A stretch of 36,127 nucleotides of DNA from an uncultured Alsobacter sp. (GTDB lineage Bacteria > Pseudomonadota > Alphaproteobacteria > Rhizobiales > Beijerinckiaceae): assembly GCF_945952055.1 (NCBI RefSeq), contig NZ_CAMFHB010000055.1, forward strand, positions 1 through 36,127, given 5' to 3'. Position 1 is the stretch's first letter, and each line of letters starts with the position of its first letter. A model generated the notes under the pieces. That model was not told the DNA's origin. It searched no databases and saw nothing but the letters and a program-made list of their open reading frames with translations. Both the position numbers and the translations under genes were made by a program. Positions 1 to 36,127 of this stretch are shown in pieces.

Positions 1-982
1 CCACCTGGTTGATCTCGTTGATGCCGGCGACGAGCTTGCTCATCTCCGGATCGTCGGTGGCGATTTGCAGCCGGGCCGAGAAGTCGCCCTCGGCGGCACG
101 CCGGACGACCTCGCCAACCTCGCCCACCACCTCGACCATGGACTGGGCGCGACGCTGGCGCTCGGCGGCGATCTTCTTCTCTTCTTCCTCGAGCGCCTTT
201 ACGCGGATGGCGTTGTCCTTGAAGACCTGGACGGCGCCGGCCATCTGGCCGAGTTCGTCGCGCCGGCCCGCGAAGGGAACCTCGGTCGCGAGATTGCCCG
301 ACGACAGCTCCTTCATCGCGCCCGTGATCGACAGGATCGGCGAAACGATCCGGCTGCGCACCAGGGCGAAGGCCGTGACCGAGATGGCACCGGCGAGCCC
401 CAGCAGCACGAGGCTGATCATCATGGCCAGGTTGCCGACCTGCTCGCCTTCGACCACCTCGTTGCGGGCATCGGCGTTGTTGAGGTCGAGCGTTCCCTTC
501 AGCGCCTTCGCCGCCGCGCTGACACTGTCCACGCCCTGCTGGTTGTAGGTGTCGATGGCCTGCTCCTGCTGCCCGGCGCGCATCAGGGCGACGATCTTTT
601 CGGCCGTGTCGAGGAACTTGCGCCAGTTGGATTTGAAATCCTGCCAGAGGGCACGTTCGCGATCCGACCCGATCATCGGCTCGTACACGGCCGAATTGCG
701 CGCGAGATCCTCCAGCGGCTCCTTCAGTCCGTCGACCATGCGGGCCAGTTCGTCGGCCTTGCGCGCCTCCACCACCTTCCTGAGTTGCAGCCGGTAGGAC
801 AGCGTATCGGCATTGATCTCGCCCAGAATCCTGATGGACGGCAGCTGGTTGCTGGCGATCTCCCGCTGGTGTCCCTGCAGGGACCTGATGCTCAGAAGAG
901 CGACCACTCCCACCGCGATCGCGGTCAAGCACAGTGTGGCCACGAGTGTCGTCAGAAGCGCCTTGAGCGAGAAATTCTTCAT
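1..982 (-). CDS. Methyl-accepting chemotaxis protein, N-terminal part (cut by window edge)
   Basis: Reading the minus strand from the ATG at 982 gives an open frame of 327 codons running off the window. It begins MKNFSLKALL, followed by a hydrophobic helix (about residues 8-32), a helical periplasmic region with the composition of a four-helix-bundle MCP sensor, a second membrane helix (about 190-210), and a HAMP region (SPILSIT, then GRRDELGQMAGAVQVFKDNA). A second HAMP-like stretch (VVRRAAEGDFSARL) follows before the cut. The methyl-accepting signalling domain would lie beyond position 1. GGAA just upstream of the ATG can serve as ribosome binding site. The role is inner-membrane sensing linked to CheA/CheW; the ligand cannot be told. 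The catabolic neighbours make an aromatic or organic-acid attractant possible, but that is a guess. The truncation is only the window edge. Confidence 0.9.
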   Translation of the reverse strand, partial: MKNFSLKALLTTLVATLCLTAIAVGVVALLSIRSLQGHQREIASNQLPSIRILGEINADTLSYRLQLRKVVEARKADELARMVDGLKEPLEDLARNSAVYEPMIGSDRERALWQDFKSNWRKFLDTAEKIVALMRAGQQEQAIDTYNQQGVDSVSAAAKALKGTLDLNNADARNEVVEGEQVGNLAMMISLVLLGLAGAISVTAFALVRSRIVSPILSITGAMKELSSGNLATEVPFAGRRDELGQMAGAVQVFKDNAIRVKALEEEEKKIAAERQRRAQSMVEVVGEVGEVVRRAAEGDFSARLQIATDDPEMSKLVAGINEINQV

Positions 983-1179
983 GGGTGTTCCAAGCGGTGG
1001 GGGATGGAGGCAATGCAGCGAGCGGGACGGCGTGCGCGATGACTGACGCGATACGCTCGTCCGCATCAACCTTCGCAAAAAGACATGAAACAATTCTCAA
1101 CTGTCCCGTGTGCGAACGTTGTAGGACGCGAACGAACAGTCACTTTGCGAAGCAGCGCGACAACAGGTCGCGGGCCAAA

Positions 1180-1653
1180 TCACGCCCTGATCGCGGCGAC
1201 GAGGGCGGACGTGGCCGCGACCAGGTCCGCTGGACGCAGCCGCAGCTGCAGCCCCCTCTGCCCTCCATTGACGTAGACCAGGTCTTCCTCGACCGCGGCG
1301 GCCTCTACCAGCGTCGGCAGGCGCCGCTTCTGCCCGAACGGGCTGACGCCGCCCACCTTGTAGCCGGTGAGCCGTTCCGCATCCGGCACAGGAACCATGG
1401 CGGCCGACTTGCCGCGAAGGGCTGCGGCAACCTTCTTCATGCTCGCTTCGGCGTCGGAGGGAAGGACGAGGCAGACCGGCTTGCCGTCGACCTGGGCGAT
1501 CAACGTCTTCAGCACGCGGCGGGGATCCTCGCCGATCGCCTCCGCGGCCTGGAGCCCCACGCGCTCGGCGCCGGGATCGTACGCATAGCTGCGGACCTCG
1601 AAAGCGATGCCGAGCGCCTTCAGCGCCAGGGTGGCAGGGGTGGTCTGAGCCAT
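1180..1653 (-). CDS. ybaK: YbaK/EbsC-type aminoacyl-tRNA deacylase (Cys-tRNA(Pro) deacylase-like)
   Basis: A 157-residue protein, the usual length for single-domain YbaK proteins. The family hydrolyses mischarged aminoacyl-tRNA, classically Cys-tRNA(Pro), in the cytoplasm. Visible hallmarks are the lysine in RVLKTL (K49, matching the family's catalytic lysine), the loop GYKVGGVSPFGQKR (98-110) and the Y-V-N-G-G turn near 127-131. The start ATG at 1653 precedes MAQTTPATLALKALG, a typical family N-terminus. It is transcribed towards the chemoreceptor gene, with a 197-base gap (983-1179) where I see no further gene. It is divergent from the cupin gene. Nothing suggests involvement in the catabolic clusters. 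The exact tRNA specificity (YbaK versus ProX-like) cannot be decided by eye. Confidence 0.85.
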   Translation of the reverse strand: MAQTTPATLALKALGIAFEVRSYAYDPGAERVGLQAAEAIGEDPRRVLKTLIAQVDGKPVCLVLPSDAEASMKKVAAALRGKSAAMVPVPDAERLTGYKVGGVSPFGQKRRLPTLVEAAAVEEDLVYVNGGQRGLQLRLRPADLVAATSALVAAIRA

Positions 1654-1765
1654 GCGTCATTCGTCCCGTGCAGCGGTGCGACGAGCCCAGGGCCGTGGCA
1701 CTCACGGGCGGAAGGCTTATCATGACGCAGCCGGCAATGAACCGGCCCAGCCTGGGGAGACCGCC

Positions 1766-2191
1766 TTGTCCGATCGCACCGAAGCCGCTCCGACCTGTCG
1801 CGTGGTGAAGACGACGCGGCCCTTCGTCGGCAAGCAGCAGCTCACCTACGCCCCGGCGATCTCCGCCGAGACGGTCGGCTCCAGCCACATCCACATGCAG
1901 CTCGTCACCATTCCGCCGCGCGCCAAGGCCGTGGCCCACCGCCACGACGGCCACGAGACGGCCCTGTACGTGCTGAGCGGCACGTCGGGCATGTGGTACG
2001 GCGAAGGCCTCACGGAACACTGCGACTGCGAGGCGGGGGACTTCCTCTACATCCCCGCCGGGGTGCCCCACCTGCCCTACAATCCGAGCCTCACCGAACC
2101 CTGCACCGCGGTCATCGCCCGCACCGATCCCAACGAGCAGGAAAGCGTGGTGCTGATGCCCGAGCTCGACGGGATCAGACAGACGACGTGA
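1766..2191 (+). CDS. Small cupin-domain protein
   Basis: About 141 residues forming one cupin barrel. The metal-binding motif 1 pattern is visible as AHRHDGHETALYVLSG (two His, a further His and a Glu), and motif 2 as GDFLYIPAGVPHLPYN. I chose the TTG at 1766 because GGGGAGA lies six bases upstream and the product then starts directly before the conserved region. The frame is open back to an ATG at 1652, but that start would overlap the divergent ybaK start codon and adds low-complexity sequence. Cupins of this size are metal-dependent isomerases, dioxygenases or binding proteins; the substrate is not recognisable. It converges on the dehydroshikimate dehydratase gene with a family A repeat between them, so it is probably its own unit. 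Confidence 0.75.
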   Translation: MSDRTEAAPTCRVVKTTRPFVGKQQLTYAPAISAETVGSSHIHMQLVTIPPRAKAVAHRHDGHETALYVLSGTSGMWYGEGLTEHCDCEAGDFLYIPAGVPHLPYNPSLTEPCTAVIARTDPNEQESVVLMPELDGIRQTT

Positions 2192-2234
2192 GGGGGAGCT
2201 GGCTCTTCGTCACGGACATAGACATCCCTCCGCT

Positions 2235-2322
2235 CGTCCTGCCCGGGCTTGGCCCGGGCATCCACGACTTTGCCGGGGCCATCCCAAAGCCGTGGGTGGC
2301 CGGGCCAAGCCCGGCCAGGACG
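2235..2322. repeat. Family A palindromic repeat, copy 1
   Basis: An 88-bp element bounded by CGTCCT and AGGACG. Inside are two strong hairpins: TGCCCGGGC/GCCCGGGCA with a TTG loop, and GGCCGGGC/GCCCGGCC with a CAA loop. A central imperfect pair (CCACGACTT against AAGCCGTGG) joins them, giving a cloverleaf-like fold. The same layout recurs at 16732, 24102 and 33392, and a truncated copy starts at 36056. This copy lies between the convergent cupin and dehydroshikimate dehydratase genes. Confidence 0.9.
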
Positions 2323-2368
2323 CGGAGAGGGGGAAGCAATCTGAACCCGCGACCGGGTTGGGCTTGAC

Positions 2369-4264
2369 CTACAAGCTCGGGATGTCGAGCGGCCGCGCCA
2401 GCCGCGCCTGTGCGGCAAGCCTGATCGCCGCGTTGGGGGCGCCGTAGCCGGCATAGCCGTCGCGCTGCACGAACTCGAAGAAGAAGCCGCCCTCCAGCGT
2501 CGTCGAGTAGGCCTGCAGGAAGGTGCCGTTGTCGTCGCGGTCGTAGAGGATGCCGAGCTCGCGGAACGTGTCGATCGTCTCCGGGGCGAGGTCCACCCGG
2601 GCCTCGAGGTCGTCGTAGTAGTTGTCCGGGATCGGCAGCATCTCCATCCCGGCGGCCTTCATGCTGCGCACGGCCGCCACGAGATCGCGCGCCGCCAGCG
2701 CAATGTGCTGGACGCCCGAGCCGAAGAACTCGGACAGGAAGCGGGACGACAGCGTGCGATGGCTCTGCGACCCGTTGAGCACGAGGCGCAGCCCGTGGCC
2801 CGGGCTGCCGAGCGCGGACTCGATGACCTGGCTCTGCACCACGCCGCCCGGATCGATGACCGCCTGGGACGGCGTCTTCCGGGCGTCGAAGATCGACGTG
2901 TAGAAGAGGAGCCAGGTCAGCATCTCCTCGTACTGCATCGACTGCGAAACGTGGTCGACGTGGTCGATGCCGAGCCCTGGCACCGCCTCGCCGGTGGGCT
3001 CGAAGTCCACCTCGGACCAGCGCCCCAGCGGCGACGCGTCGTCGACGAAATAGAGCAGGCTTCCGCCGAGCCCCCGCACCGCGGGAATGTCGAGTTCGCC
3101 CGGCCCGACGGCGCCGGCGTGCGGCTTGTCGAGCAGCGCCGTGGCGCGCGACAGCGTGGCCGACGCATCCGGCACCTTGAGCGCCATGGCGCACACCGAG
3201 GTGCCGTGCGTGATGTTGTAGCTGTGGGCGAAGCCTTCCTTGTCGCTGTTGAGCACGATGCGGACCGCGCCCTGGCTCCACAACGACACGTCCTTGGAGC
3301 GATGGCGCCCGGTGCAGCCAAAGCCCATCGCCCGCAGCAAAGCCTCGAACGAGGCGCGCTCGCCCTCGTCGACGGCGAACTCGGTGAACTCGACCCCCTG
3401 CACGGGCGCACGGGATGGCAGGGGCGGGACGCCGGCGATCCGCCGGCCGGTGCGGACCGAGGCGTCGTCGATCATGGTCAGCAGCGACCGCCGGCCGTCC
3501 ACGGCCACGGCGCGGGCCGATCCGGCCCGGAAGCGGTCGTTGAAGATCTCGAGCGACAGCACGCCGTCGTAGCCCGTCGCCGCCAGCGCATCCATGAAAC
3601 CGGCGAGATCCAGCTCGCCCTGCCCGGGCATGCAGCGCCAGTGCCGGCTCCAGGAGAGATGATCCATCTGCAGCTTCGGCGCATCGGCGAGCTGCACCAG
3701 CACGATCTTGTCCTTCGGGATCGTGGCGATGGTGGAGAGGTCGATGCCGCGCGACAGCACGTGGAAGCTGTCGAGAATGAGGCCCACCGCGGGGTGCCCG
3801 GCGCGCCGCACGATCTCCCAGCTGTCACGGTAGTCGTTGACGAAGCGGCCCCAGGCCAGCGCCTCGTAGCCGACCCGCAGGCCGCGGTGCGCGGCGCGTT
3901 CGCCGAGCTCCCGGAAGTCGGCCGCCAGCCGGTCGATGCCCCCCTGCGCCTCGGGCGAGACGCTGCTGCACACGAAGAGGAGGTCGGTGCCCAGCTCCTG
4001 CAGCAGGTCGAACTTGCGCTCGGCCCGATCGAAGGTGCGCTGGCGCCTCGCATCCGGCATGCCCTCGAAATCGCGGAAGGGCTGGAGGGTGCAGATGGTC
4101 AGGCCGAGGTCCGCGCACATCCGCCTCACGTCGGCGGGCGAGCCCGGAAAGGCGATGAGGTCGTTCTCGAAGATCTCGACGTCGGTAAAGCCTGCCGCCG
4201 CGATGGCCTCGAGCTTTTCCTGGAGGCCGCCGGACAGGCAAACCGTGGCAATGGCCGGCTTCAT
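2369..4264 (-). CDS. quiC: Two-domain 3-dehydroshikimate dehydratase (QuiC-like)
   Basis: A 631-residue protein with two parts. Residues 1 to about 270 form an AP-endonuclease/xylose-isomerase-type TIM barrel; residues about 290-631 resemble 4-hydroxyphenylpyruvate dioxygenase. This architecture and length match QuiC-type dehydratases, which convert 3-dehydroshikimate to protocatechuate in quinate/shikimate catabolism. Expected metal ligands of the barrel are present: E134, D165, Q191 and E239, with H168 and H202 nearby. In the C-terminal part a His-His-Glu set (H435 or H438, H520, E598) is retained. I prefer the ATG at 4264 (MKPAIATVCL) to the one at 4276 because GGAG lies about eight bases upstream. 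It is the last gene of the HAAT operon, 78 bases after livF. Function is well supported by architecture; dual dioxygenase activity is not claimed. Confidence 0.88.
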   Translation of the reverse strand: MKPAIATVCLSGGLQEKLEAIAAAGFTDVEIFENDLIAFPGSPADVRRMCADLGLTICTLQPFRDFEGMPDARRQRTFDRAERKFDLLQELGTDLLFVCSSVSPEAQGGIDRLAADFRELGERAAHRGLRVGYEALAWGRFVNDYRDSWEIVRRAGHPAVGLILDSFHVLSRGIDLSTIATIPKDKIVLVQLADAPKLQMDHLSWSRHWRCMPGQGELDLAGFMDALAATGYDGVLSLEIFNDRFRAGSARAVAVDGRRSLLTMIDDASVRTGRRIAGVPPLPSRAPVQGVEFTEFAVDEGERASFEALLRAMGFGCTGRHRSKDVSLWSQGAVRIVLNSDKEGFAHSYNITHGTSVCAMALKVPDASATLSRATALLDKPHAGAVGPGELDIPAVRGLGGSLLYFVDDASPLGRWSEVDFEPTGEAVPGLGIDHVDHVSQSMQYEEMLTWLLFYTSIFDARKTPSQAVIDPGGVVQSQVIESALGSPGHGLRLVLNGSQSHRTLSSRFLSEFFGSGVQHIALAARDLVAAVRSMKAAGMEMLPIPDNYYDDLEARVDLAPETIDTFRELGILYDRDDNGTFLQAYSTTLEGGFFFEFVQRDGYAGYGAPNAAIRLAAQARLARPLDIPSL

Positions 4265-4342
4265 CGTCGTCTCCATCGCTGCGCCGAAGGGCGCGGTACG
4301 CGTCAGTCTACCATGCGAGTGTCGTGCCGGGAGCGTGGTCGG

Positions 4343-5083
4343 TCAGGCGTGCGACATCGCCCCGCCCAGGAACAACTGCCCGACCTGCGGGTCGTTCAGG
4401 ATGTCCTGCGCCGGGCCGTGCATGCGGGTCTGCCCGAGCTCGAGCACGATCGCCTCGTCCGAGATCTGCAAAGCCGACTTGGCGTTCTGCTCGACCATGA
4501 GGATGGTGACGCCGCGGGCCCGGAGGTCCTTCAGGATCGAGAAGGTCTCCTGGACGAGGATGGGCGACAGGCCGATCGACGGCTCGTCGATCAGGATCAG
4601 CTTGGGATCGAGCAGAAGCCCGCGGGCGATCTCGAGCTGTTTCTGCTCGCCGCCCGACAGCGTCGACGCCTGCTGCCGCGACTTCGCCTTCAGGGCCGGG
4701 AAACGCGACAGCGCGGCCTCGATGCGCTGCGGCATGTCGGTGACGTTGGCGCCGGCCGCCACGGTGCCGAGCTCGAGATTGTGCATCACCGAGAGCTCGG
4801 GAAAGATGTTGCGGCCCTGCGGCACGTAGATGACCCCGGCCTCCAGAAGGCGGCGCGGCGCCCAGTTGGTGATGTCCGTCCCGTCGAGCCGGATCGAGCC
4901 GGAACGGACGTTCAGGATGCCGAAGATGGCCTTGAAGACCGTCGACTTGCCGGCTCCGTTGGGGCCGATGACGGTGGTGATGGCGGCCCGCTTCACCGCG
5001 AAGGTGGTGCCGTTGAGGATGGTCATCTGGCCGTAGCCGCCGACCACGCAGTCGAGTTCGAGGATGGCGGGGGTCGCGGCCAT
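4343..5083 (-). CDS. livF: HAAT-type ABC transporter ATPase, LivF-like
   Basis: A 246-residue cytoplasmic ATPase of the branched-chain amino acid type importers. Walker A is GPNGAGKST (40-48), the signature is LSGGEQKQ, Walker B is LILIDEPS, and the switch region reads MVEQNAKSAL, which is typical of LivF rather than LivG. The ATG at 5083 lies two bases after the livG stop; a longer upstream frame exists but reads through livG and has no family resemblance. It pairs with LivG (5086-5829) to energise the LivH/LivM permease encoded further upstream in the same operon. Substrate is inferred from neighbours (shikimate-, quinate- or aromatic-acid-like), not from this protein. Confidence 0.92.
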   Translation of the reverse strand: MAATPAILELDCVVGGYGQMTILNGTTFAVKRAAITTVIGPNGAGKSTVFKAIFGILNVRSGSIRLDGTDITNWAPRRLLEAGVIYVPQGRNIFPELSVMHNLELGTVAAGANVTDMPQRIEAALSRFPALKAKSRQQASTLSGGEQKQLEIARGLLLDPKLILIDEPSIGLSPILVQETFSILKDLRARGVTILMVEQNAKSALQISDEAIVLELGQTRMHGPAQDILNDPQVGQLFLGGAMSHA

Positions 5084-5085
5084 GG

Positions 5086-5829
5086 TCAGCCTCCGAGATA
5101 GGCGTCGATGACGGCCTGGTTGGCCCGGACCTCGGCCGGGGTGCCCTGGGCCAGGACCTTGCCCTGTGCCAGCACGACGACCCGCGAGCACAGCTCCATG
5201 ACGAATTCCATGTTGTGTTCGATGACCACGAAGGTGGCGCCGGTCTCGGCGTTCATCGCCTTCAGCCGATCCTTGAGATCGGCGAGCATGGTCAGGTTCA
5301 CGCCGCCCGCCGGCTCGTCGAGGAGCACCAGCCGCGGGCCGGCCATGAAGGCCATGGCGGCGTCGAGCAGCTTCTGCTGGCCGTAGGACAGCCCGCCCGC
5401 CTTGGCGTCGGCGAGATGGCCCAGCCGGAAGAAGCCGATCATCTTGTCAGCCGCCGCGCCGAGGCCGGCATCGCGCGGGCCGAACAGCCGCGACATCATG
5501 GAGCCGTGATGCTCCTGGCCGGCGAGGATGAGGTTCTCGCGGACGGTGAGTTCGGGGAACACCTGCAGCAGCTGGAAGGTGCGCCCGACACCCAGCCGGT
5601 TCAGCTGCTGCGGCGGCATGCCGGTGATGTCGCGCCCGTCGAGCTTCACGGTGCCGGCCGTCGGCACGAGCTGGCCGAGAATGCAGTTGAAGAGGGTCGA
5701 CTTGCCGCAGCCGTTCGGCCCGATGATGCCGAGGATCTCGCCCTCGGCGACGGAGAACGACACCTCGTCGACGGCGGTGATGCCGCCGAAGGTCTTGCGC
5801 AGTCCGCTCACCTCGAGGACGGAGGCCAT
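5086..5829 (-). CDS. livG: HAAT-type ABC transporter ATPase, LivG-like
   Basis: A 247-residue ATPase with Walker A GPNGCGKST (37-45), signature LSYGQQKLL, Walker B LVLLDEPAGG and the LivG-type switch VIEHNMEFV. The LivG family usually has the signature LSYGxQR(R/K) and the H-loop EHD/EHN seen here. The start is the ATG at 5829, after a 28-base gap from the short-chain dehydrogenase stop. Together with LivF it forms the ATPase pair of the importer. The gene is separated from its permease genes by three enzyme genes, an unusual order for a liv cluster. Confidence 0.92.
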   Translation of the reverse strand: MASVLEVSGLRKTFGGITAVDEVSFSVAEGEILGIIGPNGCGKSTLFNCILGQLVPTAGTVKLDGRDITGMPPQQLNRLGVGRTFQLLQVFPELTVRENLILAGQEHHGSMMSRLFGPRDAGLGAAADKMIGFFRLGHLADAKAGGLSYGQQKLLDAAMAFMAGPRLVLLDEPAGGVNLTMLADLKDRLKAMNAETGATFVVIEHNMEFVMELCSRVVVLAQGKVLAQGTPAEVRANQAVIDAYLGG

Positions 5830-5857
5830 GTGTGTCGTGTCCCTCTCTCGCCGCCCG

Positions 5858-6628
5858 TCACATGGTTCCGGTCATGCCGCCGTCGACGACGATCTGCTGG
5901 CCGGTGATGTAGTCGCCGGCCCGCGACGCCAGCATCAGCGCGACGCCGGCGACCTCGTCCGGCTTGCCCCAGCGCTTGAGCGCCGTGCGCGTCACCACGC
6001 GCTCCACGAAGGCGGGATCCGCCAGCATGGCCTTGTTCAGGTCGGTCTCGAAATAGCCGGGCGCGATGGAATTCGACGTGATGCCGAACGACCCGAGCTC
6101 CGCCGCCAGCGAACGCGCCAGGCCGGCGAGCCCGCTCTTCGACGCCACATAGGCGTGGATGGTGGCCCGGCCCATGATGCCGGTGATCGACGAGGTGAAG
6201 ATGAGCTTGCCCGAGCCCTGCCGCTTCATGTGCGAGGCGGCGGCCTCGGCGAGGAACAGGGCCGAACGCAGGTTGGTGTTCAGCACCGTGTCCCAGGCCT
6301 GCGCCGTCCATTCGCCGAGCGGCGCGCGGTGCGCCTGGCCGGCATTGGCGATCAGCACGTCGAGCCGGCCATGATCGCCGGCGACCTTGTCCACCGCCGC
6401 CCGTCCGGCCTCCGGGTCGGCGACGTCGAACGCGATGGTGCCGCAGCGGATGCGAGCCGCCGCGAGGGTGGCCGCGCTCCGCGCCAGCGTATCCTCCGAG
6501 CGCCCCGTGATGACCAGCGTCGCGCCGGCCTCGCCCAGCGCCCGGGCCATGTGGAAGCCGAGGCCACGGGAGCCGCCGGTGACCAGCGCCACCTTGCCCG
6601 TCATGTCGAAGAGCGCGGGGGTGCTCAT
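5858..6628 (-). CDS. Short-chain dehydrogenase/reductase (gluconate 5-dehydrogenase-like)
   Basis: A 256-residue classical SDR. The cofactor motif TGGSRGLG is at 17-24, NAG at 95-97, and the catalytic set N119, S147, Y160 and K164 is complete. The opening (FDMTGKVALVTGGSRGLG) and the C-terminus (ITGQQIVVDGGMTGTM) resemble gluconate 5-dehydrogenase/IdnO-type enzymes. ATG at 6628 overlaps the stop of the shikimate dehydrogenase gene as ATGA, indicating translational coupling. In this operon it may oxidise a cyclic polyol or an acid of the quinate/shikimate series; that is inference. It is not a QuiA-type PQQ quinate dehydrogenase. Substrate assignment from sequence alone is unsafe for SDRs. Confidence 0.85.
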   Translation of the reverse strand: MSTPALFDMTGKVALVTGGSRGLGFHMARALGEAGATLVITGRSEDTLARSAATLAAARIRCGTIAFDVADPEAGRAAVDKVAGDHGRLDVLIANAGQAHRAPLGEWTAQAWDTVLNTNLRSALFLAEAAASHMKRQGSGKLIFTSSITGIMGRATIHAYVASKSGLAGLARSLAAELGSFGITSNSIAPGYFETDLNKAMLADPAFVERVVTRTALKRWGKPDEVAGVALMLASRAGDYITGQQIVVDGGMTGTM

Positions 6629-7473
6629 GCCGGGATCGACGCCTCGATCATGGCCCGCAGCTCCGGCGTGACCTCCGGCAGGACGCCGAACCACGACTGG
6701 AACGCGGGACGCGCCTGGTTGAGCAGCATGCCGAGCCCGTTGACGGTGCGGTTGCCGCGCTTGCGCGCCGCCGCCAGCAGGTCCGTTTCCTTGGGGATGT
6801 AGACGATGTCGGAGACCACGGCCTGCGTCGGCAGGCGGTCGAGCGCGATCTCGAGGGGCGGCTGGCCGTGCATGCCGAGGCTGGTCGTGTTGACGAGCAT
6901 GGCCGCACCATCGAGCGCCTCGGCGCGCTGCGCCCAGTCGTGCACCACGACCGGCGCGCCGTAGTCCCGCGCGATTCCCTCGGCCTTGTCGCGCGAACGG
7001 TTGATCAGCCGGATCTCGGGCGCGCCCGCGTCGGCCAGCGCGGCCACCACCGCCCGGGCGCCGCCGCCGGCGCCCAGCACCACGATCGGGCCCGCATCGG
7101 CCCGCCAGTCGGCGAAGCGCTCGCGGACGCTCTCCAGATAGCCGAAGCCGTCGTTGTTGGTGCCGTGCAGGGAGCCGTCCTTCTGGACGGTGACGCAGTT
7201 GATCGCGCCGATCCGCACCGCCATCGGATCGATGGTGGCCATCGCCTCCATCGCGGCGATCTTGTGCGGCACGGTGATGTTGCAGCCCGCGAAGCCGAGC
7301 GCCGGCAGCGCGCGCAACGCGGCGAGCAGGCCGTCGGGCTGGATCGCCAGCGGCACGTAGGTGCCGAGCAGCCCGTGCTTCTCGAACCAGTAATTGTGCA
7401 GCTTGGGCGAGCGGGAGTGCATGACGGGATACCCCATCACGCCGGCGAGCAGAAAGCGGTCCTGCGAGGCCAT
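6625..7473 (-). CDS. aroE: Shikimate/quinate dehydrogenase family protein (AroE-like)
   Basis: A 282-residue NAD(P)-dependent dehydrogenase of the AroE family, interconverting shikimate (or quinate) and the 3-dehydro acid. Visible family residues: HSRSP (S20, S22 contact the substrate carboxylate), NITVPHK (catalytic K71), TNNDGFG (D108), GAGGGAR (134-140) for the dinucleotide, NRS (158-160), and Q253 in LLNQA. The usual N-T-D motif reads N-N-D here, a small deviation next to the catalytic Asp. ATG at 7473 follows the GlcG-like gene by 31 bases. Being in a catabolic operon with a dehydroshikimate dehydratase, it probably works in the oxidative direction, feeding 3-dehydroshikimate forward. 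I cannot decide between shikimate and quinate preference. Confidence 0.9.
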   Translation of the reverse strand: MASQDRFLLAGVMGYPVMHSRSPKLHNYWFEKHGLLGTYVPLAIQPDGLLAALRALPALGFAGCNITVPHKIAAMEAMATIDPMAVRIGAINCVTVQKDGSLHGTNNDGFGYLESVRERFADWRADAGPIVVLGAGGGARAVVAALADAGAPEIRLINRSRDKAEGIARDYGAPVVVHDWAQRAEALDGAAMLVNTTSLGMHGQPPLEIALDRLPTQAVVSDIVYIPKETDLLAAARKRGNRTVNGLGMLLNQARPAFQSWFGVLPEVTPELRAMIEASIPA

Positions 7474-7504
7474 GATCGACGGTCCTGAAGGTCGGGCGCG
7501 GAGG

Positions 7505-7939
7505 TCAGGCCGCCGCGCGCTGGGATTGCATGATGGCGGCGATGCCGATGGCCGACAGTTCCTCGTCCTCGGTGTCGCTGAGGCCGCTGACCGCCACCGC
7601 GCCGACGACCTGGCCGTCGACCACGACGGGCAGCCCGCCGCCCCAGCCCACATAGCGGGGATCGCCGTAATAGGCGATGTCGAAGGCGGTGTCGGGATGG
7701 CGCGAGCGCTTGCCCGTCTCGCCGGAGGGTCGCCGCAGGCGAGCGGCGGAATAGGCCTTGTTGGCCGCCACGTTGACCGAGCTCAACGGCGCCCCGTTCA
7801 TGCGCAGGAGCGCGATCGTCTCGCCATGGGCGTCCACCACCGCGATGACGCCCGTCTTGCCGCGGGCCTTGAGGGCGGCGCAGATCGCATCGATGGCGAT
7901 GCGGGCATCCGTGTCGCAGAGGGATGTCTCGACATGCAT
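7505..7939 (-). CDS. GlcG/HbpS family protein (DUF336)
   Basis: A 144-residue protein with family features: GVIAVVDAHGETIALLRMNGAP (30-51), then NKAYSAA, and the glycine-rich end GGLPVVVDGQVVGAVAVSG (101-119). The family includes HbpS, a haem-binding sensor accessory protein, and GlcG of glycolate operons; most members, often found in catabolic clusters, have no established activity. The ATG at 7939 follows the livM stop by eight bases, so it is co-transcribed. No signal peptide is visible; it is probably cytoplasmic. Role here is unknown: perhaps a small-molecule or cofactor-binding accessory. Confidence 0.82.
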   Translation of the reverse strand: MHVETSLCDTDARIAIDAICAALKARGKTGVIAVVDAHGETIALLRMNGAPLSSVNVAANKAYSAARLRRPSGETGKRSRHPDTAFDIAYYGDPRYVGWGGGLPVVVDGQVVGAVAVSGLSDTEDEELSAIGIAAIMQSQRAAA

Positions 7940-7947
7940 GGCGGGCC

Positions 7948-8949
7948 TCACGCGGATGGCTTGGCGGCCGTGCCGCCGGCCGGCTGGTCGGGGCGGCGAA
8001 CGGGCGCCGGCTTGAACAGCCGGTCGCGCAGGATGACGAAGCCACCGACGATGCCCTTCGGGCAGAAGATCATCAGGACCACGACCATCGCGGCGTAGAT
8101 CAGCAGGTAGTAGCCCTGCGTGAAGCGCAGCCACTCCGGCAGCAGCAGGTCGATCATGGCACCGAAGAAGGGCCCCATGAAATGCCCGGCCCCGCCCACG
8201 AGCACCATCAGCAGGAGCTTCAGCGAGTAGGTGAGCTGGAAGGAGTTGGGCTCGATGAACTGCACCAGCGGGGCGTAGAGGGCCCCCGCAAAGCCGCCGA
8301 AGGAGGATCCGATGGCGAAGGCCATGAGCGTGTAGCGGCGCACGTCGACCCCGAGCGAGGCGGCGCGCAGCGGGTTCTCGCGCAGCGCCACGAAGGCGCG
8401 GCCCCAGGGGGAGCGCAGGATCCACCACTGGACGAAGGTGAACAGGGCGAGCATCACGAGCGCGAAGTAGTAGAAGCTCACGTTGCGGCCGGTGGCGACG
8501 CCCAGGATCGTGGGGCGCCGGATGTCGTTGATGCCGTAGATGCCGTTCGTCAGCCATTGCTCGTTGCGCAAGAGCAGGAACACCAGCGTCGTGAAGGCGA
8601 GCGTGACGAAGGCCAGGAAGTGGTGCTGCACGCGCAAGGCCGGATAGCCGAGGCACCAGCCCACGGCGAAGGTCAGCGCCCCCGCCCCGAGGAAGGCCAG
8701 CGGATAGGGCAACCCCGCATTGGTGGTCAGCGCCGTGAAGTAGGCGCCGAGCCCGACGAAGGCGCCCTGGGCCAGCGAAATCTGGCCGGCATAGCCGAGC
8801 GTCAGGTTGAGACCCAGCGCGGCGATGGTCGTCACCGCCCACAGCGCCAGCAGGTAGACGCCGTAGCTGCGCAGGACCATGGGGGCGTAGAGCAGCGCCG
8901 CGACGGCGATGGCGGCCGCCACCCAGGCGAGGATCCGCGGCGTGCTCAT
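7948..8949 (-). CDS. livM: HAAT-type ABC permease, LivM-like
   Basis: A 333-residue inner-membrane permease. It has many hydrophobic segments and the LivM hallmarks LNLTLGYAGQISLAQGAFVGLGAY and, near the C-terminus, GGAGHFMGPFFGA. The start ATG at 8949 overlaps the livH stop as ATGA. A much longer upstream frame exists but reads through livH in another frame. It forms a heterodimeric channel with LivH. The C-terminus is basic and extended (RRPDQPAGGTAAKPSA), and likely cytoplasmic. Confidence 0.92.
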   Translation of the reverse strand: MSTPRILAWVAAAIAVAALLYAPMVLRSYGVYLLALWAVTTIAALGLNLTLGYAGQISLAQGAFVGLGAYFTALTTNAGLPYPLAFLGAGALTFAVGWCLGYPALRVQHHFLAFVTLAFTTLVFLLLRNEQWLTNGIYGINDIRRPTILGVATGRNVSFYYFALVMLALFTFVQWWILRSPWGRAFVALRENPLRAASLGVDVRRYTLMAFAIGSSFGGFAGALYAPLVQFIEPNSFQLTYSLKLLLMVLVGGAGHFMGPFFGAMIDLLLPEWLRFTQGYYLLIYAAMVVVLMIFCPKGIVGGFVILRDRLFKPAPVRRPDQPAGGTAAKPSA

Positions 8950-9821
8950 ACGGTACGCTCCTCGGCGCGGCCGAGGATGCCCTGCGGCCGGAACAGGATG
9001 ATGACGACGAGCAGAAGCAGCGGCACCGCCGCGCGGTACTGCGCGGAGACATACGCCGCGCAGAGATTGTCCAGCACGCCGAGCAGCACGCCGCCGAGCA
9101 TGGCGCCCCGCGCCTGGTTGAAGCCGCCGATCACCGCGGCGACGAAGGCCGCCAGCCCGAGCGTCTCGCCGTTGGTGAACTTGGCGAGATAGATCGGGCT
9201 GATCAGGATCGAGGCGACGGCGCACAGCACGGCGTTGATCAGGAAGGTGTAGAGGATCATCCGCTCGACGGGGATGCCGAGGATGCGCGCGACCGACGGG
9301 TTCTGCGCCGTGGCCTGCATCATGCGCCCGAGCCGGGTGTGGCTGAGGAAGCCGTGCAGCGCCGCGACGACGACCACGGCGACGGCGATGACCGTGAGGC
9401 TCTGCGCCGAAAAGACCGTCCCGAAGATCGTGATGTCACGGTCCGCGACGAGGGAGGGGAACGGCTGCGCCTGCGCCGAATAGAAATCCTTCACCGCCTC
9501 GCGCATGAACAGCGACAGCGCGATGGTGGCCACCACCAGCGGCAGCACTCCGTGGCGCAGCATGGGATCGACGATGACGTGCTTGAACAGCACGCCCAGC
9601 ACCAGCGCCGCGACCACGATGCCGACCAGCGCGGCAACCGGGAACGGCAGGCCGAGGTTCATGGCGACCAGCACGAAGAAGGCCGGCACCATGACGAACT
9701 CGCCCTGGGCGAAGTTGATCGTCTGGGAGGTCTGCCAGAGCAGCGAGAAGCCGACCGCGATCAGCGCGTAGATGGCCCCCGTGGCCAGGCCCGAGGCGAG
9801 AAGCTGCAGGACGGAGGACAT
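8946..9821 (-). CDS. livH: HAAT-type ABC permease, LivH-like
   Basis: A 291-residue inner-membrane permease of standard LivH length. It starts MSSVLQLLASGLATGAIYALIAVGFSLLW, the usual LivH opening, and contains INFAQGEFVM and, later, VAAVIGGFNQARGAMLGG, the conserved cytoplasmic-loop region. ATG at 9821 follows GGAG. The binding-protein gene lies 72 bases upstream, and the gap holds a 10-bp GC-rich stem-loop (9836-9859). It is the second gene of the operon. Substrate is not deducible from this protein. Confidence 0.92.
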   Translation of the reverse strand: MSSVLQLLASGLATGAIYALIAVGFSLLWQTSQTINFAQGEFVMVPAFFVLVAMNLGLPFPVAALVGIVVAALVLGVLFKHVIVDPMLRHGVLPLVVATIALSLFMREAVKDFYSAQAQPFPSLVADRDITIFGTVFSAQSLTVIAVAVVVVAALHGFLSHTRLGRMMQATAQNPSVARILGIPVERMILYTFLINAVLCAVASILISPIYLAKFTNGETLGLAAFVAAVIGGFNQARGAMLGGVLLGVLDNLCAAYVSAQYRAAVPLLLLVVIILFRPQGILGRAEERTV

Positions 9822-9835
9822 GTCGGGCCCCGTGC

Positions 9836-9859
9836 CGGCCGGCGGCGGACCGCCGGCCG
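9836..9859 (-). other. GC-rich stem-loop between binding-protein and permease genes
   Basis: Arms CGGCCGGCGG and CCGCCGGCCG pair perfectly over 10 bp around a 4-base loop. No T-run follows on the minus strand, so it is not a standard intrinsic terminator. In such junctions a stem can protect the upstream binding-protein message or lower downstream expression, as known for REP sequences between malE and malF. That role is inferred here. Confidence 0.6.
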
Positions 9860-9893
9860 TGGTTGGATGGGTGTGGTGCGTCTGGGCCGAGGC

Positions 9894-11078
9894 TTACTTG
9901 CCGATCTTGGGCAGGACCTCGACGATCTTCTGCTGGCCGTTGACGACCTCACCCAGGAAGCTCGCGCGGTCGATGTCGCCGTTCTGGTCCCAGGTGGCTT
10001 CCATCAGGATGCCTGGCTCCTTGTCGGGCGTGATCGTCATGCCGTGCAGGGCCTTGGCGAAGGCCTGGCTGTCGAACTTGCCGATCTTCTCGGTCACGGC
10101 CTTGATCATGTAGATCGCCGTGTAGCCCTTGATGGCGTTGTGGTCGTTGGCGTAGTTGAAGCGCTTCTTGAACTTCTGGCCGAACTCGTTGAGCGAGGCG
10201 ACCGGCGCGTCGGCCGAGAGGCCGACATGGCCCTTCACGCCGTTGGCGGCATCGCCGGCGAGCTCGATGACCTTCTGCGAGAGCAGCGTGGTCTCGCCGA
10301 TCATGGCGCCCTTCAGCGACTGCTTGCGGGCCTCCTTGAGGAAGCGCGCGCTCTCCTCCTCGTTCGTGTAGACGAACACCGCGTCGGCATTGGCGTTCTT
10401 CAGCTTCACCACGTCGGCGGCGAAGTCGACCTGGCCGGACTCGGTGGAGACGTCGGCCACGACCTTGATGTCGCGGGCCTGCATCTCCTTCATGAAGTTG
10501 TCGCGGCCGCCCTTGCCGAAGTCGTTGTTGACCCACAGCACCGCCACCGACTTGGCCTTCAGGCCGTCGCGAATGTAGTTGGCGATCTTGGGCATCGAGG
10601 CCTGCTGGCCGAACGACGTGCGGAACACGAAGGGGTTGCCCTTCTGCGTGATCGCCGCGGCCTCGCCGCCGACAATCTCGGGGATCTCGTTCTGCTGCGC
10701 CTGGGTCATGGTCACCAGCACGGAGCCGGAGAACACCGGGCCGAGGATCACGTAGGGCTTGTCGTCCATCACCTTCTGGACCTGCGCCCGGGCGATGCTC
10801 GCGTCGCTCTGCGTGTCGAGGTGCGGAACGTTGAGCTTCTTGCCGAGGATGCCGCCCTTGGCGTTCAGCTCCTCCACGGCGAGGATGATGCCGTCGCGCC
10901 AGTTCGTGCCCGACACCGCCCCGGCGCCCGACAGTTCGACGATGTTGGGGATGAAGACGTCGTCGGCGGCACGCGCGCCGGTCGACAGCCCCGGCAGGGC
11001 CAGCAGGCCCGCGGCGGCGACGAGCGCGCCGAGTGCGGTGCGGCGCGACAGGGCGCGCAGGCGAAGGGTGTGCATCAT
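9894..11078 (-). CDS. HAAT-type periplasmic substrate-binding protein
   Basis: A 394-residue LivJ/LivK-like (type I periplasmic fold) binding protein. The N-terminus has a twin-arginine-like signal (LSRRTALG followed by a hydrophobic stretch and ARA/ADD as likely cleavage near residue 38). The mature part begins with the fold's typical strand (DVFIPNIVELSG) and contains NDFGKGGRDNF and IGETTLLSQKVIELAGDAANGVKG. Starts at 11078 and 11075 are adjacent ATGs; GGAGG is five or eight bases upstream, so either is possible. It is the first gene of the operon, with a 300-base leader carrying a LysR-type box. The expected ligand, from the enzymes downstream, is a shikimate-, quinate- or aromatic-acid-like compound. 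Confidence 0.9.
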   Translation of the reverse strand: MMHTLRLRALSRRTALGALVAAAGLLALPGLSTGARAADDVFIPNIVELSGAGAVSGTNWRDGIILAVEELNAKGGILGKKLNVPHLDTQSDASIARAQVQKVMDDKPYVILGPVFSGSVLVTMTQAQQNEIPEIVGGEAAAITQKGNPFVFRTSFGQQASMPKIANYIRDGLKAKSVAVLWVNNDFGKGGRDNFMKEMQARDIKVVADVSTESGQVDFAADVVKLKNANADAVFVYTNEEESARFLKEARKQSLKGAMIGETTLLSQKVIELAGDAANGVKGHVGLSADAPVASLNEFGQKFKKRFNYANDHNAIKGYTAIYMIKAVTEKIGKFDSQAFAKALHGMTITPDKEPGILMEATWDQNGDIDRASFLGEVVNGQQKIVEVLPKIGK

Positions 11079-11206
11079 CAGGTCCTCCCTCGGTCGGCCC
11101 GCGCTCGCGATCGGCGCGGGGCTCGTTTCAGCGACTTTGCGTGGCCTTGGCGGCCGTTGCAGCGCGGCGCCGCCCGGAGGCGGCGTGCGCACCGACGTTC
11201 TTTGCC

Positions 11207-11226
11207 TGAACCCTCGCACAGGTTCA
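11207..11226. promoter_or_regulatory. Inverted repeat in the operon leader
   Basis: TGAACC and GGTTCA form 6-bp arms around 8 bases, about 130 bases upstream of the binding-protein start. On the minus strand the sequence TTGAAC overlaps it, which could be a -35 element, but I see no convincing -10 at the right distance. It may be a second operator or an mRNA hairpin; evidence is thin. Confidence 0.3.
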
Positions 11227-11258
11227 ATCGTGCCGCGAGAACCATTTCTGATGGGAAA

Positions 11259-11275
11259 CGTAACTTGATGTTACG
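11259..11275. promoter_or_regulatory. Predicted LysR-type operator
   Basis: A perfect hyphenated palindrome CGTAAC-N5-GTTACG that contains the T-N11-A spacing (T at 11261, A at 11273) classic for LysR-type regulators. It lies 181 bases upstream of the nine-gene operon and 104 bases downstream of the LysR gene's stop. The remainder of the 11079-11378 gap shows no further gene. It is an AT-rich island in GC-rich DNA, which supports a regulatory role. Confidence 0.6.
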
Positions 11276-11378
11276 ACTGCGGCATACGGCAAAGCGGCGG
11301 AATCCGGCTTCTCCCGAAGAGCCCGCGATCGCCACGAACGGGAGGGCACGCGGCCTTTCCAAGCCCATTCGGCATCGT

Positions 11379-12275
11379 CTAGCGCCGCAGTTCGGCCTGC
11401 GTCTCCTCCTTCAGGAGGCGGATGAAGTCCTCGGCATGGCGCGACAGGGCACGGTCCGCGCGACTGGCCACGAAGGGCTCGAAGGACGTCTTCTCCTGGA
11501 TGCGCAGGACCTTCACGTCGGGCGTGTCGACATTGGCCACCGCGAAGGGATCGATGACCGCCACGCCGAGGCCCTCGCGCACCAGCCCGACCGTGGTCGT
11601 GCCGAAGCGGACCTTCATGGTCAGCGGCACGTCGAGGCCGGCGCGCAGGAACACCTCCTGCGTGATCTGCCCGTACTCGTCGTCGGCGCTGACGCCGAGC
11701 AGGGGATAGCGCGCGATGTCGGCGGCGCAGACGACGTCCTTCGCCGCCAGCGGGTGCCCGCGCGCCACGATGCAGCGCAGGCTGCCCTTGCCGAGCGACC
11801 GGATGTCGATACCCGGACGATCGATGCGATAGCTGAGGACGGCCAGTTCCGCCTTGCCGAGCAGCAGGTAGTCCTGCGCCTCCTGGACCTTGATGACGTC
11901 GAGGTCGATCCCGAGTTCGGGGAAGCGCTCGCGCAGGCGCCTGAGCGCCCGCGGCACCATGGCGTTGACCATCGACGGGACCGACGCGATGCGCAGTTCC
12001 AGGCCGGTGCCCCGGTCGATGCGCCGCAGCACGGAGTGGAGGTCGTCGACCCGTGCATAGACCTGGTTGATCTGCTCGAAGATGTCCTCGGCGGCCGGCG
12101 TCGGAAAGTAGCGATTCTGCTTGCGCTCGAAGAGCTTCAGCTTCAGCGACCGCTCCGTGTATTTCATCAGCCGGCTGATGCCCGGCGCCGACACGCCCAG
12201 CAGCTTCGCCGCCCCGGCGATCGTGCCCGCGAGCATGACGGCCCGCACCACCTCGATCTGGCGCAGCGTCAGCAT
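11379..12275 (-). CDS. LysR-type transcriptional regulator
   Basis: A 298-residue regulator of normal LysR length. The winged helix-turn-helix covers about residues 1-60 (LTLRQIEVVRAVMLAGTI, GVSAPGISRLMKYTE), followed by the linker helix and a two-lobed effector domain (from about 90: LRIASVPSMVNAMVP). I chose the ATG at 12275; a TTG at 12287 is in frame but neither has a clear Shine-Dalgarno. It is on the same strand as the catabolic operon 300 bases downstream, where a T-N11-A palindrome is present, so it is the likely activator of that operon. The effector may be shikimate, dehydroshikimate or protocatechuate (inference). Its own upstream region is almost wholly a family B repeat. Confidence 0.9.
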   Translation of the reverse strand: MLTLRQIEVVRAVMLAGTIAGAAKLLGVSAPGISRLMKYTERSLKLKLFERKQNRYFPTPAAEDIFEQINQVYARVDDLHSVLRRIDRGTGLELRIASVPSMVNAMVPRALRRLRERFPELGIDLDVIKVQEAQDYLLLGKAELAVLSYRIDRPGIDIRSLGKGSLRCIVARGHPLAAKDVVCAADIARYPLLGVSADDEYGQITQEVFLRAGLDVPLTMKVRFGTTTVGLVREGLGVAVIDPFAVANVDTPDVKVLRIQEKTSFEPFVASRADRALSRHAEDFIRLLKEETQAELRR

Positions 12276-12309
12276 GGGGAGGACCAACCATCGTGCGGGT
12301 GAGCCATCG

Positions 12310-12429
12310 TGCGTCCTTCGACTCGCGCCCCTTCGGGCCGCGGCTCAGGATGAGGAGCATTGGTGCTTGAAACAACACCCATAGTCCTCATCCTGAGCGG
12401 GCCGCGCAGCGGCCGAGTCGAAGGACGCA
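12310..12429. repeat. Family B inverted repeat, copy 1
   Basis: A 120-bp element with perfect 16-bp outer arms (TGCGTCCTTCGACTCG and its complement) and inner arms built on CTCAGGATGAGGA and TCCTCATCCTGAG. A variable centre of about 30 bases separates the inner arms. This copy fills most of the divergent gap between lysR and the DUF3237 gene and ends two bases before the latter's ATG. Other copies are at 14707 and 26921. Confidence 0.92.
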
Positions 12430-12431
12430 CC

Positions 12432-12893
12432 ATGCCCCTCCCCCTCACCGTCGAACACGTCTTCGATCTCTTCGTCGCCGTCGCGGCACCCGTCGAGATC
12501 GGCGACGTCGGCGCGCGCGACAGGCGGGTCATCGCCATCACCGGCGGCGAGGTCAGGGGGCCGCGGCTCAATGGCCGCATCCTGCCGGGCGGCGCCGACT
12601 TCCAGGTGATCGAGGCGAGCGGGCTCACGCGGCTGCACGCCCGCTACGTGGTCGAGGCCGACGACGGCGCGCTGGTCTACATCGAGAATGACGGCATCCG
12701 GTGGGGGGCGCCGGAGGATCTCGACCGGCTGCGGCGCGGCCTGCCCGTCGATCCGGAGCGGATCTACTTCGCCACCGCGCCCCGGTTCGAGACCGCTCAT
12801 CCCGACCACCTGTGGCTGATGCGCTCGACCTTCGTGGCGAAGGGGATCAGGCGCCCCGACCGGGTGGAGATCTCCGTCTACCGGGTGGGCTGA
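12432..12893 (+). CDS. DUF3237 family protein
   Basis: A 153-residue protein resembling the DUF3237 family: DRRVIAITGGEVRGPRLNGRILPGGADFQVI (about 30-61), then HARYVVEADDGALVYIENDGIRWG and, near the end, TAPRFETAHPDHLWLMRSTFVA. Members are small beta-barrel proteins of unknown or poorly defined activity, often beside aromatic-compound genes. The ATG at 12432 starts the product at MPLPLTVEHVF; an upstream in-frame start at 12360 lies inside the family B repeat and would translate repeat sequence. No signal peptide is seen. It precedes the esterase gene by 95 bases, but a promoter-like palindrome lies between them, so the two may not be strictly co-transcribed. Confidence 0.8.
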   Translation: MPLPLTVEHVFDLFVAVAAPVEIGDVGARDRRVIAITGGEVRGPRLNGRILPGGADFQVIEASGLTRLHARYVVEADDGALVYIENDGIRWGAPEDLDRLRRGLPVDPERIYFATAPRFETAHPDHLWLMRSTFVAKGIRRPDRVEISVYRVG

Positions 12894-12920
12894 CCGAGCT
12901 TCCCTCTGGCGCGCTCAATC

Positions 12921-12935
12921 GTTATCGGATATAAC
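12921..12935. promoter_or_regulatory. Predicted MarR operator overlapping the esterase -10 box
   Basis: GTTAT-CGGAT-ATAAC is a perfect 5-bp palindrome with a 5-base centre. The right half contains TATAAC (12930-12935), a good -10 hexamer; the matching -35 region at 12907-12912 (TGGCGC) is weak. The same GTTAT-N5-ATAAC pattern occurs at 15437-15453 in front of the second importer operon, next to the marR gene. The esterase start is 54 bases downstream. Confidence 0.6.
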
Positions 12936-12988
12936 CAATTCCGATGCCGCCGGCAGAGCGGCCCGACGCCCCCGAGGGAGGTACAGCC

Positions 12989-14692
12989 ATGCGCACCGGT
13001 CGATCCGGCGGCCCCGCCATATCACTCAGCCTGCTCGCGCCCACCGTCCTCGCCTCACTGACCGCCATGCCGGCGCTGGCGCAGGAGGATGCCTGCGCGA
13101 GACTCACCGCGGGTCTTCCCGGCCTGACGGGGGTCACCATCGCCTCCGCGGCGATGCAGGACGCGGCCAACGGCCTGCCCCGCCATTGCCTCGTCAAGGG
13201 CAAGGCCAACGAACGCACCGGCGCCGACGGCAAGTCCTACGCCATCCAGTTCGAGGTGCGGCTGCCGGAAGACTGGAACGGCCGCTTCCTGCACCAGGTG
13301 AACGGCGGCAACGACGGCGTCGTCGTGCCGGCCTTGGGGGATCGGCCCGAGGCGCTGCCGTCCGGTGGCCGCACGCCGCTGGCGCAGGGCTTCGCCGTGC
13401 TGTCGAGCGACAGCGGCCACTCCGGTTCCGACCCGGCCAACGCCGCGATGGGCCTCGCGGCCGGGGCGGCCTTCGGCCTCGACCCGCAGGCCCGGCGCGA
13501 CTACGGCTTCACCGGCACCGCGACCATGGCGCCCGTCGGCAAGGCCATCGTCGCGGCGCGCTACGGCAAGGCCCCGACGCGGTCCTACATCTACGGCTGC
13601 TCCAACGGCGGCCGCCATGCCATGGTCGCCGCCTCGCGCACGCCGGACGCCTATGACGGCTTCCTGGTCGGCAATCCCGGCTTCGAGCTGCCCCGCGCCG
13701 CCGTCCAGCATGCCTGGGACGTGCAGGCCTTCACGAAGGTCGATCCCGACATCCGCAAGTCGATCACTCGCGACGACGCCCAGTTGATCTCGCGCCGCAT
13801 CACGGAGACCTGCGACGGCCTCGACGGCGCGACCGACGGCATCACCGCCAACGTGAAGGCCTGCCAGGCTGCCTTCCGCTTCGACAGCCTCGCCTGCAAG
13901 GCCGGCGAGACCCAGGGCTGCCTCGCCCCGACGAAGGTCGAGGCGCTGAAGACCATTTTCGCCGGGCCGAAGAATTCCAAGGGCGAGACGCTCTACGCCG
14001 ACTGGCCCGCCGACGGTGGCGTCGGCCTCGGCAACTGGCGTTTCTGGAAGGTGGAGAGCACCATCCCCGGGTGGAACAACTACCCGACGATCTCCACCAT
14101 GGGCGCGGCGTCGCTGGCGCTCGTCTTCTCGACGCCGCCCGTGAAGATCGAGGGCAACAACGAGGCGCTGATGGCCTTCCTGCGCGGCTTCGACTTCGAC
14201 CGCGACGCCCCGGCCATCACCGCCAAGGGAGGCGCCTTCGCCGAGTCCTCCATGGACTTCATGACCCCGCCCGACGTCGACAATCCGACGCTGTCGGGCT
14301 TCGCCGCGGCCGGGCGCAAGATGGTGATCTTCCACGGCCAGTCGGACCCGGTGTTCTCGTTCAACTCCACGGTGCGCTGGTACGAGGCGCTCGACCGCAA
14401 CGTGGGCGGCAAGGCCGCCGACATGACGCGCATCTTCGGCCTTCCCGGCATCACCCACTGCGGCGGCGGCCCCGGCCTGGAGAAGTTCGACGCCCTGGGC
14501 GCGCTCGTCGACTGGGTCGAGAAGGGCAAGGCGCCCGATCGTATCGTCGCGTCGGTGAACCCTTCCAACAAGGAAATCCCGGCCGGCTGGAGCCCGGGCC
14601 GCACCCGCCCGCTCTGCCCCTGGCCCACCTACGCCCGGTACAAGGGCGGCGACGTGGAGAGCGAAGCCTCGTTCGAGTGCGCGAAGCCCTGA
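12989..14692 (+). CDS. Secreted tannase/feruloyl esterase family hydrolase
   Basis: A 567-residue member of the tannase/feruloyl esterase family (PF07519-type). A signal peptide is clear (hydrophobic 11-30, ALAQ cleavage near 32), so it acts in the periplasm or outside. The catalytic CS-D-HC arrangement is complete: C204-S205 in GCSNGG, D453 in GQSDPVF, and H490-C491 in GITHCGGG, where the two cysteines normally form a disulfide that holds Ser and His together. A calcium-site-like motif CDGLDGATDG is at 275-284. The ATG at 12989 follows GAGGGAGG. Family members cut ester bonds of gallate or hydroxycinnamates (ferulate, caffeate, chlorogenate). With feruloyl-CoA synthase and shikimate/quinate genes nearby, a hydroxycinnamate ester is the likely substrate. 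Gallotannin cannot be excluded. Confidence 0.9.
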   Translation: MRTGRSGGPAISLSLLAPTVLASLTAMPALAQEDACARLTAGLPGLTGVTIASAAMQDAANGLPRHCLVKGKANERTGADGKSYAIQFEVRLPEDWNGRFLHQVNGGNDGVVVPALGDRPEALPSGGRTPLAQGFAVLSSDSGHSGSDPANAAMGLAAGAAFGLDPQARRDYGFTGTATMAPVGKAIVAARYGKAPTRSYIYGCSNGGRHAMVAASRTPDAYDGFLVGNPGFELPRAAVQHAWDVQAFTKVDPDIRKSITRDDAQLISRRITETCDGLDGATDGITANVKACQAAFRFDSLACKAGETQGCLAPTKVEALKTIFAGPKNSKGETLYADWPADGGVGLGNWRFWKVESTIPGWNNYPTISTMGAASLALVFSTPPVKIEGNNEALMAFLRGFDFDRDAPAITAKGGAFAESSMDFMTPPDVDNPTLSGFAAAGRKMVIFHGQSDPVFSFNSTVRWYEALDRNVGGKAADMTRIFGLPGITHCGGGPGLEKFDALGALVDWVEKGKAPDRIVASVNPSNKEIPAGWSPGRTRPLCPWPTYARYKGGDVESEASFECAKP

Positions 14693-14706
14693 GCGGTTGA
14701 GAGATG

Positions 14707-14817
14707 CTGCGTCCTTCGACTCGGCCGCTGCGCGGCCGGCTCAGGATGAGGGAGATTGTAAGCGAAAAAGTCCCTCATCCTGAGCCGCGGCCGAAGGCCG
14801 CGAGTCGAAGGACGCAG
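14707..14817. repeat. Family B inverted repeat, copy 2
   Basis: A 111-bp element with outer arms starting CTGCGTCCTTCGACTCG and the complementary end, and inner arms CTCAGGATGAGGG/CCCTCATCCTGAG. It lies between the convergent esterase and marR genes, where it could act as a bidirectional barrier to transcription, though there is no terminal T-run. Confidence 0.92.
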
Positions 14818-14840
14818 ACTGGTCCAGCGCTGTATTGGCC

Positions 14841-15368
14841 TCACCCCTCGGGCGGGCGCTTCAGTCCATCCGCCACGGCCCGCAGGGGCGCGAACAGGCC
14901 GTCGAAGGTCTTCTCGCCCACCAGCTCGGCGATACGCCTGTCGTGCGCCTCGGCGACGCCGTGGAGTTCGCCCACCAGCGCCGCGCCCTTGGGCGTCAGG
15001 AACAGCCGGTAGGTCCGCCTGTCCGTGGGCGAGGGCTCGCGCCGGACGAGGCCGCGCTTCTCGAGCGCGCCGATCATCGCCACGAAATTCGTCTTCTGGA
15101 TGCCGAGCGCGTCGGCGACCTGGGTCTGACTCAACCCGGGATTGGCCTCGATGATCGTCAACGTCGAGTACTGCGCCGGCCGGATGTCGTGCTCGGCGAA
15201 ACTGGCGAAGAAATCCTGGAACACGGCGATCTGCGCGCGCCGCAGCACGTAGCCGAAGCGCTCCTTGAGCCGCCCGACGTCGACGTCACGCGGCGCGACG
15301 GGCTCGGGCGTCGGCTCGACGGGAGCCGGCACGGCCTTGCGCTTGGATCGTGTGGAGGTTTCGGCCAT
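14841..15368 (-). CDS. MarR-family transcriptional regulator
   Basis: A 175-residue MarR protein with a charged N-terminal extension (about 30 residues). The winged helix-turn-helix is visible as PAQYSTLTIIEANPGLSQTQVADALGIQKTNFVAMIGALEKRGLVRREPSPTDRRTYRLFLT, with the D-R-R wing typical of the family. I chose the ATG at 15368 (MAETSTRSK); the frame is open further upstream but would run through the divergent promoter. MarR proteins in hydroxycinnamate clusters (CouR, FerC, HcaR types) repress until a hydroxycinnamoyl-CoA ester binds. This one is divergent from the second importer operon and shares a palindromic operator pattern with the esterase gene. Effector identity is inferred. Confidence 0.9.
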   Translation of the reverse strand: MAETSTRSKRKAVPAPVEPTPEPVAPRDVDVGRLKERFGYVLRRAQIAVFQDFFASFAEHDIRPAQYSTLTIIEANPGLSQTQVADALGIQKTNFVAMIGALEKRGLVRREPSPTDRRTYRLFLTPKGAALVGELHGVAEAHDRRIAELVGEKTFDGLFAPLRAVADGLKRPPEG

Positions 15369-15424
15369 CGCGATGTGTCCGCTAGCCCGGCACGCGGGGA
15401 TTGTCCAGACGCGCCGCATCCGGA

Positions 15425-15452
15425 TTGACACGGAATAGTTATTCAACATAAC
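15425..15452 (+). promoter_or_regulatory. Predicted promoter of the second HAAT operon
   Basis: A perfect TTGACA (15425-15430) is followed after 16 bases by CATAAC (15447-15452, 4 of 6 to consensus). The -10 lies in the right arm of the palindrome at 15435-15455, so a bound repressor would block RNA polymerase. The start codon at 15548 leaves a leader of about 90 bases. Confidence 0.6.
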
Positions 15453-15455
15453 TAT
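15435..15455. promoter_or_regulatory. Predicted MarR operator
   Basis: A 21-bp palindrome with perfect 8-bp arms ATAGTTAT and ATAACTAT around TCAAC, an AT-rich island in the marR/binding-protein divergent gap. It overlaps the predicted -10 of the importer operon, and a TATAGT on the other strand could serve marR itself. It shares GTTAT-N5-ATAAC with the site at 12921. Confidence 0.7.
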
Positions 15456-15547
15456 ATGCATCGACCGGAAAGTGGATAGGATCCGCACCGGCAGCCCATA
15501 CGGCGGACAACAGCCGGGGGCAGAGGACACGAACAGGAGGGATCTCC

Positions 15548-16699
15548 ATGACGTCGCGGACGAAACTGCTTCTTCTGGCCACCACCATGCTGGGCTTCGC
15601 CGGCGCCGCTGAAGCGCAGGTGACGGTGGGCATCACCGTGTCGCAGACCGGCCCGGCCGCCGCGCTCGGCATCCCGCAGAAGAACTCGGTGGCGCAGCTG
15701 CCCAAGGAGATCGGCGGCCAGAAGGTCGAGTACGTCGTGCTCGATGACGCGACCGACCCGACCAAGGCCGTCGCCAACGCCCGCAAGATGATCGCCGAGA
15801 ACAAGATCGACTATCTCATCGGCTCCTCGGCCACCCCGGGTTCCGCCGCCCTGGTCGACGTCGCGGCCGAGACGAAGACCCCCTTCTGCGCCATGGTCCC
15901 GACCAAGGGCCTCGTCGACCCGGTGGACGACAAGCGCAAGTGGGTGTTCAAGGCCCCGCAGAACGACGCGATCATGGCCGAGGCGCTGCTCGACCACATG
16001 GTCGCCAACGGCATCAAGTCGGTCGCCTTCATCGGCTACACCGACGGCTACGGCCAGGGTTGGCTCGACGAGGTGGAACGCCTCTACCCGGCCAAGGGCA
16101 TCAAGATCACCGCGGTCGAGCGCTTCCAGCGCACCGACACCAGCGTCACGGCCCAGACCCTGAAGATCCTCGCCAGCAACCCCGACGCGGTTCTCGTGGC
16201 CGCCTCCGGCACGGTCGCCGCGATGCCGCACAAGACGCTCAAGGAGCAGGGCTACACGAAGCCGATCTACCAGACGCACGGCGTGTCCACGATGGACTTC
16301 GTCCGCGTCGGCGGAAAGGACGTGAACGGCACCGTGTTCCCGGCTGGCCCCGTGGTCGTCGCCGACCTGCTGCCCGACAGCCACCCCTCCAAGGCCGGCT
16401 CGCTCGAGTACATCAAGACCTACGAGGCCAACAACAAGATGCCCTTCGCGGGCTTCGGGGCCCACCTCGTGGACTGCATGACCATCGCGGTGCCCGGCAT
16501 CAAGGCCGCGGCCGCCGGCTCGGCCAAGCCCGGCACGCCGGAGTTCCGCGCGGCCGTGCGCGACGCCATGGAGAAGAACAAGGACGTCGTCGGCCTGCAC
16601 GGCGTCTTCTCCTTCTCGCCCACCGACCACGCCGGCCTCGACAAGCGCTCGCGGGTGCTCGTCAAGATCGTCGACGGCAAGTGGACGCTGCTGCCCTGA
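15548..16699 (+). CDS. HAAT-type periplasmic substrate-binding protein (hydroxycinnamate cluster)
   Basis: A 383-residue LivJ-like binding protein. The Sec signal peptide is short and clear (MTSRTKLLLLATTMLGFAG, cleavage near AEA/QVTVG at about 23-24). The mature part starts VTVGITVSQTGPAAALG, the normal first strand of type I periplasmic folds, and contains GSSATPGSAAL and GYTDGYGQGWLDEV. A GAGGGA-like ribosome binding site (AGGAGGGATCTCC) precedes the ATG at 15548. It is the first gene of the operon that continues to feruloyl-CoA synthase. By analogy with CouP-type proteins in coumarate clusters, an aromatic acid such as ferulate, coumarate or caffeate is the likely ligand; this is inference. 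Confidence 0.9.
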   Translation: MTSRTKLLLLATTMLGFAGAAEAQVTVGITVSQTGPAAALGIPQKNSVAQLPKEIGGQKVEYVVLDDATDPTKAVANARKMIAENKIDYLIGSSATPGSAALVDVAAETKTPFCAMVPTKGLVDPVDDKRKWVFKAPQNDAIMAEALLDHMVANGIKSVAFIGYTDGYGQGWLDEVERLYPAKGIKITAVERFQRTDTSVTAQTLKILASNPDAVLVAASGTVAAMPHKTLKEQGYTKPIYQTHGVSTMDFVRVGGKDVNGTVFPAGPVVVADLLPDSHPSKAGSLEYIKTYEANNKMPFAGFGAHLVDCMTIAVPGIKAAAAGSAKPGTPEFRAAVRDAMEKNKDVVGLHGVFSFSPTDHAGLDKRSRVLVKIVDGKWTLLP

Positions 16700-16731
16700 T
16701 GGAGCTCGACAGGTGAGCTCCACCCCTCCGC

Positions 16732-16819
16732 CGTCCTGGCCGGGCTTGGCCCGGCCATCCACGACTTTGCCGGGGCCATCCCGAAGTCGTGGGTGCCCGG
16801 GCCACGCCCGGGCATGACG
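16732..16819. repeat. Family A palindromic repeat, copy 2
   Basis: An 88-bp copy, CGTCCT at the left and CATGACG at the right. The left hairpin is GGCCGGGC/GCCCGGCC and the right is GCCCGGGC/GCCCGGGC with a CAC loop: compared with copy 1 the two hairpin types are exchanged. It sits in the gap between the binding-protein and permease genes. Confidence 0.9.
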
Positions 16820-16886
16820 CTCGGAGGGTTGGTGCCCTCACCGAGGAACAGCCGAGCCTCTCGCAAGTCCTCGCCACGCCTCGATC

Positions 16887-16912
16887 CGGACCGGTCTCGC
16901 GAGACCGGTCCG
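16887..16912. other. 26-bp perfect palindrome between binding-protein and permease genes
   Basis: Centred between 16899 and 16900, each 13-base arm (CGGACCGGTCTCG and its complement) matches perfectly with no spacer. It follows the family A repeat and precedes the permease ATG at 16963 by 50 bases. No T-run follows, so it is not a typical terminator. It may be an operator, a recombination site, or an mRNA hairpin limiting permease expression. Confidence 0.7.
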
Positions 16913-16962
16913 CTTCCCACCACCGGATCCAACCAACCACCACGTTCCACGCGGGGGACAGG

Positions 16963-18003
16963 ATGAACGCGGCCATTGCCCTGTTCCTGATGCAGGACGG
17001 GGTGATCAACGGAGCCATCTACGCGCTCCTCGGCGTCACGCTCGTGCTCGTGTTCACGGTCACGCGGGTGATCTTCGTGCCGCAGGGCGAATTCGTCGCC
17101 TGGGGTGCGCTCACGCTCGCCGCCTTCGAGGCGGGAACGACACCCGGCACGGCCTGGCTCCTCCTCGCGCTCGGCGTCGTCACGGCGATTGCCGACGTGC
17201 TGCGCGGCGAGATCGCCCGCACCCCGCAGGCCCTGCTCCGGGCCGGGCTGCGCGACGTCGTGCTGCCGGCCCTGCTCGTCGGGCTCGCCGTGTGGATCGC
17301 CCCGCAGAAGCCGCCGCTCTGGATCGCCGGACTGCTGACGCTCGCGCTCATCGTGCCGATGGGCCCGCTGGTCTACCGGCTCGCCTTCGCGCCCATGGCG
17401 GACGCGTCGGTCCTCGCCCTCTTCATCGCCGCCATCGGCGTGCATTTCACGCTGACCGGGCTCGGCCTAGTCTTCTTCGGCGCCGAGGGCTTCCGCACCA
17501 CGCCGTTCATCGCCGGCGTGTTCCCGATCGGCCCCCTGCCCTTCAAGGGCCAGAGCCTCGTCGTCCTCGCGGTGACGGCGATCCTGCTCGTCGGGCTGTG
17601 GCTCTTCTTCGAGCGCACGCTGCTCGGCAAGGCGCTGCGGGCGACCGCCGTGAACCGGCTGGGCGCCCGGCTCGTCGGCATCCCGACGCTGCTGACCGGC
17701 CGCATCGCCTTCGCGCTGGCCAGCGCCATCGGTGCGCTGTCGGGCATGCTCGTCGGCTCGCTCACCACCATCGCCTACGACAGCGGCTTCCTGATCGGGC
17801 TGAAGGGCTTCGTCGCCGCCATCGCGGCGGGGCTCGCGAGCTATCCGCTCACCGTCGCCGCGGCCATCGCGGTCGGCATCCTGGAATCCTTCTCGGCCTT
17901 CTTCGCCAGCGCCTTCAAGGAGGTCATCGTCTTCGCGCTGATCATCCCGCTGCTGGTCTGGCGCTCGCTCGCCGCCCGCCACACCGACGAGGAGGAGGAG
18001 TGA
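16963..18003 (+). CDS. HAAT-type ABC permease, LivH-like (long form)
   Basis: A 346-residue inner-membrane permease. The N-terminus (DGVINGAIYALLGVTLVLVFTVTRVIFVPQGEFV) is a normal LivH opening. It is about 50 residues longer than the usual LivH, with the extra sequence between about residues 60 and 120 (including VVTAIADVLRGEIARTPQALLRAGLRD). The ATG at 16963 follows GGGGGACAGG. The next gene starts one base after its stop. It partners the permease half of the fused protein at 18005. The acidic tail DEEEE is cytoplasmic. Confidence 0.9.
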   Translation: MNAAIALFLMQDGVINGAIYALLGVTLVLVFTVTRVIFVPQGEFVAWGALTLAAFEAGTTPGTAWLLLALGVVTAIADVLRGEIARTPQALLRAGLRDVVLPALLVGLAVWIAPQKPPLWIAGLLTLALIVPMGPLVYRLAFAPMADASVLALFIAAIGVHFTLTGLGLVFFGAEGFRTTPFIAGVFPIGPLPFKGQSLVVLAVTAILLVGLWLFFERTLLGKALRATAVNRLGARLVGIPTLLTGRIAFALASAIGALSGMLVGSLTTIAYDSGFLIGLKGFVAAIAAGLASYPLTVAAAIAVGILESFSAFFASAFKEVIVFALIIPLLVWRSLAARHTDEEEE

Positions 18004-18004
18004 C

Positions 18005-19780
18005 ATGAACGCCCTTCTCGCCCGCCCCCTGCTCGCCGCGATCGTCCTCATCGGCTTCGGCGCGATTCCGCTGCTGCCGCTGCCGGACTTCTGGATCACG
18101 CTGTGGTGCTACATCGGGCTTTCGAGCCTGGTCGCCATCGGCCTCGTGCTCCTCACCGGCGTCGGCGGCATGACCTCTTTCGGCCAGGCGGCCTTCGTCG
18201 GCATCGGCGCCTACACCTCCGCCGTGCTGACGACCCGCTACGGCCTCTCGCCCTGGCTGACGCTGCCGGCCTGCCTGCTCACCACGGGCATCACGGCGAC
18301 GCTGCTCGGCCTCGTCACCGTGCGCCTCTCCGGCCACTTCCTGCCGCTCGGCACGATCGCCTGGGGCATCAGCATCTTCTACCTGTTCGGCAACATCGAG
18401 TGGCTCGGCCGCTACGACGGCCTCTCCGGCCTGCCGCCCTTCTCGATCGCCGGCCATGCCCTCATCGACTCCCGCTCGGTCTTCTACGTGATCTGGCTCG
18501 TCGTCCTCGTCGCGGTCGTGCTCAGCGAGAACCTGCTCGACAGCCGAACCGGGCGCGCCATCCGGGCGCTGCGCGGCGGCGGCCAGGCGGCCGAATCCTT
18601 CGGCGTCGCCACGCACCGCGCCAAGCTCGTCGTCTTCGTCTATGCCGCCCTGCTCGCCGGCGTCTCGGGCTGGCTCTACGCCCACGTGCAGCGCGCCGTG
18701 AGCCCGTCGCCCTTCGGCGTGAACGCCGGCATCGAATACCTGCTGATGGCGGTGCTCGGCGGCTCGGGCCACGTGCTCGGCGGCGTCTTCGGCGCCACCG
18801 TCGTGACGATCCTCAAGGACCACCTGCAGTCGCTGCTGCCCAAGCTGATCGGCAGCGACGGCAACTTCGAGACCATCGTCTTCGGCATCCTGATGGTCGG
18901 CATCCTGCAGTTCGCCCGCCAGGGCCTGTGGCCGATGGTGCTGCGCCTGCTGCCCGCGCCGCCGCCGGTCAAGGTGGACACGTCAGCCGAGCCGCTGCCG
19001 CGCCGGCCGCTGCCCGAAGCCGGCGCGCCGCTGCTGGCCGTCGACAAGGCCCGCATGCAGTTCGGCGGACTGGTCGCGGTCAACGACGTGTCCTTCGCGC
19101 TGAAGGCCGGCGAGATCGTCGGGCTCATCGGCCCGAACGGCGCCGGCAAGAGCACCACCTTCAACCTGCTCACCGGCGTGCTGCGGCCCACCGCGGGCTC
19201 GATCAAGTTCCTCGGGCAGCAGGTGGCCGGCCTGCCGGCCCGCCTCATCGCCGGCCAGGGCGTGGCGCGGACCTTCCAGCACGTGAAGCTGGTGGGGACC
19301 ATGAGCGTGATCGAGAACGTCGCCATCGGCGCGCACCTGCGCGGCCGCGCCGGCGTCATCGCCTCGATGCTCCGCTTCGACCGCGCCGAGGAGAAGCGCA
19401 TCCTGCGCGAAGCCGCCGCGCAGCTCGAACGCGTGGGCCTGCGCGAACACCTGCACAAGCCCGCCTCCTCGCTGGCCCTCGGCCAGCAACGCGTCGTCGA
19501 GATCGCCCGCGCGCTCTGCCTCGACCCGGCGATGCTGCTGCTCGACGAGCCCGCCGCCGGCCTGCGCTTCGGCGAGAAGCAGCAGCTCGCGGCCCTGCTC
19601 TCGCAGCTGCGCGCCGAGGGCGTCAGCATCCTGCTCGTCGAGCACGACATGGACTTCGTCATGAAGCTCACCGACCACCTGGTGGTGCTCGACTTCGGCC
19701 AGAAGATTGCCGAGGGCACGCCCGCCGCGGTCAGCAAGAACCCGGCCGTGCTCGAGGCCTATCTCGGAGGCGTGACATGA
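18005..19780 (+). CDS. LivM-LivG fusion: HAAT permease joined to ATPase
   Basis: A 591-residue fusion. Residues 1 to about 318 are a LivM-type permease (LTGVGGMTSFGQAAFVGIGAY at 50-70, GGSGHVLGGVFGA at 252-264). A proline-rich linker spans about 318-342, and residues about 343-591 are a LivG-type ATPase with Walker A GPNGAGKST (376-384), signature LALGQQR (490-496), Walker B LLLDEP (511-516) and the H-loop VEHD (545-548). All catalytic motifs are intact. There is no frameshift: the frame is continuous and the linker is ordinary. The next ATPase gene starts inside its stop codon (ATGA). Such fusions occur in other alphaproteobacterial and betaproteobacterial HAAT systems; they fix one ATPase to one permease. 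Confidence 0.93.
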   Translation: MNALLARPLLAAIVLIGFGAIPLLPLPDFWITLWCYIGLSSLVAIGLVLLTGVGGMTSFGQAAFVGIGAYTSAVLTTRYGLSPWLTLPACLLTTGITATLLGLVTVRLSGHFLPLGTIAWGISIFYLFGNIEWLGRYDGLSGLPPFSIAGHALIDSRSVFYVIWLVVLVAVVLSENLLDSRTGRAIRALRGGGQAAESFGVATHRAKLVVFVYAALLAGVSGWLYAHVQRAVSPSPFGVNAGIEYLLMAVLGGSGHVLGGVFGATVVTILKDHLQSLLPKLIGSDGNFETIVFGILMVGILQFARQGLWPMVLRLLPAPPPVKVDTSAEPLPRRPLPEAGAPLLAVDKARMQFGGLVAVNDVSFALKAGEIVGLIGPNGAGKSTTFNLLTGVLRPTAGSIKFLGQQVAGLPARLIAGQGVARTFQHVKLVGTMSVIENVAIGAHLRGRAGVIASMLRFDRAEEKRILREAAAQLERVGLREHLHKPASSLALGQQRVVEIARALCLDPAMLLLDEPAAGLRFGEKQQLAALLSQLRAEGVSILLVEHDMDFVMKLTDHLVVLDFGQKIAEGTPAAVSKNPAVLEAYLGGVT

Positions 19781-20514
19781 GCGCGCCAATGCTGCGGGTG
19801 GAGAACCTGAGCGCCGGCTACGGCAAGGTCGAGGCCGTGCGCAACGCGTCGCTGGCCCTGCCGCAGGGCTCGATCGTCACGGTCATCGGCGCCAATGGGG
19901 CCGGCAAGACGACCCTGCTCAACGCGGTCATGGGCGTCATCCCGTCGCGCGGCGACGTCGTGCTGGAAGGCACGCCCGTCTCGGCGCTCGGCATCGAGGC
20001 CCGCGTCGGCCGCGGCCTGTGCCTCGTCCCCGAGAAGCGCGAACTCTTCGGCACCATGAGCGTCGAGGACAACCTTCGCCTCGGCGCCTATCGCCTCGGC
20101 GGCGGCGCCATCGCCTCCGGCCTGGAGGAGGTCTTCGGCCGCTTCCCGCGCCTGAAGGAGCGCCGCGCGCAGCTCGCCGGCACGCTGTCGGGCGGCGAGC
20201 GCCAGATGCTGGCCATGGGCCGCGCTCTCATGGCGAAGCCCCGCCTCCTGATGCTCGACGAGCCGAGCCTCGGCCTCGCACCGCGCATCGTGAAGGACAT
20301 CTTCGACATCATCGTCGGGCTGAAGGCCTCGGGCGTCTCGATCCTGCTCGTCGAGCAGAACGCACGCGCCGCGCTGCAGGTCGCAGACCACGCCTACGTC
20401 ATGGAGCTCGGCGAGATCACCCTGCAGGGTCCCGCCGCCGAACTCTCCGCCGACCCCCGGATCATCGAAAGCTATCTCGGCTTCGGCGGCCACGCCGCCG
20501 CGCCCGCCTCCTGA
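19777..20514 (+). CDS. HAAT-type ABC transporter ATPase, LivF-like
   Basis: A 245-residue ATPase. Walker A GANGAGKTT is at 38-46, the signature reads LSGGERQML, Walker B LLMLDEPS and the switch LLVEQNARAAL, all LivF-type. Its ATG (19777) overlaps the stop of the fusion gene. It supplies the second nucleotide-binding subunit of the importer. An unrelated long frame extends far upstream through the fusion gene and is not real. Confidence 0.92.
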   Translation: MSAPMLRVENLSAGYGKVEAVRNASLALPQGSIVTVIGANGAGKTTLLNAVMGVIPSRGDVVLEGTPVSALGIEARVGRGLCLVPEKRELFGTMSVEDNLRLGAYRLGGGAIASGLEEVFGRFPRLKERRAQLAGTLSGGERQMLAMGRALMAKPRLLMLDEPSLGLAPRIVKDIFDIIVGLKASGVSILLVEQNARAALQVADHAYVMELGEITLQGPAAELSADPRIIESYLGFGGHAAAPAS

Positions 20515-20526
20515 AGGAGCACGTTC

Positions 20527-21318
20527 ATGTCCACTTTGCCCGACACGTTGCAGGCCACCCGCGACGGTGCCGTCGCGATCCTGAAGCTCGCCCGCCCGGC
20601 CAAGCGCAACGCGCTCGACGACGACACGGTGAAAGGCATCGGCCGGTTCTTCGCCGAGCTGCCCGAGGAGGTGCGCGCCGTCGTGCTGCACGGTGAGGGC
20701 CAGCACTTCTGCGCCGGCCTGGACCTCAGCGAGGTCACGGGAGCCTCGGACCTCTACAAGGGCATCCGCCACTCGCAGATGTGGCACACGGCCTTCGGCG
20801 CGATGCAGTTCGGTCCCGTGCCGGTCTTCGCCGTGCTGCACGGCGCCGTGGTCGGCGGCGGGCTCGAGCTCGCGGCCTCCACCCATGTCCGCATCGCCGA
20901 GCGCTCGGCCTACTACGCCCTGCCCGAGGGCCAGCGCGGCATCTTCCTCGGCGGCGGCGGCTCCGTGCGGATCCCCAAGCTCATCGGCCTGCCGCTGGTC
21001 CAGGACCTCATGCTGACAGGCCGCACGCTGTCGGCACAGGAGGGCCACGTCGCGGGCGCGAGCCAGTACCTCGTCGAGGACGGCGAGGGCTTGGGGAAGG
21101 CCATGGAGCTCGCCCGCAAGGCCGCTGGCAACGCGCGGATGACGAACTTCGCCATCATCAACGCCCTGCCCCAGATCGCCGAGAGCAACCCGGCGGCGGG
21201 CTTCTTCACCGAGTCGCTGATGGCGGCCATCGCCGAGACGACGCCGGAAGCCCAGCAGCGCCTGCGCGACTTCCTTGAGAAGCGCGCCGCGAAGATCACC
21301 CACACGCCCAAAGACTGA
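20527..21318 (+). CDS. Crotonase family enoyl-CoA hydratase (hydroxycinnamoyl-CoA hydratase candidate)
   Basis: A 263-residue crotonase. The oxyanion-hole regions are FCAGLDL (61-67) and HGAVVGGGLELA (105-116). Both glutamates of ordinary enoyl-CoA hydratases are present: E114 in GGGLEL and E134 in LPEGQRG. In hydroxycinnamoyl-CoA hydratase-lyases (Ech/FCHL) the first position is not Glu as far as I recall, so this enzyme looks like a hydratase rather than a classical lyase. It precedes feruloyl-CoA synthase by 28 bases; AAGGAG lies upstream of its ATG. It probably hydrates feruloyl-, caffeoyl- or coumaroyl-CoA. Whether it also cleaves to the aldehyde cannot be settled by eye. Confidence 0.82.
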   Translation: MSTLPDTLQATRDGAVAILKLARPAKRNALDDDTVKGIGRFFAELPEEVRAVVLHGEGQHFCAGLDLSEVTGASDLYKGIRHSQMWHTAFGAMQFGPVPVFAVLHGAVVGGGLELAASTHVRIAERSAYYALPEGQRGIFLGGGGSVRIPKLIGLPLVQDLMLTGRTLSAQEGHVAGASQYLVEDGEGLGKAMELARKAAGNARMTNFAIINALPQIAESNPAAGFFTESLMAAIAETTPEAQQRLRDFLEKRAAKITHTPKD

Positions 21319-21346
21319 ACGACCTCGATCACCGGGAGGGGACCCC

Positions 21347-23188
21347 ATGACCGACCACCGCGACGTCGAGATCGGCCCGCTGCCCGCGGTCCTGGAGAAG
21401 CATGCCGACGGCACCCTGCGGGTGCGCACGACGGCGCCGCTGACGCAACCGCCACGGCGCATCACCGACCACCTCGACCGCTGGGCCCGGGAAGCGCCCG
21501 ACCGGGTCTTCCTCGCCCAGCGCACGAAGGAGGGTCCCTGGCGGACGATGACCTATGCGCAGGTCCGCAAGGCCGTGCGGTCGATCGCCGGCGCGCTGCT
21601 GGCGCGCGGCCTCTCCGCCGAGCGCCCCGTCGCGATCCTCTCGGGCAACGACATCGAGCAGGCCCTGCTCGTGCTCGCCGCGATGTATGTGGGCGTGCCG
21701 GCCGCACCCGTCTCGCCGGCCTATTCGCTGATCGCGACCGACTACGACAAGCTGCGGACGATCCTCGCCCGCCTGACGCCCGGACTGATCTTCGCCAGCA
21801 GCGGCAGGGCCTTCGCCCGCGCCATCCTGGCGACCTGTGATCCGGCCATCGAGCTCGTGACGGCGGCCGGCGCCCCCGAGGGACGCAGCGTCACCGAATT
21901 CTCCACGCTCCTCGCCGGTCCCGACGGCCCCGCCGTCGACGCCGCCAATGCCACAGTGGGGCCCGACACGGTCGCCAAGATCCTGTTCACGTCCGGATCG
22001 ACGGGCCTGCCCAAGGGCGTCATCAACACGCAGCGCATGCTGTGCGCCAATCAGGAAATGCTGGCCCACTGGCTGGCCTTCGGGAAGACCGAGCCGCCGG
22101 TGCTGGTCGACTGGCTTCCCTGGCACCACACCTTCGGCGGCAACCACAATCTCGGCTTCGTGCTGCGCAACGGCGGCACGCTGTACATCGACGGGGGCAA
22201 GCCGACGCCGGCCGGCATCGACGAGACCATCCGGAACCTGCGCGAGGTCTCGCCGACGGTCTACTTCAACGTGCCCAAGGGCTACGAGGAGCTGGTGCCG
22301 CGCCTGCGGGCCGATGCCCAGTTGCGCGAGACGTTCTACAAGCGGCTCAACGTCACCTTCTACGCCGGCGCCACCCTGCCGGCCCATGTCGCCGCCGAGC
22401 TCGACGCTCTGGCGACCGAGACGCTGGGCAAGCGGGTGCTCATGATCACCAGCCTCGGCGCCACCGAGACGGCGCCGGCCTGCCTCGCCAGCACGCCCCA
22501 CAATGCGCGCGCCGGCGTCGTCGGCGTGCCCCTGCCGGGCGTGACGCTGAAGCTCATCCCCAACGACGGCAAGCTCGAGGCCCGCATGCACGGCCCGATG
22601 GTCACGCCCGGCTACTGGCGCGATCCCGAGCAGACGGCGAAGGCCTTCGACGAGGAGGGCTTCTACAAGCTCGGCGATGCGCTGCGCTTCGCCATCGACG
22701 GCGATGCCGACGGCGGCTTCGTCTTCGACGGGCGCATCTCGGAGGACTTCAAGCTGGCCACGGGCACCTGGGTGAGCGTCGGCCCGCTGCGCGCGCGCCT
22801 CATCAATGCGCTCGCCCCGTTCATCCGCGACGCGGTGATCGCCGGCCACGACCGCGACGACGTCAACGCCCTGCTCTTCCCCGAGATGGAGGCCTGCCGC
22901 GCCCTGCTGGGCCGGGATGCCGGCACCCTTTCGGACGCGGACGTTCTGGCCGCCCCGACGGTGCGCACCGCCATCGCCGAGAAGCTCGCGGCCTTCGCCA
23001 GGGAAAGCACGGGCTCGTCGAACCGCGTCACGCGTGTGATGCTGATGGCCGAGCCCGCCTCGATCGACGCCAACGAGATGACCGACAAGGGCTCGCTCAA
23101 CCAGCGCGCCGTGCTCGCCCGCCGCGCCGCCTTCGTCGACGCGCTCTACGCCTCGCCTCCCGCGCCGTCCGTCATCGCGGCGCGCTGA
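21347..23188 (+). CDS. fcs: Feruloyl-CoA synthase
   Basis: A 613-residue adenylate-forming CoA ligase. The AMP-binding P-loop ILFTSGSTGLPKG is at 212-224, DWLPWHHTFGGNHNLGFVL (255-273) and GGTLYIDGGKPTP (276-288) are strongly reminiscent of feruloyl-CoA synthases, and GATETAP follows. The C-terminal catalytic lysine region reads TDKGSLNQR. The enzyme activates ferulate, and often caffeate and p-coumarate, to CoA thioesters in the cytoplasm. The ATG at 21347 follows GGGAGGGG; an upstream in-frame start lies within the crotonase gene. Its place between crotonase and amidohydrolase genes fits a CoA-dependent hydroxycinnamate pathway. Confidence 0.92.
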   Translation: MTDHRDVEIGPLPAVLEKHADGTLRVRTTAPLTQPPRRITDHLDRWAREAPDRVFLAQRTKEGPWRTMTYAQVRKAVRSIAGALLARGLSAERPVAILSGNDIEQALLVLAAMYVGVPAAPVSPAYSLIATDYDKLRTILARLTPGLIFASSGRAFARAILATCDPAIELVTAAGAPEGRSVTEFSTLLAGPDGPAVDAANATVGPDTVAKILFTSGSTGLPKGVINTQRMLCANQEMLAHWLAFGKTEPPVLVDWLPWHHTFGGNHNLGFVLRNGGTLYIDGGKPTPAGIDETIRNLREVSPTVYFNVPKGYEELVPRLRADAQLRETFYKRLNVTFYAGATLPAHVAAELDALATETLGKRVLMITSLGATETAPACLASTPHNARAGVVGVPLPGVTLKLIPNDGKLEARMHGPMVTPGYWRDPEQTAKAFDEEGFYKLGDALRFAIDGDADGGFVFDGRISEDFKLATGTWVSVGPLRARLINALAPFIRDAVIAGHDRDDVNALLFPEMEACRALLGRDAGTLSDADVLAAPTVRTAIAEKLAAFARESTGSSNRVTRVMLMAEPASIDANEMTDKGSLNQRAVLARRAAFVDALYASPPAPSVIAAR

Positions 23189-23203
23189 AGTCAGGAGTTT
23201 CCG

Positions 23204-24076
23204 ATGAACATCGCCGACCTCGTCGCCATCGACGTCCACACCCATGCCGAGGTGTCCTGCCGCCAGGAGCCCGATCCCGTCTGGGCGCCGTTCGACGAGG
23301 CGGCGAGCAAGTACTTCAAGGTCGGCAAGCGGCCGACCATCGCCGAGACGCTGGCCCATTACCGCGAGCAGAAGATCGGGCTCGTGATGTTCACCGTCGA
23401 CACCGAGTTCGAGATCGGCAACCGCCGCATCCCCAACGAGGAGATCGCCGACGCGGCGCGCGACAACGCCGACATCATGATCGCCTTCGCCTCGATCGAC
23501 CCGCACAAGGGCGGGCTCGGTGCGCGCGAGGCGCGGGCGCTCGTCGAGGCGGGCGTGGTGAAGGGCTTCAAGTTCCACCCGACCTGCCAGGGCTTCTTCC
23601 CCAACGACCGGATGGCCTACAAGCTCTACGAGGTGATCGCCGAGTACAAGCTGCCGGCCATCTTCCACACCGGGCACTCCGGCATCGGAACCGGCATGCG
23701 TGGCGGCGGCGGCCTCAGGCTGAAGTACTCGCAGCCCATCCACGTCGACGACGTCGCGGTCGACTTCCCGGACATGACGATCATCCTCGCCCACCCGTCC
23801 TGGCCCTGGACGGACGAGGCGCTGTCGATCGCGCTGCACAAGCCCAACGTCTACATCGACCTGTCCGGCTGGATGCCCAAGTACTTCCCGCCGCAGATCG
23901 TGCAGTACGCGAACGGCCAGCTGAAGCACAAGATGCTCTTCGGCTCCGACTTCCCCCTCATCGCCCCCGAGCGCTGGATCCGCGACTTCCATGCCGCCGG
24001 CTTCAAGCCCGAGGTGCACGACCTCATCCTCAAACAGAACGCCATCAAGGCCCTGCGGCTGGATGGGGGTGCTTGA
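23204..24076 (+). CDS. Amidohydrolase family protein (ACMSD-like metal-dependent hydrolase)
   Basis: A 290-residue amidohydrolase-2 type TIM barrel. Metal-binding features are DVHTHA (H12, H14), the HTGHSG turn, ILAHPSW, and the final catalytic Asp in FGSDFPL. A lysine/histidine in KGFKFHP may also contact the metal or substrate. Relatives act as decarboxylases, hydratases or hydrolases on aromatic acids. CAGGAG precedes the ATG at 23204, 15 bases after the fcs stop. In this operon it could remove a C2 unit or decarboxylate a side-chain-shortening intermediate, but I do not recognise a specific subgroup. Confidence 0.83.
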   Translation: MNIADLVAIDVHTHAEVSCRQEPDPVWAPFDEAASKYFKVGKRPTIAETLAHYREQKIGLVMFTVDTEFEIGNRRIPNEEIADAARDNADIMIAFASIDPHKGGLGAREARALVEAGVVKGFKFHPTCQGFFPNDRMAYKLYEVIAEYKLPAIFHTGHSGIGTGMRGGGGLRLKYSQPIHVDDVAVDFPDMTIILAHPSWPWTDEALSIALHKPNVYIDLSGWMPKYFPPQIVQYANGQLKHKMLFGSDFPLIAPERWIRDFHAAGFKPEVHDLILKQNAIKALRLDGGA

Positions 24077-24101
24077 GTTCGCAAGCCCGCCACCCCTCCA
24101 C

Positions 24102-24188
24102 CGTCTTGCCCGGGCTTGGCCCGGGCACCCACGACTTCACTGGGGCCGCCCACAGTCGTGGATCCCCGGGCCAAGCCCGGGGAGGACG
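24102..24188. repeat. Family A palindromic repeat, copy 3
   Basis: An 87-bp copy from CGTCTT to AGGACG, with hairpins TGCCCGGGC/GCCCGGGCA (TTG loop) and CCCCGGGC/GCCCGGGG (CAA loop). The centre is more diverged (CCACGACTTCACTGG). It lies inside the plus-strand operon between the amidohydrolase and acyl-CoA dehydrogenase genes. Confidence 0.9.
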
Positions 24189-24238
24189 GAGAGAGGGTGC
24201 CTGACGAGAAGACCAGGACTGCCGCCAGGATCCCGCCC

Positions 24239-26005
24239 ATGACCTACACCGCGCCCGTCGAGACCATGGCCTTTGCCCTGTCGGCCATCGCCGACCTCGA
24301 GTCCGATGCCCGGGAAGGCTGGGCCGCGGATGCGAGCGCCGACGTGGTGGACGGCATCCTCGCGGAGGCCGGCCGCTTCGCCGCCGGCCGCCTCGCGCCC
24401 CTGAACCGCGACGGCGACCGCCTCGGCGCGACACTCGCCGACGGCGTCGTCACGCAGCCGCCCGGCTGGCGCGAGGCCTACCAGGACTGGGCGCAGGGCG
24501 GCTGGAACGGCATCGACCTGCCGGCCGACTGGGGCGGCATGGGCCTGCCCACGCGGCTCGCCGCCGCCGGCATGGAGATGTGGACGAGCGCCTGCATGTC
24601 CTTCGCGCTCGGCCCCGTGCTGACGCAGGGCGCCGTCGACACGCTGGTCCTGCACGCCACGCCGGAGCTGCAGGCGCGCTACCTCCCAAAACTCGTCTCG
24701 GGCGAGTGGACCGCCACGATGAACCTCACCGAGCCGCAGGCGGGCTCGGACCTCGGCGCGCTGCGCACCCGCGCGGTGCCCGCCGGCGACGGCACCTACC
24801 GGCTCTTCGGCCAGAAGATCTTCATCACCTATGGCGAGCACTCGCTGGCCGACAACATCGTGCACCTCGTGCTGGCGCGCCTGCCCGACGCGCCTCCCGG
24901 CTCGCGCGGCATCTCGCTGTTCCTCGTGCCGAAATTCATCCCGAACTCCGACGGCTCTCCGGGCACGCGCAACGACGTCGTCTGCGCCGGCCTCGAGCAC
25001 AAGCTGGGCATCCATGCGAGCCCCACTTGCATGATGGCCTTCGGCAATGCCGAGGGCGCGGTCGGCTGGCTCGTGGGCGAGGAGAACCGCGGGCTCGCCT
25101 GCATGTTCACGATGATGAACAAGGCGCGCCTCTACACGGGACTCCAGGGCGTCGCCATCGCGGAACGCGCCACCCAGCAGGCCCTGGGCTACGCCCGCGA
25201 GCGGCGCCAGGGCCGCGCGCCCGGATCGGGCGACGCCACGGTGCCGATCATCGCCCACCCCGACGTGCGGCGGAACCTCGCCACCATGCGCGCGCTGACG
25301 AGCGCCGCCCGCGCCGTCGCCTATGCGGCGGCCTCCGCCATCGACCGCGCCCATGCCCATCCCGACCCGGCCGAGCGCGCCCGCGCCTCCGACCTCGCCG
25401 GCCTGCTGACGCCGATCACCAAGGCCTGGTGCACCGACATCGGCGTCGAGGTGACGTCGATCGGCGTGCAGGTCCACGGCGGCATGGGCTATGTCGAGGA
25501 GACGGGCGCGGCCCAGCACTTCCGCGATGCCCGCATCCCGCCGATCTACGAAGGCACCAACGGGATCCAGGCGATCGACCTCGTCACCCGCAAGGTCCTG
25601 AAGCCCGGCAGCACGGTGGCGCGCGACACGGTCGCGGGCTGGCAGGCGCTGGCGCGGGAAGCGGGCGGCGCGGGCGCATTGGCACCGACGGCCGCCCTCG
25701 TGGCCGAAGCCTGCGCGGCGCTCTGCGAGGCGACCGGCTGGATCGAGACACACGCCAACAACACCGCCGCCCTGCTCGCCTCGGCGACGCCCTATCTGCG
25801 GCTGTGGGGAACGACGGCGGGCGCCGCCGGGCTGCTCAAGGGAGCCCGGGCCGCCGAGGCGCTGCGCAAGGCTGGCGACGACCGGCCGGTGCTGTCCCAG
25901 GCCATCGACGATGCAAGGTTTTTTGCGGCCAACATGGCCGTGCTGGCGCCTTCCCTCCGCCGGATCGTCTGCACGGGATACGTGCCCGATCAGTCGGCAT
26001 TCTGA
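24239..26005 (+). CDS. Acyl-CoA dehydrogenase (large, about 590-residue class)
   Basis: A 588-residue flavoprotein dehydrogenase with the extra C-terminal domain of the long class (3-methylmercaptopropionyl-CoA dehydrogenase-like). Visible are NLTEPQAGSDLGALRT (162-177), the KIFITYGEH region (193-201), QVHGGMGYVEETGAAQHFRDARI (411-433) and the catalytic base E438 in PPIYEGTNGIQ. The start MTYTAPVETMAFAL is standard for the class; AGGA lies about nine bases upstream. An in-frame GTG at 24197 is less likely. The gene is 162 bases after the amidohydrolase gene, with a family A repeat between. It may desaturate the phenylpropanoyl-CoA side chain, for example dihydro-hydroxycinnamoyl-CoA; that is inferred from context. 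Confidence 0.9.
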   Translation: MTYTAPVETMAFALSAIADLESDAREGWAADASADVVDGILAEAGRFAAGRLAPLNRDGDRLGATLADGVVTQPPGWREAYQDWAQGGWNGIDLPADWGGMGLPTRLAAAGMEMWTSACMSFALGPVLTQGAVDTLVLHATPELQARYLPKLVSGEWTATMNLTEPQAGSDLGALRTRAVPAGDGTYRLFGQKIFITYGEHSLADNIVHLVLARLPDAPPGSRGISLFLVPKFIPNSDGSPGTRNDVVCAGLEHKLGIHASPTCMMAFGNAEGAVGWLVGEENRGLACMFTMMNKARLYTGLQGVAIAERATQQALGYARERRQGRAPGSGDATVPIIAHPDVRRNLATMRALTSAARAVAYAAASAIDRAHAHPDPAERARASDLAGLLTPITKAWCTDIGVEVTSIGVQVHGGMGYVEETGAAQHFRDARIPPIYEGTNGIQAIDLVTRKVLKPGSTVARDTVAGWQALAREAGGAGALAPTAALVAEACAALCEATGWIETHANNTAALLASATPYLRLWGTTAGAAGLLKGARAAEALRKAGDDRPVLSQAIDDARFFAANMAVLAPSLRRIVCTGYVPDQSAF

Positions 26006-26019
26006 CAACGCAACCATCA

Positions 26020-26038
26020 ATACGCCTTGAAAGCGTAT
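26020..26038. promoter_or_regulatory. Inverted repeat upstream of the toxin-antitoxin operon
   Basis: Arms ATACGC and GCGTAT pair perfectly around 7 bases; with a 3-base bulge the pairing extends to ATCAATACGC against GCGTAT-CGT-TGAT. It lies just upstream of the predicted -35, the place where a ribbon-helix-helix antitoxin would bind for autoregulation. Confidence 0.5.
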
Positions 26039-26040
26039 CG

Positions 26041-26069
26041 TTGATCCTTTCCCCGGCCTTTGCTATCGT
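26041..26069 (+). promoter_or_regulatory. Predicted promoter of the toxin-antitoxin operon
   Basis: TTGATC (26041-26046) and TATCGT (26064-26069) are 17 bases apart, each matching four of six consensus positions. AGAGGAAA at 26076-26083 is the ribosome binding site for the antitoxin ATG at 26090. Confidence 0.5.
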
Positions 26070-26089
26070 TCCCCCAGAGGAAACTGGCC

Positions 26090-26368
26090 ATGCCGCGCGT
26101 CGGGATCGACGACAATCACCGCTTCACGATGCACATCCCGCCGCTCGAGAAGGCGCGGTTGATGCGCGCCGCGGCGCTGGAAGGCACGACCCTGAAGGAT
26201 TTCATGCTCCGCAACTCGTTGTCGGCCGCCGAAGCCGTGATCGAGAAATTCGAGCGGATTTCCCTGTCGGAGCGGGACACGCTGCGCGTGCTGGACCTCC
26301 TCGACCATCCCCGCGAGCCGAGCCCGCGCCTGGTCAGGGCCATCAAGGCACGGTCCGATGCCCGATGA
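26090..26368 (+). CDS. DUF1778-type antitoxin (ribbon-helix-helix, TacA-like)
   Basis: A 92-residue protein. The N-terminal strand and helices (HRFTMHIPPLEKARLMRAAALEGTTLKDFMLRNSLSAAE) resemble the DUF1778 ribbon-helix-helix fold, and the C-terminal third is the toxin-neutralising tail. Such antitoxins bind the partner GNAT toxin and repress their own promoter. The ATG at 26090 follows AGAGGAAA; the frame extends upstream to 26060 without ribosome binding site. It overlaps the toxin gene by four bases (ATGA). An inverted repeat and promoter lie directly upstream. Confidence 0.87.
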   Translation: MPRVGIDDNHRFTMHIPPLEKARLMRAAALEGTTLKDFMLRNSLSAAEAVIEKFERISLSERDTLRVLDLLDHPREPSPRLVRAIKARSDAR

Positions 26369-26904
26369 CCGGGCTGCCCGCCTGGCATGAAGAAGCGATC
26401 TCCAAATCGCACGATCGGCGCAGTTTCGACTGCGGCGACGGTGATCTGAACCAGTTCCTGGCACAGTACGCGCGGCAGGCCCACGAGGCCGGCTCGGCCA
26501 AGACCTACTGCGCCGTCGTCACGGCGCAGCCCGCCAAGGTGCTCGGATTCTACACGATCAGCCCTGCCCAGATCGAGTTCGCCGCGGTGCCCATGCAGAG
26601 CCGCCCGCGCACGGCGGGGCGATACCCGTTCGGCTGCTTCCGACTGGGCCGGCTCGCCGTCGATCGGTCATGCCAGGGCCGGGGACTGGGGAGCCAGTTG
26701 CTGGCCAGCGCGCTCGAACGCTGCTGCAGAGCCAGCAAGGAAGTCGGAGGCACCGCCCTGCTGATCGACGCGAAGGACGATGCCGGCGCCGGATGGTACG
26801 AGGGCTTCGGGGCCCTCAGGCTCCTCGACCGCCCGCTGTCGCTGGTCCTGACCTACGCCGAGTACAACCGCGCCCGGGTCATGGCGGGGCTCGAACCGTT
26901 GTAA
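26365..26904 (+). CDS. GNAT-family toxin (TacT-like acetyltransferase)
   Basis: A 179-residue GNAT acetyltransferase. FDCGDGDLNQFLAQYARQ (21-38) is the N-terminal pattern of TacT-like toxins; the acetyl-CoA loop is QGRGLG (104-109), and Y145 in GWYEGFG corresponds to the usual catalytic tyrosine. Known relatives acetylate the amino group of charged tRNAs and stop translation. The start codon overlaps the antitoxin stop, a typical arrangement that couples the two. The toxin is complete and its key residues are intact, so it is probably functional. A family B repeat follows 16 bases after the stop. Confidence 0.88.
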   Translation: MTGLPAWHEEAISKSHDRRSFDCGDGDLNQFLAQYARQAHEAGSAKTYCAVVTAQPAKVLGFYTISPAQIEFAAVPMQSRPRTAGRYPFGCFRLGRLAVDRSCQGRGLGSQLLASALERCCRASKEVGGTALLIDAKDDAGAGWYEGFGALRLLDRPLSLVLTYAEYNRARVMAGLEPL

Positions 26905-26920
26905 GGGGAGCACCGCCATC

Positions 26921-27041
26921 CTGCGTCCTTCGACTCGGCCGCGTTGCGGCCGGCTCAGGATGAGGGGCGTTGTAGTGGAGCAAAACACACAAAGCCCCTC
27001 ATCCTGAGCCGGCGCCGGAGGCGCCGAGTCGAAGGACGCAG
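26921..27041. repeat. Family B inverted repeat, copy 3
   Basis: A 121-bp element with outer arms starting CTGCGTCCTTCGACTCGGC and complementary end, and inner arms GGCTCAGGATGAGGGGC/GCCCCTCATCCTGAGCC. The centre differs from the other copies. It lies between the convergent toxin and RraA-like genes. Confidence 0.92.
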
Positions 27042-27057
27042 AACCTCTCCGTGCCCC

Positions 27058-27771
27058 TCAGCGCCCCTTCTCCTTGCGCCAGGCGTCGAAGGCCACCTTG
27101 TTGGCCTCGTCGGTCGGGGGGTAGAGCCCGAGGATCGACTGGCCGTCCATCACCCGCTCGGTGACGAAGTCCTCGAACGCCGTCATCTCCACCGCCTCGG
27201 CCGCGACCTCGTCGGCGATGCCGGCGGGGATGATCACCACGCCCTCGCCGTCGCCCACGACCACGTCGCCCGGCCACACGGCCACGTCGCCGCAGCCGAT
27301 CGGCACGTTGATGTCGAGCGCCTGGTGCAGCGTCAGGTTGGTCGGCGCCGAGGGGCGCTGGTGGTAGGCCGGGAACGGCAGCTGCGCGATTTCCGGGCTG
27401 TCGCGGAAGCCGCCATCCGTCACCACGCCGGCGACGCCGCGCTTCATCAGGCGCGACACCAGGATCGAGCCGGCCGAGGCCGCGCGCGCATCCTTGCGGC
27501 TGTCGATCACCATGACCGCGCCGGGCGGGCATTCCTCGACCGCCTTGCGCTGCGGATGGGCCCGGTTCTGGAACACCGACAGCGGGTTCAGGTCCTCGCG
27601 GGCGGGGATGTAGCGCAGCGTGAAGGCCTCGCCGACCATGGTGCCGGCGTTGGGGTTCAGCGGGTGGACGTCCTGGATGAACTGGTTGCGCAGGCCGCGC
27701 TTGAACAGCGCCGTGCACAGGGTGGCGGTGGAGACCGTCTTCAGCCGGTCGCGGGTTTCGGGCTTCAACAT
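27058..27771 (-). CDS. RraA-like family protein (aldolase/decarboxylase type)
   Basis: A 237-residue RraA-fold protein. The family's active-site signature D-G-x-x-R-D is visible as DGGFRD (119-124), with GDVAVWPGDVVVGDGEGVVIIPAG (161-184) after it. RraA homologues include the RNase E inhibitor of E. coli and class II 4-hydroxy-4-methyl-2-oxoglutarate/oxaloacetate-type aldolases; those with D-G-x-x-R-D are more often aldolases or decarboxylases of 2-oxo acids. It is the last gene of the sugar operon, 14 bases after the GH31 gene. A metabolic role on a sugar-acid intermediate is likelier than RNase control, but is inferred. Confidence 0.82.
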   Translation of the reverse strand: MLKPETRDRLKTVSTATLCTALFKRGLRNQFIQDVHPLNPNAGTMVGEAFTLRYIPAREDLNPLSVFQNRAHPQRKAVEECPPGAVMVIDSRKDARAASAGSILVSRLMKRGVAGVVTDGGFRDSPEIAQLPFPAYHQRPSAPTNLTLHQALDINVPIGCGDVAVWPGDVVVGDGEGVVIIPAGIADEVAAEAVEMTAFEDFVTERVMDGQSILGLYPPTDEANKVAFDAWRKEKGR

Positions 27772-27785
27772 GGGGGTCCCCTCCG

Positions 27786-30137
27786 TCAGGCCAGTTGGAT
27801 GGCGATGCCGTCGGCCGTGCCGACGCGCAGCGTGGTGCCGCCGACGGAACGCAGGCGCAAGGCTCCGTAGGCCGGCTTCCAGGCGCCCTCGGCCTTGGCC
27901 GAGACCACCGTCGCGTCACCGTCGCGCGTGGCGCTCAGCGTGATCGTGAGCCCGGCGCCCGTGCGCCAGCCCGACGTGTCGCCATCGTCCTCGTAGAGCT
28001 CGACGGTGGCCTTGACGGGCGTCCCGTAGACGAGGATCTCGCGCACGGTGTCCGCCGCGGGGTCGACCTTGTCGACGAGTTCGCTCACCGGCAGCAGGGC
28101 GCCGGCCCGCACGAAGAGCGGCACGCGGCCGAGCGGCGCGTCGATCTCGGCGACGGCGCCGCCCGGGTGGTGCGAGCCGTCGTGGAAGAAGTACCAGCCG
28201 CCCTCGTTCTGCGGCAGGTAGGCCCGGCGCCGGGTGGCGCCCTCCTCGAGCACGGGCGCGACGAGCAGGTCGGGGCCGACCATGAACACGTCCTCGACCG
28301 TGCGCGCGGCGGCGTCCTGCGGGAAAGCGAAGAACAGCGGCTGCGCGATCGGCGTGTCGTCGCGTGACGCCTTCCAGAGCTGCGTGTAGAGGTAGGGCAT
28401 CAGCCGATAGCGCAAGCGGATCGCCTCGCGCACCTGCGGGATCTTCTCCGGATACATCCACGGCAGCGTCGTGACGCCGTCGTCGTTCCACGAGTTCATG
28501 ACGAAGCGCGGCCAGAACGAGCAGAACTCGACGAAGCGCACGAGCAGCTCGGGGCTCGGGCTGGGCCCGTGGAAGCCGCCCGCGTCATGGCCGATGTTGA
28601 ACATGCCCGTGAGGCTCATGTTGAGCCCCTGGGTCAGGTTGAAGCGCAGCGTCTTCCAGGCCGTCGCGTTGTCGCCCGACCAGGTCTGGGCATAGCGCCA
28701 GATACCCGCGGAACCGCCGCGCGTGATGGCGTAGGGCCGCTTGCCGGGTGCGTGCTCGGCCTGCGTCTGGAAGGACAGCTTCGTCATGATCAGCGGCTGC
28801 GCGCTGCGGGCGAGCTTCTGCGGGAAGGGGCGGCCGTCGCCGTTGCACACGGCGTCCTCGTCCCAGATCTCGTACTCGTTGTTGTCGTTCCACACGGTCT
28901 GGACGCCGTAGTCGAGCAGCGCCGTCTGCATGCCGGCGCGCCACCAGGCGCGACCGTGCGGATGGGTGAAGTCGAGGTGGTAGCCGAGCCCGTCCCAGAA
29001 CTGCGCGACGGCCGGCTTGCCGGTGTCGCCGTCCATGACCAGGCCGCCGTCCTTCAGGAGCTCGCCGAGACGCGGATGGTCGTCCAGCAGGCAGGGCTTG
29101 AGGTTCGTGACGGGATGGAGGCCGACGGCATTGAGGTGCGCCAGCGTGCCCTGCGGGTCCGGGAACTTGTCGCGGTTCCAGTGGAAGGCATAGCGCCTGC
29201 CGTTGATCATCGTGTAGCCGGAGCCGAAGTGGAAGCTGTCGCACGGAATCGAATGCGCCTTGCACTGTTCGGCGAAGTCGCGAACGCGGGCCTGCGCGTC
29301 CGACGCGTCGGCGATGGCCATCGACGTCTGCGCGAAGCCGAGCGTCCATTTCGGCGCGAAGGCCTGGCCGCCGGTGAGCCACGAGAAGCGCTTGACGATG
29401 CCCGGCACGGTCGGCGCGCCGAGGACGTAATAGTCGAGGTCGCCCTCCTCAGCCCGCCAGAAGCGGAACAGGCCGTGGTAGTTGTCGATCGTCTCGCCGA
29501 GGTCGACCTCGCCCACCGCGTAGCTGTCGTAGTAGATGCCGTGCGGGCCGGCCGGGCCATCGACGATGTAGAACGGGATCATCTTGTAGAGCGGATCGCT
29601 CGTCTCGGCGTCAAAGCCGCAGGGGTCCACCGCGTCGATGCGGAAACGCCGCCCGGTGCGATCGAGCGGGCCCGACTTGTCGCCGAGGCCGTAGTGGCGC
29701 TCCGCCTTGCCGCGGGCGATGAAGTGGGACACGGCGCCGGTCTGGCGCGACACGAAATAGGCCTGCGTGCGCCGGTCGCACAGGAAGGGCTCCGCCTCGC
29801 CGGCACGGTGCCAGGCGATGCCGAACGGCTCCAGCGTCACGACGGCCGTCAGCGCCTTGCCGGCGATGACGACGCGGCCCTGCTCCTCGGTCACCGTCAC
29901 GGCCGGGCAGCTGAAGCCCGCGACGTCGTCGCGGCTGCGGCCCTCGTAGGGCGGCTCGAGCCCGCCCGGCGCGATGCTCCATCCGCGGTCGAGCCGGTAG
30001 CCGCCATCGCGGCGCATGACCACGCGGCCGATGTCGTCCTCGAGAAGGCCGATGCGCAGGTCGACACCGTGGTCGAGGTCGAACACGGCCCAGAGGCCAT
30101 CGCGGCCGCGATACCGGCCGAGGGTGAGCGATTTCAT
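27786..30137 (-). CDS. GH31 family alpha-glycosidase
   Basis: A 783-residue glycoside hydrolase family 31 enzyme with an N-terminal beta-sandwich (to about 240), a TIM barrel (about 260-620) and C-terminal beta domains. The nucleophile is D418 in TVWNDNNEYE and the acid/base D489 in TWSGDN; GHDAGGF (516-522) is the usual following loop. There is no signal peptide, so it acts on imported sugar in the cytoplasm. The ATG at 30137 follows the ABC ATPase stop by 16 bases; a longer frame upstream reads through that gene. Alpha-glucosidase, alpha-xylosidase and related activities are all possible; the N-D-N-N-E nucleophile motif differs from the W-x-D-M-N-E of plain alpha-glucosidases, so the exact sugar is open. 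Confidence 0.9.
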   Translation of the reverse strand: MKSLTLGRYRGRDGLWAVFDLDHGVDLRIGLLEDDIGRVVMRRDGGYRLDRGWSIAPGGLEPPYEGRSRDDVAGFSCPAVTVTEEQGRVVIAGKALTAVVTLEPFGIAWHRAGEAEPFLCDRRTQAYFVSRQTGAVSHFIARGKAERHYGLGDKSGPLDRTGRRFRIDAVDPCGFDAETSDPLYKMIPFYIVDGPAGPHGIYYDSYAVGEVDLGETIDNYHGLFRFWRAEEGDLDYYVLGAPTVPGIVKRFSWLTGGQAFAPKWTLGFAQTSMAIADASDAQARVRDFAEQCKAHSIPCDSFHFGSGYTMINGRRYAFHWNRDKFPDPQGTLAHLNAVGLHPVTNLKPCLLDDHPRLGELLKDGGLVMDGDTGKPAVAQFWDGLGYHLDFTHPHGRAWWRAGMQTALLDYGVQTVWNDNNEYEIWDEDAVCNGDGRPFPQKLARSAQPLIMTKLSFQTQAEHAPGKRPYAITRGGSAGIWRYAQTWSGDNATAWKTLRFNLTQGLNMSLTGMFNIGHDAGGFHGPSPSPELLVRFVEFCSFWPRFVMNSWNDDGVTTLPWMYPEKIPQVREAIRLRYRLMPYLYTQLWKASRDDTPIAQPLFFAFPQDAAARTVEDVFMVGPDLLVAPVLEEGATRRRAYLPQNEGGWYFFHDGSHHPGGAVAEIDAPLGRVPLFVRAGALLPVSELVDKVDPAADTVREILVYGTPVKATVELYEDDGDTSGWRTGAGLTITLSATRDGDATVVSAKAEGAWKPAYGALRLRSVGGTTLRVGTADGIAIQLA

Positions 30138-30153
30138 GGGCAGTCTCCGAAGT

Positions 30154-31227
<1,074 letters not shown>

Positions 31228-31235
31228 GGCGTGTC

Positions 31236-32285
31236 CTATTTCATCCCGGTGTTGGCGATGCCCGTGGTGATGAAGCGCTGCAGGAAGACGAAGACGAGCG
31301 CGACGGGGGCCAGCGTCACCACGGTCATGGCGAGCAGGTAGTGCCACTGCACCTGCAGCTCGCCCTGGAAGGCGTTGAGGCCGATCTGCAGCGTGTAGCT
31401 CTCGGTCTTGGTGAGCACCGCGAGCGGCCACAGGAACTCGTTCCAGCGCCACATGATCGAGAAGATCGCGAGCACGGCCAGCGCCGGCAGCGACAGCGGC
31501 ATGACAATGCGCCAGTAGATCTGCCACTCCGACGCCTTGTCCATGCGCGCCGCCTCGATGAGATCGCGCGGCAGCGTCAGCATGTACTGGCGCAGCAGGA
31601 ACACGCCGGTCGGCGTCGCGGCGCCTGGCAGGATGACAGCCCAGAGGCTGTTCACCATGCCGAGCGAGGCGACCACCATGTAGACCGGCACGAGGATGAT
31701 CGTGATCGGGATCATCAGCGTGCCGATGACCGCGAGCATCGCCGCGTTGCGCCCCCGGAACTCGTAGATCGACAGCGCATAGGCCGCCATGGAGTTGCTG
31801 ATCAGCGTGATCAGCGTCGCCACCACGGTCACGAACACCGAGTTCGCGAGGTAGCGCGTGAAGGCGAACTGCTGCAGCGGCTTGGTGTAGTTCTCCAGCG
31901 CCAGCTGGAACTTGCGCACCGGCTCGCGCCGCTCGATCGGCACGCGGATGACGGTGCCCGGATCCTTGGGGTCGACCATCTGCGCCTGGATGCCGACGCG
32001 GCGGACCTGGGCGAGCGTGCGCACGCTGCCGTCGTCCATGGTGACCTTGAAGAGCGGCAGCGGCTTGTCGCCCTGGCCCGGCACCATCACCTCCTCCTGC
32101 GTCATCGGCAGGAGGGAGGGCGGGAACTCGAGCAGCGCCGCCTGGGTCTTGAAGGACGAGAGCACGAGCCACAGCACGGGCCCGAACATCAGCACCACGC
32201 CGAGCGCGAGGTAGCTGTAGGCGGCGATGTCGGTCCAGTGCCAGCGCCGCCCGCGCCGACGGGTCACGAAGTCGGCGACGCTCAT
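31236..32285 (-). CDS. Carbohydrate ABC permease, MalG-like, with periplasmic insertion
   Basis: A 349-residue CUT1 permease with six predicted membrane helices. The cytoplasmic EAA loop is visible as LIEAARMDKASEWQIYWRIVMP (about 243-263). Typical MalG-like proteins are about 280 residues; the extra length is a 60-70 residue insertion (about 61-127) between the first and second helices, with strand-like charged sequence (PGQGDKPLPLFKVTMDDGSVRTL). That loop faces the periplasm and may contact the binding protein. Its ATG overlaps the MalF-like stop (ATGA), so the two permeases are coupled. Confidence 0.92.
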   Translation of the reverse strand: MSVADFVTRRRGRRWHWTDIAAYSYLALGVVLMFGPVLWLVLSSFKTQAALLEFPPSLLPMTQEEVMVPGQGDKPLPLFKVTMDDGSVRTLAQVRRVGIQAQMVDPKDPGTVIRVPIERREPVRKFQLALENYTKPLQQFAFTRYLANSVFVTVVATLITLISNSMAAYALSIYEFRGRNAAMLAVIGTLMIPITIILVPVYMVVASLGMVNSLWAVILPGAATPTGVFLLRQYMLTLPRDLIEAARMDKASEWQIYWRIVMPLSLPALAVLAIFSIMWRWNEFLWPLAVLTKTESYTLQIGLNAFQGELQVQWHYLLAMTVVTLAPVALVFVFLQRFITTGIANTGMK

Positions 32286-33304
32286 GTGGGCTTCTCCCCT
32301 TTACGGGCGAAGAAGAGCTGCAGAAGGGTCAGCGCGAAGAGCACCACGCCCAGCATCACCGAGGCGGCGCCGGCGAGCCCGAAGTTCTGCACCTGGTTGG
32401 AGAAGGCCGTCTCGTAGATGTACTGCACCACGAGCAGCGTGGCCGTGCCGGGGCCACCGCCGGTGAGCACGAAGACCTCGTCGAAGGTCTGCACGCCCTT
32501 GATAAGCGACAGCACGATCACGACGATGAGGTTGGGCATGAGCAGCGGCAACGTCAGCCGATGGAAGGCGCGCCACTTCTTCGTGCCGTCCATCTCCGCC
32601 GCCTCGTAGATGTCGGCGGGGATTGCCTGCAGGCCGGCGAGCAGGATCAGCGTGTAGAAGCCCATATGGGCCCAGATTGACACGAAGACCGCCCAGAACA
32701 TGGCCCAGCCCGGCTCGACGAAGAACAGGATCTTCTCGCCGCCGAGCGTGGTGATGGCGCCGTTGAGCAGCCCCTCGCGCTGCAGGATCCACTTCCAGAT
32801 CAGCGCCACGACGACGGGCGAGAGCAGCACCGGGAAGAAGTAGACCGCGCGGAAGAAGCCGCGGCCGCGGATCTTCATGTTGAGCACCACCGCCGTCAGC
32901 AGCGAGAACAGCACCATGAACACGACCTGCAGCACCACGAAGGTGATGGTGTTGTAGACGCCGCGCCAGAAGTGGTCCTCGCGGCAGGTCGAGGGCTGCA
33001 GGTGGTTGGTGCAGTCGAGCAGCGTGGCGTACTGGCCGAGTCCCACGAAGGGCCGCTCGGAGAGGTAGAGCTTGGAGCCGCCCGTCAGCGAGTAGCCGAC
33101 GTTCAGGATCAGCGGCAGGAACACGAAGAGGCCGAACAACAGGAAGTTCGGCAACAGGAAGACGTAGGGCATGCGCCGTTCGCCGATCGCGTTCTGGACG
33201 GCGCGCATGGGGATGTCCAGGACCTTCATGATCAGCGTGTAGGGCGCGGACAGCACACCGCCGAAGCGGTCGCCGATGCCGCCGGACGCTGCCTTGCCGG
33301 ACAT
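32282..33304 (-). CDS. Carbohydrate ABC permease, MalF-like
   Basis: A 340-residue CUT1 permease. Membrane helices are evident from about residue 46 (MPYVFLLPNFLLFGLFVFLPLIL), and the EAA loop reads IYEAAEMDGTKKWRAFHRLTLPLLMP. An N-terminal cytoplasmic stretch of about 45 residues precedes the first helix. A periplasmic loop has two cysteines (C98, C107) that could form a disulfide. The ATG at 33304 gives MSGKAASGG; upstream in-frame starts would translate the family A repeat. It follows the binding-protein gene after a 246-base gap. Confidence 0.91.
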   Translation of the reverse strand: MSGKAASGGIGDRFGGVLSAPYTLIMKVLDIPMRAVQNAIGERRMPYVFLLPNFLLFGLFVFLPLILNVGYSLTGGSKLYLSERPFVGLGQYATLLDCTNHLQPSTCREDHFWRGVYNTITFVVLQVVFMVLFSLLTAVVLNMKIRGRGFFRAVYFFPVLLSPVVVALIWKWILQREGLLNGAITTLGGEKILFFVEPGWAMFWAVFVSIWAHMGFYTLILLAGLQAIPADIYEAAEMDGTKKWRAFHRLTLPLLMPNLIVVIVLSLIKGVQTFDEVFVLTGGGPGTATLLVVQYIYETAFSNQVQNFGLAGAASVMLGVVLFALTLLQLFFARKGEKPT

Positions 33305-33391
33305 GCGCGCTCTCCCTGGGTTCAGTCCACTATGAGCCCGTGACCAAGCGGGTCGCGGCACGGTCGAATTCCAGGCCCGCCACCCACCACG

Positions 33392-33479
33392 CGTCCTGCC
33401 CGGGCTCGGCCCGGGCATCCACGACTTTGCCGGCGCCGCGTGCAAGTCGTGGGTGGCCGGGCCAAGCCCGGCCATGACG
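33392..33479. repeat. Family A palindromic repeat, copy 4
   Basis: An 88-bp copy from CGTCCT to CATGACG, with hairpins TGCCCGGGC/GCCCGGGCA (TCG loop) and GGCCGGGC/GCCCGGCC (CAA loop). It lies between the sugar-binding-protein gene and the first permease gene, the same position as copy 2 has in the other operon. Confidence 0.9.
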
Positions 33480-33550
33480 GTGGAGAGGTGGGCATGGACC
33501 GGGTGAGGACGAGCCTCACCCGACCCGGCAGGTGCGAGGGCCCCCGGCCC

Positions 33551-34828
33551 TTACTTCTTGCGCTCGGCGATCTGCGCCGCCACGTCCTGCTCGATGCGCT
33601 TGTAGGCCTCGTCGAGCGTGCCTTCGCCCGCCACGACCTGGCCGACGCGGCTGATCACGGCGTTGAAGATGATGCGGTTGTAGGTGTAGCCCTGCAGCGC
33701 GTAGGCGGTCTGCGAGACCTGGCCGACCTGCTTGCCGAACACGCCCAGCGCCTGCTTGGCGAGCGGGCTCGCGGACGGGTAGTCGATGCCCTTCTGGGCG
33801 AGGCCGACATGGCCCGGCACGAAGAGCGTGCGGGAGTAGAACTCCTGCGCGACCGGCTCGCTGGCGAGGTATTCCATCACCTTGGCCACCGCCTGCGGGT
33901 TCTTCGTCGTCTTGATACCGACCAGCGCCGCGCCGCCCGGCATGCCGGTGCAGCCACCCGCGCCGCAGGGGTTCGGCACCGCGACCCAGTCGAAGGCGTT
34001 GCCGATCTGCTTGTCGAACTGGCTGATCTGCCAGGAGCCCGACATGTACATGACGACCTGGGCGTTCTTGAACTCGTCATTGGCGCCGCGATAGGTCGCC
34101 CCCGACACCGAGCCCCAGAGCTCCTTCGACATCACGCCGGTCTTGTGCCAGTCGACGACCATCGAGGCCGCCGTCTTGAAGCCGTCGTCGATGACCGCCG
34201 GCTCGCCCTTGGCGTCGAACATCTTCGCGCCCTCGGAGATCGCCATGCCGAGGAAGCGGTGGCCCGAGCGGTCGATGGCGATCGGGAACGGCGCCTTGAC
34301 CTTGTCGGCGACCTGCTTGGTGGCCTTGGCCCAGTCGGCCCAGGTGGCCTTCTCGCCCGGCAGCGCCACGCCGGCCTGCTCGAACAGCGTCTTGTTGACG
34401 AAGGGGCCCGTGACGGTGAGCTGCGTCATGTAGCCGGGGATCGAGGTCGTGTCGCCGGGAAGGCGCATCCACGACAGGAACGGCCCGTAGTTCTTCTCGA
34501 AATAGGCGGCGTCCTTCAGGTGCGGCCGCAGGTCGAGCATGAACTTGGCGACGCCACCCAGATCGACGACGCGGGCGATGTCCGGCCCCTCGCCGGCGGC
34601 GAGCTGCACGGGCAGGTTCTCGTTGATCGCCTTGAAGGGCACCTGGTCGAGCACGACCTTGATGTCGGGGTTGGCCTTCTCGAAGCGGGCGAGCAGATCC
34701 TGCATCACCTCGCCCTCGTTGCCGTCGGAGTACCAGGTCATGCGCAGCGTGGTCTGCGCGAAGGCGCCCGAGGCGCCGGCGACCGAGAGGGCGATCGCGC
34801 TCCCGAGGAGCCAAGCCATCCGCTTCAT
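33551..34828 (-). CDS. Periplasmic sugar-binding protein (extracellular solute-binding protein family 1)
   Basis: A 425-residue binding protein of the CUT1 importers. The signal peptide is clear (MKRMAWLLGSAIALSVAGASGAFA, cleavage at about 24). The mature part starts QTTLRMTWYSDGNEGEVMQDLLARFEKANPDIKV, typical for family 1, and continues with AAGEGPDIARVVDLG. A cysteine pair (C288, C293 in NPCGAGGCTG) may form a small disulfide loop. Its ATG follows a GGGAG-like site. It is the first gene of the sugar operon, divergent from lacI across a perfect operator. Ligand unknown; the GH31 gene suggests an alpha-linked oligosaccharide or glycoside. Confidence 0.93.
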   Translation of the reverse strand: MKRMAWLLGSAIALSVAGASGAFAQTTLRMTWYSDGNEGEVMQDLLARFEKANPDIKVVLDQVPFKAINENLPVQLAAGEGPDIARVVDLGGVAKFMLDLRPHLKDAAYFEKNYGPFLSWMRLPGDTTSIPGYMTQLTVTGPFVNKTLFEQAGVALPGEKATWADWAKATKQVADKVKAPFPIAIDRSGHRFLGMAISEGAKMFDAKGEPAVIDDGFKTAASMVVDWHKTGVMSKELWGSVSGATYRGANDEFKNAQVVMYMSGSWQISQFDKQIGNAFDWVAVPNPCGAGGCTGMPGGAALVGIKTTKNPQAVAKVMEYLASEPVAQEFYSRTLFVPGHVGLAQKGIDYPSASPLAKQALGVFGKQVGQVSQTAYALQGYTYNRIIFNAVISRVGQVVAGEGTLDEAYKRIEQDVAAQIAERKK

Positions 34829-34913
34829 GTCGTTTCTCTCCCTGCGAGGTTGTCCGGTCGCCTGCGCGCCGGGCGATGGCGCTCCCCGTGCCGAGGATCC
34901 GCCAGCGTCTTTC

Positions 34914-34941
34914 TTGCTTTTGGCAAACGTTTGCCTATCTT
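34914..34941 (+). promoter_or_regulatory. Predicted promoter of the lacI-type gene
   Basis: TTGCTT (34914-34919) and TATCTT (34936-34941) are 16 bases apart, and the operator palindrome fills the spacer exactly. On the opposite strand TTGACA (34946-34941) is a perfect -35 for the sugar operon, but its -10 is poor, so that promoter is only partly supported. Confidence 0.45.
34922..34935. promoter_or_regulatory. LacI-family operator
   Basis: A perfect 14-bp palindrome GGCAAAC/GTTTGCC with the AAACGTTT core and central CpG typical of LacI-family operators. It sits in the divergent gap between the sugar operon and the regulator, inside the predicted promoter spacer, so binding would repress both directions. 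Confidence 0.8.
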
Positions 34942-34984
34942 GTCAATCCACAACCGATGAGCGATGCCGGTCAGGCTGCGCCGC

Positions 34985-36013
34985 ATGAAGGGGACGCTGG
35001 TGGACGACAAGGTCAGGGGACGCCCGGACGCGCCGGTGTCCTTGGCGGATCTCGCCAATGAGGCCGGGGTCTCGATCTCGACCGTTTCGCGCATCGTCAA
35101 CGGGCAGATCCACAGGGCATCTCCCAAGACGGTCGCGCGCATCCAGACGCTCGTCAAGGAACTCGGCTACCGGACCAACCACGCCGGACGGAGCCTTCGC
35201 CGTGGCGACAGCCGCCTCGTGGCCATGCTGGCGCCCAACATCGACAACCCCGCCATGGCCGCCATCGCCGCCTCCACCGAGGCCGCGCTGCGCAAGGCCG
35301 GCTACGTCATGATCCTGTGCGACACCCACGACCGCGCCGACCTGCAGGACGAGTACCTGCAGGCCATGCGCGCCCAGGTCGCCCACGGCTACGTCATGGT
35401 GAGCTCGGTCCGCAGCCCCGAGCTTTCGGCGGCGGTCGAGCGCGGCGATCCGATGGTCTTCGTCGGCCGCCGCAGCCCCTACGGTCCCGCAGCCTATGTC
35501 GGCATCGACAACCGCCAGGCCGGTGCGGACGCCGCGGACCACCTGCTCGCCCTGGGCCTCGACCGGCCCGCGGTCCTGCGCCCGGCCGTGCTGTCCAACT
35601 CGATCGCCGACCGTGTCGAGGGCTTCCTAGATCGGCTCGCCGAGCGCGGCGTGCCGCGCAAGGCGATCCGCATCGCCAGGGGCGACGGGGCGAGCCATCT
35701 CGACTTCGGCTACGACGCGGCGAAGGCCCTCGTCGCGAAAGGCGGCTGGCCCGCGGCCATCATGTGCCCGAGCGACCTCATGGCCTACGGCGCGTATCGC
35801 CTCGCCCACGAGCAGGGCATCGACGTACCCGGCGCCTGCCGCATCGTCGGCATCGACGAGAATGCCCTCAACGCCTGGATCGCCCCCTGGCTCACCTCGA
35901 TCCGCATTCCCTACAAGGACTACGGCGCCAGCGTCGTGGAGCAGCTGCAGGCCCTGTGGGCCGGGCAGGCCCCGCCGGAGAGATTGCTGCCGCACGAGCT
36001 GGTCGTGCGATAG
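34985..36013 (+). CDS. LacI-family transcriptional regulator
   Basis: A protein of about 342 residues with an N-terminal helix-turn-helix (VSLADLANEAGVSISTVSRIVNGQIHRASPKTVARIQTLVKELGYRTNHAGRSLRRG) and a periplasmic-binding-protein-like sensor domain (LVAMLAPNIDNPAMAAIAAST through the end). Three in-frame starts are possible: ATG 34964, ATG 34985 and GTG 35000 (the last with AAGGGG upstream). I list 34985 because AGG lies about nine bases before it, but the choice is open. It is divergent from the sugar operon and flanked by a perfect LacI operator, so it very likely controls that operon in response to the imported sugar or a derivative. Confidence 0.9.
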   Translation: MKGTLVDDKVRGRPDAPVSLADLANEAGVSISTVSRIVNGQIHRASPKTVARIQTLVKELGYRTNHAGRSLRRGDSRLVAMLAPNIDNPAMAAIAASTEAALRKAGYVMILCDTHDRADLQDEYLQAMRAQVAHGYVMVSSVRSPELSAAVERGDPMVFVGRRSPYGPAAYVGIDNRQAGADAADHLLALGLDRPAVLRPAVLSNSIADRVEGFLDRLAERGVPRKAIRIARGDGASHLDFGYDAAKALVAKGGWPAAIMCPSDLMAYGAYRLAHEQGIDVPGACRIVGIDENALNAWIAPWLTSIRIPYKDYGASVVEQLQALWAGQAPPERLLPHELVVR

Positions 36014-36055
36014 CGGGAATTCACGACCTCTCGCCGTCCCCTCGCCCTCTCCACG

Positions 36056-36073
36056 CGTCCTGCCCGGGCCTGG
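36056..36073. repeat. Family A repeat, truncated copy 5
   Basis: The first 18 bases of family A (CGTCCTGCCCGGGCCTGG, one difference from copy 1) occur after the lacI gene, in the same downstream setting as other copies. The match stops abruptly at 36074, where insertion-sequence-like DNA begins. Confidence 0.6.
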
Positions 36074-36127
36074 TGTAAATACCGGAGACATCCCTGACAC
36101 ATGTTCGGGGACATCCCTGACAGTCTT
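36074..36127. mobile_element. Probable insertion sequence terminus
   Basis: Sequence starting TGTAAATACC contains two imperfect direct repeats, GGAGACATCCCTGACAC (36084) and GGGGACATCCCTGACAG (36107), 23 bases apart. Tandem short repeats at the end of an element that begins with TG are usual for transposase-binding termini, and this pattern reminds me of IS481/IS3-like integrase-core elements. No transposase frame fits in the remaining 54 bases. The element would continue beyond the window. Confidence 0.55.

Follow-up and report, generated by a model that had tools for sequence, protein, structure and literature searches.

The uncultured Alsobacter sp. DNA analyzed here (36,127 nucleotides, hereafter the window) raises the question of whether its genes at positions 2369-26005 form one system, which takes apart a plant ester and degrades both of its halves, and if so, which ester that might be. 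A preliminary description had proposed a complete system for hydroxycinnamoyl-quinate/shikimate esters such as chlorogenate, in which an esterase splits the ester, two importers take up the products and both routes lead to protocatechuate-type compounds. Linkage of qui genes to hca genes is a feature of Acinetobacter, whose hca-qui-pca cluster is reportedly involved in chlorogenate catabolism, as described by Smith, Weaver, Young and Ornston in 2003.

Profile searches and gene calling recovered all the genes named for the region, namely those for the esterase, ligase, crotonase, acyl-CoA dehydrogenase, AroE, QuiC and two HAAT importers, both of them complete. They also revealed genes for an amidohydrolase, a DUF3237 protein, MarR and LysR regulators and, inside the qui operon, an SDR dehydrogenase and an HbpS-like protein. 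The gene order is beyond chance since other genomes repeat sections of it. We consider it likely (probability roughly 0.7) that these genes make up two catabolic units, lying back to back, each of which handles one half of a plant hydroxycinnamoyl ester. This could be an ester of quinate or, more likely because of the gene content, of shikimate; we infer chlorogenate itself as a possible substrate.

The esterase and the two proposed catabolic units

The tannase/feruloyl-esterase family enzyme (12989..14692, plus strand; PF07519, 384.2 bits) is encoded between the two units. Its start is probably at 12989, rather than at the beginning of the longest ORF (12944-14692), with a GGGAGG ribosome site in front and an N-terminus that, judged by eye, resembles a signal peptide. 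The latter is consistent with the proposed cleavage of the ester outside the cytoplasm. The residues earlier described as intact are all kept, in the stretches GCSNGGRH (Cys-Ser), SDPVF (Asp) and THCGG (His-Cys), which we take to be the CS-D-HC motif. Adjoining the esterase gene is that of a DUF3237 protein (12432..12893, plus strand; PF11578, 154.5 bits), a recurrent but not constant neighbor of the esterase, which is 39% identical to the DUF3237 protein of an Acinetobacter hca-type operon (L099).

The cinnamate operon lies on the plus strand and opens with HAAT importer 2. Its binding protein, SBP2 (15548..16699), was classified by comparison with solved sequences: it matches seven distinct ones at 295-364 bits, including CouP at 324 bits, with the other 17 listed matches at or below 49 bits. 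Four of the five CouP ligand contacts are kept (T102, R197, S222 and H309), while Q305 is replaced by Gly. SBP2 groups with the cinnamate-binding CouP, and importer 2, which further comprises a permease (16963..18003; PF02653), a permease-ATPase fusion (18005..19780; PF02653, PF00005 and PF12399) and an ATPase (19789..20514; PF00005), is predicted to be of the cinnamate type, in line with the importer envisaged for this half. It is followed by an enoyl-CoA hydratase-type crotonase (20527..21318; NF006013, 364.7 bits, cut-off 232) and a feruloyl-CoA-synthase-type ligase (21347..23188; NF009232, 779.3 bits, cut-off 777), the latter being 45% (Acinetobacter hca-type, 511 bits) and 49% identical to annotated feruloyl-CoA synthases. 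The last two genes encode a probable aryl-beta-ketoacyl-CoA hydrolase of the amidohydrolase superfamily, which is CouO-like (23204..24076; PF04909 (Amidohydro_2), 143.8 bits), and an acyl-CoA dehydrogenase, probably for dihydro-cinnamoyl-CoA (24239..26005; PF00441, PF02771 and PF12806), with a 61% homologue within the same operon in genome G066.

By its family and binding residues, importer 2 would take up the hydroxycinnamate, which the ligase would activate. By analogy with the Rhodococcus Cou system, the crotonase would then hydrate the CoA ester, a dehydrogenase, probably encoded elsewhere, would oxidize the product, and the amidohydrolase would release acetyl-CoA and a benzoate, so that caffeate would yield protocatechuate. 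The acyl-CoA dehydrogenase may give dihydro-acids entry to this pathway. The 3-hydroxyacyl-CoA dehydrogenase expected for the hydrolytic route is absent from the plus-strand cinnamate operon; the best homologue of the G066 enzyme in the window's own genome (C2:81209-81967, 58%) lies in an unrelated setting.

The qui operon occupies the minus strand. It starts with SBP1 (9894..11078; PF13458), the binding protein of HAAT importer 1, followed by LivH-like (8946..9821) and LivM-like (7948..8949) permeases, both with PF02653, an HbpS-like protein (7505..7939; PF03928), an AroE-family shikimate dehydrogenase (6625..7473; NF001312, 347.8 bits, cut-off 295; 182 bits to 2egg) and an SDR dehydrogenase (5858..6628; PF13561). 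Downstream of these are LivG-like (5086..5829; PF00005 and PF12399) and LivF-like (4343..5083; PF00005, gene call) ATPases, and a QuiC-like 3-dehydroshikimate dehydratase fused to an HPPD-like domain (2369..4276; PF01261, 149.6 bits; PF14696, 111.6 bits). The HbpS-like protein is kept in genomes G032 and G070, which also have 56-59% homologues of the SDR dehydrogenase in the same operon. QuiC scores 697 bits against the equivalog NF042435, under the cut-off of 1200. Its nearest solved structure, 5hmq (619 bits), presumably P. putida QuiC1, has the identical two-domain architecture over nearly the full length. This protein is deposited as 4-hydroxyphenylpyruvate dioxygenase. The window copy sits in a HAAT-AroE operon.

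Importer 1 is tied to QuiC by gene order, as the second importer of the proposal should be: of the 32 genomes with an SBP1 homologue, 15 have it no more than 10 kb from QuiC, the window's own genome included. Importer 1, AroE and QuiC would convert shikimate-type acids via 3-dehydroshikimate to protocatechuate. Neither quinate dehydrogenase (QuiA) nor dehydroquinate dehydratase (QuiB) was found in the window; judged by its genes, the operon is complete for shikimate and incomplete for quinate, which amends the proposal for this half. No pca genes were found in the window either, but a search of the same genome located pcaGH on another contig and two aroQ genes outside the window. The proposed convergence on protocatechuate is supported by this gene content, and PcaGH would cleave the ring.

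A candidate operator shared by the esterase and the cinnamate operon

A MarR regulator (14841..15368, minus strand; PF12802, 57.3 bits) is encoded divergently from the cinnamate operon. The nearest NCBIfam family, Saro_0803, is named after a regulator responding to resveratrol, not p-coumarate, and is matched at 75.7 bits against a cut-off of 200. Between marR and the cinnamate operon we found the palindrome ATAGTTAT-TCAAC-ATAACTAT (15435..15455), and a similar one, with three mismatches to the full pattern, lies upstream of the esterase (12918..12938, core 12921-12935). The core GTTAT-N5-ATAAC occurs at only these two sites in the 6.62 Mb genome, and the reversed-pattern control at one; no such palindrome is present at the qui operon. 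The esterase and the cinnamate operon hence look co-regulated via this candidate operator. The MarR protein would act on it as a repressor sensing hydroxycinnamoyl-CoA.

We then searched 80 esterase loci, drawn from a genome contig collection with flanks of up to 10 kb, some of them short. Allowing up to three mismatches, in a zone that runs from 300 bp before the esterase match to 10 bp inside it, the full palindrome is found at the esterase in 24 of the 80 loci, as against four matches in 1.554 Mb elsewhere. Five genomes in which the esterase and the ligase/crotonase genes are unlinked were tested. In three of them the palindrome stands at the esterase and, on another contig, at the ligase or crotonase, with one of the six sites imperfect; Methylocapsa and Devosia show this arrangement. 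Of the other two genomes, one has the site at the crotonase-ligase operon but not at the esterase, and the second lacks it at both. For Devosia (G093), the reversed pattern used as a control matches four times versus two for the palindrome, and therefore site position, not number, is the evidence there. In the 15 Bradyrhizobium-type loci with a ligase, the MarR/ligase promoter holds another palindrome, and the esterase site, at three mismatches, is missing in four of them.

The qui operon is probably under the control of a LysR regulator (11379..12275, minus strand; PF03466 and PF00126), with a candidate operator, GTAAC-N5-GTTAC, upstream of SBP1 (11260..11274). The pattern RTAAC-N5-GTTAY, picked after the window site was known, is present in four of the nine loci with a LysR homologue (the window, L220, L222 and L226) and has no match in 1.385 Mb of the 71 other esterase loci. 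Since the halves bear different candidate operators, the apparent co-regulation is confined to the esterase and the cinnamate half.

Relationship to known systems

The window and the hca-type locus of A. indicus pAI01 have in common a tannase-family esterase, DUF3237, feruloyl-CoA synthase, acyl-CoA dehydrogenase and a MarR-family gene. No qui genes were seen in the pAI01 stretch read; adjoining qui-type genes (QuiC and AroE, without QuiA and QuiB) are a trait that the window shares with Acinetobacter. The window differs from the hca-qui-pca cluster in its MarR protein, which is not alignable with that of Acinetobacter (20 bits), in the fusion of QuiC to HPPD and in that no quiA, quiB or pca genes were found in it. 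Moreover, it has HAAT importers in place of an MhpT-like transporter and OprD porin, and a hydrolytic route with an amidohydrolase in place of HCHL and aldehyde dehydrogenase. The p-coumarate (Cou) locus of Rhodopseudomonas palustris includes a CoA ligase. Features of the Cou-type hydrolytic route in the window are the CoA ligase, the two-Glu enoyl-CoA hydratase and the amidohydrolase, without a 3-hydroxyacyl-CoA dehydrogenase in the operon. Like the window, the R. palustris CouPSTU/CouR locus combines an ABC importer having a CouP-type binding protein with a MarR regulator; the R. palustris locus has an extra TRAP importer, the pathway described is a non-beta-oxidation one, and the sections of the account used here describe no esterase or qui genes (PMC3610893). 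In Rhodococcus jostii, the amidohydrolase CouO ends side-chain removal and the MarR repressor CouR acts on inverted repeats whose halves are 5 bp apart; the window likewise has an amidohydrolase-superfamily enzyme, and its MarR protein would act on candidate repeats of this spacing. The Rhodococcus repeat sequence differs from that of the window, and no esterase or quinate/shikimate genes are described in the parts of that source drawn upon (PMC4737184).

Alternative explanations

It is unlikely, in our estimate, that two independent aromatic-acid operons lie side by side by chance, with the esterase supplying the cinnamate operon from non-quinate esters (methyl, sugar or cell-wall feruloyl ones), while the qui operon would scavenge free shikimate or quinate. 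The different candidate operators of the halves would fit such independence, as would the occurrence of each module alone: in G021 and G066 the 20 kb read holds the cinnamate module but neither the esterase nor qui genes, and 12 stretches (L215-L226) have the qui module without the esterase. Counting matches of at least 45% identity over at least 400 aa, the ligase is found in 21 and QuiC in 10 of the 80 esterase loci, which supports the split-ester reading; within the fetched flanks, some of which are short, 59 lack the ligase and 70 lack QuiC, which weighs against it, the latter count again favoring independence. Three congeners with neither an esterase match (E<=1e-30) nor a ligase match (E<=1e-100) also weigh against the split-ester reading, whereas Burkholderiales loci L163 and L168, which combine esterase, importer 2, ligase and crotonase without qui genes, speak for it. 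Against independence, the esterase of nine Bradyrhizobium-type loci is flanked by the ligase on one side and QuiC-importer 1 on the other, with further genes intervening; in Methylocapsa the esterase, importer 1, AroE and QuiC are together without the cinnamate genes, the ligase being elsewhere; and G123 has a ligase homologue (50%) about 7 kb from QuiC.

The nearest solved relatives of the esterase are MHETases (348-360 bits), with feruloyl esterase B at 89-103 bits, which might point away from hydroxycinnamates altogether, to a hydrolase resembling MHETases or those of phthalate esters, or to a tannase acting on gallotannins. We regard this as highly improbable. The esterase of the Acinetobacter hca-type operon (L099) is about as close (41% identity, 389 bits), and the Arg in the SARSW stretch of 8ekg, presumably the residue holding the terephthalate carboxylate, is Ala in the window enzyme. 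Feruloyl-CoA-synthase-type genes neighbor the esterase in separate lineages of it, with at least eight label changes on the tree. The palindrome common to the esterase and the cinnamate genes also speaks against an unrelated hydrolase, as does the lack of a gallate, phthalate or terephthalate dioxygenase among the scanned window genes. Loss of the side chain by the non-oxidative lyase route (HCHL and aldehyde dehydrogenase), as in Acinetobacter hca, is a very improbable alternative. It would account for the adjoining ligase and crotonase, families that hca both has, and for the absence of the dehydrogenase from the operon. However, the crotonase is only 24% identical to HCHL and has Glu at both positions that we assume to be catalytic, where HCHL has Ser at one. 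The operon also encodes the beta-ketoacyl-CoA-hydrolase-type amidohydrolase, which is 59% identical to an annotated 4-hydroxyphenyl-beta-ketoacyl-CoA hydrolase whose operon holds the other steps, and no aldehyde dehydrogenase was identified among its scanned genes. Side-chain removal is thus probably hydrolytic and CouO-like, a likeness based on this annotated homologue, and the comparison with hca fails for this step.

Conclusions

Split-ester systems are already known; the arrangement described here, with its common genetic switch, seems to be a new variation on them. A more specific and rather unlikely proposal is that soil and root-nodule alphaproteobacteria (the window organism, Bradyrhizobium and Methylocapsa) share a conserved module dedicated to splitting hydroxycinnamoyl-shikimate esters, which are plant lignin-synthesis intermediates, rather than chlorogenate. 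The esterase would belong to a MarR regulon joining unlinked loci in some genomes, and its DUF3237 partner would, like PhcF, PhcG and PinX, be an enzyme of the decarboxylase family and use a side product of the ester as substrate. Our analysis provides a testable gene set and a candidate operator for the possible use of hydroxycinnamoyl esters by plant-associated alphaproteobacteria, and links a HAAT importer subfamily, typified by SBP1, with 3-dehydroshikimate dehydratase across genera. For an esterase clade whose annotation stops at tannase/feruloyl esterase, and whose closest relatives of solved structure are plastic-monomer hydrolases, it also suggests what the physiological substrates may be.

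Gene content and organization of the locus

The window comprises contig C55 in full, one of 106 contigs of a 6.62 Mb genome. A codon-based gene call, combined with Pfam and NCBIfam scans, recovered every gene named in the preliminary description, which had overlooked the amidohydrolase, DUF3237, MarR and LysR genes. The minus-strand qui unit encodes, in order, LysR, SBP1 (of the first HAAT importer), livH, livM, an HbpS-like protein, AroE, an SDR, livG, livF and the 3-dehydroshikimate dehydratase QuiC. The plus strand first carries DUF3237 and then the tannase/feruloyl-esterase family gene (12989..14692). Beyond a divergent marR follows the cinnamate operon, with SBP2 (of the second importer), livH, a livM-livG fusion, livF, crotonase, CoA ligase, amidohydrolase and acyl-CoA dehydrogenase. 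An unrelated sugar-use cluster (27058-36013) encodes an RraA-like protein, a GH31 glycosidase, a sugar ABC importer with a MalK-like ATPase, and LacI.

The window also contains two families of intergenic palindromic repeats. The first is a 113-nt element in four copies (2223-2335, 16720-16832, 24090-24202 and 33380-33492), which are 61-81% identical to the reference copy and two of which lie within the cinnamate operon. The second (GTCCTTCGACTCG..CTCAGGATGAGG) is found at 12303-12431, 14701-14818 and 26915-27042, and its copies on either side of the DUF3237-esterase pair could mark insertion of a cassette.

The probably secreted esterase and its DUF3237 neighbor

The esterase, a full-length tannase-family protein, retains its Cys-Ser, Asp and His-Cys residues and, as judged by eye, has a signal-peptide-like N-terminus from the start at 12989, with a ribosome site ahead of it. 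It would cleave a hydroxycinnamoyl ester of quinate or shikimate outside the cytoplasm, as the preliminary description had proposed. Its closest solved relatives by sequence are the MHETases (348-360 bits), followed by fungal feruloyl esterases and other carboxylic ester hydrolases (80-103 bits). About as close as the MHETases is the esterase (389 bits, 41%) of an Acinetobacter indicus operon, which we take to be hca. This operon additionally contains genes for MarR, an MhpT-like protein, HCHL, aldehyde dehydrogenase, feruloyl-CoA synthase, acyl-CoA dehydrogenase, an OprD porin, DUF3237 and a thioesterase.

Proximity of DUF3237 to the esterase is common to the window and the A. indicus operon (39% identity). 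The esterase loci compared come from named genomes and represent the 80 top-ranking of 210 confirmed relatives. In seven of them DUF3237 follows the esterase match at a distance of 16-132 bp, and in one more the two are 987 bp apart; overall DUF3237 was found in 11 of 59 genomes searched, own included. The pairing is recurrent rather than constant, because G004, G029 and G093, which possess both DUF3237 and an esterase orthologue, carry them on separate contigs. The domain is of interest since PinX, which contains it, shares 42% and 38% identity with the phenylcoumaran-catabolism decarboxylases PhcG and PhcF, respectively, according to an excerpt of PMC12607616. Multiple hydrolases were also seen elsewhere: one locus (L166, 10001-13123) has a tandem pair of tannase-family genes (52%, 38%) after crotonase and ligase, and a Methylocapsa stretch (L081, 4978-16030) combines a carboxylesterase, an Abhydrolase_10 protein and a tannase with QuiC and importer 1.

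The cinnamate half and the route of side-chain removal

Seven distinct solved sequences match SBP2 at 295-364 bits, including ferulate-bound CouP (4jb0, 324 bits), and none of the other 17 solved sequences among the matches listed exceeds 49 bits; the two top matches, 3sg0 and 4dqd, are not CouP. Of the five hydrogen-bonding residues of CouP given in an excerpt of PMC3610893, four are retained in SBP2, with Gln305 replaced by Gly. SBP1 reaches only 23-30 bits against four CouP-group members among the matches listed. Importer 2 would accordingly be a candidate for uptake of the hydroxycinnamate half, and importer 1 may take up the other.

Sequence comparison places the ligase with the feruloyl-CoA synthases. 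The crotonase has Glu at both of what we take to be the catalytic positions; in the annotated hydratase/lyase of the A. indicus pAI01 locus, one of these is Ser. The amidohydrolase shares 59% identity with an annotated 4-hydroxyphenyl-beta-ketoacyl-CoA hydrolase on a Rhizobium plasmid, in a locus with feruloyl-CoA synthase, enoyl-CoA hydratase, acyl-CoA dehydrogenase, MarR, a TRAP importer and a gene annotated as 3-hydroxy-2-methylbutyryl-CoA dehydrogenase. On an Alloyangia plasmid, consecutive genes encode MarR, ligase, hydratase, SDR, TRAP importer, esterase and amidohydrolase. In Rhodococcus, as stated in an excerpt of PMC4737184, the final deacetylation step is catalyzed by CouO of the amidohydrolase superfamily. 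Given the Glu pair of the crotonase, the annotated amidohydrolase homologue and the CouO precedent, side-chain removal in the window is most likely hydrolytic; the crotonase residues and the amidohydrolase speak against the lyase route, via HCHL and aldehyde dehydrogenase, which we do not favor.

One enzyme expected for hydrolytic removal, a 3-hydroxyacyl-CoA dehydrogenase, is absent from the cinnamate operon. A 58% homologue is encoded at C2:81209-81967 of the same genome (277 bits; next best 103), with no other cinnamate genes recognised around it. The window SDR (5858-6628) is not favored for this role, because it is ~30% identical to SDRs of cinnamate operons as against 56-59% to those of qui operons. 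As a separate observation, a type I-C CRISPR-Cas operon stands right after the hydroxycinnamate genes on a Rhizobium plasmid (L203, 15954-23949).

The shikimate half

As in 5hmq, the QuiC dehydratase is fused to an HPPD-like domain. We found 37 SBP1 homologues in 32 of 149 genomes; QuiC occurs somewhere in 28 of the 32, and in 15, own included, an SBP1 homologue lies within 10 kb of it, by distances computed from listed positions at E-value limits of 1e-60 and 1e-70. The order LysR, AroE-like, SBP1, livHMGF, QuiC recurs, whole or in part, in 12 stretches, which had been fetched for that very reason. Two genomes (G032, G070) share the qui set including HbpS, AroE (66-69%) and SDR (56-59%), while the module adjoins pcaGH homologues in G014, and aroQ and a pcaG homologue in G005.

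The predicted enzymes of the window would suffice to convert shikimate to protocatechuate. Dehydroquinate dehydratase is missing from it, as the preliminary description had noted, and quinate dehydrogenase was likewise not found there; the search it had proposed of the rest of the genome yielded two aroQ copies and pcaGH, all outside the window. A PQQ dehydrogenase on C67 is the best match to TIGR03074 (quinate dehydrogenase), at 519.7 bits, below the cut-off of 832.65. One aroQ copy, on C42 (L183, 4641-9912), neighbors a polar-amino-acid-type ABC transporter, GntR and an AroE-like gene, and is possibly part of a second shikimate/quinate locus.

Linkage of the modules across genomes

Within the fetched flanks of the 80 esterase loci, 21 contain the ligase (at least 45% over at least 400 aa) and 10 contain QuiC by the same criteria; importer-1 livF (at least 55%) is present in eight, and the amidohydrolase and importer 2 in two each. 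Against linkage stands the fact that the majority of the 80 have neither ligase nor QuiC as a neighbor, and that three congeners gave no esterase match in a genome search. Nine Bradyrhizobium-type loci, including one record bearing the title Frankia, display ligase, esterase and then opposite-strand QuiC and importer 1, with further genes interspersed and, in most, MarR ahead of the ligase. In Methylocapsa the order is importer 1, AroE, carboxylesterase, GntR, QuiC, MocA-type dehydrogenase, second hydrolase and esterase; the ligase gene is found on a separate contig. In Burkholderiales loci the esterase and the cinnamate module stand together, in two cases including importer 2. On an esterase tree of 90 rows, which omits three of the 80 loci because stop codons interrupt their translated match (L108, L136, L173), location beside cinnamate genes requires at least 8 changes against a shuffled mean of 21.4; hence this linkage is clustered, yet was gained or lost several times. 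In G123, a 50% ligase homologue (C1:491861-493702) lies ~7 kb from QuiC (L219, C1:472001-492000), and the sole esterase match is ~1.3 Mb from this region.

An operator-like palindrome shared by esterase and cinnamate genes

A perfect palindrome with the core GTTAT-N5-ATAAC lies between marR and SBP2 (15435-15455), and a degenerate copy ~50 bp ahead of the esterase start (12918-12938): two matches in the window versus none expected. The core occurs exactly twice in the whole genome, at these sites, with one match for the reversed control. The full pattern, derived from the window site and allowed up to three mismatches, was counted in all 80 esterase loci; 24 of them have it in the 300 bp that precede the esterase match (or up to 10 bp into it). 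Elsewhere in these loci it has four matches in 1.554 Mb, two of them (L168, L171) between amidohydrolase and crotonase. The positives comprise 14 Bradyrhizobium-type and eight Devosiaceae loci, Methylocapsa and L139, and, coming from few lineages, are not 24 independent events. Both the Rhizobium and the Alloyangia plasmid loci were scanned and lack the palindrome.

In five genomes picked for carrying the esterase or ligase, we compared the two loci. With esterase and ligase on separate contigs, both genes have the pattern ahead of them in G029 (Methylocapsa), G093 (Devosia) and G004, the ligase-side site of G004 being imperfect; G067 has it at the crotonase only and G081 at neither gene. G093 has two cores, both at these genes, with four matches for the reversed control. 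Across eight genomes, again picked for carrying these genes, 10 of 15 core sites are directly ahead of esterase or cinnamate genes. Site composition was taken from 29 hand-chosen sites, leaving out L129, L162, L170 and L175 of the 24 positives, and is therefore a description, not a test.

MarR, possibly sensing a hydroxycinnamoyl-CoA, may bind at the palindrome. Among NCBIfam families it comes closest to Saro_0803 (75.7 bits, cut-off 200), whose namesake responds to resveratrol and regulates a stilbene-degrading enzyme, according to an excerpt of PMC10046596. The ligase is present in 15 Bradyrhizobium-type loci, 11 of which have the esterase site. Their MarR/ligase promoter, however, bears a different palindrome, ATTGTTGT-TGACG-ACAACAAT (e.g. 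L121 4233, L123 7908, L111 4134, L108 7167), intact in 13 loci and with a single mismatch in two, so that the case for a shared regulator does not extend to them. For the qui operon the candidate site is another one, RTAAC-N5-GTTAY, a pattern selected after the window site had been seen; it recurs in four of nine loci with LysR (window, L220, L222, L226), with no match in 1.385 Mb of 71 other loci.

Standing of the system

The arrangement is not described in the titles or abstract openings of matches listed on chlorogenate/hca, tannase/quinate and Bradyrhizobium/quinate, a set that leaves subscription journals mostly outside and does not imply absence from print. The sequence itself shows the gene content, the recurrent linkage and the distribution of operator-like sites; the ester substrate, its cleavage outside the cytoplasm, the importer ligands, the side-chain route and the binding of MarR with its ligand are inferred. 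The system is of a known kind, that of the Cou pathways and of Acinetobacter hca-qui. What sets the variant apart is its pair of HAAT importers, a probable hydrolytic route, a MarR-type site common to the esterase and the cinnamate genes even when these are on separate contigs, and a qui half that fits shikimate better than quinate.
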